From positions 1-62,691 of the forward strand of contig NZ_PQGG01000033.1 of assembly GCF_002915595.1 (NCBI RefSeq): DNA of 62,691 bases, written 5' to 3'. This DNA comes from Zhongshania marina. Its GTDB lineage: Bacteria; Pseudomonadota; Gammaproteobacteria; Pseudomonadales; Spongiibacteraceae. Numbering within the stretch: position 1 is the stretch's first letter; every line of letters begins with the position of its first letter. Below, piece after piece: positions 1-62,691 of the stretch. Under the pieces are notes generated by a model. It was not told where the DNA came from. It did no database searches and saw nothing but the letters and a program-made list of their open reading frames with translations. Both the position numbers and the translations under genes were made by a program.

Positions 1-77
1 GTAAGCGCTCAATAAACCCCATCTAATAATTTCGTCGCGGTAGATTTACTCTTCAGTTTTAAGCTGAGGAGTCGTCC

Positions 78-377
78 ATGAACACAATCAACAAAACACA
101 ATTCTGGCAAGACCACGTCTCTGCTTGGCAAGGCAGCAACCTATCTCAAGCTGCGTATTGCAAGCAGCATGAGATCAAGTTTCACAACTTTGCTTATTGG
201 CGTAATCGGCTGAGCCCCGCAAAAGAACCGGCTGCGAAATTAATGAAGCTGGGCGGTATGCCGACCTCATCTCGTATGATCATGAATTTGCCGCTGGGCG
301 TTCGATTGGAATTATCCGCCAACGATTTGCCTGTTGTCTTGCCCGTGGTACTACATATCCTGCGGGAGTCGAACTGA
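78..377 (+). CDS. tnpA: IS66 family accessory protein TnpA
   Basis: This 99-residue protein has the IS66 TnpA N-terminal pattern: a tryptophan-rich helix (FWQDHVSAWQGSNLSQAAYC) followed by YWRNRL. That region resembles a helix-turn-helix that would bind the element's ends. A GAGGAG-like ribosome site (about 65-71) lies just before the ATG. The stop overlaps the tnpB start by one base (TGATG at 375-379), the usual coupling in IS66 elements. TnpA is an accessory factor needed with TnpB and TnpC for transposition. The C-terminal half is hydrophobic and poorly conserved. No defect is visible. Confidence 0.9.
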   Translation: MNTINKTQFWQDHVSAWQGSNLSQAAYCKQHEIKFHNFAYWRNRLSPAKEPAAKLMKLGGMPTSSRMIMNLPLGVRLELSANDLPVVLPVVLHILRESN

Positions 378-733
378 TGCTGCGGCCGACCTCCCATGTT
401 GAGGTCTATTTGTACATGGCTCCGGTGGATATGCGCAAGTCCATCAACGGATTGGCCGCGCTGGTTGAAACCGAGCTGGCGCTCTCGCCGATGATGGAGG
501 TGCTATTTGTATTTTGTAATCGTGGCCGGGATAAAATCAAACTTCTGTATTGGGAGCGAAACGGTTTTGTGGTCTGGTATAAGCGCCTAGAAAAGCAGCG
601 CTTTAAATGGCCTCGCCAATGCGAATCCGGCTATGAATTACGCGATGGTCGCGACTTAAACTTTTTGCTTGATGGCTTGGATATTTGGCGCAATAAACCG
701 CATGAAACCTTGTATTTTGATTCGGTTAGCTGA
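377..733 (+). CDS. tnpB: IS66 family accessory protein TnpB (Orf2)
   Basis: The 118-residue product carries the TnpB hallmarks MAPVDMRKSINGLAALVE near the N-terminus and CNRGRDKIKLLYWERNGF in the middle, followed by KRLEKQRFKWP. Length matches the family (about 115-120 residues). Its ATG overlaps the tnpA stop by one base, implying translational coupling. TnpB is required for IS66 transposition, but its biochemical role is unsettled. The reading frame is intact. Confidence 0.93.
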   Translation: MLRPTSHVEVYLYMAPVDMRKSINGLAALVETELALSPMMEVLFVFCNRGRDKIKLLYWERNGFVVWYKRLEKQRFKWPRQCESGYELRDGRDLNFLLDGLDIWRNKPHETLYFDSVS

Positions 734-757
734 CTCACTTTTGATATAATACACAGC

Positions 758-2305
758 ATGACACCGCCTCCCACCAACACACTTCCCGATGATATTTCTG
801 CACTCAAAGCTTTGCTGTTTGAGAAAGAACTTCGCCTCAATGAGAAGGATAAACGCATCTCGTTACTCGAAGAGCAAGTGCGTTTACTCAGGCATAAACG
901 CTTTGCGGCCAGTAGCGAGAAGTCGGACGAACAGGCCGAGCTGTTTAATGAAGCCGAAGCGGCTGAGCCTGCTTCTGAAGACGACCTTAGCGAAAACACG
1001 GATGACGCCGAAACCGAAACGATCCAATACGAGCGTCGCAAATCTCGTGGTCGTAAATCGTTGCCTGCTGACTTGCCTCGCGTCCGTATCGAACATGACC
1101 TGTCTGATGTAGAGAAAGTCTGTGACTGCGGTTGTGCGCTAACGCATATTGGCGAAGACACCAGCGAGCAGTTGGATATCATTCCCGCAACCGTCCAAGT
1201 CTTAGTACACGCCCGACTGAAATACGCCTGCAAAGCGTGTGAGTCGACAGTATGTACCGCCGCATTACCCGCACAGCCCATTCCAAAGAGCAATGCGAGC
1301 CCAGGCCTACTGGCGTATATCGCTACCGCGAAATACCAAGATGCGCTGCCGCTGCACCGCCAAGAAGCCATCTTCAAACGGATGGAAATTGATATCCCCC
1401 GCAACACCCTCGCGAATTGGATGATGCGCAGCGGCGAATTGATCGCGCCACTCATCACCCAGCTTGATCACGAGCTTCGCCGAGGCAAAATCATCCAGTG
1501 CGACGAAACGCCGCTTCAGGTATTAAACGAACCGGACAGGCCCGCGAGTAGCCAATCGTATATGTGGGTCAGGCGTAGTGGCGCCCCAGATCACCCCATC
1601 GTGTTGTATGACTATGCGCCGAGTCGCGCTGGCAGCGTGGCGAAGAACTTACTCACGGGTTTTAGTGGTTATCTGCAAACCGATGACTATGCAGGCTACC
1701 ATGCCGTCGGCCGCCAAGAAGATATTAGCCATGTGGGGTGCTGGGCACACGCACGCCGTAAATTCATTGATGCCCAAAAGGCGGCTATCTCCAAAGACAA
1801 AAAGACTACCCGCACCGGCAAGGCCGATGTGGCCATTAACTATATTGCCAAGCTGTATGCTATCGAAAAGCAGGCGAAGGACGCGAGCAGCGAAGCCCGT
1901 CACCAGCTGCGACAAGACAAAAGCGTTCCGATCCTCAATGCCCTTAGGGAGTGGTTGGACAAAACTTTACACAGTACCTTGCCCAAAGGCCTGCTGGGTA
2001 CCGCACTGGGTTATCTCAATAAAAATTGGGAAAAGTTGATTCGATACACGGAAGATGGTGACGTGAATATTGATAACAACCTTGCCGAGAATGCCATCCG
2101 GCCTTTTGTTATAGGTCGCAAGAACTGGCTGTTTAGCGCAACGCCTAGAGGTGCTCATACCAGCGCCGCTATTTATAGTTTAATCGAAACGGCAAAAGCC
2201 AATGGCCTTGAGCCTTACGTGTATTTGTGCAAAGTCTTTAATCAATTACCAAGTATGACAACAACCGAAGAATTACAGGCATTGTTGCCGTGGGCAAACG
2301 CCTAA
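758..2305 (+). CDS. tnpC: IS66 family transposase TnpC (DDE)
   Basis: This 515-residue transposase has the expected IS66 order. A coiled-coil/leucine-zipper N-terminus (residues about 12-50) is followed by an acidic linker and a zinc-binding segment (CDCGCALTHIGED, then CKACES). The DDE catalytic core includes IIQCDETPLQVL and YLQTDDYAGYHAVG, and the C-terminal NNLAENAIRPFVIGRKNWLF supplies the catalytic glutamate. Length is normal and no internal stop is present, so the element looks autonomous. It cuts and joins the element's ends. The 25-base gap after tnpB suggests cotranscription. Confidence 0.96.
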   Translation: MTPPPTNTLPDDISALKALLFEKELRLNEKDKRISLLEEQVRLLRHKRFAASSEKSDEQAELFNEAEAAEPASEDDLSENTDDAETETIQYERRKSRGRKSLPADLPRVRIEHDLSDVEKVCDCGCALTHIGEDTSEQLDIIPATVQVLVHARLKYACKACESTVCTAALPAQPIPKSNASPGLLAYIATAKYQDALPLHRQEAIFKRMEIDIPRNTLANWMMRSGELIAPLITQLDHELRRGKIIQCDETPLQVLNEPDRPASSQSYMWVRRSGAPDHPIVLYDYAPSRAGSVAKNLLTGFSGYLQTDDYAGYHAVGRQEDISHVGCWAHARRKFIDAQKAAISKDKKTTRTGKADVAINYIAKLYAIEKQAKDASSEARHQLRQDKSVPILNALREWLDKTLHSTLPKGLLGTALGYLNKNWEKLIRYTEDGDVNIDNNLAENAIRPFVIGRKNWLFSATPRGAHTSAAIYSLIETAKANGLEPYVYLCKVFNQLPSMTTTEELQALLPWANA

Positions 2306-2538
2306 TACAGAAAAGTAGCAGGAAGGCAGTCGCCTTCTTGGCAACGCCATCCAATCCCTTGCTGCCCCTCATCCTTGAGATTACCTTCCATGCTGTAGAC
2401 TCATCCAGAGCCTGTAGAAAACTATAGGTGCATTATCTGAGTTTGCAAATAATTAATTGGGCGGGGTTTGTTGAGCGCTTACAAATCTGTGACAAAAAAT
2501 TATTTCTACCTCAGGTTAAAAAGTACTGATTTGACCTG

Positions 2539-2778
2539 TTAGTCATCACTTGTCACGCTATTGTTAGAGCGCACTAAAAGGTCACCAATATCACAATCAA
2601 AGTACTCACAAAGCCGATCAATAATGTCGAGCGTTGGGTTGTAGCCTCTATTCTTACCAATTTTTGAAAGTGTCGCTCGGTGAATTCCAGTAGCCTCGGA
2701 TATCTCTACCATAGTGGCAGATTTACCCTCGCGAAACTCTTTGTCTGCAAGCATTTCCTTTAAACGGACTCTGATCAT
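2539..2778 (-). CDS. XRE/Cro-type helix-turn-helix repressor
   Basis: A 79-residue single-domain protein with a Cro/C1-type helix-turn-helix at residues 23-41 (MVEISEATGIHRATLSKIG), followed by the usual C-terminal part (LDIIDRLCEYFDCDIGDLL). It matches the HTH_26/XRE family in size and order. It is divergent from the excisionase-like and integrase genes, and the shared intergenic region holds two copies of a 16-bp near-palindrome. It therefore probably represses the xis/int promoter and itself. The gene begins 56 bases inside the right end of IS66, so upstream parts of the same element may have been lost. Confidence 0.8.
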   Translation of the reverse strand: MIRVRLKEMLADKEFREGKSATMVEISEATGIHRATLSKIGKNRGYNPTLDIIDRLCEYFDCDIGDLLVRSNNSVTSDD

Positions 2779-2787
2779 GTTAATAAA

Positions 2788-2866
2788 TTGGCCTATAAGC
2801 TAATTAATGTGTTGACATGCGTCTTATTGTGCGTATATCCTGCAAACAAGTTGGCGTATAGGCTAA
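2788..2866 (+). promoter_or_regulatory. Paired XRE operators flanking the xis/int promoter
   Basis: Two copies of a 16-bp near-palindrome are visible: TTGGCCTATAAGCTAA (2788-2803) and TTGGCGTATAGGCTAA (2851-2866). Between them sit TTGACA (2812-2817) and TATATC (2834-2839) with 16-base spacing, a plausible sigma70 promoter for the rightward genes. A third partial copy (GGATAGGCAAC) starts near 2877. Binding by the adjacent XRE protein is inferred from position and symmetry. Confidence 0.6.
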
Positions 2867-2901
2867 CTTTTGACTGGATAGGCAACTTAGAGGAAATATA
2901 C

Positions 2902-3138
2902 ATGAGTTATACGTACCTTACTACTGATGCGCTAGCAGCTCGAATTCATTACGAGCCGACAACAATTCGTTCTTGCCTTAAGGATTCGGTTTTATTCGAA
3001 GGAACGCACTATATCCGTCCTTTTGGAGGCAGAAAGATTCTTTATATTTGGGAGAACATTGAGCGTGATATGACTGCGGCTTCAAATGCAGATCTTATTT
3101 CAATTCCTCTTGCTTCGGGAGGTGTTTGCAATGTCTAA
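2902..3138 (+). CDS. Excisionase-like small DNA-binding protein
   Basis: The reading frame is open from 2788, but the ATG at 2902 follows AGAGGAAATATAC, a good ribosome site, giving 78 residues. The N-terminal part (TTDALAARIHYEPTTIRSCL) looks like a winged-helix or helix-turn-helix, followed by a basic segment with GGRKILYIW. Small proteins of this kind precede DUF3596-type tyrosine integrases in prophages and integrative elements and act as recombination directionality factors. The stop overlaps the integrase start by 8 bases (3131-3138). Function is inferred from context. Confidence 0.6.
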   Translation: MSYTYLTTDALAARIHYEPTTIRSCLKDSVLFEGTHYIRPFGGRKILYIWENIERDMTAASNADLISIPLASGGVCNV

Positions 3139-4376
3139 GATTAGCGTTAGAAAAGAAACCGGAACTCTTCTTTTTGATTTTAATTATCGGGGTTCTCGCT
3201 GCCGGGAACAAACCACCCTCAAGGATACAAAAGCTAATCGCCGTAAAATGGAAAAAGTTCTCGAGCGTATTGAGCGTGAAATTGTGGCGGGAACATTTGA
3301 TTACGGTACGTTCTTTCCAGGTAGTAACAGGGCAAGTCAGTTTGGAGCCCGCCCATCGACTGCTTCGGTTGATGTAGTACCTAGTGTGGGTGGCGGAGGT
3401 GATATAGCCGCGCCTTTAATGCCAGCAGCGGTGCTAGAACGTGCTACGCCTACCTTTTCTGAGTTCACCGAAATTTGGTTAGCAGAAAATGACGCAGTCT
3501 GGCGCAGGAACACCATGATATCCACAAAGGTACATGTTAACGGTTATTTGTTACCACGCTTTGCTGACAAGCAGATGCATCAGATTCTGAAAGCAGACTG
3601 TTTGGCGTTTCGGGCTGATATCGCTAAGACCGGTGGCAGTATGAAGAAGCGAACGCTTTCTGCAAAAACTGTTAATGAAATTATGCAGATTCTGGGTGCC
3701 ATACTTGCCGAGGGGGCTGATCGTTACGAATTTCCCAATCCGATGCAAAACGTAAAGCGTCTCAAGACGCAGAAGGTGCATATCGACCCGCTGTCGTTTG
3801 ATGAAGTTGAGAAGTTTATTGTCAATGTTCGTCCAGATTATAAACCGTACTTTACCGTCCGCTTTTTTACGGAGTTGCGAACTGGCGAAGTCCACGGTCT
3901 TCAAGTGGCGAAATATCGATTTCGAGCGGCGAGAAATCTTAGTTCGGGAGACCTTTAGTCATTTGGGGCGGGAGTACACCAAAAACGATGGCTCGCAACG
4001 TGAAGTCCACATGTCAGAACCGGTGTACCAAGCTCTTAAAGAGCAACAAAGAGCAACCGGTCATCTTAGTGAGTATGTGTTCTGCACCGGAGCCGGTACG
4101 CCGATAGACCCTCTGAACGTAAACAAGCGCGTGTGGAAGCCCACATTGAAATTGCTCGGGATGAAAGACCGCCGTTTTTACCAAACCCGTCACACGGCAG
4201 CAACACTTTGGTTAGCCTCCGGCGAATCACCCGAATGGATAGCGAGACAAATGGGGCATGCCAGTACGGAGATGTTATTTAAAGTCTACTCGCGCTACGT
4301 TCCCAATCTAACCCGTCAAGATGGTTCGGCCTTTGAGCGGCTGCTGTTACAGCGAATGGGAGGGGGAGTGGAATAA
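3131..4376 (+). pseudogene. Tyrosine integrase with DUF3596 arm domain, frameshifted
   Basis: The ATG at 3131 opens a frame with an N-terminal Arm-DNA-binding domain (SCREQTTLKDTKANRRKMEK), a linker, a SAM-like core-binding domain and the catalytic arginine motif ELRTGEVHGL. It then runs out of frame and stops at 3958. The remainder continues in the +1 frame: KWRNIDFERREILVRET, then TRHTAATLW and MGHASTEMLFKVYSRY, which include the Arg/His residues and nucleophilic tyrosine. The switch lies at about 3903-3912, in GGTCTTCAAGTGG. Removing one base would read GLQWRNID, as expected of the family. Either the gene is dead by a one-base insertion or this is a sequencing error. A programmed shift is less likely because no slippery site is evident. 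Confidence 0.85.
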
Positions 4377-4924
4377 TGAAAACATTAACAAAAGAAACGG
4401 CAGGTTCATTGGCAAAAGTACTTAATAGTCAACTATCAACGATTCATAGCGATGATATGGTCGCGATTCTTGGTGTTGGGCGTGAATCACATAATGAAGG
4501 TGCCATTCAATCTTGGCTGCTGTCTCGTTTTGCAGATATTGATGTTAGTCATCCGAACATGATTCTGGAAAGTGCTTCAGAGGTATTAAATCAGCACCTC
4601 ACTGATTTACGAATGGAAGTGATGGGCGGTTCAATTTCTGAAATACAGGCACCACATGATTTTGTACAAATAAAACTATTAAGCGATCAAGAATTACGGC
4701 GAATTGCGCGCGCAATATACTTTTTGATATTTGGATACGGGTCAAGATCTGGCATTGATTCATTGATCAATTTAGCGATAGGTGGTCGAGGTAATTCCAT
4801 TGATCAAATTGCTAGTTGGATTTCCGTGCAGGGAAAGACCTATACCTATTTCCCGAGTGAGCTAACGCTCTCGCTCGCGCAGCGCTTGATGGAAAAGCTC
4901 AAGCGAATAGATGAATCATATTGA
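4376..4924 (+). CDS. Unknown protein coupled to integrase
   Basis: A 182-residue soluble-looking protein that I do not recognise. Its ATG overlaps the integrase stop by one base (TAATG at 4374-4378), so it is translationally coupled and probably belongs to the same integrative element. The sequence is helix-rich, with no signal peptide, no clear membrane segment and no cysteine pattern. A central glycine-rich stretch (YGSRSGIDSLINLAIGGRG) is the only distinctive part. It may be an element-specific accessory protein. No function is assigned. Confidence 0.5.
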   Translation: MKTLTKETAGSLAKVLNSQLSTIHSDDMVAILGVGRESHNEGAIQSWLLSRFADIDVSHPNMILESASEVLNQHLTDLRMEVMGGSISEIQAPHDFVQIKLLSDQELRRIARAIYFLIFGYGSRSGIDSLINLAIGGRGNSIDQIASWISVQGKTYTYFPSELTLSLAQRLMEKLKRIDESY

Positions 4925-5244
4925 TACGCACGACTGTTCGGGTGCATTATCTCATAGGTTCGACATAAAATTTTTGGTAAGTAATGTTGGGATATTTTCT
5001 TTATGTATCACCGTTGGTGGTACTAAGAATATGGAATTATCGAGGGTGCTGGCGCTGAAGAGGTCGCAAACTATAAAGGCGATATTGCGTGATCGGCTGA
5101 AGCTACCAAAATTGAAGTTGGAAGCTTGCTCAGAGTGTAGGTTTTCTTCAAAAATGACGGCCTATCTAATAATGAAGTATTGGATCTGTGGCCTGCCATT
5201 AAGATCTTACTGCGCATGCTAGTGGTGAGAGAATGATATGGTAT
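4925..5244 (+). other. Likely degenerate remnant, no intact gene
   Basis: A 103-codon frame (4911-5222, plus strand) is open here, but its product is cysteine- and lysine-rich with no recognisable motif and it overlaps the previous gene. A second frame reads more protein-like (EGAGAEEVANYKGDIA, then VFFKNDGLSNNEVLDLWPAI) but is broken by in-frame stops. That pattern suggests a decayed gene at the edge of the integrative remnant. I would not annotate a functional protein. Confidence 0.3.
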
Positions 5245-5565
5245 TTAATATTGCGATTCTGGAAGATGTACTACCATACCATCAAGTTCATTGCTGATAT
5301 TGACTTGGCAAGCTAGGCGACTATTTTTTGCTGGGTCTAGGGCGCATTCCAGCATCTCTTGCTCAATTTCATCCGGCGTCCCTGATTTAGCTAGCCAGTC
5401 TTCAGCTATATAGCAGTGACAGGTAGCGCAACTGCAGGAGCCGCCGCATTCTCCAAGTATTTCATCGATGCCATTGTCTAGTGCGACTTGCATTAGATTA
5501 CTGCCAGAGTCAGCGTTGACTTCGCGAACATCGCCGTTTACGGATATAAATTTTATTAGGGCCAT
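5245..5565 (-). CDS. Adrenodoxin-type [2Fe-2S] ferredoxin
   Basis: This 106-residue protein has the vertebrate/bacterial-type ferredoxin cluster signature C-x5-C-x2-C (CGGSCSCATC, about residues 40-49) and the distal cysteine in RLACQV. Extra cysteines in the loop (CSCATCHC) are unusual but leave the four-ligand spacing intact. Such ferredoxins pass electrons to P450s or Rieske oxygenases. It lies 136 bases downstream of the KshA-like oxygenase on the same strand, and a P450 is encoded at 39203, so either could be its partner. No ferredoxin reductase gene is visible in the window. Confidence 0.9.
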   Translation of the reverse strand: MALIKFISVNGDVREVNADSGSNLMQVALDNGIDEILGECGGSCSCATCHCYIAEDWLAKSGTPDEIEQEMLECALDPAKNSRLACQVNISNELDGMVVHLPESQY

Positions 5566-5701
5566 CGCTGGGTTCTCTTGTCAAAAAAATATTTAATAAT
5601 TTCTGCATTACTTAATATTTAAATCCTGGTTGAAGGGGCGTGCAGCTAGGCTGAAATGAGAAAACATTAATAGGTCAGGTGTCGCTGCGGCGATACTTCA
5701 A

Positions 5702-6709
5702 CTAATCTACCTGCTCCGCAGGAGGGAGGTCGTAAAAACCGGCCTGCCATTTTCTTAGCATGTTAAAGGCTTTTACGTCTTGCTTGGCGAGCATGGGACG
5801 GTCGACATATTTTTGATGGCGCCAAACAAGTAAGTCTTCGTCTACGGTAGTAAGAATTTCGTTTTTGATACGTTCTTGAATGACGAGAGGCATATCGCCC
5901 GCTTCACCGTCCTTACGTTCCCACCAAATTGTATTGAATAGTTCTGATGTTTCATCGTCGATTGGTGTTGCTGAAAAGAGCACACGGTAGTTGTAAGCGC
6001 CTTTGAATACATTGAAAGAGCAACCGACGCCACTGGTGCGCGTGTCAAAGGTCATTTCGATGTTATTGGTTCGAACTGACTTAAATCCGAAAAGCGTTCT
6101 AAAGACAGAATCGTTTTCGCGAATGTCCATCTCTAGCAACATTGGGTCTAATGGGGAGTCATGAACATAGCGAAAGTGCATTGAATCAACACTGTTCTCG
6201 AAGGTAATTTGCGGATGAACAGGCTCGTTAGGCCAGCGCCGAGTGCCATGTGGGTATATGGGATAAAATTCAGATTCGTCGCGATCGGAGAACTCACGGA
6301 AACTATCAAACATATGAGGCAGTTCCCAGCGAGGCGCAGAGCCGGTGGGGTCGTGCCACATAAAGACACAGCCATGCTGTTCAGTAACATGCCACGTCTT
6401 TATACGTTTGTTAATGGTATTTTCCTGGTAAGGAATTTCAACATTCTTGCCTTCGCCGTTCCATACCCAGCCGTGATAGGGGCAGGTTACGCAATTGCCT
6501 TTAACCTTGCCTCCGTGACCGAGGTGGGCGCCCATATGGTGGCAGTGGGCATTCATTAATCGCAGCTCACCATCTTCACCGCGAAAAGCAACTAGATCTT
6601 CGCCAAAATAACGTAATGGCTTGACTTCGCCTGCAGGGATTTCACCACTCCACGCAATTTGGAACCAGCCGACCGGCTTCATTGAAAAAGGCAGTTCTTT
6701 TAAATTCAT
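5702..6709 (-). CDS. Rieske non-heme iron oxygenase, KshA-like
   Basis: A 335-residue terminal oxygenase subunit. The Rieske cluster ligands are C56-x-H58 (AHCHHMGAHLG) and C76-x2-H79 (CPYHGW). The mononuclear iron site is N172-x2-D175-x2-H178-x4-H183 (ENSVDSMHFRYVHD). Overall layout and size resemble 3-ketosteroid 9alpha-hydroxylase KshA and related single-component Rieske oxygenases, though it is shorter than actinobacterial KshA. The likely role is hydroxylation of a polycyclic ketone with the adjacent ferredoxin as donor. A candidate operator (6779-6793) lies 69 bases upstream of the start, and a TetR gene is divergent. The exact substrate is inference. Confidence 0.85.
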   Translation of the reverse strand: MNLKELPFSMKPVGWFQIAWSGEIPAGEVKPLRYFGEDLVAFRGEDGELRLMNAHCHHMGAHLGHGGKVKGNCVTCPYHGWVWNGEGKNVEIPYQENTINKRIKTWHVTEQHGCVFMWHDPTGSAPRWELPHMFDSFREFSDRDESEFYPIYPHGTRRWPNEPVHPQITFENSVDSMHFRYVHDSPLDPMLLEMDIRENDSVFRTLFGFKSVRTNNIEMTFDTRTSGVGCSFNVFKGAYNYRVLFSATPIDDETSELFNTIWWERKDGEAGDMPLVIQERIKNEILTTVDEDLLVWRHQKYVDRPMLAKQDVKAFNMLRKWQAGFYDLPPAEQVD

Positions 6710-6778
6710 GACTTAAACTCCGTTAACAGGTAGCCCCTGTTTGGGCGGTGTATTTTTTAGCTATGGCGCTGAATAAAA

Positions 6779-6793
6779 CTAATATACCATCAG
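6779..6793. promoter_or_regulatory. Regulon operator copy a (KshA-like promoter)
   Basis: CTAAT-atacc-ATCAG is an imperfect inverted repeat of 5-base half-sites with a 5-base spacer. It matches the element repeated upstream of many transcription units in this window. It lies between the KshA-like gene and the divergent TetR gene. A weaker version, TTGAT-gtaat-ATTAA (6945-6959), sits close to the TetR start and could be autoregulatory. Confidence 0.5.
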
Positions 6794-6994
6794 TTATTTT
6801 GGCTATCAAGGATTGCTGGTCGGAATTTTGTTAGCTATTCATCCTACGGTTTGTAAATTTATTACCTGAGCGTAGCTGTATTAGGGATTCTGCAGATGAG
6901 TAGCAATTTAGAGTTTTGTGGCAAGCTGCGATTTTTATTACAATTTGATGTAATATTAAGTTTCATTGTGTATGTTTTTTGGGCGTCCTAGAGA

Positions 6995-7660
6995 ATGCGA
7001 ACAGTAGTTACTACAAATAATCACGGCCAGTCGCTGGGTCGTAAAGGAGCGGAAACCCGCAAGCGGTTAATGGATGCGGCGCGTAAATTATTGAAATCGG
7101 GCTCTCCGGTAGAATTGACTGCGGTGTCAATTGCTAAGCGGGCAAAGTCATCTTCAGCCACTTTTTATCTCTATTTTTCTGATGTGCGGGGCATTTTACT
7201 TGCCTTAACTGAAGAGGCAGAGTCAGATATGCAGGCAGTGCACAATATCTTGGATGAACCTTGGGATCCTAAAATATTAGATGTTGAGCACTCCCGTCGG
7301 GTCGTAAATGCCTTTGTGTCGGTTTGGGATAAGCATCGCGAAGTTTTGCGCTACCGGAACTTAGAAGCGGATCGCGGTGATCCCGTTTTTGAGAATATTC
7401 GTTTGCGGACATCGGTACGGATTGTAAATCGCTTTGCCGAGCATATTGTCGCTGCTTACCCTGAAAATAGTGGTGGCACTAAAACCACTGCCCAGGCCGA
7501 TGCCTCGGTATTGGTAGCGGCAATGGAGCGTTTGGCGGCAACCGATCCCAAATCAGTTGAGCGTGGTGTGGGGGCCGACGAAATGTGGGGTGCAATGACG
7601 CGTATTATTGCAAGAACTCTCAGTGCACCACCGAGTCCAGCGGATTTTATGCAGGAATAG
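6995..7660 (+). CDS. TetR-family transcriptional regulator
   Basis: The 221-residue protein has the TetR N-terminal domain: ETRKRLMDAARKLL, then a helix-turn-helix ending SSSATFYLYFSDVRGIL (residues about 35-65). A variable ligand-binding C-terminal domain follows. It is divergent from the KshA-like oxygenase, and one full and one weak copy of the repeated palindrome lie between them. That makes it the best candidate for the regulator of the dispersed operator set. A ligand such as a CoA thioester or steroid intermediate is plausible but not shown. It is followed by a strong hairpin terminator. Confidence 0.88.
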   Translation: MRTVVTTNNHGQSLGRKGAETRKRLMDAARKLLKSGSPVELTAVSIAKRAKSSSATFYLYFSDVRGILLALTEEAESDMQAVHNILDEPWDPKILDVEHSRRVVNAFVSVWDKHREVLRYRNLEADRGDPVFENIRLRTSVRIVNRFAEHIVAAYPENSGGTKTTAQADASVLVAAMERLAATDPKSVERGVGADEMWGAMTRIIARTLSAPPSPADFMQE

Positions 7661-7698
7661 CAGTTTAATTAATACCGTTAATATGGTTATTGCTTAAT

Positions 7699-7732
7699 AA
7701 AAAACCGACGCTAGCAATAACGTCGGTTTTTT
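7699..7732. terminator. Bidirectional rho-independent terminator
   Basis: The stem AAACCGACG (7702-7710) pairs with CGTCGGTTT (7721-7729) around a 10-base loop. It is flanked by an A-run on the left and T-run on the right, so it can work for both convergent units: the TetR gene and the minus-strand ligase. Confidence 0.9.
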
Positions 7733-7749
7733 TATATCAAAAGCAGGTG

Positions 7750-9381
7750 TTAGCGCTTCTTGAGCTGAAACCCAGCTTTTTCACGGTCCCAGGTATTTGC
7801 GGTAACGCCTTCGTCACGCAGCTTGTATTTGAGAATACGGCCTACGGGGCTGCGGGGCATCTCAGCGCTGCTGCGAAATTCAAAGTAGCGCGGAACGGCA
7901 AAATAAGGCAGTTGTTCTGCCGACCAAGCGCATAGCTCTTCTTCTGTAAGGTTGCTGCCTTCTTTTACAGTAAGCGTAACTTTCAAGTCATCCTCAGTAA
8001 GTTCTGACAATACCGCATGAGCGGCGACATCTTCTATCGCGGGGTGACTGCGAAAGGCTGATTCCACTTCGAAGCTAGAGATGTTCTCGCCACGACGGCG
8101 CAAATAATCTTTTTTGCGGTCAACAAAATAGAAATAGCCATTTTCGTCGAACTTGCCGATGTCGCCAGTGTGGAACCACATATTTTGGTAGACCTTTAAG
8201 GTGTCTTCTGGCCGTTTCCAGTAACCCTGGAACATTACATTGGGACGCAGTGGCCGCACGATCACTTCCCCAGATTCGCCCTCGGGTACTTCAATACCGT
8301 TGTCGTCGATAATGCGCACATCAAAGCTGTCGTTACGCATGCCGGAGCAGTCTCCAGGCACTTGAATACCCAGTGGCACAGAGGTAACTAATGAGCATTC
8401 GGTCAGGCCAAAGCCTGGGCAGGCGGTGTGTTTGGCGCCAAAGCGCTTTTTCCACGCCTGTTGTAATTTGTCGGGAAAGGGGGCGCCGCCAACAATGGAA
8501 ATTTGCCCGAAGCAGCGCTTTTCGGCTTCGTTTTCTGGCGCGCCGAGCAACATGGGAAACATGGAGCCGAGCAAGGTGGTGTAGTTGGCGCCGGTTCGCT
8601 CAATTTCAGGCCAAAAATTAGATACAGAAAAACGTGGATAAATCGCGATACGGCCACCGTGCATAAGTTCGCAAATCACATTGCTTACCGCATTAAAGTG
8701 GAATAACGGTAGGGCTGTCCAGCTCACCGTCTCAGCGCTGCGACCAGTACCTTCGCTGACAACACGTGCCAAATTGCAGGCGTAGTTGTGGCTGACCATG
8801 CAGCCTTTGGATGGGCCAGTGGTACCGCCGGTATAAATCAACATCGCCAAATCTGCGGGGCCTACCTCAACTTGGGGGTCGCTGCTGTCATCAGACAATA
8901 ACTGTTCCCAGCTCATTACTTGACCGCCGAAACTAGCGCTTGGCGCGGTCCCGCGATGAACTAGGGTTTTTACGCTCGGCAGTTGCTCACCAATGGCGAT
9001 AACGCGGTCGGCGTAATCACTCTCGGCAATCACCACGCTGGCGTCGCTGTCACCCAATTGGTGGCGCAGGAACTCGCCTTTGTAGGCCGTATTAATGGGT
9101 ACAGAGATGGCGCCAAGCTTATTGATGGCCAGCCAAATAAAAACAGCGTCTTCACTATTATCGAGTAGCGTGGCGACGGTATGGCCTTTTTTGATACCTA
9201 GGGCGGTTAAACCGTTGGCAAGTCGGCACGCCTGCTTGTCGATGTCAGCGACGCTGAATTTCTTGCCAAGAAAATCTAAAAACTCTCTATCAGGATTGGC
9301 TTCAAGTGCCCGCCGAAGCACGGCGTTAATCGTATCCTGCTGCTCACTTCCCCATGGTGTGGGCGACTTTTCATTTGTCAT
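7750..9381 (-). CDS. AMP-dependent acyl-CoA ligase (CaiC/FadD type)
   Basis: An adenylate-forming enzyme of 543 residues from the ATG at 9381, which follows CGGGAAG and begins MTNEKSPTPW. An upstream in-frame start would add 26 unlikely residues. Visible motifs are the P-loop LIYTGGTTGPSKG, the acidic motif FHTGDIG, the hinge YFVDRKKDYLRRRGEN and the C-terminal lysine region SPVGRILKYKL. The best family match is the crotonobetaine/carnitine or fatty acyl ligase group. It activates a carboxylic acid to its CoA ester using ATP. A palindromic operator lies 45 bases upstream. The true substrate is probably a cyclic or side-chain acid of the island's pathway. Confidence 0.9.
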   Translation of the reverse strand: MTNEKSPTPWGSEQQDTINAVLRRALEANPDREFLDFLGKKFSVADIDKQACRLANGLTALGIKKGHTVATLLDNSEDAVFIWLAINKLGAISVPINTAYKGEFLRHQLGDSDASVVIAESDYADRVIAIGEQLPSVKTLVHRGTAPSASFGGQVMSWEQLLSDDSSDPQVEVGPADLAMLIYTGGTTGPSKGCMVSHNYACNLARVVSEGTGRSAETVSWTALPLFHFNAVSNVICELMHGGRIAIYPRFSVSNFWPEIERTGANYTTLLGSMFPMLLGAPENEAEKRCFGQISIVGGAPFPDKLQQAWKKRFGAKHTACPGFGLTECSLVTSVPLGIQVPGDCSGMRNDSFDVRIIDDNGIEVPEGESGEVIVRPLRPNVMFQGYWKRPEDTLKVYQNMWFHTGDIGKFDENGYFYFVDRKKDYLRRRGENISSFEVESAFRSHPAIEDVAAHAVLSELTEDDLKVTLTVKEGSNLTEEELCAWSAEQLPYFAVPRYFEFRSSAEMPRSPVGRILKYKLRDEGVTANTWDREKAGFQLKKR

Positions 9382-9425
9382 TGTCTGGCTTCCCGCAGTT
9401 GACGTTGTTATCGAACACCCATAAA

Positions 9426-9440
9426 CTAACACATAGTCAT
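9426..9440. promoter_or_regulatory. Regulon operator copy b
   Basis: CTAAC-acata-GTCAT, followed by TTATTGGTGCAA, closely resembles the plus-strand promoter modules at 37777, 41754 and 47701. It sits in the 272-base divergent region between the ligase (minus) and the DUF35-like gene (plus, start 9654), so it could control either or both. Nothing else recognisable lies in this region. Confidence 0.55.
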
Positions 9441-9653
9441 TTATTGGTGCAAATATCACTGCACTTGTTTAGACTCATTAGCAGCTCGGCGCGACACCCG
9501 TCGAGGTTTCGTCAGCGCAGTAGTTACATAAAATATAGTTTGCTGTTGGTGAATTTAAAGTATTTTTCATGATTTTAGCGGTCAAGTTCCGTTAATTCGA
9601 GTTAAAACAGCAAGGCGCATAAGTGCGGTCTTGCCTTGAGTGGAGAGCGTCCC

Positions 9654-10022
9654 ATGGCTGAAATTCGTCCCGATCTCGAATACCTCAGTTTTCTGAATGA
9701 GGGTAAGTTTTGTATTCAGCGCAGCAGCGGCAGCGGCAAATATGTGTTTTATCCGCGCACCATTGCGCCGGGCAGTGGCCTTGATGACTTGGAGTGGGTC
9801 GAGGCGGATGGTCGCGGCACGGTCTATTCAACAACCACAGTTCGCGCTCGTCCACCTAAAAGTGACTACAACGTGTCTTTGATTCAGTTACAGGAAGGCC
9901 CGCGCATGATGAGCCGCGTTGAAGGTGTCGCGCCGGATGCGGTTTGTATCGGTATGCCTGTTAAAGCACGAATTTTGATCGAGGGCGACGAGCCGCCCTA
10001 CATCGTATTTGATCCAGCCTAA
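9654..10022 (+). CDS. DUF35-like OB-fold protein lacking zinc-ribbon cysteines
   Basis: From the ATG at 9654 (after TGGAGAGCGTCCC) the product has 122 residues. The C-terminal two thirds match the DUF35 OB-fold (GRGTVYSTTTVRARPP, then GMPVKARILIEGDE). In normal family members the N-terminal rubredoxin-like ribbon carries two C-x2-C pairs. Here the corresponding stretch reads IQRSSGSGKYVFYPRTIAPG, with the cysteines replaced. DUF35 proteins partner with Ltp thiolases/aldolases or bind acyl-CoA. This one leads the 9654-16640 cluster and has no thiolase beside it, so its partner may be the thiolase at 24938. It may also have a separate structural role. Confidence 0.75.
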   Translation: MAEIRPDLEYLSFLNEGKFCIQRSSGSGKYVFYPRTIAPGSGLDDLEWVEADGRGTVYSTTTVRARPPKSDYNVSLIQLQEGPRMMSRVEGVAPDAVCIGMPVKARILIEGDEPPYIVFDPA

Positions 10023-10095
10023 GCCGGGTCACCACTTTATGGTGGTCGTTTGGCGGGGCCAAACCCACCCAAATACTTAAGTAAGGGAGAAGAAT

Positions 10096-10869
10096 ATGAA
10101 CAACCCAATGTCAATGGAAGGCCGTGTCATTATGGTAACGGGGGCCGGTCAGGGAATTGGCTTGGCCCTGAGCCGTCAATTACTCGACCTAGGCGCCAAA
10201 GTGGCGGGTGTTGATATGAATGCCGATACCTTAAATGGCGTGGCTAGCGATCTAGGTGAAGGCTTTTTGGCCCTGCCCGGCAGCGTTACCGACGTGAATT
10301 TTGCGGCAGAGGCGGTGACCCGCACAGTTGAGCATTTCGGTTCATTAAATGGCCTTATCAACAACGCAGGTATCACCCGCCCAGCGATGATCGAAAAAAT
10401 GTCGATTGAAGCGTGGCAGTCGGTGATCGACGTTAATTTGAGCGGTTCAGTGTACTTTATGCAGGCGGTAGGTCGGCATATGTTGGCTGAGGCCAAAGCG
10501 GGTAACAAAGAGCCTGGCGCCATTGTGAATATCGCCTCTGACGCGGGTCGTCGCGGCAGCTTAGGCCAAATTAACTACGCCTCCGCCAAGGCCGGTATTT
10601 TTGGCGCCACCATGACTGCAGCGCGGGAGTGGGCCAAATTTAATATTCGTTGTAACGCAGTGTGTTTTGGCGTGGTTGCCACCGCCATGACCGAAACCGT
10701 GCGTAACGACGAGCGTTTTGCTGACAATTACCTTGCTCAGATTCCTTTGGGCCGTTGGTCCTCACCAGAAGAAGTGGCCAAGCCGGTGTGTTTCTTATTG
10801 TCTGATGCGGCGTCTTATATCACCGGCCAGATTTTGTCTGTGAACGGTGGTTTCACTATCGCAATGTAA
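10096..10869 (+). CDS. Short-chain dehydrogenase/reductase (FabG/3-hydroxyacyl type)
   Basis: A 257-residue classical SDR. The Rossmann motif is VTGAGQGIGLALS, with an aspartate after strand two (GVDMNAD) favouring NAD(H). NNAG and the active-site YASAK are present, and the C-terminal ITGQILSVNGG closes the fold. It probably oxidises a 3-hydroxyacyl-CoA or a ring hydroxyl in the same pathway as the neighbouring acyl-CoA dehydrogenases. The gene follows AAGGGAGAAG and is 10 bases upstream of the ACAD small-subunit gene, indicating an operon. Confidence 0.9.
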   Translation: MNNPMSMEGRVIMVTGAGQGIGLALSRQLLDLGAKVAGVDMNADTLNGVASDLGEGFLALPGSVTDVNFAAEAVTRTVEHFGSLNGLINNAGITRPAMIEKMSIEAWQSVIDVNLSGSVYFMQAVGRHMLAEAKAGNKEPGAIVNIASDAGRRGSLGQINYASAKAGIFGATMTAAREWAKFNIRCNAVCFGVVATAMTETVRNDERFADNYLAQIPLGRWSSPEEVAKPVCFLLSDAASYITGQILSVNGGFTIAM

Positions 10870-10879
10870 GGTATTTGAA

Positions 10880-11950
10880 ATGCAGGAAATGGACGAATTT
10901 ATCGCGATGTTACGCGATAGCGCCGAGGGCTTTTTGGCTGATTTTCAGGCCTCGCCTGGCGCTAAAACCGAAATTGCTGTGCCGCGCCCGCTCAATCGCG
11001 AACTGTGGACTGCCATGGCCGAGTTGGGTTGGTTGGGACTGTTATTGCCAGAGTCGCAGGGCGGTTTAGCTTTGCCAGTATCGGCGGCGGCTGAGTTGGC
11101 AGACGTCATGGGCCGTTATCGTTTTCCGGTGCCGTATATCGAAGCGGCGATTATGCCTGCGCAAATATTGGCGGCGGCAGATAACGAGGCCTTGGCCGCA
11201 GAACTTATCAGCGGTGAAACTTTGTTCAGCCTAGCGTGGCAAGATCGCGCTGGGAGCGATGCGGCCTTTGCGGCGTGCGTCTTGAGCGATGGTCAAATCA
11301 GCGGTCAAAAAAGTTTTGTGGCGGCGGTCGAGCCGGGCAGTCAATTGCTGGTGTGTGTTAGCAGCGTTAATGGCCCTGCCATTGTGCTGGTAAACAGCGA
11401 TGCCGACGGCATCACCGCTCAGCGCAGTGCCACTGCGTCGGGGAGTTTTTGTCAGCTCAGTTTCGACAAGGTTACCTGCACGCCATTATTGGCTGGTACA
11501 GGTGCAGAGCAGGCTTTGGCCTCGGCCATAGCGGCGGGACGCTTATTGGCGAGTGCCTTCCTCAGCGGTTTGTCCCGCGCCTGTTTGCGCGACACGGTGG
11601 ATTATCTTAATCAGCGCCAGCAGTTTGGCCGAAAATTGTCGAGTTTTCAGAGTGTCTCCCACCGCTGCGTGGATATGCATATTCATATTGAGCTTGCAGA
11701 GGCAGTATGGCGAGTCGCCGCCGAGGCTGGCGATGAAGCAAGCTTAAGCGCCGCCAAGGCCCGTGCCAGCGATACCGCCCAAGATGTTTGCCGTCAGGCT
11801 GTGCAGCTGCATGGCGCGATGGGCTTTACCGAGGAGTGCTCGGTGGGTGAATACCTGCGCTTGGCGCTCCAATACGGCAATTGGCTGGGCAGCGCTAAAA
11901 GCATGCGCCGCGCGTTTCAATCGGCACGCACAGCGGAGGCCTTGGCATGA
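10880..11950 (+). CDS. Acyl-CoA dehydrogenase, small/beta-type subunit
   Basis: Start chosen at ATG 10880, after the SDR stop and an AAGG site (356 residues). The C-terminal half carries LNQRQQFGRKLSSFQ (the R-x2-FG FAD-contact motif) and QLHGAMGFTEE, but the FAD-binding middle motif is poorly conserved. This matches the partner subunit of alpha2beta2 steroid-type ACADs such as ChsE4-ChsE5. Its stop overlaps the next ACAD start by four bases (ATGA, 11947-11950), supporting a stoichiometric heteromer. It would introduce a double bond in a bulky acyl-CoA. Alone it is probably inactive. Confidence 0.85.
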   Translation: MQEMDEFIAMLRDSAEGFLADFQASPGAKTEIAVPRPLNRELWTAMAELGWLGLLLPESQGGLALPVSAAAELADVMGRYRFPVPYIEAAIMPAQILAAADNEALAAELISGETLFSLAWQDRAGSDAAFAACVLSDGQISGQKSFVAAVEPGSQLLVCVSSVNGPAIVLVNSDADGITAQRSATASGSFCQLSFDKVTCTPLLAGTGAEQALASAIAAGRLLASAFLSGLSRACLRDTVDYLNQRQQFGRKLSSFQSVSHRCVDMHIHIELAEAVWRVAAEAGDEASLSAAKARASDTAQDVCRQAVQLHGAMGFTEECSVGEYLRLALQYGNWLGSAKSMRRAFQSARTAEALA

Positions 11951-13137
11951 ATAGCTTAAATGTAAATCGCGATGAAATGGATGATGCCGATTTTCGCGCT
12001 GAATTTCGCGCATTTTTGGCAGAGCATTATCCCGCAGAACTGAAGCAAGATTTTCATCGGCCCTTCCGTCGTTTGCGTGGCGAACCCGCTAATGACTGGC
12101 AGCGAACGTTGCAGAAGCATGGTTGGCGCGCGCCGGCATGGCCTCGGGAAAGTGGCGGTATGGGATTGTCGTTCCGCAAGCAGCTGATTTATCACGAAGA
12201 GCTGGAGCACGCGGGGGTGGCGCGCATTATCGATCTGGGCGAAACCCAACTCGGCCCCACCATTATTAAAATGGGCAGCCCTGAGCAGAGCGAGTATTAC
12301 CTACCGCGCATACTTAACTGCGAGCATGTGTGGTGTCAGGGTTATTCCGAACCCAATGCCGGTTCTGATCTGGCGAGTTTGCGCACCAGCGCCGAATTAG
12401 ATGGCGACGAGTTTGTGGTGAATGGCCAAAAAATTTGGACTACTCACGCCAATGACTCCACCCATATTTTTACCTTGGTGCGCACCGGTAAGTTTGAAAA
12501 GAAACAGCAGGGCATTAGCTTTTTGCTGATTGATCTCGACACTCCTGGTATCTCAATTCGACCGATTATTAATTTGGCGGGCGAAGACGAGTTTTGCGAA
12601 GTCTTCTTTGAAAATGTTCGGGTGCCAAAGGCCAATTTGGTTGGCGAATTACATCAGGGCTGGACGGTTGCTAAAGCTTTGCTCGGTTACGAGCGGGTGT
12701 GGATTGGCAGCCCGGCACTGGCTGGCAAAGCTCTCGCCCTTGGCGAACATCTGGTGCAGCAATTGGGCTTGGAGGACGACCGCGGGGTAATGGATGAATT
12801 GGCGCAGTTGCAAGCGGATCTCCACGACTACCGTCTGCTTTACTCCCGCACCTGCGACGCTATTGCCGACAGTGGTAAAGCGCCGGGGCCAGAGGTGTCG
12901 ATGCTCAAGGTTTACGCCTCGGAGTTACTGCATCGCCTGACGGAATTCAATGTTGAGATTGGTGCTGAGTATGGTGCAGTGGTGGGCGATGTCGAGATTG
13001 GCGGCGTTTCAACTGCGGATATGCAGGCAGATTTATATTGGCAATTAATGATGGCGCGTCCAGTCACCATATTTGCCGGTGCCAATGAAATACAGCGAGA
13101 TATTCTCGCCAAAACTGTTCTCGGCCTGCAGGCCTGA
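11947..13137 (+). CDS. Acyl-CoA dehydrogenase, large/alpha-type subunit
   Basis: This 396-residue ACAD has an N-terminal helical domain, the FAD/substrate motif GYSEPNAGSDLASLRTSAE and VNGQKIWTT in the middle. The C-terminal FAGANEIQRDILAKTVLGL completes the domain. It overlaps the preceding small-subunit gene by four bases, so the two are translationally coupled and probably form one heterotetramer. The family oxidises acyl-CoA to enoyl-CoA and passes electrons to ETF. In steroid degraders such pairs act on side-chain or ring-derived CoA esters. The substrate here is unknown. Confidence 0.92.
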   Translation: MNSLNVNRDEMDDADFRAEFRAFLAEHYPAELKQDFHRPFRRLRGEPANDWQRTLQKHGWRAPAWPRESGGMGLSFRKQLIYHEELEHAGVARIIDLGETQLGPTIIKMGSPEQSEYYLPRILNCEHVWCQGYSEPNAGSDLASLRTSAELDGDEFVVNGQKIWTTHANDSTHIFTLVRTGKFEKKQQGISFLLIDLDTPGISIRPIINLAGEDEFCEVFFENVRVPKANLVGELHQGWTVAKALLGYERVWIGSPALAGKALALGEHLVQQLGLEDDRGVMDELAQLQADLHDYRLLYSRTCDAIADSGKAPGPEVSMLKVYASELLHRLTEFNVEIGAEYGAVVGDVEIGGVSTADMQADLYWQLMMARPVTIFAGANEIQRDILAKTVLGLQA

Positions 13138-13173
13138 TCTGGATGCCGACACAATGATCGGCAGCAAAGGAGT

Positions 13174-14409
13174 ATGAAGATGTTAAATAAGGGCGCACTT
13201 AGTGGTATCCGCGTACTTGATATGACTCGGGTTGTTGCCGGTCCTTACGCAGGCCAAATTTTGGGTGATCTTGGCGCCGAAGTCGTCAAGATTGAACGCA
13301 AAGGTGAGGGCGATGACTGCCGTCGCGTTGGCCCGCCGTGGATGGACAATGAGCTTGGCCGCCAAGGCCAAGACTCTACCTATTACCAATCGGTGAATCG
13401 CAATAAAAGCTCAATCTCAGTGGATTTTGCCACCGAAGCCGGTGCCGATTTAATTCGCCAATTGGCGGCCAATGCCGATGTCCTCGTAGAAAACTACCGC
13501 AGCGGCACCTTGGCGCGCTACGGCTTGGGTTATGAAGAACTTAAAGCCATTAATCCCAAATTGATTTACTGCTCGGTGACCGGCTTTGGCCAAACCGGCC
13601 CCTATGCTGGCCGCTCGGGCTATGACTACTTGGTTCAGGCCATGGCGGGGCTGATGTCGGTAACTGGTCATCACGACGGCGAACCGGGTGACGGACCAAT
13701 GCGGGTTGGCGTACCCATTGCTGATATTTGCGCGGGCTTGTACGCGGCGATCTCGGTATTGGCGGCGCTCAATTACCGCAATGTGAGTGGCGAGGGACAA
13801 TACATTGATGTGTCACTATTCGATTCGCAATTATCAGCAATGCTTAATACCTTTTCTGGCTGGTTTAACGGCGGCACGGCATTGGGCCGCACCGGCAACG
13901 ATCACCCCAGCGCCGCGCCTTATGGCGTATTCCCAGTAGACGATGGCTTTATTTTGATTGCCACCTTCAACGACCGTGAATTTGTGCGTTTGTCGGCGGT
14001 GCTTGGTCATGCCGAATGGGCCACCGACACCCGCTTCTGCAGCATGGGTGCGCGGGTTGCCAACCGTGAAGAACTGAAAGCCCTCGTCACCGAGGCGTTA
14101 AAAGGCAAAACCAAGGCCGAGTGGGTAGAAATTCTCAATGCCGGTACGGTGTCCTGTGGCGGCATTAATGAAATGGCCGATCTTGAAAAAGACCCCCAAG
14201 TGCTGGCCCGTGAATTGATTGTCAGTCAAGAGCATCCCACTAACGGCACCATTCGCAGCGCCGCTAGCCCTATGCGCTTTTCGGCGTCGCCGGTGACCTA
14301 TCGTCAGGCGCCGCCACTATTGGGCGAGCACAACGAACAGATTCTGTCGTCTTGGTTGGGCTTTGACGAAGCGCAAATCAAAGCCCTGCAAGCGCAGGGG
14401 GCTATATGA
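13174..14409 (+). CDS. Family III CoA transferase (CaiB/BaiF)
   Basis: A 411-residue enzyme with the family III start GIRVLDMTRVVAGPYAGQIL. The expected catalytic aspartate is at about residue 151 in SGYDYLVQAMAGLMS. Length is normal. These transferases move CoA between acids through an aspartyl-CoA thioester, which here would recycle CoA onto a pathway acid without spending ATP. It is 36 bases after the ACAD alpha gene, with AAAGGAG upstream, and overlaps the next ACAD start by four bases (ATGA). It is therefore in the middle of an operon of two ACAD pairs. Confidence 0.93.
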   Translation: MKMLNKGALSGIRVLDMTRVVAGPYAGQILGDLGAEVVKIERKGEGDDCRRVGPPWMDNELGRQGQDSTYYQSVNRNKSSISVDFATEAGADLIRQLAANADVLVENYRSGTLARYGLGYEELKAINPKLIYCSVTGFGQTGPYAGRSGYDYLVQAMAGLMSVTGHHDGEPGDGPMRVGVPIADICAGLYAAISVLAALNYRNVSGEGQYIDVSLFDSQLSAMLNTFSGWFNGGTALGRTGNDHPSAAPYGVFPVDDGFILIATFNDREFVRLSAVLGHAEWATDTRFCSMGARVANREELKALVTEALKGKTKAEWVEILNAGTVSCGGINEMADLEKDPQVLARELIVSQEHPTNGTIRSAASPMRFSASPVTYRQAPPLLGEHNEQILSSWLGFDEAQIKALQAQGAI

Positions 14410-15560
14410 GCGCAGCGTATCGTTTTACCCCTTTTGAATTACCGCCAGAAACCGTGGCCCTGCGCGCCGAGGTAAGAGCCTTTGTGCAAGAGGAAGCCAA
14501 ACAGTGGAATGGTTGGCAAATAGGCCATTCCTGGACGGGCTTTGATCGTGAATTGAGCCGCAAGCTGGGCGAGCGCGGCTGGATTGGTATGACTTGGCCC
14601 AAGCAATACGGCGGCCATGAGCGCAGCGCCCTGGAACGCTATGTAGTATTGGAAGAGCTGCTCGCAGCGGGCGCGCCAGTCGGCGCCCACTGGGTGGCGG
14701 ATCGCCAGAGCGGGCCGCTGATTATGCGCTTGGGTACCGAGGCACAAAAAGCCAAATACCTGCCAGCGATTTGTCGCGGCGAAGCGGCGTTTTGTATTGG
14801 TTTGTCTGAGCCAGATGCGGGTTCCGATCTGGCCTCCTTGCGCTCAAAAGCCGAGCGCGTTGACGGCGGTTGGCTGCTGAATGGTCGCAAAGTTTGGACA
14901 ACCTACGCCCAAGACTGCGACGTCATGATCGGTTTATTCCGCACCGGGTTTTCTGAGGAGCACGGTAAGCACAAAGGCTTGTCGCAATTTCTTATCGATT
15001 TAAAAACACCGGGAATTGAAATCAATCCGATCAAGGATTTAACCGGTGAGTCCCATTTTAATGAGATTGTTTTCGACAATGTCATGCTCGCCGAAGACGC
15101 TTTAATGGGCGTGGAAAACGGCGGTTGGGCACAGGCCAATGCCGAACTAGCCTTTGAGCGCAGCGGCCCAGACCGCTATTTAAGTTCTTTTCCCTTACTG
15201 CCCTTGGCGCTGGCTAAACTTGGTGAGTCCGTTGACGATCCGTCCATCGCTCGAGATATTGGCGCCATGGTGGCCGAGCTTACGGTGCTACGGCAAATGT
15301 CGCTGTCGATTCAAAATCAGCTGGAAAATGGCGAAACTCCATTGCAAGAAGCGGCGATCACCAAATTATTGGGCACGGGTTTAGAGCAGCGCATGCCAGG
15401 TTTGATCGCCGATATTGTCGAGGCGCAACCGCTGCGTCGTGCTGGTGATACCCTGTCGGAGGCACTGGCCTATCTTATTCAAGTTGAACCGAGTTTTTCT
15501 CTGCGTGGCGGCACCAACGAGATCATGAAAATGATTATTGCGCGTGGCATGGGCCTTTAA
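14406..15560 (+). CDS. Acyl-CoA dehydrogenase, large/alpha-type subunit (second pair)
   Basis: 384 residues with IGLSEPDAGSDLASLRSKAE, LNGRKVWTTYAQDCDV and the C-terminal SLRGGTNEIMKMIIARGMGL. These are the large-subunit marks, with EIM replacing the more usual EIQ. It overlaps the CoA transferase gene by four bases and is followed after 33 bases by a small-type ACAD, so gene order is reversed relative to the first pair. The two likely form a second heteromeric ACAD for another step. No missing domain is seen. Confidence 0.92.
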   Translation: MSAAYRFTPFELPPETVALRAEVRAFVQEEAKQWNGWQIGHSWTGFDRELSRKLGERGWIGMTWPKQYGGHERSALERYVVLEELLAAGAPVGAHWVADRQSGPLIMRLGTEAQKAKYLPAICRGEAAFCIGLSEPDAGSDLASLRSKAERVDGGWLLNGRKVWTTYAQDCDVMIGLFRTGFSEEHGKHKGLSQFLIDLKTPGIEINPIKDLTGESHFNEIVFDNVMLAEDALMGVENGGWAQANAELAFERSGPDRYLSSFPLLPLALAKLGESVDDPSIARDIGAMVAELTVLRQMSLSIQNQLENGETPLQEAAITKLLGTGLEQRMPGLIADIVEAQPLRRAGDTLSEALAYLIQVEPSFSLRGGTNEIMKMIIARGMGL

Positions 15561-15593
15561 TTCGCTTATTTAAAGAACGGAAAAAGTGCTGTT

Positions 15594-16640
15594 ATGAACG
15601 AAATGAATATTGCCGAATTATTGGCCGACCAGCTCGAAAAACTGCTGTCGGCGCGCGTGAATGCCGAGAGTCTCGCCATCTTGGAAGCGGGCGGCGCTGA
15701 TTTGTCTCTGTGGCAAGAAATCGAAGAAATGGGTGTGGCCGATGTAATGCGAACTGGTGACGACGATGCCGGTCTAGGCTGGCAGGACTGCGCCGAGTTG
15801 TTTCGCGTGCTGGGTCGCCATGCTGCGCCGCTGCCTTTGGCAGAGACTTTGTTTGCTCGTCGCCTAATGAGTCAAGCCAACTTGGGCATACCCGAAGGGC
15901 CACTGGCGCTAATCGATCCCAGTGCCAATGCCGATATTCAGCTCGATGGTTCGGGTTGTTTGCAAGGTGAAGCCGCAATGGTCAGCTGGGCGAGCTGGGC
16001 TACGCAATTGCTGGGTCTTGCTCGTCGCGGTGATGAGGCTTTCTTGTTTAGTGTTGCCGCTAGCGATGTCGCGGCGCGCCTAGAACAATGCGATAGCTTG
16101 GGGCGCGCGCCAACATCCGCCGTCGATTTCAGCGGCATTACGCCACTGGCAGTGGTGGCAATGAGCGATGCCAGCCAAATTCGCAGTGGCTTGGCTGTAA
16201 TGCGCGCCTTAATGATCAGTGGCGCCTGCGACAAGGTAGTGGAATTGGCCGTGGACTACGCCAATACCCGCAAGCAGTTTGGCAAGCCAATTGGCAAGTT
16301 TCAGGCCCTGCAGCACCAATTGGCCGAGGCCAGTTGCCGTGCCGCAGCGGCGGAAATGGCCGGTAAATACGCCTGTCGCGAGCTGGATAATAATCAGTTT
16401 TTGGCTGGCGCTGCGGTGGCAAAATATACTGCCAGCGTCGCCGCTAAAGAGGTGAGCCGAATTGGCCACCAAGTATTTGGCGCTATTGGTATTACCGACG
16501 AGCACGAGCTGCATTATTACACGCGCCGTCTGTGGCAATGGCGTGCAGAGGCGGGCAATGAGCGCTACTGGTCAGAGCAGCTGGGCAATAAAGTATTGGC
16601 CGCTGGTTCAGAGCAGCTGTGGTCGTCACTAACTGCATAA
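15594..16640 (+). CDS. Acyl-CoA dehydrogenase, small/beta-type subunit (second pair)
   Basis: A 348-residue ACAD-like protein, alanine- and leucine-rich at the N-terminus. It has ANTRKQFGKPIGKFQALQHQ (R-x2-FG motif) and GHQVFGAIGITDEHELHYYTR near the end. Like the 10880 gene product it lacks the strong GSDLASL motif of full ACADs, so it is the partner of the 14406 product. It ends the 9654-16640 run, and the following 183 bases carry a perfect palindromic operator before the crotonase gene. Confidence 0.87.
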   Translation: MNEMNIAELLADQLEKLLSARVNAESLAILEAGGADLSLWQEIEEMGVADVMRTGDDDAGLGWQDCAELFRVLGRHAAPLPLAETLFARRLMSQANLGIPEGPLALIDPSANADIQLDGSGCLQGEAAMVSWASWATQLLGLARRGDEAFLFSVAASDVAARLEQCDSLGRAPTSAVDFSGITPLAVVAMSDASQIRSGLAVMRALMISGACDKVVELAVDYANTRKQFGKPIGKFQALQHQLAEASCRAAAAEMAGKYACRELDNNQFLAGAAVAKYTASVAAKEVSRIGHQVFGAIGITDEHELHYYTRRLWQWRAEAGNERYWSEQLGNKVLAAGSEQLWSSLTA

Positions 16641-16715
16641 GATAATTGCGCCGTAGAGATAAAAGAGCGTAGCACTGCGAATTGCCAGCGAGGCGCGCAT
16701 GTGCTAATTTGAAAG

Positions 16716-16730
16716 CTAACACATAGTTAG
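16716..16730. promoter_or_regulatory. Regulon operator copy c (perfect palindrome)
   Basis: CTAAC-acata-GTTAG is an exact inverted repeat of 5-base arms. It lies 94 bases upstream of the crotonase start. This is the most symmetric copy of the repeated element and defines the half-site CTAAC. Confidence 0.6.
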
Positions 16731-16823
16731 TTGTTGGGGCGGCCAAGAAGTGCTGAATTCAACAGCTGCATTGATTGGACTCGGGCCACCTTGAACACCC
16801 GTCCAGCAATAACGGAGATGAGC

Positions 16824-17624
16824 ATGGAATATAACGATATTACTTATGAAAAAACCGGCGCTGTACTGCGGGTTTGCCACAACCGTCCAGACAAGGGCAA
16901 CGCCCAGTCAACGCGCTTGCTCGCCGAGCTAGACGACGCGCTGGCCCGCGCCAAGGCAGATAGCGAAGTGCGTGTTGTGATTATTGGCGGTCAGGGAAAA
17001 CATTTCTCGGCGGGTCACGATCTGGCCGACGGCATGAAGCTGCGTGGTGATTACACCGTAGAGCAACACTGGCACTGGGAGCAGGAACACTTCCTTGGCA
17101 ATGCCATGCGTATTTGGGATCTGCCCAAGCCTACGATTGCTGAAGTCAGCGGCGCCTGTATCGCTGGTGGTTTTATGGTCGCTAACTCTTGCGATTTGGT
17201 CATTGCCAGCGACGACGCTTACTTCTCTGATCCAGTGTTGCATTCCATGGGCGCTGCTGCGGTAGAAGCGCTGCTCCACCCTTGGGTACTGAATACCCGT
17301 AAAGCCAAAGAACTGCTGTTCACTGGCGGTAAAATCAGCGCCCAAGACGGCAAAGAGTGGGGCATGGTCAACCACGTTGTGCCCCGCGCTGAGCTGGAAG
17401 ATTTCACCATGAAAATGGCTCAGCAAATTGCCAAGGCGCCGCCACACGCTACCGCCATGCTCAAGCGCTCGCTGAATCGCACCGCCGATATTCAAGGTTA
17501 CCGCAATTCGCTTAACGCCCACTTCGACACTCACACGGTAAGCTCTTCTACTAAGGAGTTTTGGGATATCGTTAACCAGGGCGTAGCGAAAATGGTTTCT
17601 GAAGGCAAAAAGTCTGGCGAATAA
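16824..17624 (+). CDS. Crotonase-superfamily protein, atypical active site
   Basis: Start at ATG 16824, after CGGAG at 16813-16817, gives 266 residues. The earlier in-frame start at 16731 has no ribosome site. The crotonase fold is clear: GGQGKHFSAGHDL for the first oxyanion loop and SGACIAGGFMVANSCD for the second. In enoyl-CoA hydratases the two catalytic glutamates would lie in GG-x-x-E-L and PE. Here those positions read methionine (GGFMVA) and valine (DPVLHSMG). It is therefore probably not a standard hydratase and may be an isomerase, hydrolase or C-C lyase. It is four bases from the SnoaL-like gene. Confidence 0.85.
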   Translation: MEYNDITYEKTGAVLRVCHNRPDKGNAQSTRLLAELDDALARAKADSEVRVVIIGGQGKHFSAGHDLADGMKLRGDYTVEQHWHWEQEHFLGNAMRIWDLPKPTIAEVSGACIAGGFMVANSCDLVIASDDAYFSDPVLHSMGAAAVEALLHPWVLNTRKAKELLFTGGKISAQDGKEWGMVNHVVPRAELEDFTMKMAQQIAKAPPHATAMLKRSLNRTADIQGYRNSLNAHFDTHTVSSSTKEFWDIVNQGVAKMVSEGKKSGE

Positions 17625-17628
17625 ACCA

Positions 17629-18105
17629 ATGCCTGACGCTGCATCGCTAGCGCAATGTGTCGCCGCCGAGGCGATTCGCGCGACTCTGTCGCGCTATTGC
17701 CGCTATGTTGATGCAGGTGACAGTCAAAACTTATCGGCGCTCTTTCATGCCCAAGCACAATACCTACCGATAGTGGGTCGCGATATGTATCGTGGCCCAG
17801 CGGGAGTGCGGCAATTTTTTGTGGATCTACAGGGCGAATTTATCGCCTTGTTAAATGCGGGCGGTCCAAAACCGCCGCGATTAAAACATCATCTTGCAAT
17901 GCCAGATATTCAGGAGCTTAAAACCAGCTCTGCGCGCATTGAAACGCGCTTTTCGGTGTACTCCAATATTGGACTCGATCATACCGGTTACTATATCGAT
18001 CAGATGTCGTCGGACGATGTGGGTAATTGGTTATTTGATTACCGCGAAATTAAGCTCGATTGGATAAATACAGATTCGGCAATTAATGCATTGCTGAAGA
18101 ATTAA
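17629..18105 (+). CDS. SnoaL-like/NTF2-fold protein
   Basis: A 158-residue protein of the SnoaL_4-type NTF2 fold: the N-terminal AIRATLSRYCRYVDAGD, the middle YRGPAGVRQFF and a C-terminal antiparallel part. Related small proteins are dehydratases (BaiE-like), ketosteroid isomerases (KSI) or ring-hydroxylating beta subunits. The HHLAMPDI stretch may supply active-site histidines. It sits four bases after the crotonase and before a CoA ligase, so it is probably cotranscribed and may dehydrate or isomerise an intermediate. The reaction is not determined. Confidence 0.75.
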   Translation: MPDAASLAQCVAAEAIRATLSRYCRYVDAGDSQNLSALFHAQAQYLPIVGRDMYRGPAGVRQFFVDLQGEFIALLNAGGPKPPRLKHHLAMPDIQELKTSSARIETRFSVYSNIGLDHTGYYIDQMSSDDVGNWLFDYREIKLDWINTDSAINALLKN

Positions 18106-18158
18106 AACGCTTAACACCATTTTTTTAAAATTATTGTTCGCTTTTTCTGGAGCTATGT

Positions 18159-19703
18159 ATGCACCCGAGTATTCACGCCAAGGAACGACCCAATACCCCT
18201 GCAATCATCATGGCAGGCAGCGGTGAAGTCACCACTTATGCGCAGCTAGAGAGCCGCTCCAATCAAGGCGCCCAGCAATTTCGTGCGCTGGGCTTAAAGC
18301 CCGGCGATGGTATTGCTATTTGGATGCACAACTCATCTAGTTTCCTTGAGATAAGTTGGGCAGCGCAACGCTCCGGCTTATATTTTACACCGATATCTAC
18401 CCACCTTACCTTGGCAGAGGCGGCTTACATAATTAAAGACTCGGGCGCGTCTTTATTGGTGGCGTCGCCAGAATTACCGGGCGTTAAAGAGCTAATTGCA
18501 AAAGGTGCGGCAGCAGAGTTTGGCGAGCAATTTAACTTTTTTGTAGACAGCGAATCAGCAACGCTACCGAGTTGGCCGCAAGCTATTATCAAGCAGCCCG
18601 CTGAGCGTATTAGCGATGAAACCGCAGGTCAATACATGGTTTACTCATCGGGTACTACGGGTAAGCCTAAAGGTGTGCAATTACCACTTAGTGGCGCGCC
18701 GGCAGACCAACCTTTGCCGTTCGTAGCGATGCAGCGCGAGCAGTATGGTGTGTCAGAGAATAGTATTTATTTGTCCCCAGCGCCGCTTTATCACGCGGCA
18801 CCCTTGGTATTCAGCATGACGGTGCAAAGTATTGGCGGCTGCGTGGTGATCTGTGAGAAGTTTGAGCCTGTCGCGCTACTCAATGCCATTGAGCGTTTTA
18901 AAGTGACGCATATGCAAATGGTGCCTACCATGTTTGTGCGCTTATTAAAATTACCGGAGTCTCAGCGCAATGGTGTTGATTGTTCTAGTTTGGAGTGTGT
19001 TATTCACGCCGCAGCGCCCTGTCCTGTACCCATTAAACAACAGATGATTGATTGGTGGGGGCCGATTCTCTATGAATACTACGGCGGTTCAGAGGGTAAT
19101 GGCGCCACGTATATAACTTCGGAGGAATGGCTGAAAAAACCGGGTTCGGTGGGTCGTGCCCAGTGGGGTATTTTGCATATTTGCAACGAAGAGGGTGATG
19201 AGTTGCCCGCAGGTGAACAGGGTGCGGTGTATTTTGAAGGTGGTTTTGATTTTAAATACAAAAACGATGAAGCTAAAACTAAAGACGCTCGCAACCCAAA
19301 GCACCCTAGCTGGTCAACCCTGGGCGATGTAGGTTACCTCGACGATGATGGCTATTTATTCTTAACCGACCGCAAGAGTTTTATGATCATCTCCGGTGGC
19401 GTAAATATTTATCCCCAAGAAATAGAAAATATCTTAACTGTGCATCCCAAAGTAATGGACGTTGCCGTGTTCGGCGTGCCAAATGCTGAGTTTGGTGAAG
19501 AAGTAAAAGCTGTAATACAGCCGCTAAATTGGAGCGAGGTTGGCGATGACTTGGCAGCGGAGTTAATGGCCTACTGTCGTGCTCAACTTTCCGCGATTAA
19601 ATGCCCGCGCAGTATTGATTTTGATGCGGCCCTGCCGCGCATGGATAACGGAAAACTGTATAAGAAAGGTTTGCGGGACCGGTATTGGCAAGTTAGGGCA
19701 TAA
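18159..19703 (+). CDS. AMP-dependent acyl-CoA ligase
   Basis: 514 residues with the P-loop MVYSSGTTGKPKGVQLP, STLGDVGYLDDDGY and DRKSFMIISGGVNIYPQEIE. The C-terminal catalytic lysine region is PRMDNGKLYKKGLRDRYW. Order and length fit the FadD-type acyl-CoA synthetases of steroid and fatty acid clusters. The gene follows TTCTGGAG, 53 bases after the SnoaL-like gene. It is one of four ligases in the window, which suggests several acid intermediates are activated separately. Confidence 0.92.
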   Translation: MHPSIHAKERPNTPAIIMAGSGEVTTYAQLESRSNQGAQQFRALGLKPGDGIAIWMHNSSSFLEISWAAQRSGLYFTPISTHLTLAEAAYIIKDSGASLLVASPELPGVKELIAKGAAAEFGEQFNFFVDSESATLPSWPQAIIKQPAERISDETAGQYMVYSSGTTGKPKGVQLPLSGAPADQPLPFVAMQREQYGVSENSIYLSPAPLYHAAPLVFSMTVQSIGGCVVICEKFEPVALLNAIERFKVTHMQMVPTMFVRLLKLPESQRNGVDCSSLECVIHAAAPCPVPIKQQMIDWWGPILYEYYGGSEGNGATYITSEEWLKKPGSVGRAQWGILHICNEEGDELPAGEQGAVYFEGGFDFKYKNDEAKTKDARNPKHPSWSTLGDVGYLDDDGYLFLTDRKSFMIISGGVNIYPQEIENILTVHPKVMDVAVFGVPNAEFGEEVKAVIQPLNWSEVGDDLAAELMAYCRAQLSAIKCPRSIDFDAALPRMDNGKLYKKGLRDRYWQVRA

Positions 19704-19821
19704 TCTTATTTTACGGTAAATTGTAAAGCGCAATTATTATGGCGTGTATCTGCTTGAGTGGCTGCCCGCAACTATAGTGGTTTTGGATTTTAATGCGAAT
19801 TTATAATGAAGACTACAGGGG

Positions 19822-19848
19822 GCGGGTGGTGTGGTTTATACCACCCGC
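19822..19848. terminator. Hairpin between convergent ligase genes
   Basis: GCGGGTGGT (19822-19830) pairs with ACCACCCGC (19840-19848), giving a strong stem with a 9-base loop. It lies between the plus-strand ligase ending at 19703 and the minus-strand ligase ending at 19883. The T-run is weak (CTTTG), so terminator activity is probable rather than certain. Confidence 0.6.
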
Positions 19849-19882
19849 TTTGCTCAGTCATTGTCCTGGTTTTTAAATCATT

Positions 19883-21415
19883 TCATTTAAGCGCCTCAAT
19901 AAGCTTTTTCAATTCAATCAGGCTTATCTTATAACTTGCGGTGCGGGGTAATTCATCAACAAAATAATAGGCACTGGGGATTTCTGGTGCGCTGAGGTGG
20001 TCGCGGGCAAAGCAGTTTAGTTCGTCATTGTCTGGTTGGGTGTGGCCTGTTTTAAGTACTAGTGCGGCGACCGGAATTTGTCCCAACGTTGGATCGTCTA
20101 CCCCAATAACTGCCGCATCTGCAATAGCAGGGTGGCGGCGTAATTGTTCGGCAATGAGCAGTGGCGATAATTTAAAACCGCCGCGAAAAATAGTTTCTTC
20201 TAGCCGTCCTTCAAACCACATAAAACCGTCTTCATCGATACGGGCTTGGTCCGAGGTGGCTATCCAGTCAGGGCCGACGCGCTCGACTTTCGCCTCTAAT
20301 CTTCCTACTGCGTTTGCTGCTAGTACTGCACCAGTGTCTGGATCACTAACTCTTAATTCAACGCCGGGTAGGGCGCGGCCGCAACTGCCCATTTTACTGG
20401 CAGAGTACTCTGCTAGCTCGGCCATCGACCAGCTGGTGATAACCCCACAGAATTCGCTGGCGCCGTAACTTAAATTCACTGGTATACCCAGCTCGTTTTG
20501 AAAATAAGCCTGTACTTCGCGGTCTAGCGGCGCGGCGCCAGTGCGAACGACCTTAATGCTGCTAAACACTTCCTTGGATAGCTGGCGTTGGTGAAGGGCG
20601 GCCATGGCTGCGGGGGGGATATCGGCCGCTACGGGTTTGAAACGCTGCACAATGGCCAGCCAGTCGTCTAGTTGGAATTTCTCTAAGATCGCCATCGGCA
20701 TACCCATGGCCAGTGCTGGTGTGCTCGCATACACACCGCTGATATTGCTGAGCGGCAACACCGAGATAATGGGAGCTGGTTGGCTGGCGCTGACATTCAT
20801 TTGGGTGAGTGCCTGTTTGGCGGCCTCTGTGCTAGCGGCGAGGTTGCGGCGGCTCAGTTGAATGCGTTTGGGGGCGCCTGTGGTGCCGCTGCTCAGGGTT
20901 TCGATGGCGGTGGCAGAATCGTCTTGCGGAACTGTACTGCCTTTGACATCTGCTGGTGTTGCGGCGTCTTGCTCCGGGCAATGGCGCAGTTCGACGCTGT
21001 GCTCGGTGATGGCAATACCGAGGCATTCCATGTCTTTTACTGCTGCTAGTAAATCCGCGTTCCAGTCTTGTTGATCAGCGATAAGAGCGCGGTAGCCTTC
21101 CTTGCGAATATCGTTGATGATTTTGGCGGTGGATTGGTAGCAGTGGATCATTGAGGCGCAGCGATCGCTAATAAGTAGCCCCCACAGGCAACTGATATGC
21201 ATAGGACGGCTGCGGGCAATAAATGCCACACGAGACACGTTACCCATAGGGTGTTTGCTCAATAGCTGGTCTACGCTACGAATCGTATTACTAACGTCTT
21301 GCCAACAATACTCGCGGTCTTTGAAGTAAAACGCGGTGTCGTGTGACGGACTTTGAGCTAGTGCCTTGCTGAGGCTGTTTGATAGCGCGGATGGAGCGTT
21401 GGGAGTGAGGGTCAT
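19883..21415 (-). CDS. AMP-dependent acyl-CoA ligase (paralogue of 54697 product)
   Basis: 510 residues with the P-loop ETLSSGTTGAPKRIQLS, NLSYGASEFCGVITSW and FRGGFKLSPLLIAEQLRRHP. The C-terminal lysine region is PRTASYKISLIELKKL. It resembles the ligase at 54697 more than the other two: both share SGTTGAPKR, a DDWLA segment and a G-A-x-E-F-C-G motif. The gene is alone on the minus strand, with an operator only 26 bases upstream of the start, consistent with direct repression. The acid substrate is unknown. Confidence 0.9.
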   Translation of the reverse strand: MTLTPNAPSALSNSLSKALAQSPSHDTAFYFKDREYCWQDVSNTIRSVDQLLSKHPMGNVSRVAFIARSRPMHISCLWGLLISDRCASMIHCYQSTAKIINDIRKEGYRALIADQQDWNADLLAAVKDMECLGIAITEHSVELRHCPEQDAATPADVKGSTVPQDDSATAIETLSSGTTGAPKRIQLSRRNLAASTEAAKQALTQMNVSASQPAPIISVLPLSNISGVYASTPALAMGMPMAILEKFQLDDWLAIVQRFKPVAADIPPAAMAALHQRQLSKEVFSSIKVVRTGAAPLDREVQAYFQNELGIPVNLSYGASEFCGVITSWSMAELAEYSASKMGSCGRALPGVELRVSDPDTGAVLAANAVGRLEAKVERVGPDWIATSDQARIDEDGFMWFEGRLEETIFRGGFKLSPLLIAEQLRRHPAIADAAVIGVDDPTLGQIPVAALVLKTGHTQPDNDELNCFARDHLSAPEIPSAYYFVDELPRTASYKISLIELKKLIEALK

Positions 21416-21441
21416 GGCTTGCCGACTTATTATTTAATTTA

Positions 21442-21456
21442 GTGATTATGTGTCAT
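21442..21456. promoter_or_regulatory. Regulon operator copy d
   Basis: GTGAT-tatgt-GTCAT, which on the minus strand reads ATGAC-acata-ATCAC. It lies 26 bases upstream of the minus-strand ligase start. It matches the spacing of the other copies but has weaker symmetry. Confidence 0.45.
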
Positions 21457-21575
21457 TTATATTAGCTGTTGGCGCTGCGTAGTTGTAGTGCTTTTCAATA
21501 TTTAATCACCTATTTTTACGTCGTGTTGGTGTATGTGGCTCGGAAAAGTCTGGTGTGCTTCGTGTTGATCAGTAG

Positions 21576-21590
21576 CTGATTATGTGTTAG
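21576..21590. promoter_or_regulatory. Regulon operator copy e
   Basis: CTGAT-tatgt-GTTAG lies in the same 275-base divergent region as copy d, upstream of the MaoC gene. On the minus strand it reads CTAAC-acata-ATCAG, sharing CTAACACATA with copies b and c. Confidence 0.55.
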
Positions 21591-21690
21591 TTTTTGTGTA
21601 GATTTGAGTGCTTGCTACTGTCCATTTGACGAGTTTGCCGCTACAGCGCTTAGGCGCTGTGGATTTCATTATTAGCTTGGAGTGTATCGC

Positions 21691-22557
21691 GTGGGTTTTG
21701 AATACGAAAAAATTAAAAATTGGCCAATTCCGGAAGGTCATCAGAACTACTCTGCAAATGACTGTATTTTATATGCGCTCAGTGTGGGCGCTGGTGCTGG
21801 CGACCCCGCTGCAGATTTGAATTTAATCTACGAGAAGAAATTGGATGTGTTGCCGACTATGGCGGTGACTATGGCTTCTCAGGGCACAATGTGGGTGGCG
21901 GATCCAAAGACCGGTATCGATTTGAGCAAGCTCTTGCATGGCGAACAATATCTCACTATACACAAGCCCCTGCCCAGCGAAGCCACGGTGAAGAGCCGCA
22001 GTTACGTACAAGAGATTTACGATAAGGGCGTTGAGAAAGGCTCGGTAATGATGCTTGCACGGGAAATTAGTGATGCTGACAGCGGCGAATTACTGGCCAC
22101 TTGTACCTCGGCGGTATTTTTACGCGGCAATGGTGGTTGCGGCGGTCCCGCTAGCGGTCAGCCTGTGCCGCAGCCGATTCCAGAGCGCGCACCCGATGTG
22201 GTGATAGACTCTATTAGTCGTGAAGAACAGGCGGCGCTTTACCGCCTAACGGGCGACACCAATCCCCTGCATATTGACCCCAAATTTGCGGCGATGGGCG
22301 GTTTCCCAAAACCCATTCTTCATGGCCTGTGTACCTACGGTTTTGCAGCGCGAGCGGTGATTTCTGCGGTTTGCGATGGTGATCCTGCGCGCCTGCGCAA
22401 GTTTAATCTGCGATTCGCCAGTCCGGTATTTCCGGGTGAAACTCTGCGCACTGAAATTTGGAATGAGGGTGACGGCAAGGCGGCCTTTCGCACTTTTGTG
22501 GTAGAGCGTGAGTTGTTGGTGCTAAACAACGGCTATGCTGAGTTTGATCCGGCCTGA
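21691..22557 (+). CDS. Two-domain MaoC-like enoyl-CoA hydratase (hydratase 2 type)
   Basis: The frame opens at 21682, but the GTG at 21691 is correctly spaced from TTGGAG, giving 288 residues. The N-terminal half is a degenerate hot-dog domain. The C-terminal half carries the hydratase-2 motif YRLTGDTNPLHID (about residues 184-197) with the catalytic Asp/His pair, followed by PILHGLCTYG. This resembles the hydratase domain of peroxisomal multifunctional enzyme 2 and makes (R)-3-hydroxyacyl-CoA. It begins a run with the fused ACAD, thiolase and DUF35 genes, so it likely hydrates the product of that ACAD. Confidence 0.9.
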   Translation: MGFEYEKIKNWPIPEGHQNYSANDCILYALSVGAGAGDPAADLNLIYEKKLDVLPTMAVTMASQGTMWVADPKTGIDLSKLLHGEQYLTIHKPLPSEATVKSRSYVQEIYDKGVEKGSVMMLAREISDADSGELLATCTSAVFLRGNGGCGGPASGQPVPQPIPERAPDVVIDSISREEQAALYRLTGDTNPLHIDPKFAAMGGFPKPILHGLCTYGFAARAVISAVCDGDPARLRKFNLRFASPVFPGETLRTEIWNEGDGKAAFRTFVVERELLVLNNGYAEFDPA

Positions 22558-22630
22558 AAAGGCTGACGGAATTGATGCTAATAGCCCTTAAGGCTAAAGA
22601 CGAATAAGTGATATTTAGGCGGCATAAGAC

Positions 22631-24934
22631 GTGATTGCAATTAACGAAGATTTACAGGCTATTCAAGATCAGGCTGCGCGCTTTTTGACTGAGCGAGCTG
22701 ATCCCGAATACCTGAAAGCTCTATTAGACAAGCCAGCGTCCTTTGACAGCGAAAGCTGGGGCAGCACGGCGGAAATGGGGTGGCCGATGTTGGCAGTAGA
22801 CGAAGCGCAAGGCGGCCTAGGTTTGGGTTTGCGCGGTTTGGCAGTACTCGCTCAGGAAATGGGCCGTACTACGGTGTCGCTGCCCTTGTTGGCGGTGTAT
22901 CAGCTGGCTCAAATTCTTAAGGCTTCGAATACTGGTGGCGACAAGAATGAAGTGTTAGATGGTTTGATGGCGGGTAGTGGTATTGCCTGCTTTGTTTGCG
23001 CTAGTCCACTTGCTTTGGTAGCGGGTAAATTACAGGGTTGCACTGTTGCTACGCCGTTTGCGGCAGTGGCGGATTACGCTATTGCATTGGCCGATGACGG
23101 CGGACAGAAAAAATTAGTCTTGGTTAATTTGGCTAATGCGGCGGTAACAAAAGAAGCCGTACCGGCTATTGACCAAGCTCGCGCTCAGGCGCGGCTGCAC
23201 TTTACTGATGCCGAAGTGACGGTGCTCGTCACTGATAATGCTGAACAAATCCAAGCCGACGCACTTGCTGTTGCAGCCTTGTTAACAGCAGTTGAACAGA
23301 GTGCAGGTGCCGAAGCGGCGATGTTATTGGCTAGGGACTACGCATTAGAACGCAAGGTGTTTGGTCAAACCTTGGGCGCTTTCCAAGCGATTAAACACAA
23401 AATAGCGGATATGTACTGGCGAATAGAGTTGGCGCGGGGTTGTGTCGATGACGCGCTATTGGCCTATGAGGCTGGTGATGACAGCTGGCGCGAGTTGGCA
23501 GCGGCGTCGCGGGTTGCGGCAATCGAAGCTTACGAATTTAGTGCCAAAGAGAGTATGCAAACCTTTGGTGGCTTGGGTTCAACCTGGGAGGGATTGCCTC
23601 AGCATCACTATCGGCGCTCGCGGGTATTGGCGCTGGAGTTGGGTAGCCGCTTGGAATGGCGTGAACGCTTTTTTAGTTATCGTCTTGCTGATAGTGGCAA
23701 TGAGCGTGAACCTATTGAGGCGTTGCCGGAGCTGGGTGCTTATCGCCAGCAAGCACGCGAATGGTTGGCAGAAAATGCGCCGGCTTTTTCAGGTGAGGTG
23801 CGTAAGGGATTGAGCTTTGAAGAAGACCTCGCCCTTGGTCGGCAGTGGCAGGCCAAAAAAGTGGAAGGGGGCTTTGCCTGTATTAATTTGCCAGCCGAAT
23901 ACGGCGGTGCCGGTCTTACTGAATTGCATAAAATTGTGTTTGGCGAAGAAGAACTCAAATACCTCTTGCCCACTGAATATTTTGTTATCAGTACCGCACA
24001 ATTAATGGCGATTTTTCTGCGCTATGCGCCGGAACAAGCCCGTCGTGAGTTAGGGCCAAAGGCAATTCGCGGTGAGCAAATCTGGTGTCAAATGTTCTCC
24101 GAGCCGGGGGCTGGTTCCGATCTTGCCGCAGTGCGTTTAAAGGCAGAACGTCACAGCAAAGACGGCGTTGAGGGCTGGTTGTTAAACGGTCAAAAATTGT
24201 GGACCAGCTGGGCACAAGTTGCTGACTGGGGCTTTATCGTTGCCAGAACCAATAGTGATGGCCCCAAGCACGCCGGTATTACCTGTTTCTATGCTGACAT
24301 GCATAGTCAGGGTATTAGCGTACGGCCAATTCGGCGCATGGCTGGTCATGACGATGTTAACGAAGTGTTTTTCGATAATGTCTTTATTCCAGATACTCAA
24401 CGCCTAGGCGATGAGGGCCGTGGTTTTGCGGTGGCGATGGAAATGCTAATGATTGAGCGTGTTGCCGGTGTGTATGATGAAAGCATCGGCGGTATGTCTC
24501 TTAATGCCTTATTTGAGCATGCCCAACAATATGACATTGCAGGTGCACCGGCAATCGCTGACGGCGAAATTCGCGCTACTTTACTAGAAGCCTACATTGA
24601 GCGTCAGGGGTTGCGGTCTATTTATCGTCGGGGCATGGCGGCGGTGGGTAACGGTAAAGAGCCGGGACCAGAAGCCGGTATTCGTAAATTAATTATGGGG
24701 CGCGCGCGTCAGCGTCTAGGTGCATTAGCGCTGGATTTAATCGGCCCCGATGGGATTGAGATGGATCCCCAAGGGGATTTTCGCACCGATTATGCTTGGT
24801 CGTGGATTGATCCCGCCGGTCGTATTGCAGGCGGCACAGATGAAGTGTTATTAAATACTATCGCCGAGCGGGTGCTGGGCTTGCCCCAGGATTATCGCCC
24901 AGATAAAAATAAACCGTTTAAAGAGTTGAGCTGA
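22631..24934 (+). CDS. Fused double acyl-CoA dehydrogenase (beta-alpha)
   Basis: A GTG start gives 767 residues, about twice a normal ACAD. Residues about 1-350 form a small-type ACAD with ERKVFGQTLGAFQAIKHKI and QTFGGLGSTWEG. Residues about 360-767 form a large-type ACAD with MFSEPGAGSDLAAVRLKAE, LNGQKLWTSWAQVADW and AGGTDEVLLNTIAERVLGL. It is thus a single-chain version of the separate subunit pairs found elsewhere in the window. The fusion fixes 1:1 stoichiometry. It is four bases from the thiolase gene and probably acts just before it in side-chain shortening. Confidence 0.93.
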   Translation: MIAINEDLQAIQDQAARFLTERADPEYLKALLDKPASFDSESWGSTAEMGWPMLAVDEAQGGLGLGLRGLAVLAQEMGRTTVSLPLLAVYQLAQILKASNTGGDKNEVLDGLMAGSGIACFVCASPLALVAGKLQGCTVATPFAAVADYAIALADDGGQKKLVLVNLANAAVTKEAVPAIDQARAQARLHFTDAEVTVLVTDNAEQIQADALAVAALLTAVEQSAGAEAAMLLARDYALERKVFGQTLGAFQAIKHKIADMYWRIELARGCVDDALLAYEAGDDSWRELAAASRVAAIEAYEFSAKESMQTFGGLGSTWEGLPQHHYRRSRVLALELGSRLEWRERFFSYRLADSGNEREPIEALPELGAYRQQAREWLAENAPAFSGEVRKGLSFEEDLALGRQWQAKKVEGGFACINLPAEYGGAGLTELHKIVFGEEELKYLLPTEYFVISTAQLMAIFLRYAPEQARRELGPKAIRGEQIWCQMFSEPGAGSDLAAVRLKAERHSKDGVEGWLLNGQKLWTSWAQVADWGFIVARTNSDGPKHAGITCFYADMHSQGISVRPIRRMAGHDDVNEVFFDNVFIPDTQRLGDEGRGFAVAMEMLMIERVAGVYDESIGGMSLNALFEHAQQYDIAGAPAIADGEIRATLLEAYIERQGLRSIYRRGMAAVGNGKEPGPEAGIRKLIMGRARQRLGALALDLIGPDGIEMDPQGDFRTDYAWSWIDPAGRIAGGTDEVLLNTIAERVLGLPQDYRPDKNKPFKELS

Positions 24935-24937
24935 TTT

Positions 24938-26128
24938 ATGGCGAATATCTTTTCAGAAAAGCAGTGTGTTATCTCCGGTATTGGGCAGTCTGAAATTGGC
25001 CGTCGTCTGCCCCGAAATGGATTGCAACTAACCGTTGATGCCGTAAAGCAAGCCTTGGATGATGCGGGCTTATCGCGCAGCGATATTGACGGTGTGTCGA
25101 GCTGGCCGGGGCAAATGCAACACGCCGCACCTGGCTTTTCGCCGGTGTCGATTACTGATTTGCGCGAGGCAATGGATTTAAAGCTTAGCTGGTATAACGC
25201 CGGTATTGAGTCTACGCAAATGTCGGCCATTATTAATGCCTGCATGGCGGTGGCGAGTGGTCAAGCTCGCCATGTTATTTGCTTTCGTACCATGACCGAG
25301 GCCAGTTCTATGGCCAAGGGCACCCGTTCTAGCGTGCAAGGCACGGGTAGTCAGCGCATTAGTGGACCGTTTCAGTGGCAGCTGCCCTTTGGCGCATTCT
25401 CTGCCAGTAGCTGGGTTGCCATGGTGGCGTCGCGCTATATGCATGAGTTTGGCGCTACACGGGAACAGCTTGGTCAGATTGCAGTGAATGCACGAAGCAA
25501 TGCCATGCTGAACGAGCGTGCGGTGTATCGTGACCCGCTCAGCCTAGATGATTACCTGGCGTCGCGAATGATTTCAGATCCGCTGTGTTTGTATGATTGC
25601 GATGTGCCCATCGATGGTTCCACGGTGATTATTATTTCTCACAAAGACTGCGCTGCAGATTTGAAATCCAAGGCCATTCATATTGAAGCCATAGGCGGCC
25701 CGCTTTACGGCCGTGACAGTTGGGATCAGCAAGACGACCTCACCCGCTTTGGCGCCGAAGACGCCGGCAAAATGCTGTGGTCGCGCACCGACTTTAAACC
25801 CAAAGATGTCGACTTTGCTGAGCTGTACGATGGCTTTAGCTTTTTAACCCTGTTGTGGCTAGAGGGCTTGGGCTTTTGCGGTCGCGGTGAAGCGGCGGCC
25901 TTTGTCGAGGGTGGTCAGCGCATTGCCCGCGACGGCGAGCTACCTTTGGCAAGTCACGGCGGGCAATTGTCGGCGGGGCGTACCCACGGATTAGGCTATT
26001 TCCACGAGGCTGTAAAACAATTGCGCGGTGAAGCCGGTAATCACCAGTTGAGCGGTGAAAGAAAGTTGGCGGTAGTCAGCAATGGCGGCGGTAACCTCTC
26101 TGGCGCAGCGTTACTGCGCAGCGACTGA
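24938..26128 (+). CDS. Ltp/SCP-x-type thiolase-fold protein, probable retro-aldolase
   Basis: A 396-residue thiolase-superfamily protein of the lipid-transfer-protein class. The N-terminal ISGIGQSEIGRRLPRNGLQL and the YDGFSFLTLLWLEGLGFC segment (from about residue 297) are typical. The usual thiolase GHP motif reads HGGQLSAGRTHGLGY (about residue 340). No clear nucleophilic cysteine stands in the NACMAVASGQ region at the family position. Such Cys-less members (Ltp2-like) work as aldolases with a DUF35 partner, cleaving a hydroxyacyl-CoA to a ketone and propionyl- or acetyl-CoA. The DUF35 gene follows at 26218. Confidence 0.85.
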   Translation: MANIFSEKQCVISGIGQSEIGRRLPRNGLQLTVDAVKQALDDAGLSRSDIDGVSSWPGQMQHAAPGFSPVSITDLREAMDLKLSWYNAGIESTQMSAIINACMAVASGQARHVICFRTMTEASSMAKGTRSSVQGTGSQRISGPFQWQLPFGAFSASSWVAMVASRYMHEFGATREQLGQIAVNARSNAMLNERAVYRDPLSLDDYLASRMISDPLCLYDCDVPIDGSTVIIISHKDCAADLKSKAIHIEAIGGPLYGRDSWDQQDDLTRFGAEDAGKMLWSRTDFKPKDVDFAELYDGFSFLTLLWLEGLGFCGRGEAAAFVEGGQRIARDGELPLASHGGQLSAGRTHGLGYFHEAVKQLRGEAGNHQLSGERKLAVVSNGGGNLSGAALLRSD

Positions 26129-26217
26129 TTTAGGGTGGGCGACATTTCAACAGCCTATAGATGAATGCTCACTAAGGACAATAACAGTGGTATTCAGCCG
26201 ATAAGATGGATGACTAA

Positions 26218-26640
26218 ATGACTGATACAAATGCTTTAGAAAAGACGGTAGGCCCCACACCCGAGCTAGATGAACTGAATAGTTTTTTCTGGAGCTCCGG
26301 CGCCGACGGCCAACTGCGTATGCAATACTGCGAAGACTGCCAGTATTGGCAGCATCCCCCCAGTGTCTGCTGCCGTAAATGCTTAGGTGAGGAAATTACC
26401 GCCAAACCCATGTCTGGCACTGGCACGGTGGCGGCAATTACCGTAAACCGCATGCCGTGGATGCCAGGTTTAAAGATTCCCTATCTTCTGGTGATTATTG
26501 AATTGGATGAACAAGCAGGCTTGCGTTTAACGTCGGCAATGCCTAACGCCGAGCCAGGCAGTGTCAGCATCGGTGATCGGGTGAAGGTATTTTTTGAGCA
26601 GCGTGAAGATGTTTGGATGCCATTTTTTGAGTTGCAATAG
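26218..26640 (+). CDS. DUF35 zinc-ribbon/OB-fold partner protein
   Basis: 140 residues with an N-terminal zinc ribbon (C38, C41, C51/C52, C55 in YCEDCQYWQ and CCRKC) and a DUF35 OB-fold (SGTGTVAAITVNR, then GDRVKVFFEQ). It is the expected partner of the thiolase-fold protein at 24938. In Ltp2-ChsH2 complexes the DUF35 domain is needed for retro-aldol activity. Unlike the 9654 homologue, all four zinc ligands are present. It ends the plus-strand block and is followed by a hairpin. Confidence 0.88.
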   Translation: MTDTNALEKTVGPTPELDELNSFFWSSGADGQLRMQYCEDCQYWQHPPSVCCRKCLGEEITAKPMSGTGTVAAITVNRMPWMPGLKIPYLLVIIELDEQAGLRLTSAMPNAEPGSVSIGDRVKVFFEQREDVWMPFFELQ

Positions 26641-26661
26641 CCGTCGTGCTTCTTTTAAAAA

Positions 26662-26691
26662 ACGCTGATATTCTCGTGAAAATATCAGCGT
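26662..26691. terminator. Rho-independent terminator between convergent units
   Basis: ACGCTGATATT (26662-26672) pairs with AATATCAGCGT (26681-26691), leaving an 8-base loop. On the minus strand the stem is followed by a T-run (TTTTTTAAAA), so it mainly ends the acyltransferase operon. It may also stop the plus-strand DUF35 transcript. Confidence 0.85.
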
Positions 26692-26698
26692 CATCTAT

Positions 26699-28135
26699 TT
26701 AGTTTTTTGGCCAGTCAGTAAGGGTGTCGATATATAATTGGCGCACCTCGCTTATATTGTGTTCTAAATTTTTCAGTGTCCAGTTTTTTATAGAAATAGG
26801 CGGCAGTACAGCAACGTCAACGGTGCCTGGACTCATTACTGCTGCGTCTCGAGCGGCGATCATTTCGGCGTTACGAAATACAATAGGCACAATTGGAATA
26901 CCTGCTGCCATTGCCATGCGAAAAGCGCCTTTTTTAAAATCGCCAACTAGTTCTGTGTCCACCCGATTTCCCTCTGGGGCTAGGCAGATTGAAATACCTT
27001 TACGGGCCAGCTCTTCAATTGGTTTAAGCGCCTCTACCGAGCCTTTAGAGTCGGCGCGATCGATAAAGGCGACATCGGCGAGTTTGCCAATGGTGCCGGT
27101 GAGCCAGTGGTTTTCTAATTCTTTTTTACCGACGCCGGTAAAGTCTTTTTCAATCAGTTTGGCGGCCATAAAAGCGTCGTAGTTATTGCGGTGATTAAAG
27201 ATAAATACTGCGGGTCGCTGTGCCCAGAGATTCTCCTTGCCAATCACATTGAGTTTCACGCCGTTTATTTTAAACATGCGATCAATCCAGCGTGGTGAGG
27301 CGTAATTTAATATGGCACGCTTGTCGCGTTTAAGAAGGCCTAAGCCGACGCCAACAGCGGCGAAGGGCAACACGCTAATAACCCCAGCTGTTGAGCGCAA
27401 TGCGCCGTTATTATTACGGCTTACAAAGCGCTGAATCGGCCAGCCACGGGCGCGGGCAACCCGAGCTAAATTTTTCCCGGGGTTGGTGGGGCGGGGGTGG
27501 CCAACCAAATGCATTAGGGCTTCGTCTTCATTGCCATCGGCGTAGAAATAGCAGTCTTTAAGATTTATCTGTTGGCAATCAGCGAATTGCTGAGCTGCCT
27601 GTGCTTTTCCTTTCCCCCAGATCAAGGGCTTGCACAGTTCGCCATTGAGTTGTTCGCCGTTTAGCGCAAAACGATTACACAACACATTTTCAATGCCTAA
27701 GAAGCGTGCTACGGGTTCCACTTGATAGCAGGTTGCCGAGGATGATAAGACTATTGTGTGTCCTTGCTGTTGATGGGCTTTGATAATTTTTCGCATTTCT
27801 GGGTAGATCAAATTAATGATTTTTTTGTGAAAAAGTATTTCTCCCATCGCCATCAAGTCTTGGTGATTACGGCCTTTCCAGGCGTCTGCGCCAATCAGTA
27901 GTAAATCTTCAAAATCGGCTTTTCCCGTGGCAGCGTTAATGGCGGTGTTCACAGTTCGCAGAAATTCCTGTAGCGAAATATCCTTGCTTTTAAGACGCTG
28001 CTTACTAAGTTGCATCGCTGAAAAGCCGGCGATAATAGTACCGTCTAAATCAAAGAAGGCGCACACGGTGGGGCCAGTTGGGGATTTGTATATGCCCTGT
28101 AATATTGAATTTATATCTGATGTTAAGGGCTTCAT
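26699..28135 (-). CDS. HAD phosphatase-PlsC acyltransferase fusion
   Basis: A 478-residue two-domain protein. Residues about 20-230 are a HAD-IB phosphatase of the SerB-like group (FFDLDGT at residues 27-33, LSSSATCYQVEPVARFLG, YADGNEDEALM). Residues about 260-478 are a PlsC-type acyltransferase with the H-x4-D motif NHRNNYDAF and APEGNR. It likely acylates lysophosphatidate, and the HAD part may dephosphorylate an intermediate, giving lipid precursors. The start overlaps the WS/DGAT stop by four bases. Such fusions occur in TAG and phospholipid synthesis clusters. Which reaction dominates is unknown. Confidence 0.9.
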   Translation of the reverse strand: MKPLTSDINSILQGIYKSPTGPTVCAFFDLDGTIIAGFSAMQLSKQRLKSKDISLQEFLRTVNTAINAATGKADFEDLLLIGADAWKGRNHQDLMAMGEILFHKKIINLIYPEMRKIIKAHQQQGHTIVLSSSATCYQVEPVARFLGIENVLCNRFALNGEQLNGELCKPLIWGKGKAQAAQQFADCQQINLKDCYFYADGNEDEALMHLVGHPRPTNPGKNLARVARARGWPIQRFVSRNNNGALRSTAGVISVLPFAAVGVGLGLLKRDKRAILNYASPRWIDRMFKINGVKLNVIGKENLWAQRPAVFIFNHRNNYDAFMAAKLIEKDFTGVGKKELENHWLTGTIGKLADVAFIDRADSKGSVEALKPIEELARKGISICLAPEGNRVDTELVGDFKKGAFRMAMAAGIPIVPIVFRNAEMIAARDAAVMSPGTVDVAVLPPISIKNWTLKNLEHNISEVRQLYIDTLTDWPKN

Positions 28136-29655
28136 GCTTGGGTTCCTTTCACAGTGGCGGTGTCGAGTTTAGTGGCCTTTGTTCGTGCAACCGCTTTGCG
28201 CTGGGTAGCAGCTTTTACTGTACTTTTACGTGGGGTCTTAGCTCTACGTGTGGGTGCTTTACTGGCGTCGATTAGTTCATTAAATTCATCGTTCAGACAC
28301 CGCATTAGCAGTTCTGGGTTGGCGACTGCGGCAGTGTCGCAGTGGCTTCCTAAATAGCAGGCTCCGTCATGGGACATCATAACCAGCATAAGTGGAATTC
28401 CTGGTAGGGGACCAAAGGGATAAAGTTTGAGTATTTTACTACCGCCAATATAGGCTGTTTCGCGCAGGCCGGGGACGTTCGATGCTTGCACGTCGAGATG
28501 GCTGGCGAGGTCGCCAAGTTCATTCAGTGCGATAGTGGGTAAGTGCACCAGCAGCGGTGCGATGTGGTTCATAATATTGATGGCGGGTTCTGCAATGGCG
28601 CTGCTTACTTGATGTTGAATTTGGGCGATACGGCGTTTTGGATCGCATTCTGTTAATGGCAAATTGATCCGAGCGGCGGCAAAGTGATTGCCCCCATTTG
28701 CGTTATTTGCGCGGCGCAAGCTTACAGGCATGGCCAGCGGCAGTGCCTCGTGCTCGCAGTCTAGGGCGTTGTGATAGCGTTGCAGGCCGCCCGCGATGGC
28801 AGCAATATAAATGTCGTTCACACTGGCGTTGAAATGTTTTGCGCAGTGTTTGAGATCGTCTAATGGATATTCGAGTACATCGAGTTGGCGGTCTAGGCTA
28901 CGGCGCATTAGTAATGGCGACGGATGACAGTCGCTATTTGAGAGAATTCGTTGCGCTGATTCAAATTGCTGACGTAAGTTCTCAATGTATTTGGTTGGGT
29001 GTTGGAGCAAATCCTTGGTATGAGCCGTGCCGCTGCGAATGAGGCGATTAATCGCTGGCAAGGCATCTCCCAGGGCGCGGTTAAGCCCGCGCCGGCTCAA
29101 GGTTAGGCTATTTACATCTTCTGGTATGGGTTGGGGTAGCAGTTCGCGGTTTATTTGCTCGCGGCTACTATTAAATAGCAATTTTAAAAGCAGTAAGCCG
29201 CCCATCCCGTCAGAGACGGCATGATGCATTTTAATAATGAGTGCGGCTTTGGCGTTGCCATCGTTAATGCCTTCAATTAAGAATACTTCCCAAAGCGGGC
29301 GTTGGGTATCCATAGGGCTTTGTAGAATGTGGCTGGCGATATCTAGTATGTCGCGCAGCTGGCCGGGACTGGGGGCACTAATCCTCCTTAGGTGGAAGTC
29401 TAAATTAAAGTCAGGGTCGATTACCCAGCGCGCCGAACCTAGGCCAAGTGCTGGCAATACGACGTGTTGGCGCAGACGAATAAACTGTCTGCTGGCGTAT
29501 TCAAAGGTATCGCGCAGGGCGGCGAAATTTGGTACTTCGTCTAGAAGGGCGATAGATAGCATGGCGCTGCGGGTTTTTGCCGAGGCTTCGCCACGCAGCA
29601 TTAGTAGTTCAAGGGCGTCGACCTTGTCGTTAAATTGGCTATGATTTTCAGTCAT
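28132..29655 (-). CDS. Wax ester synthase/diacylglycerol acyltransferase (WS/DGAT)
   Basis: The start is taken at 29655 (MTENHSQFND), giving 507 residues. An upstream ATG would add 22 residues inside plsB. The catalytic motif HHAVSDG (HHxxxDG) and the C-terminal SNVPGLRE identify the WS/DGAT family. A basic Ala/Lys/Arg-rich tail (KAPTRRAKTPRKSTVKAATQ) is added at the C-terminus. The enzyme esterifies acyl-CoA to fatty alcohols or diacylglycerol, storing neutral lipid. The gene overlaps plsB by 8 bases at the start and the HAD-PlsC gene by 4 at the end, so all three are coupled. Confidence 0.93.
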   Translation of the reverse strand: MTENHSQFNDKVDALELLMLRGEASAKTRSAMLSIALLDEVPNFAALRDTFEYASRQFIRLRQHVVLPALGLGSARWVIDPDFNLDFHLRRISAPSPGQLRDILDIASHILQSPMDTQRPLWEVFLIEGINDGNAKAALIIKMHHAVSDGMGGLLLLKLLFNSSREQINRELLPQPIPEDVNSLTLSRRGLNRALGDALPAINRLIRSGTAHTKDLLQHPTKYIENLRQQFESAQRILSNSDCHPSPLLMRRSLDRQLDVLEYPLDDLKHCAKHFNASVNDIYIAAIAGGLQRYHNALDCEHEALPLAMPVSLRRANNANGGNHFAAARINLPLTECDPKRRIAQIQHQVSSAIAEPAINIMNHIAPLLVHLPTIALNELGDLASHLDVQASNVPGLRETAYIGGSKILKLYPFGPLPGIPLMLVMMSHDGACYLGSHCDTAAVANPELLMRCLNDEFNELIDASKAPTRRAKTPRKSTVKAATQRKAVARTKATKLDTATVKGTQA

Positions 29656-32005
29656 TGTGTTGGGCTCGATTAAAAAAACGGTAGTTGAATGTGCGGCGGG
29701 CAGATTCAAAACGCAGGTCACTGAGTTGTAAGAGCAGCTCTAGTTCGTTGATGAATGCGTGGCCTTGCGACGCTTGATAAACGCCGTCGTCACTTATAAC
29801 GCCACGATTTTCGGCGAGCTGTAACCCGGTTTTAAAGAGGTGTATTGACGCTGCTTCGGAGTGAATGATGCGCTTTTGCAATAAATATTGACGTGCAGCG
29901 CCAGCGCAAAATGAGAAGAATGAGTGGTCGGCAATAATGGGTTTGTCTGATTTTAATTGCAGGCAATTTGCGACGACCCAATAACTTTCTAGAAAGCTAC
30001 GCACTACACTGTCCGCGGTTATGGGTTTCATCGCATCGAGTAGCGTTGCTGTGCTAGTACTATTTTCTGAAATTGCATGTTCCCAATTGTCATTAATAAG
30101 ATGTAGACGATTAGTGAGTGACTTGCGAAATTGATTTTTTTCAAGAAAGAAGAAATCAAATTTGAGTAAATCACGAAGCTGATAAGCGGTATCCCAAAAG
30201 ACGGTTACGGCCTGATTGCTGTCTTTTTTTGACGCTGCAGCGGTTAATGCGAGCTCTGCAATAGCACTGTCTAGAAAGTGATGGATAACCCAATTACGGT
30301 AATAGGACGCAGCAACGTGGGCATCGCGATTAATGGTGTAGACCGATTCTGGACCTTCGGTTTCGGCGTGAATCAGGCCTTGGTTGATCAGCGCGTCGAG
30401 CTCGTCTTGAATGCCTTCGTCACAGAGCAGGCGTTTAGCACTGGCGGTCATGGGAGCACTGTTGAGTTCGGTGTAATGTACAAATTCGCGCAGCGCCATT
30501 TTTAGTTGCTCAAAGCTTAATGCTTGGCGGAAGGCGCTTAGCGCCGTCATGGTGATGAGTGAAATGGCTGTGATGGGGGTCGCCTGATTGATGCGCCATG
30601 ATATTTCGAACGCTAATTTTTGCAGGGCTAACTGGTATTCGCTATCGCTGAGTTGGCATGCTTCTTTTTGGCTGCCAAAATAACTGCTTAGAGACAGTGG
30701 TTGGCCAAAGCGTACATATATGCGCCCGAAGCGACCATGGGCTGATTTAAAATAATTAATCATCCATTTTAAATCTTCTTTTTTCTTTGCTATTCCCATT
30801 GCTTCTCCCGCATAGCCTTTAACCTCGTTGAGTTGGTCGTAGGTGGTGGAGGCGGGGATGAGCGCAATATCGTCACAACGACCATCGCGATAGGCGTCTA
30901 CAACGTATTTTAAAAGTCCGAGTTTGGGTGGGAGCGATTTGCCGGTGCGCGAGCGGGTGCCTTCGATGTACCACTGCAGGCTGAAACGTTTCTCTACCAT
31001 ATAGCCTAGGTATTCTTTTAATACCCAGCGGTAAACGGGGTCACTGCGAATATCTCGACGAATAAAGATAACGCCAGATCGGCGCATGATATAACCCATG
31101 GGCCAAAAGCTCATGTTAATACCACCCAAGGTGCTAGTGCGAGGTAAGTCAGCCTCGTGCAGTGCCACCGACATTACCCCGACATCCATATTGGAGCGGT
31201 GTGACGGAAGGATAATGGCAGACTTGCCGTTGACTGCTGCGCGTACGGTCTCGATTTGTTGGCAGTCTATGTCGAGTTGTTCGACATAGCCGCGTCGATA
31301 GAGAATGCGGCCCATGATTAAGTTGATATCTAAGCCCATCGGGGTAAACCCAGAAGCCAACTCCTTTAGCGCCTTATCTGCTAACAGTTCTGCCTGTTCA
31401 ATGGGAAGTTGTTTTTGTTCTGCAAGTTGACGCAGGCCCTCTTTAAAACGATTCGAGCTGCGGATTTCCTCGCGCACCAGTTTTGGCATTTTGTACTGGG
31501 GGCCTAGGTGTTGTGACGTTGCGCGCTCTAAGGCTAGGGTGGCACGCCGAACAACAAAGCGCGCAAATTCGCGCTCTACATTGTTACTGCTTTGGCTTTG
31601 CCAAATAGCGCGTAGCTCCGTCAATGTGGCTGGTTCGCCTTCTAGAACTTTAACCCGTTCTACTTGATATTTGGCTATGAGTATTTTGGCGTACTCCCTT
31701 GGCGATCGCGGATCGCCTAGCGTTATTATGTCGCGCAAATATACTTGCGGCTTGCCGTTGCGCGACTTAGGTTGCCACGCAATTCGCAGCGGACAGAGCA
31801 GAGGGTTATCCCCTTGGGCTAAACGCTTACGAAGTTGAGGTGTCGCGCGGCTTGTGTCTAGCTTTGGGTAGTCAATGTAGATGATTTCGCAGGTGGGTGC
31901 TTCGTGTTTACGATACCAATCCTCAATAATTTTGCGCTCTGTTTTGCCGCGTGTTTGCGCAATGAGTATACGGGGCTGCGATTTTTCGGTTTCTGCTGCA
32001 CTCAT
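29648..32005 (-). CDS. plsB: Glycerol-3-phosphate acyltransferase PlsB
   Basis: A 785-residue protein, close to E. coli PlsB length. The acyltransferase motifs are ILPSHRSNMDVGVMS (H-x4-D) and YIEGTRSRTGKSLPPKLG. It transfers an acyl chain to sn-1 of glycerol-3-phosphate, the first step of phospholipid and TAG synthesis, at the inner membrane. It is 28 bases downstream of the flavoenzyme gene and overlaps the WS/DGAT gene, forming an acyltransferase operon. It could be a second, storage-linked PlsB rather than the housekeeping copy, which is inference. Confidence 0.95.
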   Translation of the reverse strand: MSAAETEKSQPRILIAQTRGKTERKIIEDWYRKHEAPTCEIIYIDYPKLDTSRATPQLRKRLAQGDNPLLCPLRIAWQPKSRNGKPQVYLRDIITLGDPRSPREYAKILIAKYQVERVKVLEGEPATLTELRAIWQSQSSNNVEREFARFVVRRATLALERATSQHLGPQYKMPKLVREEIRSSNRFKEGLRQLAEQKQLPIEQAELLADKALKELASGFTPMGLDINLIMGRILYRRGYVEQLDIDCQQIETVRAAVNGKSAIILPSHRSNMDVGVMSVALHEADLPRTSTLGGINMSFWPMGYIMRRSGVIFIRRDIRSDPVYRWVLKEYLGYMVEKRFSLQWYIEGTRSRTGKSLPPKLGLLKYVVDAYRDGRCDDIALIPASTTYDQLNEVKGYAGEAMGIAKKKEDLKWMINYFKSAHGRFGRIYVRFGQPLSLSSYFGSQKEACQLSDSEYQLALQKLAFEISWRINQATPITAISLITMTALSAFRQALSFEQLKMALREFVHYTELNSAPMTASAKRLLCDEGIQDELDALINQGLIHAETEGPESVYTINRDAHVAASYYRNWVIHHFLDSAIAELALTAAASKKDSNQAVTVFWDTAYQLRDLLKFDFFFLEKNQFRKSLTNRLHLINDNWEHAISENSTSTATLLDAMKPITADSVVRSFLESYWVVANCLQLKSDKPIIADHSFFSFCAGAARQYLLQKRIIHSEAASIHLFKTGLQLAENRGVISDDGVYQASQGHAFINELELLLQLSDLRFESARRTFNYRFFNRAQHND

Positions 32006-32033
32006 CTTCTAATTCCCTTTGAAAATGCAATGG

Positions 32034-34046
32034 CTATGAGGCCACCACGTTGCTTGTGGCCCTGTTTCTGGCAGTTATAAAGTTGAGGGTTTGTTGATGA
32101 GCGTCGTCAACTGCATCGCCTATCCGCCCCATGGTGTTTGCGTCACCAATGAGTATTCTGTGGAATGTTTCGTTGACAAGCGTGTCGTAAAGCTCCTTGT
32201 CAGAGGTGCGGCCTTGCGCTAACACGCAGTAGGCGACTGCTCGGGTAATACGCTCCTCACCTAGTTGCAATTGAGCACTTCCGTTGGTGAATTCTTTGAG
32301 CTCACTGTGGCAGATTAGCTCTAACTGGGGTTTGCGTAACAAACGTTTTAATAAGTCGCCGCGATAAATCATCTCCGCTGAGCGCGCTAATTGTTGGCGA
32401 GCTGAGCGGCTTGATAAAATCACTCGATAGCCCATTTCAAGCAGGGTTTCACTGACTTCACAGCCAGTCTCGCCGCCTCCTAATACTAAAATCGGGCCCG
32501 CTTCTGGCGATGGAAGTGAGTGCTCGGGTAGGGTGTTAAGTAGTTCAAACGCGTCGCAGCTGTTGTGAGCGTCTAAACCTTTGAAAAGCTGACTTCGCGT
32601 GCGACTTCCGGTGGCAAACACAACAATGTCTGGCTTAATGGCTTTGATGCTATCAAATTCGAACGTGGCGTTTAATTTTACTGTTACGTTGCTGGTTTGC
32701 AGTTGGCGGATGAGGTATTGGCGATAGCGTTCGAGCTTGTCTTTAAAAGGGGGCGCAGCCGACACAATCAGACCGCCGCCGAGTTTGTTCTGGGTTTCAA
32801 GTAGTGTGGTGTCAGCCCCTGCGGCAGCCAAATTCAGCGCAGCATTTATGCCGGCGGGGCCACTGCCTAATACGATGGCGCGGCAGGCGCCCTGTAATTT
32901 AGGTATATCACTCCTTAATTCTCGGCCAGTCGTCGGGTTGTTGGCGCAGCGAATCGAGTTTTCTGCGAAGCCATTGGCGACACAAAAGTTGCATGAGGTA
33001 CAGGGGATAATGTTTTCGACGGAGCCTGCTTTTGCTTTATTCGCCCATTCGGGGTCGGCTAGTAAAGTACGTCCTAAGGCAATTAAATCAGCATCGCCAT
33101 CGCGCAGTGCTTGTTCAGCGGTATCGGGGTGGCGTATCTGGCCTACGGTGATAATAGGTACATTGCATACTTTTCTGAGGCGGCGAGAATAGGGTAGGCG
33201 CCAACCATCAGGTGCTGACATCGGGTCTAGCACCTTGTCAAAACTCTCTGGTCCAACACCGGTAGAAACATGAATTGCATCGATACCGGCGTCGACCAGT
33301 ATCGGGCATATGCGCTCCATATCTTCAATGGTAAGTCCTCCTCCACAAAATTCATCCGCAGATAAGCGATAAATGAGGGGGCGATTGCCAATGGCTTGAC
33401 GTACCCGATGGACTACTCTGCGCGGAAACTCAAGGCGTCCGGCTTCGTTCCCACCCCAAACATCGTTGCGTTTATTGCTGCGAGGGGACATAAATTGGGT
33501 GAGTAAATAGCCGTGAGCGCCGTGGAGCTCAACTGCTTGATAACCCGCTTTGATACCAAGTTCGGCACTGCGGCCAAAACACTCGATCATTGCCTCTATT
33601 TCGCTATGACTCATTTCTTTGCAGATGAGGTGTTCTGGATCTTTGCGCGAGTAAATATTGCTAGGCCCAATAGTGGTAGCGGTTTGCAGCAGGCTGCGCT
33701 TGGCAGCCGCGCCGCCGTGTTGGAGTTGCAGGCAGGCAACGCTACCGCATTCCTTTATAGCGCTGACTAGACGTCGGTGGCCGCGAATGTCTTTTTCACT
33801 CTCTAGTGCTAGCTGATTGGGTTCAGACTGGCCAGAGGCTCGTTCGACACAGCAGAATTCGACAATAATCATTCCAGTGCCACCCGCTGCTCGAGCTTTG
33901 TAGAATGCAATTTGAGCGTCGGTCACCTCTCCAGCGGAGCTGCCCAATTGGGTCGACATTGGTGGCATAACAATGCGGTTGGGCAGCTGCAGATTACGGA
34001 TACGTAAGGGTTTGAATAGGTTTGGGTAATTCAATGTGTGCTCCAA
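32034..34046 (-). CDS. Old-Yellow-Enzyme/Fe-S/FAD oxidoreductase (dienoyl-CoA reductase-like)
   Basis: 670 residues in the FadH/BaiCD/BaiH layout. An N-terminal FMN TIM barrel (PLRIRNLQLPNRIVMPPMST; GYQAVELHGAHGYLLTQF) leads into a [4Fe-4S] site with four cysteines in CTSCNFCVANGFAENSIRC. FAD- and NAD-binding Rossmann motifs follow (IVLGSGPAGINAALNLA; ILVLGGGETGCEVSETLLE). The family reduces 2,4-dienoyl-CoA esters or conjugated ketosteroids. It is divergent from a TonB receptor and leads the plsB operon on the minus strand. Whether it serves beta-oxidation of unsaturated acids or ring reduction is open. Confidence 0.9.
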   Translation of the reverse strand: MEHTLNYPNLFKPLRIRNLQLPNRIVMPPMSTQLGSSAGEVTDAQIAFYKARAAGGTGMIIVEFCCVERASGQSEPNQLALESEKDIRGHRRLVSAIKECGSVACLQLQHGGAAAKRSLLQTATTIGPSNIYSRKDPEHLICKEMSHSEIEAMIECFGRSAELGIKAGYQAVELHGAHGYLLTQFMSPRSNKRNDVWGGNEAGRLEFPRRVVHRVRQAIGNRPLIYRLSADEFCGGGLTIEDMERICPILVDAGIDAIHVSTGVGPESFDKVLDPMSAPDGWRLPYSRRLRKVCNVPIITVGQIRHPDTAEQALRDGDADLIALGRTLLADPEWANKAKAGSVENIIPCTSCNFCVANGFAENSIRCANNPTTGRELRSDIPKLQGACRAIVLGSGPAGINAALNLAAAGADTTLLETQNKLGGGLIVSAAPPFKDKLERYRQYLIRQLQTSNVTVKLNATFEFDSIKAIKPDIVVFATGSRTRSQLFKGLDAHNSCDAFELLNTLPEHSLPSPEAGPILVLGGGETGCEVSETLLEMGYRVILSSRSARQQLARSAEMIYRGDLLKRLLRKPQLELICHSELKEFTNGSAQLQLGEERITRAVAYCVLAQGRTSDKELYDTLVNETFHRILIGDANTMGRIGDAVDDAHQQTLNFITARNRATSNVVAS

Positions 34047-34214
34047 TTCTTATAATTAATATCTTGTTGTTAGTTTTTTTGGCATCATATTGTCGTCATT
34101 CATAAATCTGCTATCTGTGTGGATTTTGGGTACTTAATGTGGCGATTTTATTGGCGGTGACAAGTGATGAATCCCAAACATTGTTTTTTGTAGGATATAG
34201 TATTATCATAATAA

Positions 34215-34229
34215 CTGACGTATAGTAAG
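34215..34229. promoter_or_regulatory. Regulon operator copy f (TonB receptor 1)
   Basis: CTGAC-gtata-GTAAG lies 38 bases upstream of the receptor start, so near the transcription start, as expected for a repressor site. The same half-sites (CTGAC and GTAAG) recur in copy g. Confidence 0.55.
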
Positions 34230-34267
34230 TTTTAAACCGCTTAGACAACTAAAAGTAGGTAAATAAA

Positions 34268-36685
34268 ATGACGCACATAAAAATAGTGAAAGATCATGGA
34301 AGGTTTAGCAGGACGGTACTGGGTTTGTGTATTGCGGCGGCCTCCGTATCCGGTATCGCGCAGGAGCAGGCTGCTGGTCGAAATGTGATCGAAGAGGTGA
34401 TTGTTACTGCGCAGAAGCGCGCGCAGGCAATTTCTGATGTACCTCTCGCTATCCAGGCGCTTACTTCAGATAAATTAGAGTCTGAGCGGTTTGAGTCGCT
34501 GGCGGACTTAAAATTAATTTCTCCGAGTTTTACTTTTAGTAATGGTACGGCGGGTAATTTCTCAAACTCGATTTCTATGCGTGGCCTAGGATCGTTTTCC
34601 ACTGAGGGTGGTGTTCAACCTAGTGTGTCTACAGTTGTTGATGGTGTTGCTTTAGCCAGGTCGACGGAATTCAGTTCTGATCTGGGTGATATTGAGCGCA
34701 TTGAAGTCATTGCTGGCCCGCAGGGGACTCTGTTTGGTCGAAACTCGATTGGTGGTGCGCTTAATATAGTACGTAAAGGGCCTTCTGAGGAGTTTGCTGC
34801 TGAGCTTGAAGTTGCTGTTACCGATGATGATGAGCTAAGCACTAAGGCCATGATTAATGGCGCTTTGTCCGACAAGGTTCAGGGCCGATTAAATGTTTTC
34901 TTTAAAGATCGCGATGGACATATTAAGAACCTTGCGCCATCACAAGGTGATGCGGGTGGCGAGGAAAGTCGCGGTGTCATGGCGAAATTAAATTTTGATA
35001 TTAATGACGATCTTAGCGTGTTGTTAAGTGTCGATTTTGTAGACACAAAAACGGGTGGTAACCCTTTGGTTACCTTTGGTTTAGATACCTTGTACCCCGG
35101 TGCGCAAGCGCGTTTAGTTGCACTTGGGGATGGCGACGCCGCTAAGGGGCAGCGAGTGTTGGATGATCCATTTACGGTTAATGCAAATACCGAGCATTAC
35201 TTGGATTATACTCAGCAGGGCTTTGTTGCTGACGTTACTTGGCAGCTCAATGAAGCATGGACGATGAAGTCAATTAGTGCGCTTCGGTATTCAGATCAAA
35301 CTTTTAATCAAGATATTGATTCATCACCGGCTTCTATGGGTAACCTCGATAGTACTACCGCGACAGCATTGGTAGGCGGGCCAACCTATGGGATGTTTGG
35401 AGTCTACCTTGACGGTACTAATCTCTCTCCCTTGGGTGATTCGGGAATATATAACGAACTAGAATATTTTACTCAGGAGCTGCGGTTTGAGTATCAAGGT
35501 TCTGATTTAAGTTTGGTAACCGGTCTCTATTTGCAGGATTATCAGGAAGATGGGAAAACTGACGTCCCACTTTGGATTCGTGGTGCGCCACCGTTGCCGA
35601 CTCCAATTATTCAGTCGGATCCATATACAAATGATTATAGTCAACAATCTTGGGCGGTATTTAGTGACGTAACCTGGGATCTTAATGACGTAGTTCAGTT
35701 ATTTGCTGGTTTGCGTTGGACTGATGAGGAAGCAACACTAAAACATAAACGGCTTAGTTACGTTGCTCGAGATTTCAGCTGTACAAACAATGTTTGCGAT
35801 ATCGACTTAACGACCGCATATGTTAATAATTCTGTCGATTTTACATCTGATGGTCATAGTGCAGACTGGTCTGGTCGTTTTGGCGCAAAGTGGGATGTTT
35901 CTGAAGACAGTAATGTTTATGCTAGTTATTCTCGTGGCTTTATTGGTATAGGTGTTAACTATACGCGTTCATCAACGCCGACAAATACTTATCTAGATCC
36001 ATCAATCGCAAATTCATTTGAGATTGGCTTTAAAAGTGATTTGTTAGATCGCACTGCGCAGGTTCACGGTGCTATTTATTATATGGAAGTTGATGATATT
36101 CAGTCGACCAAGCGGATCCCAGGTAGCACGCTAACAGCGCCGGTCAACGTTGGTAAGATTCGCAGTCAAGGTATTGAGTTGAATACTAGCTGGCTTGCGA
36201 CCGATTTGCTGATGTTAACATTGGGTGTGGCGTACACTGACGTTGAGTTTCAAGAGTTCGAAATGGATTGCTACGTTGGGCAAACCGCCGCACAGGGTTG
36301 TGTGAATGGCGAACAGGATTTAAGTGGCGAACGCCCTCCACAGGCGCCAGAGCTGAAATACACCTTGTCGGCGAATTACGATCAACCACTTGCTGACTTA
36401 CCATTCAATGCTTTCGGTAATGTGAGCTATGTGTGGCAGTCAGAGACGGCAACAGATCTGGCCCGTGATCCGCGTTTGGAGCAGGACGAATATGGCTTGC
36501 TAAATGTAAGTATGGGTATTCGCGACAAGCAGGAGCGCTACGAAATATCGATATTTGGCAAAAACGTAACCGACGAATACTACTCGCTCAGCAAGGGGCA
36601 GGCAGATCCCGTCGGTGGCTACTTCCAGTTTACCTCTCGTGGTGCTCAGGCTTACTGGGGGTTGGCGGCAAAATACAGTTTCTAA
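34268..36685 (+). CDS. TonB-dependent outer-membrane receptor
   Basis: 805 residues. An N-terminal signal peptide (hydrophobic TVLGLCIAAASVSGIAQ) is followed by a TonB-box-like segment and plug start (EEVIVTAQKRAQAISDVPLA). Plug motifs SISMRGLGSF and IEVIAGPQGTLFGRNSIGG come next, and a beta-barrel ends in the aromatic YSF. This subfamily imports hydrophobic substrates and vitamin-like compounds in marine gammaproteobacteria. Together with the second receptor at 41899, it is the likely entry route for the island's substrate. An operator copy overlaps its promoter, and a strong terminator follows. Confidence 0.95.
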   Translation: MTHIKIVKDHGRFSRTVLGLCIAAASVSGIAQEQAAGRNVIEEVIVTAQKRAQAISDVPLAIQALTSDKLESERFESLADLKLISPSFTFSNGTAGNFSNSISMRGLGSFSTEGGVQPSVSTVVDGVALARSTEFSSDLGDIERIEVIAGPQGTLFGRNSIGGALNIVRKGPSEEFAAELEVAVTDDDELSTKAMINGALSDKVQGRLNVFFKDRDGHIKNLAPSQGDAGGEESRGVMAKLNFDINDDLSVLLSVDFVDTKTGGNPLVTFGLDTLYPGAQARLVALGDGDAAKGQRVLDDPFTVNANTEHYLDYTQQGFVADVTWQLNEAWTMKSISALRYSDQTFNQDIDSSPASMGNLDSTTATALVGGPTYGMFGVYLDGTNLSPLGDSGIYNELEYFTQELRFEYQGSDLSLVTGLYLQDYQEDGKTDVPLWIRGAPPLPTPIIQSDPYTNDYSQQSWAVFSDVTWDLNDVVQLFAGLRWTDEEATLKHKRLSYVARDFSCTNNVCDIDLTTAYVNNSVDFTSDGHSADWSGRFGAKWDVSEDSNVYASYSRGFIGIGVNYTRSSTPTNTYLDPSIANSFEIGFKSDLLDRTAQVHGAIYYMEVDDIQSTKRIPGSTLTAPVNVGKIRSQGIELNTSWLATDLLMLTLGVAYTDVEFQEFEMDCYVGQTAAQGCVNGEQDLSGERPPQAPELKYTLSANYDQPLADLPFNAFGNVSYVWQSETATDLARDPRLEQDEYGLLNVSMGIRDKQERYEISIFGKNVTDEYYSLSKGQADPVGGYFQFTSRGAQAYWGLAAKYSF

Positions 36686-36752
36686 TGTCATGATTAAAGC
36701 CTAGCCAGCGGGGTGTTAATTACCCTATGCCTAGGCAGTTAAATATCTCTTT

Positions 36753-36784
36753 GGCGCACTTAGTAATAAGTGCGCCTTTTTTGT
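36753..36784 (+). terminator. Rho-independent terminator after TonB receptor
   Basis: GGCGCACTTA (36753-36762) pairs with TAAGTGCGCC (36767-36776) around a GTAA loop and is followed by a T-run. This isolates the receptor as a monocistronic unit. Confidence 0.92.
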
Positions 36785-36922
36785 ATTTAGGAAAATGAAT
36801 TTATTGCATTGCGGTGAGGATGGTATTTTCGTTGCGATATCGTGATTCGATGTATCGGCGGCGTATAGCGATAATTGACAATAAAGTGAGCGTTATTTAA
36901 TTCTACGGTGTTGATAATATAG

Positions 36923-36937
36923 CTGACTAATAGTAAG
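36923..36937. promoter_or_regulatory. Regulon operator copy g
   Basis: CTGAC-taata-GTAAG lies 38 bases before the AveC-like gene, the same distance as copy f from its gene. It overlaps a possible promoter region starting with TTGATA (36911). Confidence 0.55.
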
Positions 36938-36975
36938 TTATATGCTGAATGATACTTTAGAATAAGGATAAGAAG

Positions 36976-37743
36976 ATGGGCGAGTTATGGCTTAACATTG
37001 GGCACGATGCAGATGGCGCAGTGGCGACTCCATGGATGCCGTGGATATTTGAAATCGGCTCAGTGGTGGTCTGGTTAATGATTGCGGTTTACTTTTACCG
37101 CGCCTACAAACAGGCAGGCAGCTTAAGTAGATATACGTTAATTTTTATTGGCGCGACTTCAATGTTTTGGTTGGAGTTTCCCGCTGATTGGGGGGCATTT
37201 TTGGTGTATTCGCCGAGTTTCGCCCTGTTTCCTCTTGAGCTGCCTTTTACGACGCCGAATAAGCCTTTGTTTATGCCTTTCGCCTACGGTTGGTACTTCC
37301 TGGCGATCTATTCGTTAATCTGGTTTTTGGTGGATAAATTGCGCGCTGCCAAGCCTGAGTGGAGTAGGCTGCTCGTGGTACTGCTCATTGCGGCGCCATT
37401 TTTCTATATATGGAACTTAATGGTTGAAGGTTTTTCAGCGGTCGTCGGTTGGTGGACTTACTACGAAGTCTTTGGTCCTGCGCTGCATTCAACGCGCGGG
37501 ACGTATCCACTGATTTTTCCAGTAGTGCCCTTTGCAGTATACGGTGTTGTTGAAGCGCTGGTGCTTACTTGGAAGGACAAAAATGGTTTACACATGCTGG
37601 AGCATATTACCGGCGCTCATAAATCTGCTGTTGGTCGAGGTAAGGAGCTGCGCAGGGCGGTGGCATGGATCATCACAATGAATTGTATATTTGGCTTATT
37701 CTCGCTTTCGCTGGTTTGGTTTCGCATTAGTGTCACGTCGTGA
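36976..37743 (+). CDS. Polytopic membrane protein, AveC-like
   Basis: 255 residues with about six hydrophobic helices: IFEIGSVVVWLMIAVYFY, TLIFIGATSMFWLEFP, WYFLAIYSLIWFLVD, LLVVLLIAAPFFYIWN, PLIFPVVPFAVYGVVEAL and WIITMNCIFGLFSLSLVWF. The aromatic loop GWWTYYEVFGPALHS and general layout recall the spirocyclase AveC-like family, also found in actinobacterial and gammaproteobacterial genomes. AveC itself forms a spiroketal in avermectin synthesis, but the role of bacterial homologues in catabolic islands is unknown. The gene has its own operator copy, so it belongs to the regulon. Family assignment is moderate. Confidence 0.55.
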   Translation: MGELWLNIGHDADGAVATPWMPWIFEIGSVVVWLMIAVYFYRAYKQAGSLSRYTLIFIGATSMFWLEFPADWGAFLVYSPSFALFPLELPFTTPNKPLFMPFAYGWYFLAIYSLIWFLVDKLRAAKPEWSRLLVVLLIAAPFFYIWNLMVEGFSAVVGWWTYYEVFGPALHSTRGTYPLIFPVVPFAVYGVVEALVLTWKDKNGLHMLEHITGAHKSAVGRGKELRRAVAWIITMNCIFGLFSLSLVWFRISVTS

Positions 37744-37776
37744 CCAGGGCGTTTTGTTGAATGGTTGATGCATTAA

Positions 37777-37859
37777 CTTACTACCTGTCATTTATTGTTG
37801 ACATAATAATTGTCTAGGTGATAGCGTGAGAAGATAGTACATCTGTATAAGGTTTGGCA
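37777..37859 (+). promoter_or_regulatory. Composite promoter module with operator copy h
   Basis: CTTAC-tacct-GTCAT (37777-37791) is followed by TTATTG, TTGACA (37798-37803), a GATAGC region and then AGTAC-N3-TGTATA (37836-37859). Order and spacing match the modules before the second TonB receptor and the second Rieske gene. It faces the small membrane protein and SDR genes. Confidence 0.6.
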
Positions 37860-37983
37860 CGTTGTTGAGTAGTGCTTTTAGTGGCGGTGTGTCAAAACAT
37901 CTTAATTGATGTGCAAATACTGAGTTCGGTGACGATATTGCACCGCTTATTTTTGATTTATTTCTACGGAGTGGAATTAAGGG

Positions 37984-38238
37984 ATGAGAAGGGTGCTAAT
38001 TGTTGCGATCGTTGCCCTGTATTCAATGGCATTGCTGTGTGCTTTTATGCCCGAGCTACTTGGGGAATGGACGACGTATTATATGTACTTTATTGCTGCG
38101 ATATTGCTAGTGCACGTCGCGGAGCTAGGCTTATTCTTTAAATACGTAAAAAAATACCCAGGAAGCTTGGTGCTAAGTATTTTCCTGACGATAATTTTTG
38201 GATTTTTGCATTGGTTGCCATATAAAAATAAGGGTTAA
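37984..38238 (+). CDS. Small membrane protein with three helices
   Basis: An 84-residue integral membrane protein: VLIVAIVALYSMALLCAF, TTYYMYFIAAILLVHVAELG and LVLSIFLTIIFGFLHWLPY. The H-x2-E in the second helix and the basic KYVKKYP loop recall DUF1145-type or sterol-scaffold (Erg28-like) small proteins, but similarity is too weak to assign. A ribosome site (GGAGTGGAATTAAGGG) supports the start. It lies downstream of a regulon promoter and upstream of an SDR, so it may anchor or assist those enzymes. Function unknown. Confidence 0.7.
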   Translation: MRRVLIVAIVALYSMALLCAFMPELLGEWTTYYMYFIAAILLVHVAELGLFFKYVKKYPGSLVLSIFLTIIFGFLHWLPYKNKG

Positions 38239-38365
38239 AATTTAACCTAATTTGTACGTTTGTATAGTGTTAATGATGAGTGTTGCCTTTTAGATGATAC
38301 ATTTATTTGAATATCTGGTGATGCGGTTGAGATCACTGAAAAACTAAAATAATTGAGATGGAACT

Positions 38366-39178
38366 ATGAAAGTTTTTGGCAAGGTGTTTGTAGTGACGGG
38401 GGCAGGTAACGGTATTGGTAGACTGCTCGCACTAGATCTTCTCGGGCGCGGAGCACATGTTGCTTTAGTCGACGTTAATGATGCGGCACTTGAGGCTACG
38501 TGTTTGCTGGCGCATGAATACAAAGAAAAAATATCTACCCATGTTGCTGACATAACAAATAGGGAGCAGGTGGCAGCTATTCCAGATGCGGTTGTCGCGC
38601 ATCATGGCACGATAGATGGGGTTATCAATAATGCCGGTATTGTTCAACCATTTCTTTATCTTAGTGACCTTGAAAACGAAGCGATAGACCGTGTGGTTAA
38701 CGTCAATTTCCTTGGCACGGTAAATGTGACAAGGGCGTTTCTACCACATTTACTTCTCAGGCCCCAAGCGTACATTGCTAATGTATCTAGCATGGGCGGT
38801 TTTGTGCCTGTTCCTGGTCAGACCATTTACGGCGCGGCTAAGGCAGCAGTGAAATTATTTACAGAAGGGCTGCGCTCTGAGCTAGCCGGTACGGCGGTGG
38901 GGGTTTCAGTTATATTTCCCGGCGCTATTGATACCGATATTGTAAAAAATTCAGGAGCAGGTGATACCCAGCCAATAACCCCAGAAGATGCATCTTTCAA
39001 AATGCTTCCTCCAAAAAAGGCTGCATCGATTATTGTTGATGGAATAGAAAAGGGAAAATATCGAATCATGGTAGGGAACGACGCATGGGCACTCGATGTG
39101 ATTTCAAGATTAAGTCCTAAGCTTGCGGCAAGTATGGTTCTTAAAAAGCTAAAAGAGCTAACACCAAAATCTCGATAA
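38366..39178 (+). CDS. Short-chain dehydrogenase/reductase
   Basis: 270 residues of the classical SDR fold: VVTGAGNGIGRLLALDL, an aspartate after strand two (LVDVND, NAD(H) preference), NNAG and the active site YGAAK. A C-terminal extension of about 30 residues is slightly basic (KLKELTPKSR) and may touch the membrane. Likely oxidises a secondary alcohol such as a steroid or terpenoid hydroxyl. It starts after GAGATGGAACT and is followed 24 bases later by the P450 gene, so the two are probably in one operon. Confidence 0.9.
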   Translation: MKVFGKVFVVTGAGNGIGRLLALDLLGRGAHVALVDVNDAALEATCLLAHEYKEKISTHVADITNREQVAAIPDAVVAHHGTIDGVINNAGIVQPFLYLSDLENEAIDRVVNVNFLGTVNVTRAFLPHLLLRPQAYIANVSSMGGFVPVPGQTIYGAAKAAVKLFTEGLRSELAGTAVGVSVIFPGAIDTDIVKNSGAGDTQPITPEDASFKMLPPKKAASIIVDGIEKGKYRIMVGNDAWALDVISRLSPKLAASMVLKKLKELTPKSR

Positions 39179-39202
39179 AAAATAATAGTGTATAGGTGCA
39201 AT

Positions 39203-40531
39203 ATGGGCGTAATGAGTTCTGTAGAAAAAATTAAGAGCAACCGTTATATTCAAAATATAGAATCTTGGCGCTGGATGACTAGTCTTGTTCTCAAAGGTGC
39301 TGCACAGACTTTGGCAACTGTCGGTGGTGGAAGTAAGGCGTCTCGCCCATCCCATGTGCCAGAGCATTTAGAAGTAGATTTTAACTTTTCCGCTATCGAT
39401 TGTAGCGAAACGGATATACATGCGGGGTGGCGAAAGTTATTTGATAAGCCGGATATATTTTGGACGCCTCAAAATGGCGGTCATTGGGTCGTTACCCGAG
39501 CTGAATATATTTCTACCGTAATGAAGACGCCAGAGATTTTTTCTAGCGATCAGATTATTCTGCCTAAAGGCGCTAACCCTATACGTTTGCTTCCGCTTGA
39601 GGCAAAACCGTCAGAGCACGGTCCGTACCGAGCGATTATTGCGAAGCGAGTTACACCAAAAGCCGTTACCGAAATGCGTGACGGGGTCCGAGCGCTCACA
39701 ATAGAAATGATTGAAAGTTTTCGTGCAAAAGGTGAGTGTGAGTTTGTAGAGGATTTTGCTAAGCGGCTACCTATTGCGGTATTTTTACAGCTTGTTGACT
39801 TACCCCATGATGACCGAGAGAAATTATTGGAATGGACGGAGGTCGCTGTACGATCTAAAAGCTCATTGCAAATTATGACGGCCTTTTTGCATGTCATTAA
39901 TTATCTCGAATATTGGATTCGTGAGCGTCGCGCTAAACCTGGCGATGATTTAATTAGCGATATTGTGAACGCTAAGATTGATGGTAAGCCGCTAAGTCAC
40001 GATGAGATTCAAGGTATGTTAACAACCGTGTTGTTTGGTGGCCTTGATACCGTTGCTGCAATATTGGGATTTATGGCCAAGTTTCTTGCAGAAAATCCTG
40101 AGCATCGTCAACAGTTAATAGATAATCCCAAGCTTATCCCTAAAGCAATTGATGAAATGCTGCGCTTGCACGGTATTGTCAATCTCTCTAGAAGTATAGC
40201 TCAAGATACTGAGTTGGGCGGTGTCTTCATGAAGCGGGGCGATATGATTCAAGTTCCTAATAGTATGTTTGGCGTAGATGACAGGGCGATAGATGAGCCG
40301 CTTGTAGTTGACTTTATGCGACCAAATATTGCAGCTAGTCACGCCGCTTTTGGCTTGGGGATCCATCGCTGTGTTGGATCGACACTGGCGAGGATGGAGC
40401 TAACGATGTTTCTCGAGGAGTGGCTGACGCGCATTCCTGAGTTCTCTATAGCACCTGGAAAAAACGCGACAACTACAGCGGGGCAGGTGAACGGAATAGT
40501 GCAATTGCCGCTATGTTGGCCAGTATCATAG
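39203..40531 (+). CDS. Cytochrome P450 (bacterial class I type)
   Basis: Start taken at ATG 39203 after TAGGTG, giving 442 residues (an upstream GTG at 39188 is possible). The diagnostic motifs are the I-helix FGGLDTVAA, the K-helix E-x2-R in DEMLRLHG and the heme-binding FGLGIHRCVGSTLARMEL. The product is soluble, with no membrane anchor. Class I bacterial P450s take electrons from a [2Fe-2S] ferredoxin such as that at 5245. It probably hydroxylates the island's hydrophobic substrate. The nearest type seems P450cam-like (CYP101/CYP111 clan), but the exact family cannot be set by eye. Confidence 0.93.
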   Translation: MGVMSSVEKIKSNRYIQNIESWRWMTSLVLKGAAQTLATVGGGSKASRPSHVPEHLEVDFNFSAIDCSETDIHAGWRKLFDKPDIFWTPQNGGHWVVTRAEYISTVMKTPEIFSSDQIILPKGANPIRLLPLEAKPSEHGPYRAIIAKRVTPKAVTEMRDGVRALTIEMIESFRAKGECEFVEDFAKRLPIAVFLQLVDLPHDDREKLLEWTEVAVRSKSSLQIMTAFLHVINYLEYWIRERRAKPGDDLISDIVNAKIDGKPLSHDEIQGMLTTVLFGGLDTVAAILGFMAKFLAENPEHRQQLIDNPKLIPKAIDEMLRLHGIVNLSRSIAQDTELGGVFMKRGDMIQVPNSMFGVDDRAIDEPLVVDFMRPNIAASHAAFGLGIHRCVGSTLARMELTMFLEEWLTRIPEFSIAPGKNATTTAGQVNGIVQLPLCWPVS

Positions 40532-40572
40532 TTACCCTGGCTTTAAGGTTTAGCTAATAGGAAGAGTAATGT

Positions 40573-41535
40573 ATGGATGTTGTTGTTTTTGGTGCAACAG
40601 GATATTTAGGGAGCCATGCTGTAGAGCAATTAATGATCGCGGGTCACAAGGTGAAATGCGTTGTTCGTCCGCAGAGCGATATCGACTTTTTAAAATCTAT
40701 TTCAGCAGATATTCATGTTGTCGATTTTGAAAACAGCGACTTAGCTTCTGTAATAGAAAAAGGCTGCTGTGTACTTAATTGCACCGCTGATACTCGAATG
40801 CACCTAAGTGATCTGCAGCGTTCCAAGGTAGAAATTGATCTTACTTCGCATATATTTAATGTTGCCGCTGCTGCAGGCGCCAAGCGATTTATTCAACTAA
40901 GTACAGTCATGCTTTACGGGTTTGATCGGCCCGATCACGCAATAGATGAACAATATCCGCCAAACCCAAAATATAGCTATAGCAGAATTGCGGCGCGCAG
41001 GGAACGCGTTCTGCTAGATTTGGCCGAGGCGTCGCCTATGGAGCTGATAATATTAAGGCCGTCTAACACCCTAGGCAAAAGAGATACCTCCGCACTGCCT
41101 GCGATATTACCGCTATTGGAGAAAGGAGGTTTTCCCGTTATTGGTGGCGGCGAGTGGCGATATTCGAATGCTGATGCCCGTGATGTTGGCAGAGCATTTG
41201 CTCACCTAGTTGACTTAACTATTGTGGGATCTGAGATTTACTTGATGAAGGGCTATGACATTAGTTGGTTGGATTTAAAGGCGGCAATCGATAATATTTT
41301 GGGTCGTAAAAGTCGTGTATTCAATCTCCCGCGCGGATTAGCTTTAGTTCTTGGCGGTGTAATGGAGTTTGTCTTTCCTTTTGGTAGTTCCCCGCCACTC
41401 ACTCGCTTTATGGCCGAAACATTGAGTTCAAATACCTTGTTTGACGACAGTAAGATCAGGTCTACAGGTTTTCTGCCAAAGTATGATTTGCACGAAACGT
41501 TGATTGATGCGCTGGGTGAAAAGTCTCTACACTAA
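40573..41535 (+). CDS. NAD-dependent epimerase/3beta-HSD-like protein
   Basis: 320 residues with the extended-SDR Rossmann motif VVFGATGYLGSHAVEQL. A hydrophobic C-terminal stretch (LALVLGGVMEFVFPF) is seen in 3beta-hydroxysteroid dehydrogenase/isomerases. The normal active-site Y-x3-K appears as YSYSR, with arginine replacing the lysine. A conservative change may still support catalysis. It follows the P450 by 41 bases, after AGGAAG. A role in oxidising a 3-hydroxyl or sugar-like group is plausible, but substrate and activity are uncertain because of the altered residue. Confidence 0.85.
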   Translation: MDVVVFGATGYLGSHAVEQLMIAGHKVKCVVRPQSDIDFLKSISADIHVVDFENSDLASVIEKGCCVLNCTADTRMHLSDLQRSKVEIDLTSHIFNVAAAAGAKRFIQLSTVMLYGFDRPDHAIDEQYPPNPKYSYSRIAARRERVLLDLAEASPMELIILRPSNTLGKRDTSALPAILPLLEKGGFPVIGGGEWRYSNADARDVGRAFAHLVDLTIVGSEIYLMKGYDISWLDLKAAIDNILGRKSRVFNLPRGLALVLGGVMEFVFPFGSSPPLTRFMAETLSSNTLFDDSKIRSTGFLPKYDLHETLIDALGEKSLH

Positions 41536-41753
41536 ATGACGTGGATTATAAGTTATTTTTATACAATAAATTTATACTACATTGCTTATATAAAGAATAT
41601 TTATATCTAATTTTGTTCTACACGAGATCTGAGTGAATTTATTAACGTCTTCGTTACGCTATTCTCAATACTTTCCTTTCATGATTGTTTTCTAGGTGAA
41701 TGGTTAAGGCTCCTATATTCTATACAAGCAGTAGCTTTGGTGACTGAATAAAA

Positions 41754-41829
41754 CTTACACACCATCATTTATTCCTTGACATGGCGGTGAGTGGGTAGAT
41801 ACGATTACATTGAGTTGTACGGTTGTATA
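41754..41829 (+). promoter_or_regulatory. Composite promoter module with operator copy i
   Basis: The 363-base gap 41536-41898 holds no gene. It contains CTTAC-acacc-ATCAT (41754-41768), TTGACA (41776-41781), a -10-like TACGAT (41800-41805) and TGTAC-N3-TGTATA (41816-41829). These match modules h and j in order and spacing and lie 70 bases before the TonB receptor start. Confidence 0.6.
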
Positions 41830-41898
41830 ATTACCTGCTGTAGAGTTGATCAATAAAAACGCTTACATAGAGTAATTTATGCGTCCAGCTCGTCAACT

Positions 41899-44289
41899 AT
41901 GAATAAGAATAAAATTATAGGTGGAGGGCATAATTGGGTGAGCACAGCTAATTTTCGCGCGTTAGTAAGAGTATGTTCGTTATCGCTAGCGGCTATGGCG
42001 GTATTGTTACATGGTGATGCCGCATTCTCTGCAGATGTAGTTGAAACCAAGCGCAAAAATCGCTTGCTAGAAGAGGTTGTGGTTACGGCTCAGAAGCGGG
42101 AAGAGAATGCGCAGGATGTACCGGTCTCTGTGCTAGCTTTGAGTGGTGATATGTTAGAGGCAATGGGTGTTGACGACCCAAGCGATTTGCAGGCAGTGAC
42201 CCCTGGGTTGACTTATGGTTCTGCGACAGGTTTTGCCATTGTTTATTTGCGTGGTGTGGGCTCCGACGCCTTTTTGATGGCCGACCCGAGCGTTGCAACT
42301 TATATAGATGGTATTTACTACCCCTTCGCCAGTGGCTTGGCACAATCATTTGGTAAAGTTGAGCGCATAGAGGTACTTAAAGGCCCGCAGGGCACCTTGT
42401 TTGGGCGAAATACCACTGGTGGCGCAATCAGTATTACCACTGAAACACCAAGTTTTGATGAAATGCATGGATCGGTAAGTTATACCTACGGACATTACGA
42501 AGAAAATGGAGCCGATTTTCAAAAGGCAAGAGCAAATATCAATATCCCATTTACTAGCAACCTTGCTGCTACTTTGGCGGTATTTTCAGATACTGCAGAG
42601 CAGTATATGCGTTTCGATGAGGAATCCATTCAACAACATTCACCTGACGAAATTGCACAGGGGTATCGCTTTAAAATAAAGGCGAGTTTTGCTGAAAAGT
42701 TTGATCTTATGTTGGCGGCAGTGGGTGTTGAGCAAAGCGGATTTAATACAGCATTAGCGCCGAATACTGGCCCATCTGATCTTGCAGTATTGTTAGGGGC
42801 GGAGAAGCAAGATAGAGATTATTCGGTATCGGTAAATGCACCTATCAATTTTGATATTGATAGTGAAGTGTATTTTGCTGAGTTTAACGCTTATCTTGAC
42901 GCTTTAGATATAAAGCTATTGGTCAGCGATCAGTATATAAATAATTTAGGAAAAACTGATTTCGATGGAAGCAATGCCCCCATTGCTTATTTTGGCGCAC
43001 CAGTTTATTCGGATGTGAAGACGGCTGAATTGCAACTGCTCTCAAATGAAAATAGTTGGGGTGCGGGTTGGTTGCAGTGGGTTGCAGGTTTGTACTATAT
43101 CGATAGTGTTGCAGGTGTATCGGCTGAGTTGGCATTGCTGGGTGGGGAGACGGGGCAGGCTGGGTTGTTTGGGTTAAGTGTGCCAGTAGATGACATTATC
43201 AGTTTGGTGCCAGGTCTTACAGAGATTTTGGGGCCAGTCCCGCTCGCTGGTGGGCTTAGTCTTCATTTGGAGGGGGAGCTGGCGACGGAGTCTAGCGCGG
43301 CATTTGCGCAAACCACATTCACGTTTAATGAGTGGTCGGAAATGTCTCTGGGGGCTAGATATCAGCAAGAAAGTCGCCACGTGTTGCAGTCTAGTTTTGG
43401 TTTGACTAATGGCGACGGCTCTTATACTACCGCCATAGATTGGGCAAGTGGTGGCGCAACACCAACGACGGCAGATTCGACGAATTTCTCACCGAAAATA
43501 TCATTTAATTTTTATCCACTCGACGACACGATGGTCTATTTGTCTGCACAAAAAGCGTACAAAAGCGGGACGTTTAATACCTTTAATATCAACAGCGACA
43601 TCGATTACGCAGGCCCTGAAGATGTCACCGCGTATGAGCTAGGTTTAAAGTACACGAGCTCTGGTGGAAATCTAAGAGTTAATACTGCGATATTTGAAAC
43701 TACCGTTGACGATATTCAGGTTCAGGTAGTGTCGCTTTTGGCTGGGGGGACGGTGCGGCTAGAAAATGCAGGCTCGGCGCGTATTCGAGGAGCTGAGGTC
43801 GATGCAACCATCATGCTGTTTCCCGCTCTGGTTGATGATTTGATTTTAGCCTTCGGCGGTGCGTATTTGGACGGCGTTTACACAGATTATAAAGATGGCA
43901 CAGGTTTTAACGAATCAACGGGCTTGTATGAAGAAGGGCAGGATTTTACTGGCAAACCCGTGGTGAGAACGCCTGAGTTCTCAGGAACAATCGCCTTAAG
44001 CAAGATGGTTAATACTGAGCTGGGGCCCTTGGAGTTGACGGTTGATGGGTATTATAACTCTGGCTATTCCTACTTGGCCCAGGGCGACCCATTTAAAGAA
44101 GCTGAATATTATCTGGTGAATGCGCGAATTAGTTATTTATTAGAGGATCTAGGTTTGAGGTTTACGCTGTCTGGAAAAAATCTCGCTGATACCATACATG
44201 CTTATTCGCAGTTTCCCAATGATTTCGGCAGATTAGAGGCCTTAGCGCCACCCAAGAGCTACAGCGTTTCGGTAGCTTGGGAAATGTAA
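41899..44289 (+). CDS. TonB-dependent outer-membrane receptor (second)
   Basis: 796 residues. The signal sequence has a long n-region and the hydrophobic CSLSLAAMAVLLHGDAAFSA. The plug start is LLEEVVVTAQKREENAQDVP, with IVYLRGVGSDAF and IEVLKGPQGTLFGRNTTGG following. The barrel ends with an aromatic/charged VAWEM. It is of the same broad subfamily as the 34268 receptor but diverged. Its promoter carries operator copy i and the composite module, so the two receptors seem co-regulated. Genes for a beta-rich protein and two kinases follow in the same direction. Confidence 0.95.
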   Translation: MNKNKIIGGGHNWVSTANFRALVRVCSLSLAAMAVLLHGDAAFSADVVETKRKNRLLEEVVVTAQKREENAQDVPVSVLALSGDMLEAMGVDDPSDLQAVTPGLTYGSATGFAIVYLRGVGSDAFLMADPSVATYIDGIYYPFASGLAQSFGKVERIEVLKGPQGTLFGRNTTGGAISITTETPSFDEMHGSVSYTYGHYEENGADFQKARANINIPFTSNLAATLAVFSDTAEQYMRFDEESIQQHSPDEIAQGYRFKIKASFAEKFDLMLAAVGVEQSGFNTALAPNTGPSDLAVLLGAEKQDRDYSVSVNAPINFDIDSEVYFAEFNAYLDALDIKLLVSDQYINNLGKTDFDGSNAPIAYFGAPVYSDVKTAELQLLSNENSWGAGWLQWVAGLYYIDSVAGVSAELALLGGETGQAGLFGLSVPVDDIISLVPGLTEILGPVPLAGGLSLHLEGELATESSAAFAQTTFTFNEWSEMSLGARYQQESRHVLQSSFGLTNGDGSYTTAIDWASGGATPTTADSTNFSPKISFNFYPLDDTMVYLSAQKAYKSGTFNTFNINSDIDYAGPEDVTAYELGLKYTSSGGNLRVNTAIFETTVDDIQVQVVSLLAGGTVRLENAGSARIRGAEVDATIMLFPALVDDLILAFGGAYLDGVYTDYKDGTGFNESTGLYEEGQDFTGKPVVRTPEFSGTIALSKMVNTELGPLELTVDGYYNSGYSYLAQGDPFKEAEYYLVNARISYLLEDLGLRFTLSGKNLADTIHAYSQFPNDFGRLEALAPPKSYSVSVAWEM

Positions 44290-44319
44290 ATATAATCTCT
44301 AACTGTAGTGGATGATCGT

Positions 44320-45339
44320 ATGAATAATAATTTTGATGCACTCGACTCCTCTCGAGAATTTGCGTTGCATGAGTCGGCTCCTCAGTACCGTTATGCAGAG
44401 AACTATATGCTTTCTGCATATGACGCAGTGGCAGATATTGGTTTGTGGCTGCATCTAGGTACTTGCCCCGATGACTTCGGTTTGTGGGAAGACCAAGTGT
44501 TAATTTCGCTGCCTGGCGATGGCGGGCTGCTATGGATGAGTTCCTACCATCGAACGCCACCGGAGCGCAGGCCTGCGAGCGGCTCATTGCGCTTTGAATG
44601 CATTGAGCCATTTAAGCGATGGCGGGTGACGTTCGACGGCGTTGCGGTGCACTCTTCTAATCAAGAAATGATGTCTGGCAGAGTTAGGGACGGCATTAAG
44701 AGACTGCTTAAATTCCAGTTTGATATTGCGTGTGTGGCACCAGTATGGGATACCCATGAAACTGCGATGGCTGCGCATGGTCGTGGCAGCATGCGAGATC
44801 AATCTTGGGCCAGTCAGCATTATCAGCAATTATTCAGCTGCCAAGGCGACATTACCGTTGCTGGCGTTCGCACAGAGTTTGATGGTCGAGGTGTGCGGGA
44901 TCATTCCCGAGGGCAGCGGGGACATGCCATGGATCAGTATGGCGGTCACAATCTTTTTACTGCGCTGTTCCCGAGCGGACGAGCTTTTGGCTTGATGGCG
45001 ATGTGGGCACCGAGCGGTGCTGTGAGTCTATCTGTTGGCTATGTCGTTGAACAAGGTAGGCTCTATCACGCCGATATCATAAGTCCCCCTATAAAAATTA
45101 CTGAGGTTCGCCAAGGCGACGAGCAATTTGAAATTTGCTTGCGCTCCGAGCTGGGTGAGCACGTGATTGGCGGTGGGATTATCCGCTCTATATTTGCCAC
45201 CGCCCTTGAAGATTGGGGTATGGCGTTTGGCGCTGATGCTGGAAATCAGCGCTTGATATTAGCACCGTCATTCGCGCGTTGGACGTGGAATGGCGAGGTC
45301 AGCTACGGTCTGGCGGAGCGATCAAATCGCTTCGCTTGA
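44320..45339 (+). CDS. Beta-rich protein of unknown function (DUF7064/CrtC-like?)
   Basis: Start at ATG 44320 (339 residues), after GTGGATGATC. It is soluble, with two beta-rich halves: GLWLHLGTCPDDFGLWEDQV and FSCQGDITVAGVRTEFDGRG, the latter followed by RDHSRGQRG. That pattern recalls lipocalin-like hydroxyneurosporene synthase/AttH proteins and the DUF7064-type proteins often found beside APH-like kinases. No catalytic motif is sure. It lies 41 bases before the first kinase gene, so these three genes probably form a unit. A hydratase or lipid-binding role is possible. Not assigned. Confidence 0.5.
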   Translation: MNNNFDALDSSREFALHESAPQYRYAENYMLSAYDAVADIGLWLHLGTCPDDFGLWEDQVLISLPGDGGLLWMSSYHRTPPERRPASGSLRFECIEPFKRWRVTFDGVAVHSSNQEMMSGRVRDGIKRLLKFQFDIACVAPVWDTHETAMAAHGRGSMRDQSWASQHYQQLFSCQGDITVAGVRTEFDGRGVRDHSRGQRGHAMDQYGGHNLFTALFPSGRAFGLMAMWAPSGAVSLSVGYVVEQGRLYHADIISPPIKITEVRQGDEQFEICLRSELGEHVIGGGIIRSIFATALEDWGMAFGADAGNQRLILAPSFARWTWNGEVSYGLAERSNRFA

Positions 45340-45380
45340 ATTGGTAAATTGTTTAAAAAGTTCAAATGTAGGAGGCAGGT

Positions 45381-46505
45381 ATGAGTGCCGAGAGAAGTCC
45401 TAATATTGGTGTGCCAACGCAATCTCAACAACGGGATTTAGATCAGGCTAAGCGAGTTGTTGAACAATGGCTTAGCTCTAAATTGCATTCTGAGTCTGGT
45501 GTGCGAGTTAATCGCGTAACAATGCCAGATGGTAGCGGTGTATCCAGCGAAACCTTGATGGTTGATGCGGTGGTCGCTGGTGTAGATCGGCGTTATGTGG
45601 TGAAGGTAGATACTCCCAACGGCCTGTATATGAACGCCAGTTTAAAATCGCAGTATGACGTGGCTAATGCTCTTCGTGCCGAGACGATACTTCCGGTTCC
45701 GGAATTGTACGGTTATGAAGCTGATGCCAGTCTGCTAGGTCAGCCGTTTTACGTTATGGAGTGTATAGCGGGCAAAGTGCCTGCAGATAATCCGCCATTT
45801 CATTTGAGCGGTTGGGTGGCTGATCAAACTGTAGAACAGCGGAAAGCGACGTGTAGCAGCGCACTAGACACCTTGGTGAATTTGCATAAAGTAGATGTAA
45901 ATACGATAAATTTTTTAAATCGTCCGGCCCGTGGCTCCAGCGGTTTTGATCAGGAATTTAATTATTATTTGGAATATGGACGGTGGGCAATGCCGGAGGG
46001 TTTACCTGAGCTTATCGTTAAGTCAGAGCAATGGCTAAAGGCGAATTACCCAGACCATACACCCACGGGGTTTTCTTGGGGTGATGCGCGCATGGGCAAT
46101 ATGATGTTTAACGGACAAGATTGTGTAGCGGTATTTGATTGGGAAATGGCTTCTTTGGGTGGAGCTGAATTGGATTTGGCGTGGTGGGCTTGTATGGATC
46201 GAGCAACAACATTGAGCTTGGGTATTCCGCATTTAGAAGGGGTTATATCGCCGGCCGAGCTTATTGCTGGATGGGAGGATCGTATGGGTCGAAAAGCACA
46301 AAATATGAAGTTTTATTTAGTTTTTAACGCCTATCGTCTGGCGGTTATTGTGCTCAGATTGTCGCGTATGTTGCAGGCTGCCAAACGGTTGCCGCCAGAA
46401 TCTGAGTGGATGCTGAACAATAATACCGGAATGCAATATCTGGCAACCATGCTGGATATCGAGCCGGCGGGGGAAATTACCCAGGCCTGGCCTGGATTGG
46501 ACTAA
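45381..46505 (+). CDS. APH-family phosphotransferase (ACAD10/11-type kinase domain)
   Basis: 374 residues of the aminoglycoside-phosphotransferase fold. An N-lobe with VVKVDTP leads to the catalytic loop SWGDARMGNMMF and the metal-binding FDWEMASLGGAELDLAWW. In most members the loop begins H-G-D; here tryptophan replaces the histidine, but the aspartate and asparagine remain. It is preceded by a strong AGGAGG site. Members near acyl-CoA enzymes (ACAD10/11, LvaA) phosphorylate 4-hydroxyacyl-CoA. Antibiotic resistance is unlikely in this setting. The exact substrate is inferred. Confidence 0.8.
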   Translation: MSAERSPNIGVPTQSQQRDLDQAKRVVEQWLSSKLHSESGVRVNRVTMPDGSGVSSETLMVDAVVAGVDRRYVVKVDTPNGLYMNASLKSQYDVANALRAETILPVPELYGYEADASLLGQPFYVMECIAGKVPADNPPFHLSGWVADQTVEQRKATCSSALDTLVNLHKVDVNTINFLNRPARGSSGFDQEFNYYLEYGRWAMPEGLPELIVKSEQWLKANYPDHTPTGFSWGDARMGNMMFNGQDCVAVFDWEMASLGGAELDLAWWACMDRATTLSLGIPHLEGVISPAELIAGWEDRMGRKAQNMKFYLVFNAYRLAVIVLRLSRMLQAAKRLPPESEWMLNNNTGMQYLATMLDIEPAGEITQAWPGLD

Positions 46506-46517
46506 GCGGAGATAAAA

Positions 46518-47606
46518 ATGAGCACGTATTCCATACCCAAAAATATCAATGAAGTTACCCCAGAGTGGATGACTTGGGCTCTCGCCCAGCATTCAGTCGG
46601 GGTAAAAATCCACAACGTTGAAATAGTCAATGTGTTTGAGGGCACGTCCAGTCGTATTCGCGTACGAATTGAGCGCAATGAGGCGGCGATTGCGGCTGGG
46701 ATTCCCGAGTATTTGTGTGTAAAGGCAAACTGGACTGAACACGCAGATTTTACGATGGTGGCGGGGTTGTGGGCGATAGAGGCCATGTTTTATCAGCGTA
46801 TTAGGCCGCATATCGATATGTTGGCGCCAGTTGCGTATTACTCAGATTATGACTCTGTCAGTGGTCAAGGCATTATTTTAATGGAGGATCTTGTACAAAA
46901 AAATGTCACCTTCGGAAGTAATCTTAATACATTGTCTGTTGATCAGTTGATGCTAGCGTTGGAGGATTTTGCCGCCTTACATGCGCGCTGGTGGGGTAGC
47001 GAAGATTTAATGAAAATGGACTGGCTGCCCTTGGCCCAGGGCGAAGGTACCTTGGATGCTGAGTTTGTAAATTTTCAGGGCGGCGCAGAGGGTATGGCAC
47101 GTTTGCTGGCGCCACCAGAGCGCGCGGCTACCTTGTCTGCTCAGGCGAACGACGCTGAGAAAATTGCAAAAGTGGTCGATGCGCTTGTGCAGCGAGAAGC
47201 GAGCTCAACGGCACCTCGATGTCTGATTCATGGCGATACCCATCTGGGTAACAGCTATTGGGTGAATGGTCGCATGGCTTGGTTGGACTGGCAGTTGGTG
47301 CGAAGAGGGCGTCCGATAAGAGAGGTCTTTTATGTTATTGGCTGTAGCTTAAGTGTAGAGGATAGGCGTAAACATGAACGAGATTTGCTAAAGCATTATC
47401 TCAGCGCTTTAAGCGCTCATGGTGTCGATCATGGCATGAGTTTCGACGATGCATGGCTGGAGTATCGCCACTGGCCAGTTTGGGGCTTTATCTGCTGGGC
47501 AGTTACTCAAGATGGCTGGCAGCCAAAGGAGGTTATTTTGGAAACCATGCGCAGATTTGGAGCTGCCATCGACGATCTAGAAACCTATTCACTGTTTGGC
47601 CTGTAG
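46518..47606 (+). CDS. APH-family phosphotransferase (second kinase)
   Basis: 362 residues of the APH/ecdysteroid-kinase-like fold with the catalytic loop LIHGDTHLGNSYW and metal loop LDWQLVRRGRPIRE. Unlike its neighbour it keeps the H-G-D. It is only 12 bases downstream with GGAG, so both kinases are coexpressed. Ecdysteroid kinases phosphorylate steroid hydroxyls and ACAD10/11-type kinases act on hydroxyacyl-CoA. Either fits a hydrophobic-substrate pathway. Two different kinases suggest two substrates or a heteromer. Confidence 0.8.
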   Translation: MSTYSIPKNINEVTPEWMTWALAQHSVGVKIHNVEIVNVFEGTSSRIRVRIERNEAAIAAGIPEYLCVKANWTEHADFTMVAGLWAIEAMFYQRIRPHIDMLAPVAYYSDYDSVSGQGIILMEDLVQKNVTFGSNLNTLSVDQLMLALEDFAALHARWWGSEDLMKMDWLPLAQGEGTLDAEFVNFQGGAEGMARLLAPPERAATLSAQANDAEKIAKVVDALVQREASSTAPRCLIHGDTHLGNSYWVNGRMAWLDWQLVRRGRPIREVFYVIGCSLSVEDRRKHERDLLKHYLSALSAHGVDHGMSFDDAWLEYRHWPVWGFICWAVTQDGWQPKEVILETMRRFGAAIDDLETYSLFGL

Positions 47607-47700
47607 TCAAAGAAGGGCGTGTTGCAGTTTTGCTTGATAGGCCAAGTAGTTTCTGCAATTCGCTACTTATATGAATCAGCGCGTAGCCTTAAATAAAAAA

Positions 47701-47774
47701 CTTACACATAGTTACTTATTGTTGACAAGCTATAACGTGGTGGATAGTATGAATTCCAATTGTACGACTGTATA
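47701..47774 (+). promoter_or_regulatory. Composite promoter module with operator copy j
   Basis: The 355-base gap 47607-47961 contains no gene. It holds CTTAC-acata-GTTAC (47701-47715), TTGACA (47722-47727), a -10-like TAGTAT (47745-47750, 17-base spacer) and TGTAC-N3-TGTATA (47761-47774). This is the clearest of the three composite modules, oriented toward the Rieske gene, and leaves a leader of nearly 200 bases. Confidence 0.62.
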
Positions 47775-47961
47775 GCTTGCCGTGCCTTGCGAAATATTCC
47801 TTTTAAGGATGTCTGGATTGGCCGGAGGTAAGCAGTGATTGTGGTAGGCGAGATTCTTAAAATTGACTTTTTACTAACTGACCTAACGAATAATTTTTAA
47901 TAAATATCTGGTTCGGTGTTTTCTTTTATCGCTGAGCCAAAAAAGTCGAGAGGAATTTAAA

Positions 47962-49317
47962 ATGAATATGACGATGAATAATAAAATCAACTCAAAAGTG
48001 AGTGATCAATTCACCATTGCTACCGATAGATATACTTCGAAAGACTTTGCAGAGAAAGAGCAGCAATTGCTTTGGAAAAGAGCGTGGCTATGGGCGTGCC
48101 GAGAAGAAGAACTGCCAAATGCCGGCGACGTAGTGACATTTGATATTGTTGGTCAGTCTGTGCTGCTAATACGCCAAAAGGATACGAGTGTTAAGGCTTT
48201 TCATAATGTTTGTCCGCATCGTGGCCGCCAGCTCCTTCAAGATAGCGCGCACCTTTCCCATGTGAGTTGCCCATTTCATTCGTGGCAATGGAATTTAGAC
48301 GGCAGTATTAAGCGAGTCCTAGACAGAGAGGATTGGCAGGGTTGCGAGCACATGGAAGACGCCGATCTCAAACTGAAGGAGGTGCACCTTGGCTTTTGGG
48401 GTGGGTTTATATTTATTAATCTTGATGAAGACTGTCAGCCATTTGAAGATTTTATTAAGCCCGTTCCCGAGTTTTTGAATGTCCTTGGCTTCGAGAATAT
48501 GCAGTATTGCTGGCATAAATCGCTGGTACTAAATTGCAATTGGAAAGTGGCGCAAGAGGCCTTTATGGAGAGCTACCATGTTATGGGGGTTCACCCGCAA
48601 TTTCTGCCGTTCGTCGATGAAAGTAACTACAGCCAGTCGCAGGGAATTCATGGTCATCATATATACACGTGGGAGCGGCCACCTGGGTCGCCTTCTCGTC
48701 GCACCGGCCGTGATATGCCAGAGGATTATCGCTCAGCCATCATAAACTTCTTTAAAACCTTTGATCAGGTTGCAGATAAAACCAGAAATGGACAGCAATC
48801 TAAGCGCTCAATGGATGCAGGGATTAAAGCAATAGAGGGTTTGCCTGCAGGGCTGGATCACATGGAAATTATGATGGCAGCGGTGACCAGCATGTATGAG
48901 GCTGCTCAAGCCGAAGGTGCTTTTTTCCCCTTGGTTGATCCGGAAACAGCGGCAAAAATTGGTGTGGATTGGAATGTTTTTCCAAATATGAGTTTGGTGT
49001 TTGGCTATGACGGCACATTAGTGATGCGTGCTCGTCCGCATGATAGCGATCCCAATTATTGTACGTTGGATCTCTGTGCGATTATCGCTTGGGGTAAAGA
49101 TAAGGCACCTAAAGTTGAAAAGGAGCGGTACGAGAACTGGCGAGTTAATTCCGATGATATTCCGATGTTGTTACTGCAAGACGTTAAAAATATGGAAGAA
49201 GTTCAGAAGGGTATGCACTCGGATGGTATCGATATACTTAGGCCCAACCCAGTGCAAGAGCAGCAAATAATACACTTTCACAGTGTGATTGACTCATATT
49301 TGAGTGCCGAAAAGTAG
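47962..49317 (+). CDS. Rieske aromatic-ring-hydroxylating oxygenase alpha subunit
   Basis: 451 residues. The Rieske ligands are C84-x-H86 (CPHRG) and C103-x2-H106 (CPFHSW). The mononuclear iron histidines are H206 and H211 in AFMESYHVMGVH. The family sequence D/E-x2-H-x4-H is kept. It is larger than the KshA-like protein and more like ring-hydroxylating dioxygenase or choline/carnitine monooxygenase alpha subunits. No beta subunit gene is nearby. The start follows GAGAGG. The KstD-like gene begins one base after its stop, so they are cotranscribed and likely act in sequence on a cyclic substrate. Confidence 0.92.
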   Translation: MNMTMNNKINSKVSDQFTIATDRYTSKDFAEKEQQLLWKRAWLWACREEELPNAGDVVTFDIVGQSVLLIRQKDTSVKAFHNVCPHRGRQLLQDSAHLSHVSCPFHSWQWNLDGSIKRVLDREDWQGCEHMEDADLKLKEVHLGFWGGFIFINLDEDCQPFEDFIKPVPEFLNVLGFENMQYCWHKSLVLNCNWKVAQEAFMESYHVMGVHPQFLPFVDESNYSQSQGIHGHHIYTWERPPGSPSRRTGRDMPEDYRSAIINFFKTFDQVADKTRNGQQSKRSMDAGIKAIEGLPAGLDHMEIMMAAVTSMYEAAQAEGAFFPLVDPETAAKIGVDWNVFPNMSLVFGYDGTLVMRARPHDSDPNYCTLDLCAIIAWGKDKAPKVEKERYENWRVNSDDIPMLLLQDVKNMEEVQKGMHSDGIDILRPNPVQEQQIIHFHSVIDSYLSAEK

Positions 49318-49318
49318 T

Positions 49319-50992
49319 ATGAATAGTGCGCTTAAATTGCCGGTAAGCGAGTTTATTGATTCGGCTTCTTATGTTGTTAATGAACCGCTACTCGCCTCCG
49401 ATGAGCCAGGATTTTGGAGTGAAGATACCGATGTTCTTGTGGTCGGGCTTGGTGCCGCAGGTGCCAGTGCGGCATTAGAAGCATGTGCTCAGGGTAAGCG
49501 AGTTACCGTGCTAGAGCGCTTTGACGGTGGTGGCGCTACAGCACTTAGCGGGGGCATTTACTACGGCGGTGCCACGGAACATTTACAAGCAGCGGGGTTC
49601 AACGATACTCCAGAACAAATGTATACCTATTTGCACAAGGAAATATCGGGTGCGGTAAGCGATGCCACATTACATGATTTTTGTGCACGCAGCGCTGAAA
49701 ACCTGCGATGGCTGGAATCACACGGCGTGGAATTTGGTAGCAGAGTAGATACTAGTAAAAGATCGTATCCTCGCGCCGGTTACGACTTATATTACTCCGG
49801 TAATGAGCGTGCCAAAAGCAATGCCGCGGCTTCGACGCCGGCCCCGAGAGGGCACAGGGTGAGCGGCAAGGGTTTTACCGGATCAGTACTCGCTGAAAAA
49901 TTAATAAAGAGTGCAACAGAGCGTGGCGTAGCTATTAGGCGTCAAGTGCGGGTGGCACGTTTAATTGTCGATACGAGCGGTGCGGTTGTTGGTGTTGAGG
50001 CTTTGCTTATACCGGCGGGAAGTAAAGCAGCTCGTAGCCATCAAAAGCTGATTGCCAAGATCAATCGCTACCAGCGATTTATACCAGCGCTGGCCTTCGG
50101 AACGTTACGGCGCATAGCCGAGTTAGAGGCCTCTGAAGGTGTTGTATGCCGCATCAGTGCGCAGTGCGGCGTTATTCTTGCTACTGGTAGTTTTGCGTTT
50201 AACAGAGCGATGGTGAATCAATATGCAGCAAATTATATTGATGCCATTCCCATTGGCACGGTCGGCTGTGACGGTAGTGGTATACGCCTTGGGCAAAGTG
50301 TCGGCGGTATTGTGTCGCACATGGATAAAGTCTCCGCATGGCGTTCGCTATCGCCACCACTAAGCTTTGTAAGCGGGATTGTTGTAAACAAGGCGGGAAA
50401 GAGATTTGTAGCAGAAGATGTGTATTTAGGGCACCTAGGTAGATTGTTGGTAGAGCAAGAGAATGACTGCGCGTGGCTTATCGTCGATAAATCTGCGATC
50501 AAAAATGCCTACCGCGAGGCAATGCCGAAATTAAATGACAATTGGCTGAGTTTTGGTGCGCCCTTACTGTTGAATTTGCTCGTTAACTTAAAGAAGTCTG
50601 CGACTTTAAGTGGTTTGGCCCAAAAGTGCGATATTGACGAGGTCGGTCTTGGTAATACCGTAGCGACCTACAATGAGATTGTGACTAATGGTGTCGATCC
50701 GTTTGAAAAATCGAGTGCGTATTTGCAAAAGCTTGGAGCTGGACCGTATTACGCCTTGAGCTTATCCACAAAAAATAAGTTGTTCCCCTGTCCATCTATT
50801 CCTATGGGGGGGTTAAAAGTTGACGAGCAATCGGGTGGCGTTTTACAAAATGGTGGTGAGCCTATTGCGGGTTTGTACGCCGTTGGGCGTTGTGCTGTAG
50901 GCATTCCCGCCGGATTTTACATCAGCGGCACATCAATTGCGGATTGTATTTATTCCGGTAGACGGGCCGCCAAGCACGCATGTGGTGGATGA
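49319..50992 (+). CDS. FAD-dependent oxidoreductase, KstD/fumarate reductase-like
   Basis: From the ATG at 49319 (557 residues; an upstream GTG-type start would overlap the Rieske gene), it has the FAD motif VLVVGLGAAGASAALEACA and TVLERFDGGGATALSGGI. The C-terminal SGTSIADCIYSGRRAAKH is present too. This is the family of 3-ketosteroid-delta1-dehydrogenases and fumarate/urocanate reductases. KstD assignment is supported by context (Rieske oxygenase, SDRs) but catalytic tyrosines cannot be placed by eye. It would introduce a ring double bond or reduce one. Its stop lies one base from the convergent TetR stop. Confidence 0.8.
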   Translation: MNSALKLPVSEFIDSASYVVNEPLLASDEPGFWSEDTDVLVVGLGAAGASAALEACAQGKRVTVLERFDGGGATALSGGIYYGGATEHLQAAGFNDTPEQMYTYLHKEISGAVSDATLHDFCARSAENLRWLESHGVEFGSRVDTSKRSYPRAGYDLYYSGNERAKSNAAASTPAPRGHRVSGKGFTGSVLAEKLIKSATERGVAIRRQVRVARLIVDTSGAVVGVEALLIPAGSKAARSHQKLIAKINRYQRFIPALAFGTLRRIAELEASEGVVCRISAQCGVILATGSFAFNRAMVNQYAANYIDAIPIGTVGCDGSGIRLGQSVGGIVSHMDKVSAWRSLSPPLSFVSGIVVNKAGKRFVAEDVYLGHLGRLLVEQENDCAWLIVDKSAIKNAYREAMPKLNDNWLSFGAPLLLNLLVNLKKSATLSGLAQKCDIDEVGLGNTVATYNEIVTNGVDPFEKSSAYLQKLGAGPYYALSLSTKNKLFPCPSIPMGGLKVDEQSGGVLQNGGEPIAGLYAVGRCAVGIPAGFYISGTSIADCIYSGRRAAKHACGG

Positions 50993-50993
50993 T

Positions 50994-51632
50994 TTAATCG
51001 GTAAGTGTTAATAGACCATTGGCGATAAAACGAATTTTTTGCTCGGTGTGTGTAGGGTCGTTGTTGGGGTCGCATACGTTATTTGAAAGGTGGGATATTG
51101 AATAAACTTCAACAGCAGATTGGCCGACAACGGTATGCATAAAATACACAGCCAAATTTGCATTTTTTTTGCTCAGACCACAGCTTTCAAAGGCAGAGAC
51201 ATAACTTTCAAAAACGGTCTGGTAAGCTTCTCGCAGGCCTTTGATTAATTCGGGCTTGTCAGTAAGGCTGTCGCAGTGAACAAGAAGTTTTAAATAATTT
51301 CGCCATTTATGTTTTTTTGAATTCAAAACATCAAAGGCGGTGACATAGGCTGATACAACGGAGTAAATAGACGGAGCGCTTTGCGAGTCCTGCATGTTTT
51401 TGTTTAGCGAGGCCAACATAATGCGGTTCATTGTTTTTGTTCTGCGCTGTATTGCAAAACGAAATAAATCGTCTTTAGAACCAAAGTGATAACGAATAAG
51501 ATTCAGAGAAATACCACAGCCACCAGAGATGTCTCGTAGCGAGACTCCGTAATAGCCTCGGTTGGCAAATAATTTCTCAGCTTCGTTAATAATATTTTTC
51601 TGAGTGTCTGATAGTTCCGACTCTATGGGCAT
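50994..51632 (-). CDS. TetR-family transcriptional regulator (second)
   Basis: 212 residues with an N-terminal helix-turn-helix typical of TetR: AEKLFANRGYYGVSLRDISG, then GISLNLIRYHFGSKDDLF. The C-terminal ligand domain is helix-rich with several cysteines. It is divergent from the dehydrogenase operon beginning at 51683, with only 50 bases between starts, so it likely regulates that operon. No copy of the repeated palindrome is seen in this gap. It is therefore probably not the regulator of the ten-site set. Confidence 0.88.
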   Translation of the reverse strand: MPIESELSDTQKNIINEAEKLFANRGYYGVSLRDISGGCGISLNLIRYHFGSKDDLFRFAIQRRTKTMNRIMLASLNKNMQDSQSAPSIYSVVSAYVTAFDVLNSKKHKWRNYLKLLVHCDSLTDKPELIKGLREAYQTVFESYVSAFESCGLSKKNANLAVYFMHTVVGQSAVEVYSISHLSNNVCDPNNDPTHTEQKIRFIANGLLTLTD

Positions 51633-51682
51633 AGAAAGTATCGAGTTCCAAGTAAATAAATGAAAAAAAGAGGCATTATATC

Positions 51683-52666
51683 ATGGCAAATCAAGATATT
51701 CCGAATCAAGAAATACTACTTGATATGTATAAGAAAAGTGCGCTTGCAAAAATAAATGACGAGAATGCCCGCCGCGTGATCATGAATGGCAGCTTGCCGA
51801 TGATCTATTACTCGCCTCGCGGGCAAGAAATCATTCCCGCGGCGATATCAGTTAATCTCAATAATAGCGATTCAATATGCACTATCTATCGTGGCATGCA
51901 CGATATGGTTTGCAAAGGTATCCCCCTAGAAAAATTATGGGGGGAATATGCCGGCAAATCTACAGGAACCTGCAAGGGCAAAGGCGGCCCCATGCATATT
52001 ACCCATCCGGAAACGGGTTGTATGTTAACCACTGGGATTGTTGGTTCTAGTCTTCCCATAGCCAATGGCTTGGCGCTGTCCTATCAAATTAAGAATGAAA
52101 AGAAAGTGTGTGTCGCATATTTTGGTGACGCAGCCTCGAATATTGGCGCCTTTCATGAAGCATTAAATATGGCCTCTATTTGGAAGCTTCCAGTAGTGTT
52201 TGTGTGCCAAAACAACCGCTATGGTGAGCATACTAAATTTGAAAAGGCGACCTCGGTGACGAGAATTTCAGACCGCGCTGCTGCTTACGGTATGCCAGGT
52301 ATTCATGTTGATGGCAACGATCCAGTTGCAATGTATAACGCCGCTAAAACCGCAATTGATAGAGCCCGGAATGGTGAGGGACCTACCCTAATTGAGGCAA
52401 TGACTTTTCGGTTTTACGGTCATGTCTTCGGTGATCAAGATGGCTATATGGACAAGGAGGAGAAGGCTAAGGCTATGGCAGAAGACCCGCTTCCCAAGTT
52501 TAGAGCATGGCTTATCGAACAGGGTTATGCCTCAGAGCAAGTGTTGATGGAACTAGAAGTCGCATTCGACAAACAAGTAAAAGAGGCGATTGCGAGCGCG
52601 CTATCGGCACCATGGCCGGAACTGGATGAGTTAAATATTGACGTGCTCGCGGCAGCCCAACACTGA
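51683..52666 (+). CDS. Thiamine-diphosphate dehydrogenase E1 alpha (AcoA/PdhA-like)
   Basis: 327 residues with the ThDP motif GDAASNIGAFHEALN ending in VFVCQNN. The fold and length match acetoin dehydrogenase or pyruvate dehydrogenase E1alpha. The first residue after GD is alanine rather than glycine, as often found. It is the first gene of a ten-gene operon, starting after AAGAGG. With E1beta it decarboxylates or cleaves a 2-oxo or alpha-hydroxyketone substrate and passes the acyl group to lipoate. In this setting it may serve an unusual alpha-ketol or 2-oxo acid. Confidence 0.93.
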   Translation: MANQDIPNQEILLDMYKKSALAKINDENARRVIMNGSLPMIYYSPRGQEIIPAAISVNLNNSDSICTIYRGMHDMVCKGIPLEKLWGEYAGKSTGTCKGKGGPMHITHPETGCMLTTGIVGSSLPIANGLALSYQIKNEKKVCVAYFGDAASNIGAFHEALNMASIWKLPVVFVCQNNRYGEHTKFEKATSVTRISDRAAAYGMPGIHVDGNDPVAMYNAAKTAIDRARNGEGPTLIEAMTFRFYGHVFGDQDGYMDKEEKAKAMAEDPLPKFRAWLIEQGYASEQVLMELEVAFDKQVKEAIASALSAPWPELDELNIDVLAAAQH

Positions 52667-52674
52667 GGAAATGA

Positions 52675-53670
52675 ATGATGGAATCGTTAAATAATCAAAT
52701 TACCACCGTAGAAGCGATCAACTCGGCGCTGGCAGACGCCATGACTATTGAAGATGGCATCATTTTACTGGGGGAGGATGTCGCTGATCCAGAAGAGGGT
52801 GGCGTCGCGGGTGTCACCCGAGGCTTGTCGACTCGCTTTGGTGATAGCCGAGTGCGCTCTACCCCGATATCAGAGCAAGCCATTGTGGGAGCGGGCATTG
52901 GCGCCGCAATGGCTGGTATGCGACCAGTTGTGGAAATAATGATGATGAATTTTGCGACGGTCGCGATGGATATGATTGTCAATCATGCCGCCAAACTGAG
53001 ATTCATGTCGGGCGGGCAAACTCAAGTGCCTTTGACAATAAGAATGGCAACAGGCGCGGGATTGTCTACCGCCGGTCAGCACGCAGACTATTTAGAGGCG
53101 TGGTTTGCTCACACCGCTGGTATAAAGGTAGTCACATACTCAAGTCCAGCCGAGGCCTATGGTTTATTACAGTCATGTATCTTTGATAACGATCCGTGCA
53201 TATTTATTGAGAACTTTATCGCCTACGCGCAAAAAGGTACTGCGCCGGAGAAAAATTCAAGAATACCTTTAGGTAAGGCAAACATTGTCAGAGCGGGTAA
53301 GCATGTGACGGTGGTTAGTTATGGGCCGCAAGTGGGGATAGCATTGGCAGTAGCAGAAAAGCTTAGCGCAGAAGGTGTCGAGCTGGAGGTCGTTGATCTG
53401 CGTACCATCAGTCCCTGGGATAAGGCGACGGTACTGGAGTCAGTTAAGCGCACTGGGCGTTTAGTCATAAATCATGAGGCAGTTAAAGCCTTTGGTGTTG
53501 GCGCAGAAATCGCAGCGGTAGTGCAGCAGGAACTTTGGGGAGATCTCCTTGCACCGGTTAGACGGGTGGGGGCGCCATCGTGCCCGGTACCTTATTCAAG
53601 ACCCTTAGAGCTGGCCTTTATGACTAGCGAAGCGGATCTTGAGAACGAAATTAGACTGGCTCTTAAGTAA
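52675..53670 (+). CDS. Thiamine-diphosphate dehydrogenase E1 beta (AcoB/PdhB-like)
   Basis: 331 residues of the transketolase-type E1beta. The N-terminal half carries ILLGEDVADPEEGGVAGVT, then TPISEQAIVGAGIGAAMAGM. The C-terminal transketolase domain includes VVSYGPQVGIALAVAEKL and RLVINHEAVKAFGVGAEIAA. Eight bases after E1alpha with GAGGA, so the two are expressed together as an alpha2beta2 E1. It is followed closely by the free lipoyl gene. All expected parts are present. Confidence 0.94.
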   Translation: MMESLNNQITTVEAINSALADAMTIEDGIILLGEDVADPEEGGVAGVTRGLSTRFGDSRVRSTPISEQAIVGAGIGAAMAGMRPVVEIMMMNFATVAMDMIVNHAAKLRFMSGGQTQVPLTIRMATGAGLSTAGQHADYLEAWFAHTAGIKVVTYSSPAEAYGLLQSCIFDNDPCIFIENFIAYAQKGTAPEKNSRIPLGKANIVRAGKHVTVVSYGPQVGIALAVAEKLSAEGVELEVVDLRTISPWDKATVLESVKRTGRLVINHEAVKAFGVGAEIAAVVQQELWGDLLAPVRRVGAPSCPVPYSRPLELAFMTSEADLENEIRLALK

Positions 53671-53696
53671 GTATAGACGGTTTCAAGGAGAATAAT

Positions 53697-53927
53697 ATGG
53701 CGATGAAAATCCTTATGCCAAAAATTGGCTTTTCTATGAGCGAAGGAAAACTAGCGCAGTGGCTTGTTGACGATGGTGAGAGTGTTGCAGAGGGGGATTT
53801 ATTGTTTGCCCTCGAAAGCGATAAATCGGTTCAGGATATTCCTTCACCTGGCGCTGGTGTTTTAAAAATAATTGCGCCAGCAGACGAGGTCTATGAAGTT
53901 GGTGCCGTGCTCGGAGAGCTGGTTTGA
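53697..53927 (+). CDS. Free-standing lipoyl carrier domain protein
   Basis: A 76-residue single lipoyl/biotinyl domain with the modification site LESDKSVQDI (lysine 43). It replaces the lipoyl domain that is normally fused to the N-terminus of E2. Its stop overlaps the E2 start by four bases, so the split may be a gene fission in which the two halves remain coupled. It would carry the acyl group between E1, E2 and E3. Without a peripheral-binding domain, how it meets E3 is unclear. Confidence 0.92.
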   Translation: MAMKILMPKIGFSMSEGKLAQWLVDDGESVAEGDLLFALESDKSVQDIPSPGAGVLKIIAPADEVYEVGAVLGELV

Positions 53928-54688
53928 TGAATGAACATTTTGCTGAATTGCCGCCACTCCCCAGTATCGATTACACGCAATATGGAGAGGTATCGCTTAG
54001 GGCTTTGCCGGCAAATCAACTTATTGGCGGAAAGTTTTTAAGCAGAAATGCCTTACTTATTCCTCATGTTTGTCATCACGACAGTGTTGATATTTCTACA
54101 CTAGATGAAAAAAGAAAGGAGTGGAATAACGCATTTCCAGAACAGAAAGTCACAATGTTGCCGCTGCTTATAAAGGCTTTGGTAGCTACATTAAAGCTGT
54201 ATCCAATATTTAACTCGTCTCTGGACGACTCTGGAAAAAATGTCATTTTAAAGCACTATTACAATATTGGTATCGCCATTGATACAGAGAAGGGGCTAGT
54301 GGTTGGTGTTGTAAAGCAGTGTGATTCAAAGAGCATTAGCGATATTTCTGAGGAGATTTCGAGGTTGTCAATTAAAGCTCGCAGTCGCGGGTTAGCAATG
54401 GAGGAAATGTCTGGTGGCGGCATTACCCTAAGCTCGCTGGGTGATCTGGGCGGTACTGGTTTTACACCAATTATAAATGCGCCAGAAGTTGCGATTATTG
54501 GTGTGTCACGGGCGGAGTATAAGCAAAGTTTTTCTGCAGATAAGCAGGCAAGTATCAGGTATATGTTGCCACTATCCCTCAGTTATGACCATCGTGTTAT
54601 CAACGGTGCAGATGCAGGAAGGTTTCTTGCCGAGTTTCAGCGTCAGTTAAATGCAGAGTCTTTATTTGCGCAAATCACGAAGAGCTAG
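53924..54688 (+). CDS. Lipoyl-less E2 acyltransferase catalytic domain
   Basis: A 254-residue protein consisting only of the dihydrolipoamide acyltransferase catalytic core: GKFLSRNALLIPHVCHHDSV, then SLSYDHRVINGADAGRFLAE. The active-site H-R-x-x-D reads HRVING, with asparagine for aspartate. That variant is also found in pseudomonad pyruvate dehydrogenase E2 and need not be inactive. No lipoyl or peripheral-subunit-binding domain is present. Overlaps the lipoyl gene by four bases. E3 must come from elsewhere in the genome. Confidence 0.9.
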   Translation: MMNEHFAELPPLPSIDYTQYGEVSLRALPANQLIGGKFLSRNALLIPHVCHHDSVDISTLDEKRKEWNNAFPEQKVTMLPLLIKALVATLKLYPIFNSSLDDSGKNVILKHYYNIGIAIDTEKGLVVGVVKQCDSKSISDISEEISRLSIKARSRGLAMEEMSGGGITLSSLGDLGGTGFTPIINAPEVAIIGVSRAEYKQSFSADKQASIRYMLPLSLSYDHRVINGADAGRFLAEFQRQLNAESLFAQITKS

Positions 54689-54696
54689 AGAATTGT

Positions 54697-56157
54697 ATGA
54701 GTGATGTTAAAGATAAGTTAACGACTTTGCTGAGGGCCGACAATACAGCGCCTCTGCTTAGCTACAACGGGCAGGATTGGTGCTGGTCAGAATTTGCAGC
54801 TATTGTCGACGAGCTTGATGAATTCCTCTCTCAGCACAATGTTGATAGTGACGTAAGTATTGGTCTTGTCGCCCGTAATAGGCCCCAGCAGGCTGCAGTC
54901 ATTTTGGGTATGATCGCTCGGAATAGAGCGGTAACAATGGTTCATGCATATCAATCCGCCGTTGCCATGGCCAAGGATATACAGGAATTAAATTTAGGGG
55001 TGGTGATTGGAGACCAACAGGATTGGAGCGATGATATCACCGCGGTGGTGAAAAATAGCCACGCACTTGGCATCGTCCTGCCGATGAATCGAGAAGATTC
55101 TTGTCGCGCAATAGGCGTGTACAAAAAAAACTTTGCCCATCGTCGCGCTGCTGGAAACTCCGGATTTGAAGTATTAAGTAGCGGTACTACAGGGGCGCCC
55201 AAACGTACCACTATGCCATTCTCAGTTATCCAGCGTGCTATAGATAGTATTTTAGCCGTTGGCCCTGAGGTGGCGAAATCTCCTGATATTGTGAGTTGGC
55301 CTTTTGGCACCATCGGCGGCTTATGCCAGTTGGTCACAGGGAGCGCATTGCAGCGCCCCATTGCTCTTTTAGAAAAATTTAAGCTGGACGATTGGTTGGC
55401 GGCAGTTGAGCAATATCAGCCAAAAATATTATTTGTTCAGCCCACAATATTAAGAACACTGCTTGACGCTGATGTGCCAAAAGAAAAATTGAGTAGCATT
55501 CAAGTGGTGTCGGGTGGGGCAGGGCCGCTGGAGCCAGAATTACAAACCAGTTTTGAACAGCGCTATGGCATCCCATTATTGTGGGCCTACGGCGCAACGG
55601 AGTTCTGCGGCACTATTATTAGTTGGACATTCCAGCTGCGTAAAGACTTTGGACTCACGAAATTGGGTAGTGCCGGTAAACCCATTGCGGGTGTACAAGT
55701 TCGCATAATCGATGTAGACGGCGACACCGTGTTACCAGCAGGAGAGACTGGTTGGCTAGAAGCGCAAGTAGATAGCTTGGGCGAAGCGTGGATAAGAACC
55801 ACGGATCTCGCCCTATTAGATGAGGATGGCTTTGTATTCATAAAGGGTCGGGGGGATGGCGCAATTATTCGTGGCGGATTTAAAATTTTGCCAGAGCAGA
55901 TTGTTGAATCATTGCGTGAACACCCAGCCGTACTAGACGCTGCGGTGGTCGGCATTGAGGACGAAAAATTAGGGCAAATTCCGGCCGCAGCCGTCGAGTT
56001 GGCTAAAGGGTTTGAATTAACAGTTGTAGAGCTTGAAAAGCATGCGAGAGACCGCTTGTTGTCTTATCAAATACCGGCGAAATGGACGATTGTTGATAGC
56101 CTGCCGCGTACGCCGACCTTAAAAGTTATATTGTCAGATGTTAAAAAATTATTTTAA
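54697..56157 (+). CDS. AMP-dependent acyl-CoA ligase (paralogue of 19883 product)
   Basis: 486 residues with the P-loop VLSSGTTGAPKRTTMPF, LLWAYGATEFCGTIISW, IIRGGFKILPEQIVESLREH and the C-terminal PRTPTLKVILSDVKKLF. Closely similar in plan to the 19883 ligase. It is nine bases after the E2 gene, inside the operon, so it probably activates an acid produced or used next to the dehydrogenase complex. Both paralogues lack the long N-terminal part of larger ligases. Confidence 0.9.
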   Translation: MSDVKDKLTTLLRADNTAPLLSYNGQDWCWSEFAAIVDELDEFLSQHNVDSDVSIGLVARNRPQQAAVILGMIARNRAVTMVHAYQSAVAMAKDIQELNLGVVIGDQQDWSDDITAVVKNSHALGIVLPMNREDSCRAIGVYKKNFAHRRAAGNSGFEVLSSGTTGAPKRTTMPFSVIQRAIDSILAVGPEVAKSPDIVSWPFGTIGGLCQLVTGSALQRPIALLEKFKLDDWLAAVEQYQPKILFVQPTILRTLLDADVPKEKLSSIQVVSGGAGPLEPELQTSFEQRYGIPLLWAYGATEFCGTIISWTFQLRKDFGLTKLGSAGKPIAGVQVRIIDVDGDTVLPAGETGWLEAQVDSLGEAWIRTTDLALLDEDGFVFIKGRGDGAIIRGGFKILPEQIVESLREHPAVLDAAVVGIEDEKLGQIPAAAVELAKGFELTVVELEKHARDRLLSYQIPAKWTIVDSLPRTPTLKVILSDVKKLF

Positions 56158-56180
56158 GGACGTTTTATTTCGAGGGTGTC

Positions 56181-57392
56181 ATGGACTTAACTAGCGATCA
56201 ATCCATCGTAGAGTTTCGGCAAGAGGTGCGTCAGTTTATTGCTGATAATCTTCCAGTCGAGGTGGCTCAGCGCGGCTTACGTGCCTACCATGAAGAAAAA
56301 GCAGACGTAATTTTATGGATGCAAATTCTTGAGAAACAAGGCTGGTCAGCAATCAACTGGCCGGTAGAGTACGGCGGCACTGGCTGGGGGACGGCAAAAC
56401 AGTTGGTTTTTGAAGAGGAATGTATGCGCGCCGGAGCGCCGCAAAAGCCTATTGTTGGTCTGTCACTGGTGGCACCGGTTATTTATACCTATGGCTCGTC
56501 AGAACAAAAGCAGATGCATTTGCCGAAAATAAAGAATGCTGAAAGCTGGTGGGGGCAATGTTTCTCTGAGCCGAATGCTGGATCGGATTTAGCGTCGCTT
56601 AAAACTAGCGCTGAGTTTGACGGCAGCAATTATATTATTAATGGCCATAAGATTTGGACAACACTAGGCCAGTTTGCTGATTGGCTTTTTTTGCTAGCGG
56701 TCACCGATAAGACGGTAAAGCCGCAGACGGGGATCTCATTTTTTCTTGTCAAAGCAGATTCACCTGGCATTACTATGCGGCCAATTTACTCTATTGAAAA
56801 AGGCCACACCTTAAATGAGTTTTTCTTTGAGGATGTTGTGGTTCCCGCCAGTGGCTTAGTTGGTGAGCTTGGGAAGGGCTGGAGCTACGCAAAATTCCTT
56901 CTTGAGAACGAGCGTTCATGGAGCGCCGAAATTCCAAGAAATAAGGCGCTGCTGAAACGCTTAATTGAAGTTGCATCACAGTCTATTGATGGCCAGCCTC
57001 CGCTGCTAGATAGTTATTCCTTTAAGGAAAAAATTTGCGATCTCAGTGCACGCTTGAATGCCCTTGAATATATGACCTTAAGGGCCATGAGTGAGCATGA
57101 GGCGAGTGCCGGGGAGAGTATATCGGCTTGGGAGGCAGGATCAATTTTACATGTTAAAGGTTCAGAGATGCAGCAGGAAATTGGTGCGTTGACATTAGAG
57201 GCGCTAGGCAGCTACGGCGCGGTATATTTTCCTAAATATACGACAAAACCAGAGGGAGGCTATCCTCAGGGGCCTGAGTTAGCTCACGGTGTGGCGGCGG
57301 ATTATTTGTATAGACGTGCAACTACCATATACGGTGGGAGTAATGAAATTCAAAGAAATATTATCGCGAATGCCATGTTGGGAAAATTTTGA
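56181..57392 (+). CDS. Acyl-CoA dehydrogenase, large/alpha-type subunit (third pair)
   Basis: 403 residues with CFSEPNAGSDLASLKTSAE, INGHKIWTTLGQFADWLF and the C-terminal TTIYGGSNEIQRNIIANAML. These are full large-subunit motifs. A preceding GAGGG supports the start. It is 23 bases after the ligase and 23 before the small-subunit gene, so a third discrete heteromeric ACAD is encoded. The sequence looks complete. Confidence 0.93.
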   Translation: MDLTSDQSIVEFRQEVRQFIADNLPVEVAQRGLRAYHEEKADVILWMQILEKQGWSAINWPVEYGGTGWGTAKQLVFEEECMRAGAPQKPIVGLSLVAPVIYTYGSSEQKQMHLPKIKNAESWWGQCFSEPNAGSDLASLKTSAEFDGSNYIINGHKIWTTLGQFADWLFLLAVTDKTVKPQTGISFFLVKADSPGITMRPIYSIEKGHTLNEFFFEDVVVPASGLVGELGKGWSYAKFLLENERSWSAEIPRNKALLKRLIEVASQSIDGQPPLLDSYSFKEKICDLSARLNALEYMTLRAMSEHEASAGESISAWEAGSILHVKGSEMQQEIGALTLEALGSYGAVYFPKYTTKPEGGYPQGPELAHGVAADYLYRRATTIYGGSNEIQRNIIANAMLGKF

Positions 57393-57414
57393 CGTACTAG
57401 CGTGGAGATAGTGA

Positions 57415-58542
57415 ATGAATTTTTTATTAAATGAAGAGCAAACCTTATTGCGCGATAGCGTACGTCGCTATGTAAAAAAAGAATACAGCTTTGCAAATCG
57501 ACTTAATTACGCCGCTAGTGGTGAAGTCAATCGGCAGGCGTTGGAATACATGGTTAGCCAAGGGTGGATGGCCGCGGGCTTAGACGAAAATAGCGGTGGA
57601 TTCGGTGGCGGTATTCTCGAAAGTTGCCTGATCGCTGAAGAGCTTGGTCGGGCAATGCCGCTAGAACCGTATTGGGCTTTGGCTATGGCGCCAACCGCCC
57701 TTCTATCGTCATTGAGTACACCCTCTGCCTCTACGTTATTGAAGAATATACTTGATGGAAACGTCGTGGCATCGCCGCTCATAAGAGGTTCAGTTGGGAA
57801 AAATGAATCGATATCTGCGAAAAAAATTAGCGCAACAGATATGTTGATCACTGGCGCTGGCGGTGATGTTTATGGTCTGAATGCACTATCTCATATCTTG
57901 GTAGTAGCCAATATTATCGATGGGAACTCCATTGAGCGCGGTTTGTTTCTAGTTCCTATTAACGCAGCGGGACTAAATTTAAATTCCCTTACATTGCTCG
58001 ATGAGTCGCTGTCGGCAAAACTTGCGTTGAGTGAGGTGCTGGTGTCGTCAGACAGTTTGATCGCCACAGGGGATGAGGTGCTTGCAGCAACACAATACGC
58101 TGAGCACGTTGCGGTGCTTGGTTTGTGTTCATCGGCCATAGGTATGATGGCCGCAGTGATAGATAACACTGTTGAGTATTTAAAAGTGCGTAAGCAGTTT
58201 AATACCGCAATCGGTAAGTTTCAGAGTCTACAGCATAGAATTGCCGATATGAAAATTGCGATAGAGGAATCTAGGGCGATTATACATCGTGCCATTGCTA
58301 AGACTAAGTGTGGTGATGTCGGCAGTGTCACTGCCGTGTCAGAGGCGAAGTATCTTGTCAGTAAAAATAGTGCATTCGTTGCTGCGCAGGGGGTGCAATT
58401 GCATGGCGCTATTGGCCTGACCGAGGAGTTCGTGATCGGTCATTACTTTAGGGCATTGACGGTGTGTTCCCATATTTTAGGAACCCCCTATGAGCACTTA
58501 AGAAATCTGGCAAGTAATAATGATTATTTCACTATAGATTAA
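57415..58542 (+). CDS. Acyl-CoA dehydrogenase, small/beta-type subunit (third pair)
   Basis: 375 residues with LKVRKQFNTAIGKFQSLQHR, where the usual FG reads FN, and QLHGAIGLTEEFVIGHYF. The N-terminal LNEEQTLLRDSVRRYVKKEY is typical of the partner subunit. It lacks a strong GSDLA motif, so it is taken as the beta partner of the 56181 product. The start follows GGAG. The amidohydrolase gene follows after 23 bases with AGGAG. Confidence 0.9.
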   Translation: MNFLLNEEQTLLRDSVRRYVKKEYSFANRLNYAASGEVNRQALEYMVSQGWMAAGLDENSGGFGGGILESCLIAEELGRAMPLEPYWALAMAPTALLSSLSTPSASTLLKNILDGNVVASPLIRGSVGKNESISAKKISATDMLITGAGGDVYGLNALSHILVVANIIDGNSIERGLFLVPINAAGLNLNSLTLLDESLSAKLALSEVLVSSDSLIATGDEVLAATQYAEHVAVLGLCSSAIGMMAAVIDNTVEYLKVRKQFNTAIGKFQSLQHRIADMKIAIEESRAIIHRAIAKTKCGDVGSVTAVSEAKYLVSKNSAFVAAQGVQLHGAIGLTEEFVIGHYFRALTVCSHILGTPYEHLRNLASNNDYFTID

Positions 58543-58564
58543 GAGAGAGCAGGAGATTGTAGTA

Positions 58565-59764
58565 ATGAGTACGATAAACACAAATATTGATTTTCCCGTG
58601 TATGATGCCGACAGTCATCTTTACGAGCCTGAGGATGCGTTTCTTAGGCATCTACCGAAAAAATTTGCCAAAGAGTTTCAATTTATTGATATTAATGGCC
58701 GCAAGAAGTTAGCGATTTCAGGTGTGATTACCGACTATATTCCTAATCCCGATTTTGCTGTAGTTGCGTCGCCTGGTGCGCATGAAAAGTGGTATCGCGG
58801 TCAGAATACAGAGGGTTTATCAATGCGCGAGTTAAGCGGTAAGCCTCTTTCACCACCGGAGCAGTGGCGTACAGGGCGCGGTAAATTGCGCGAGTTAGAT
58901 GAGCAGGGTGTCCATGCATCTATGGTTTTTCCAACTTTGGCATCGGTTGTAGAGGCTAGACTAGGGCACAAGCCAGAGGCAATTGCGAGCTTGTTTTCAT
59001 CATTGAACAGTTGGATAGAAGATGAGTGGGGTTTTTCAAGAAGTGACCGTTTGTACCCAGTCGCCATGATTAATCTGTCAGATGTAACGCTTGCGGTTAA
59101 AGAATTGGAAGTCGCGTTGGAGCGTGGGGCGAGAGTGGTGGGTATCCGTCCCGCGCCTGTACCTGGAATACTGGGAGGCCGTTCGCCAGGAGACCGCGAG
59201 TTTGACCCATTCTGGGCACGGGTAAATGAAGCTGGCATTTTTGTGTGCTTACATGCTTCAGATTCTGGTTACGACGATTTGAGCCGGCGCTGGGAAGGCG
59301 GTGGGAAAGAGTGGATACCTTTTGAGCCTACTACGTTTAAAGCGTGTTTAGACCCATTGGGACGCGCAATTAGCGATAGCTTGTCGGCCTTAATTTGTCA
59401 TGGCGTATTTGAACGTTTTCCAAATGTGCGGGTTGCATCGGTGGAGAATGGTGCTCATTGGGTGCGTACGCTATTACATCGTTTAGAGATGGTTTATGGG
59501 CAAATGCCAGGCTATTTCGCCAAGCATCCGGTAGAGCAATTTCATAAACACGTCTATGTAGTACCTTTCTATGAAGACAATATGAGCGAACTGGCATCGC
59601 TGTTACCAGTGGAGCGTATTTTGTTCGGCAGTGATTTTCCACATCCTGAAGGATTGCAGCATCCCCTCGATTATTACAAGGAATTTTCTAAACTCGATTC
59701 GGCAGCGGTCGAAAAAATAATGTCGTCAAATTTACGAGGCTTATTGGCAGGAGCGCGTGATTAA
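58565..59764 (+). CDS. Amidohydrolase-family TIM-barrel protein (ACMSD-like)
   Basis: 399 residues of the amidohydrolase-2 family. The metal site starts VYDADSHLYEPEDAF (D-x-D-x-H), continues with FVCLHASDSG and VENGAHWVRT, and ends FGSDFPHPEG. The family includes decarboxylases and hydrolases using one divalent metal. Such genes are frequent in steroid- and aromatic-degradation islands, where they may hydrolyse or decarboxylate ring-cleavage products. It sits in the middle of the operon with ACADs upstream and an SDR downstream. Reaction unknown. Confidence 0.85.
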   Translation: MSTINTNIDFPVYDADSHLYEPEDAFLRHLPKKFAKEFQFIDINGRKKLAISGVITDYIPNPDFAVVASPGAHEKWYRGQNTEGLSMRELSGKPLSPPEQWRTGRGKLRELDEQGVHASMVFPTLASVVEARLGHKPEAIASLFSSLNSWIEDEWGFSRSDRLYPVAMINLSDVTLAVKELEVALERGARVVGIRPAPVPGILGGRSPGDREFDPFWARVNEAGIFVCLHASDSGYDDLSRRWEGGGKEWIPFEPTTFKACLDPLGRAISDSLSALICHGVFERFPNVRVASVENGAHWVRTLLHRLEMVYGQMPGYFAKHPVEQFHKHVYVVPFYEDNMSELASLLPVERILFGSDFPHPEGLQHPLDYYKEFSKLDSAAVEKIMSSNLRGLLAGARD

Positions 59765-59863
59765 GCCATTACTCATTTAGGCTTGGCGCTGATACAGGCG
59801 GCGTCAAGCATTTTGATTAGTATGTTTGTGTTACTTCCGCGTAGTAAGTTGGGAAATATATAT

Positions 59864-60646
59864 ATGTTAGAGAATCAGGATAGACAGTTCCCTGCGTCGG
59901 GAGCAGCGCTAGTTATTGGTGGAACCGGCGGTTTAGGGCGCGCTATTGTTAACAAATTAATCGCGAATGGCTCTGCCGTTGCATTTACCTATCATAGCAA
60001 TACATCTGCCGCTGACTCCTTGCTAGCAGAGAATATGAATAGTAGCGTCGCTATTTCTGCTTATAAAATGGATTTAATGGACAGCGCCGCCATTAGTCAG
60101 GTCATTGAAAAGGTGGCTGAAGCTAGTGGCGGTATTCATACGCTTGTTTATTCTGCAGGTGCGCCTCTTTATCTTCGTTATATCGGAGCTATTGAATCGG
60201 ATAGGATGAATTTTCATTTGCAAAGCGATGTTATGGGATTTTTTAATCTTGTACAAAGTAGCTTGCCTTATATTCGTGAATTGCAAGGTTCATACGTTGC
60301 TTGTTGTAGCTGTGGTCTTGAAAAGTGGCCAATAAAAGATGCGTTGTCGGTAGTCCCAAAAGCGGGTATTGCGGCATTGGCAAAAGGGCTCGCAAGGGAG
60401 GAGGGGCGCTACGGTGTCAGGGCGAACGTCATTGGCACCGGTGTGATTGATGCCGGTATTACCCAGGCCGGCCTGGAATCTGGAGATGTACCTCAAAATT
60501 TTGTTTCTGGTGCCATACAAACCACGCCACTAGGTAGGCTGGGTGAAGCCGATGATATTGCTGAAGCCGTTTTATTTCTCGCTTCAAAGCGGGCTAAATT
60601 TATTACAGGCCAGGTCCTGAATGTAGATGGTGGATGGACAGTTTAG
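59864..60646 (+). CDS. SDR-family protein lacking the catalytic tyrosine
   Basis: The frame opens at 59783, but the ATG at 59864, after TTGGGAAA, starts MLENQDRQFP and gives 260 residues. The Rossmann motif (VIGGTGGLGRAIVNKL) and C-terminal ITGQVLNVDGG are normal. The active-site segment reads LSVVPKAG, where Y-x3-K would be expected, so serine stands for the tyrosine. It may be a non-standard reductase, a binding protein or a dead enzyme. It is 99 bases after the amidohydrolase gene and before the cut oxidoreductase gene. Confidence 0.82.
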   Translation: MLENQDRQFPASGAALVIGGTGGLGRAIVNKLIANGSAVAFTYHSNTSAADSLLAENMNSSVAISAYKMDLMDSAAISQVIEKVAEASGGIHTLVYSAGAPLYLRYIGAIESDRMNFHLQSDVMGFFNLVQSSLPYIRELQGSYVACCSCGLEKWPIKDALSVVPKAGIAALAKGLAREEGRYGVRANVIGTGVIDAGITQAGLESGDVPQNFVSGAIQTTPLGRLGEADDIAEAVLFLASKRAKFITGQVLNVDGGWTV

Positions 60647-60753
60647 CGATTATTTTACATGTGACGGTATTGGGTACGACGTTTTCAGTTGCAGAAAGCC
60701 TAGTGTCGCAATAATTATTTCTATAGCGGTACGATTGAAATATTGAGGTGGGC

Positions 60754-61719
60754 ATGAGTAAATTAAGTAGTATTTTTCAGCCTTTTTCTCTTGGCGAGCT
60801 TGAGATCCCGAATCGTATTGTTATGGCGCCGATGACTCGTGGTTTTAGTCCAAGTGGTGTGCCGAGTGATGGCGTTGCGGATTATTATCGCCGTAGAGCC
60901 GAACATAATGTTGGATTGATTATTACTGAAGGGGTTGGTATTGATCATCCTGCCGCTATTGGTGATTCGGGTTTGGGTGATAGTAATCAACCAGTACTGC
61001 ATGGCGAAGAAGCATTAAATGCCTGGCGGAATATTGTGAAGGAGGTGCATGCAGTAGGCGGCCTAATAGCGCCGCAGCTTTGGCATCAAGGCCCGTTACG
61101 AGTAAATGGAACTGGCTTGTATCCTGAGGCCATCTCTTGCAGGCCCTCTGGAATTTGGGGGCCTACAGGTGGTTCAACGCCATTTGGGGCGGGGTTAATG
61201 GAGCAAGTGTCGGCGCCAACGAGGCCAATGAGTGAGGAGGATATTGCGGATACGATTTCCGCATTTGAACGAAGTGCCGCAAATGCGAAGCATATTGGTT
61301 TCGATGCAATTGCAATTCACGGCGCTCATAGTTATTTAATTGATGCGTTTATTTGGGAAGGTACAAATAAGCGCAGTGATCGCTGGGGCGGGAGCCTTCA
61401 AAATCGCCTTCGTTATGGAGTTGAGGTGATCAAGGCTATTCGCGCAGTCTCAGGTAATTTACCTATAATTTATCGTTTTTCGCAGTGGAAGCAGTCAGAT
61501 TTTGACGCAAAAATTGCTGCATCACCAGCGGAGTTGGAGGAAATTTTAGGCACGTTTGCCGATGCCGGGATTGATATGTTTGATGCCAGTACCCGCCGTT
61601 ACGAAACGCCTGCGTTTCCTGATTTTGACACTTCATTGAGTCTAGCAGGTTGGGCGAAAAAGCTGAGCGGAAAGCCATCTATAGCCGTTGGTGGAATAGG
61701 TTTAAATAAAGATATTTAT
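60754..61719 (+). pseudogene. Old Yellow Enzyme-family oxidoreductase, truncated by IS982
   Basis: An FMN oxidoreductase with PFSLGELEIPNRIVMAPMTR and the active-site IHGAHSYLIDAFIW, followed by NKRSDRWGGSLQNRLRYG. The ATG at 60754 follows GAGGTGGG. The native frame ends at tyrosine codon 61717-61719, where IS982 begins. The frame then runs on for 14 IS-encoded residues to a stop at 61764. Homologues are about 360-400 residues long, so about 40-70 C-terminal residues are missing, likely including part of the FMN phosphate-binding region. Probably inactive. Confidence 0.9.
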
Positions 61720-62691
61720 ACCCGTAGTGCATTTAGGAAGGAGGTAAGTTACTCACCCTCATAAAGAGGTTATCATTAGTTTACGAGAAAAATGGTAACG
61801 AGATGAGTAACTTACACAGCGTTTATAGCAAAATTCTGTCTCTTTTGCACGAAATTGAGCCAGCCGATAATTTTTTGAATCAAATCAGAACACCTAAGCT
61901 AAGCGATAAGGAGCTACTCGCGCTCAGTCTTGCAGCTGAAACACTGGGCATTGATTCAGAACACTTTTTGTTCAAACAGCTGCCTGCGTGCATCAATGGG
62001 AAAATTGAGCGCTCCGTTTATAACAGAAGAGCGCGAAGGTTGAGTTTTAAATTAGAAGAAATCAGAAGCGCTATTGTCACGCGATTAGATGTTGATAACG
62101 ATATAAATATTGTCGATAGCATGCCATTGGAAGTGTGTAAAATGAGTCGATCTAATCGCAGTAAAATTTGCCAAGAATTTGAATCTAGCTCGCCAGATTT
62201 TGGTTTTTGTGCAGCACAAAATATGCGCTACTTTGGCTATAAGTTACACGCGGTTTGCTCACCGAGTGGCGTGTTAAAAATGTACGATATATCAAAGGCT
62301 TCGGTTCATGACATCCATTACCTAAACGATATTGAAGGCCAGTTAAACAATTGTGTTTTGATTGGCGATAAAGGGTATTTGAGCAGAGTTTGGCAAACAG
62401 ATTTATTTTCATCAAGTTGTATCAATTTGCAAACACCGATGCGAAAGAACCAGAAAGAGTTTAGAGACTTTCCGGCTAAATATCGTAAAGCCAGAAAGCG
62501 GATCGAAACATTGTTTTCACAACTTTGTGACCAGTTCATGATACGGCGGAATTATGCAAAATCGTTCAAGGGTATTTCGCGCAGAATTGTGACAAAGATA
62601 GCGTCCCTCACATTAATTCAATGGTTCAACCAACGTGAAGGGAATAAATTAAACAACCTGAAAGTGGTCATTTCCTAAATGCACCACGGGT
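61720..62691 (+). mobile_element. Complete IS982-family insertion sequence
   Basis: The ends are ACCCGTAGTGCATTTAGGAA (61720-61739) and the reverse complement of 62672-62691, differing at one of 20 positions. The element is 972 bases and encodes one transposase. It sits inside the Old Yellow Enzyme gene. The right flank is outside the window, so the target duplication cannot be read. Confidence 0.95.
61803..62678 (+). CDS. IS982 family transposase
   Basis: 291 residues of the IS982 DDE type: the first aspartate in INIVDSMPLEVC, the second in VLIGDKGYLSR and the glutamate in RKRIETLFSQL. The C-terminal RRIVTKIASLTLIQWFNQ is also typical. Length is near normal and no frameshift is seen, so the element may be active. 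A start at ATG 61803 follows AACGAG. The reading frame ends 13 bases before the right end of the element, inside the inverted repeat. Confidence 0.95.
   Translation: MSNLHSVYSKILSLLHEIEPADNFLNQIRTPKLSDKELLALSLAAETLGIDSEHFLFKQLPACINGKIERSVYNRRARRLSFKLEEIRSAIVTRLDVDNDINIVDSMPLEVCKMSRSNRSKICQEFESSSPDFGFCAAQNMRYFGYKLHAVCSPSGVLKMYDISKASVHDIHYLNDIEGQLNNCVLIGDKGYLSRVWQTDLFSSSCINLQTPMRKNQKEFRDFPAKYRKARKRIETLFSQLCDQFMIRRNYAKSFKGISRRIVTKIASLTLIQWFNQREGNKLNNLKVVIS

Follow-up and report, generated by a model that had tools for sequence, protein, structure and literature searches.

A stretch of 62,691 nucleotides of the Zhongshania marina genome (contig C27, hereafter the window) carries a short palindrome in front of many of its catabolic genes. 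The original prediction for this DNA listed ten 15-bp copies and assigned them to a single TetR-type regulator, probably the product of the gene at 6995. The locus thus raises three questions: is the palindrome an operator, which genes does it mark, and which protein reads it, and to what effect? The answer we favour, and regard as likely, is that the sites are operators of one TetR protein, the 6995 product, which would control the cluster together by repression.

The palindrome as a repeated element

All ten 15-mers are present with the half-sites ascribed to them. They are the cores of a longer element: the full dyad spans about 25 bp, not 15, and has a consensus of about AATAACTNAYNNNNNRTNAKTTATT, with half-sites (AAMTNAY) about one helical turn apart. 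Its outer positions are AT-rich, and T at −6 and A at +6 are nearly invariant, so that T-N11-A is present. Scored with a matrix built from only these ten sites, each left out in turn, they reach 13.2–26.1 bits; under a first-order Markov model of the window, about 1.1 matches of at least 12 bits per window length are expected by chance.

Non-coding DNA makes up 10.3% of the window with gene starts edited by hand. An equal frequency in coding DNA had been named as the result that would speak against the original prediction; in the window, 11 of 11 matches of at least 16 bits (the ten and one further site, at 34059) are non-coding with these starts, as are 11/12 at 14 bits and 13/15 at 10 bits. 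The statement that all ten are intergenic holds with the edited starts, but the longest frame of the ligase gene, which has a GTG start, includes the site at 9426; without the edited ligase start that site is coding and the count becomes 10 of 11. The palindrome is a real repeated element, beyond chance. An origin by chance or from the base composition of AT-rich promoters, as the AT-rich outer positions might suggest, can be dismissed for practical purposes, given the non-coding bias, the backward-read matrix (2 matches against 71 forward over the seven stretches scanned) and the near-identical sites before orthologous genes across genera.

Proposed target genes and the extent of the cluster

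Operator 1 (6774–6798, minus strand; 24.0 bits) lies between the TetR gene and a KshA-like Rieske oxygenase gene with a KshA_C domain, its proposed target (5702–6709, minus strand; PF19298, 1.5e-27; PF00355, 2.2e-19). The weak second copy reported before the TetR gene is there as well (6955–6979, plus strand; 15-mer at 6960, 11.6 bits); its counterparts score 11.6 bits in L047, 11.5 in L048 and 16.7 in L072, and none of at least 11 bits was found in L049. Operator 2 (9421–9445, minus strand; 24.2 bits) adjoins the acyl-CoA ligase gene 7750 and the divergent genes from 9636 onward, which encode a ChsH2-type OB-fold protein and acyl-CoA dehydrogenases. Its 15-mer is identical in five of five aligned genomes (the window counted among the five). 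The site is 5' leader only if the ligase starts at an internal ATG; in L072, the ligase frame itself starts downstream of the counterpart site. Operator 3 (16711–16735, plus strand; 19.4 bits), with similar sites in the congener G012 and in L070, is assigned to the enoyl-CoA hydratase gene 16731. Its 15-mer (16716) ends one base before the TTG start, and the true start is probably near 16824.

An imperfect copy at 21442 forms operator 4 (21437–21461, minus strand; 16.7 bits, with 18.5 in G012 and 16.6 in Spongiibacter thalassae, G001), assigned to the acyl-CoA ligase gene 19883. Operator 5 (21571–21595, plus strand; 21.1 bits, with 17.3 in G012 and 17.6 in G001) precedes the genes for a MaoC hydratase (21682) and a two-domain acyl-CoA dehydrogenase (22631). 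Operator 6 (34054–34078, minus strand; 16.7 bits), absent from the first list, is assigned to the flavin oxidoreductase gene 32034; the G012 orthologue of that gene is preceded by a 20.0-bit site, and the G001 orthologue has no site of at least 14 bits. Operator 7 (34210–34234, plus strand; 26.9 bits, with 26.9 in G012 and 24.7 in G001) is assigned to the TonB receptor gene 34268, and operator 8 (36918–36942, plus strand; 24.4 bits, with 26.0 in G001) to gene 36976, whose proposed AveC-like label finds no Pfam or NCBIfam match. The last three, operators 9 (37772–37796, 24.7 bits; SDR 38366 and P450 39188 genes), 10 (41749–41773, 23.5 bits; TonB receptor gene 41899) and 11 (47696–47720, 24.8 bits; Rieske 47962 operon), all on the plus strand, have the promoter layout described below.

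The list of ten, correct as far as it went, lacked the site at 34059 and 12 sites on contig C12, all of at least 16 bits. Scanning with a ten-site matrix, as had been proposed, yielded new sites in the window, on C12 and in the relatives' stretches; the genome-wide counts are of core-pattern matches, not matrix scores. The 12 sites fall in 62.9 kb of C12, mostly upstream of acyl-CoA or steroid-type catabolic genes, and none of at least 16 bits occurs in an additional 40 kb of that contig. Read backwards, the matrix gives no match in the window and 1 in the same part of C12. The exact core pattern occurs at 22 places in the genome, 14 of them on C12 and C27 (4.9% of the genome); by the full matrix all 14 score at least 17.6 bits, and the other 8 at most 12.8. 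With the window excluded, C12 holds 9 of 17 exact matches (P about 5e-8, corrected for contigs).

In S. thalassae, 12 of 12 motif matches lie inside one 126-kb cluster, and 7 of 9 in G012 lie inside one 57-kb cluster; calling the regulon dispersed was too strong, as the operators of both genomes sit in one gene cluster. Operators are kept before orthologous genes in relatives, as seen in alignments of 14 ortholog groups plus one mixed group. G003 has 14 exact matches, with three places scored at 18.5–20.6 bits, and G048 has 15, a minority of them scored by the matrix. Judged by these positions, about twenty promoter regions within one large, putatively lipid- or steroid-type degradation cluster carry the operator, and we propose that C27 and C12 are this single cluster assembled as two contigs. 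The regulon is thereby enlarged and the two contigs functionally joined. The gene content (a KshA_C Rieske protein, a ChsH2-type OB-fold protein, a thiolase-like protein, an MFE-2 hydratase and an SCP2–P450 fusion) appears to point to a steroid- or isoprenoid-like substrate. In addition, the shared operator can place genes without a family (36976, C12:95645 and C12:113272) in the pathway.

The 6995 protein and the direction of control

The proposed operator-binding protein (6995–7660, plus strand; 221 amino acids) has the Pfam domains TetR_N and TetR_C_38. Its N-terminal helix-turn-helix matches TetR_N (PF00440) with 25.1 bits against a cut-off of 24, and no NCBIfam model matches it at E 0.001. 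The AlphaFold model is all-helical, with ten helices (pLDDT 87.7), and its best PDB matches in Foldseek are TetR repressors. The closest is the repressor EthR of Mycobacterium tuberculosis (E 2.3e-6, TMq 0.72), at 18% identity, a similarity of fold from which neither ligand nor operator can be deduced. DesT, FasR and FadR, which are acyl-CoA-binding TetR regulators, also appear among the best 50 matches listed (E 4e-5 to 2e-4), although their sequence similarity to 6995 is weak (DesT, E 9e-4). These matches suggest that 6995 may have an acyl-CoA ligand.

At E 1e-15, 6995 is found in 4 of the 18 genomes of the genus. The motif excess (count minus control) of these four is 16, 5, 8 and 4; the remaining 14 range from −6 to +4, with an overlap at +4 between G012, which has the TetR gene, and G010 and G017, which lack it. 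Across a wider set of 115 genomes, some TetR-lacking genomes exceed these values by pattern counts (18 against 4 in G074, 45 against 29 in G089); taken by itself, motif excess is not a specific sign of the TetR gene. A class-wide search for orthologues at E 1e-35 in 369 genomes returned only the own genome, so the co-occurrence test rests on the 18 genus genomes and the named loci. The orthologue search of genome contigs gave 10 loci. One of them, L071, coincides with the G001 locus; it is omitted from the locus scan and used in the upstream test that follows. Every TetR relative of about 50% identity or more (10/10) has an operator at most 350 bp upstream, matched by 0 of 2000 Markov-simulated sequences for each relative; two G037 paralogues (33–34% identity) have no site of at least 12 bits in their 3.5-kb loci. 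Since the operator lies 107–282 bp from the TetR start, direct autoregulation by 6995 is weakly supported. The idea of one regulon under 6995 gains from the second-contig sites, the motif clustering in two relatives, the co-occurrence within the genus and the upstream operators, and 6995 is the best-supported candidate for the regulator.

In the proposed circuit, a 6995 dimer would bind the 25-bp dyad at some twenty promoter regions of the cluster. In the uninduced state it would occupy the −35/−10 region, or a place shortly after the start, and shut out RNA polymerase. Release would come from an intermediate formed early in the pathway, which might be an acyl-CoA thioester; the genes for the Rieske, ligase, acyl-CoA dehydrogenase, hydratase, TonB and P450 proteins would then switch on together.

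The direction of control was read from promoters scored with a hand-entered sigma-70 matrix; their elements are predicted from conserved sequence. Operator 1 covers the spacer and −10 of the predicted Rieske promoter (minus strand; −35 TTGATA, 6804–6809; −10 TATATT, 6781–6786), and this layout recurs at 8/8 aligned sites, drawn from 7 genomes; one of these sites precedes a different gene. The operator also lies over the predicted promoter in the MaoC2 (3/3) and ACAD (3/3) groups. The predicted promoter is upstream of the operator at 96837 (4/4), ECH (3/3) and amidohydrolase (4/5 at one place). Flank shuffling, a control that ignores kinship among the sequences, matched the agreement in 0 of 1000 shuffles for Rieske, 1 for MaoC2, 44 for ACAD, 0 for 96837, 1 for ECH and 1 for amidohydrolase. 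No consistent promoter emerges for six ortholog groups. Because the operator mostly covers or follows the scorable conserved promoters, control by repression is likely.

Some TetR proteins activate, and 6995 might bind as an activator or dual regulator that activates the promoters at 37777, 41754 and 47701, where the operator precedes the best predicted promoter, an arrangement expected of an activator. TTGACA follows operators 9, 10 and 11 (at 37798–37803, 41776–41781 and 47722–47727), starting 14–15 bp past the operator centre, as it also does at a TonB site of S. thalassae (693856), whose layout operator 10 shares; this spacing puts the operator near −50. We nevertheless hold activation to be unlikely: the other conserved promoters have the operator over or after their core elements, the SDR site of S. 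thalassae (673144) lacks the TTGACA layout, and all three promoters have, near the inferred start, a second box that could itself be the switch.

Other regulators, known systems and a second box

Another reading makes the LysR-type protein C12:98068 the activator that binds the sites, with the TetR protein a bystander or secondary regulator. LysR-type boxes are T-N11-A dyads, and the palindrome contains a nearly invariant T-N11-A, which alone does not make a LysR site. In G000, G001, G012 and L070 the cluster includes the gene, and the divergent region upstream of it carries an operator; gene and adjoining operator are kept together in G000, G001, G012 and Pseudomaricurvus. However, at E 1e-40, a stringent threshold for a LysR protein that changes fast, it was not found in G003 (84% complete) or G048, both of which have the TetR gene and scored sites; the 20-kb stretches L072, L074, L075 and L076, which are parts of genomes, gave no LysR match at E 1e-5. 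Moreover, the protein is 54–66% identical while sites at orthologous genes are nearly unchanged, and sites over −10 or after the start are unsuited to an activator. We judge this reading improbable.

It is more improbable still that another TetR protein (50994, C12:2318, C12:135498 or C46:2720) binds the sites. The first three are encoded in or near the cluster, and there are upstream sites at C12:2318 (19.1 bits) and C46:2720 (12.8 bits). Yet searches of G012 and G003 at E 1e-30 found neither 50994 nor C12:135498, and 50994, the fallback regulator of the original prediction, is disfavoured by its absence at this threshold from G012, which has the operators. C12:2318 is disfavoured by its relatives in G005, G009 and G011 (two of these matches with internal stop codons), which come without motif excess, and by a site missing at 6/6 other loci. 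C12:135498 is disfavoured too, occurring only in G000 and G001 among 115 genomes.

The proposed repression by 6995 has parallels elsewhere. KstR and KstR2 are TetR repressors of actinobacterial cholesterol catabolism. As generally described, they share with the circuit proposed for 6995 the plan of one TetR protein, many palindromes and a large steroid-type catabolic cluster, but they belong to another phylum. EdcR of Caenibius tardaugens is an estrogen-dependent TetR repressor that acts on a cluster for steroid catabolism, and its palindrome, like operator 1, overlaps −10 boxes (PMC8700777). EdcR has the operator TnnCnnTACnAnTnGTAnnGnnA, the effector domain TetR_C_11 and four promoters, whereas the system here has another consensus, TetR_C_38 and some twenty regions; by consensus and domain, 6995 does not match EdcR. 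No description of the operator or of the cluster regulator was found among the literature matches listed, mostly open-access papers. A TetR–operator circuit is of a common kind, and the candidate 6995 regulator–operator pair is a new example. It comes with a list of the genes of a catabolic cluster; we found no description of that cluster, which occurs in bacteria with relatives among marine genera associated with oil and steroids.

The second box, TTGTACNNNTGTATAR, follows the operators at 37777, 41754 and 47701. It occurs on the plus strand at 37835–37850 (differing at one position from the form searched for, and placed 58 bp beyond operator 9, 15-mer start to start) and, exactly, at 41815–41830 (61 bp after operator 10, counted likewise), 47760–47775 (59 bp after operator 11) and 38252–38267, before the SDR gene 38366. 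No copy lies between 50994 and 51683. Tentatively, there might be two layers of control, in which 6995 switches the whole cluster and a second regulator, perhaps the 50994 TetR protein, acts through TTGTACNNNTGTATAR only at the SDR/P450, TonB and second Rieske promoters. If so, these three promoters would open only with two signals present.

Extent and distribution of the operator

Every one of the ten 15-mers in the original prediction was confirmed in place, though not the 15-bp extent assigned to the operator: alignment of 22 sites (from the window and another contig) shows a longer symmetric dyad. Its strongly conserved positions are -9 and -8 (AA), -6 (T) and -4 (A); position -3 is C or T, AAT stands on the outside, and the 5 bp in the middle are unconstrained. 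The centres of the half-sites are separated by about 10 bp, one turn of the helix. The consensus from 65 distinct sites of at least 16 bits is aAtAAcTgAcnnnnngTcAgTTaTt. Sites were scored with a symmetrised matrix built from the ten window sites alone, ignoring the 5-bp middle. All ten reach at least 16 bits, but the list was incomplete, as 34059 does so too (11 in total). The prediction that all are intergenic holds for 11/11 such sites when gene starts are edited by hand; without editing, 9426 counts as coding. With these edited starts, the motif is not equally common in coding DNA, non-coding sequence being 10.3% of the window. At lower cut-offs the first coding match appears at 14 bits (54020) and the second at 10 bits (56148). 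The matrix reversed without complementing gave 2 matches in seven stretches, compared to 71 for the true matrix.

A second contig of the genome, C12, carries 12 sites of at least 16 bits within 62.9 kb, and three other C12 stretches (40 kb) carry none, the best scoring 12.8. One site, at 103458, lies 38 bp within the longest open frame, and the alignment suggests a later gene start. Some sites have no catabolic gene downstream, namely 3227 (flanked by a TetR gene and by a gene for a peptide-release-factor-like protein, the latter named by eye) and 113200 (upstream of a gene without known family). Upstream of the amidohydrolase gene, two operators (C12:101923 and 101999) lie 75-76 bp apart, a spacing kept in 4/4 aligned genomes that could permit cooperative binding or looping.

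The exact pattern AAMTNAYNNNNNRTNAKTT has 22 matches across the 4.13-Mb genome: nine on C12, five on the window's contig (C27) and eight elsewhere. The 14 on C12 and C27 all score at least 17.6 bits by the full matrix; those elsewhere score 12.8 (one), 8.5 (one) and below the printed floor of 8.5 (six). With the window excluded, C12 holds 9/17 exact matches (P ~5e-8, corrected for contig number). Allowing one mismatch yields 202 places versus 158 for the pattern read backwards, so this form is mostly noise. Both contigs terminate in the same transposase, identified as such from the start of the translated sequence (window 61803-62678 and C12:137927-138802), so the break between them may stem from this repeat. 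The left end of the window (758-3958) has transposase-like and integrase-like open frames, named by eye.

In relatives the sites also cluster. All 12 exact matches in Spongiibacter thalassae (G001) fall within 654-780 kb of one contig, and 7/9 in a congener (G012) within 1.024-1.081 Mb. In each, most genes of the matched region are orthologous to those of the window and C12, joined in one region; the 80 kb of G012 that we read lacks both the window's second part (36976, P450, second TonB, second Rieske) and the sites belonging to it. Orthologous genes often share an identical 15-mer (5/5 for the ligase). The Rieske-type 15-mer is the same at all positions but one in 8/8 sites from seven genomes; one of these sites (in locus L072) precedes a different gene. 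A third genome of the genus, G003 (130 contigs), has 14 exact matches, three of which were scored (18.5, 19.8 and 20.6 bits), and G048, a metagenome-assembled genome, has 15 versus 6 for the control, a scored subset reaching 15.9-24.0 bits. Altogether, clustering in relatives and conservation upstream of orthologous genes indicate that the sites are, as proposed, a real regulon.

The predicted regulator

The TetR-family gene 6995, put forward as the regulator, is well supported by comparative evidence. At E 1e-15 it is found in 4/18 genus genomes (G000, the window's own, G001, G003 and G012), where motif counts exceed the backward control by 16, 5, 8 and 4, respectively; the remaining 14 range from -6 to +4 (P 0.0023 by a one-sided rank test that ignores kinship). 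The split is not clean, since G010 and G017 also reach +4 without 6995. Larger excesses occur in some members of a broader 115-genome set that lack 6995 (e.g. 18 versus 4 in G074 and 45 versus 29 in G089). Counts alone are therefore weak evidence; the strong evidence is the clustering and upstream conservation of the operator. In particular, an operator scoring 15.6-24.3 bits lies no more than 350 bp upstream of the gene in 10/10 relatives of at least about 50% identity, which come from this genus, Pseudomaricurvus, Aestuariicella, one uncultured member of the Pseudomonadales, Hydrocarboniphaga, Solimonas and G048; for each of them, 0/2000 Markov-simulated sequences gave such a result. Three at about 50% identity have the variant CTGAAATATACTCAG. 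Two more distant matches (33%; 44% over 48 residues) have no upstream operator, and the loci of two G037 paralogues (33-34%) have no site of at least 12 bits.

The main rival binder is the LysR protein C12:98068, which is present in G000, G001, G012 and locus L070 with an operator adjoining its gene in 4/4, yet a search at E 1e-40 found it in neither G003 nor G048, where the operators occur. The TetR gene C12:2318 has relatives in 8/19 genomes, including G005, G009 and G011 without motif excess, and a site at 0/6 other loci. The TetR genes 50994 (the original second choice; G000, G001 and G048 only) and C12:135498 (G000 and G001 only) do not explain G012, as neither was found there among the 115 genomes at E 1e-30.

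The G048 locus L076 (on C17), from the same order as the window, has the 6995-type TetR gene and strong operators. In Sphingobium sp. TCM1, an operator-like site of 21.5 bits (L077:3301) lies ~6.7 kb away from a TetR with just 33% identity to 6995, and a further TetR gene, C46:2720-3316 of G000 (L035), is preceded by a weak operator-like site (12.8 bits).

Predicted function and related regulons

The cluster encodes a KshA_C Rieske protein, a ChsH2-type OB-fold with zinc ribbon, a thiolase C-terminal-like protein, a MaoC/MFE-2 hydratase, a class III CoA-transferase, two-domain acyl-CoA dehydrogenases, an amidohydrolase and an aldehyde dehydrogenase. In addition, one open frame (C12:133814-135526; L033:5814-7526) joins an SCP2 sterol-transfer domain to a following cytochrome P450 domain. 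This domain content suggests that the pathway degrades a compound resembling a steroid or isoprenoid.

The design of the regulon is of a common kind. It resembles that of KstR, a likeness in mode of working and not a claim of KstR membership. The predicted fold of 6995 (pLDDT 87.7) is closest to EthR among the matches listed, with FasR, FadR and DesT lower. The novelty rests on this particular combination of regulator and operator, on the list of genes attached to it and, perhaps, on a second box. EdcR (PMC8700777) is similar in regulon design but differs in operator and effector domain, and Spongiibacteraceae are reported to include steroid-degrading isolates in the BD1-7 clade (PMC5790920).

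Promoter layouts and a second box

We scored sigma-70-like promoters around the sites of ortholog groups, with 1000 flank shuffles per group as control (kinship ignored). Rieske genes have TTGATA, TTGCCC or TTGCTC, 17 bp and TATATT in 8/8, with the -10 within the operator, and 96837 has TTGGAT, 16 bp and TATAAT in 4/4, with the operator centre ~20 bp beyond the likely start (0/1000 shuffles agreed as well for either). One shuffle in 1000 matched each of MaoC2 (C12:122780; elements flanking the operator in 3/3, -35 poor), ECH (-35 at -41 in 3/3) and amidohydrolase (TTGACA at -40 in 4/5, poor -10). Shuffles matched more often for ACAD (C12:131445; TTGAAA, 18 bp, TATTAT or TATGAT in 3/3; 44/1000) and MaoC (21576; TTGA at -18 ranking first in 2/3; 39/1000). 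Ligase, thiolase, lig2, TonB1 and SDR103 agreed no better than shuffles, and the two 36976 sites had differing best promoters. Where present, consistent layouts mostly fit repression.

The top-scoring promoter at 37777, 41754, 47701 and G001 693856 has a TTGACA starting 14 or 15 bp past the operator centre, which could mean activation or another geometry. This group scored only 2/4 alike because positions differ by one base (95/1000 shuffles matched); G001 673144 is without this layout. Promoters of this downstream type share a second sequence, TTGTACNNNTGTATAR (with a mismatch in one case), whose start follows that of the operator by 58-61 bp. In the window the box lies at 37835, 38252, 41815 and 47760, upstream of SDR, TonB and Rieske genes. 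No second box lies between 50994 and 51683.

Searched as TTRTACNNNTGTAYAR in four genomes, exact boxes number three in G000 (all within the window), four in G001 (all within the cluster) and none in G012 or G003; with one mismatch, G000 shows no excess over control (13 versus 19). The boxes at 38252 and G001 673238, 696725 and 709368 are not ~60 bp from an operator, and 696725 has no nearby operator of at least 14 bits. As a lead, a second regulator may use the box as its operator, or the box may belong to a promoter. All seven exact boxes are oriented with the downstream gene, and their distribution among the four genomes matches that of the TetR genes 50994 and C12:135498.
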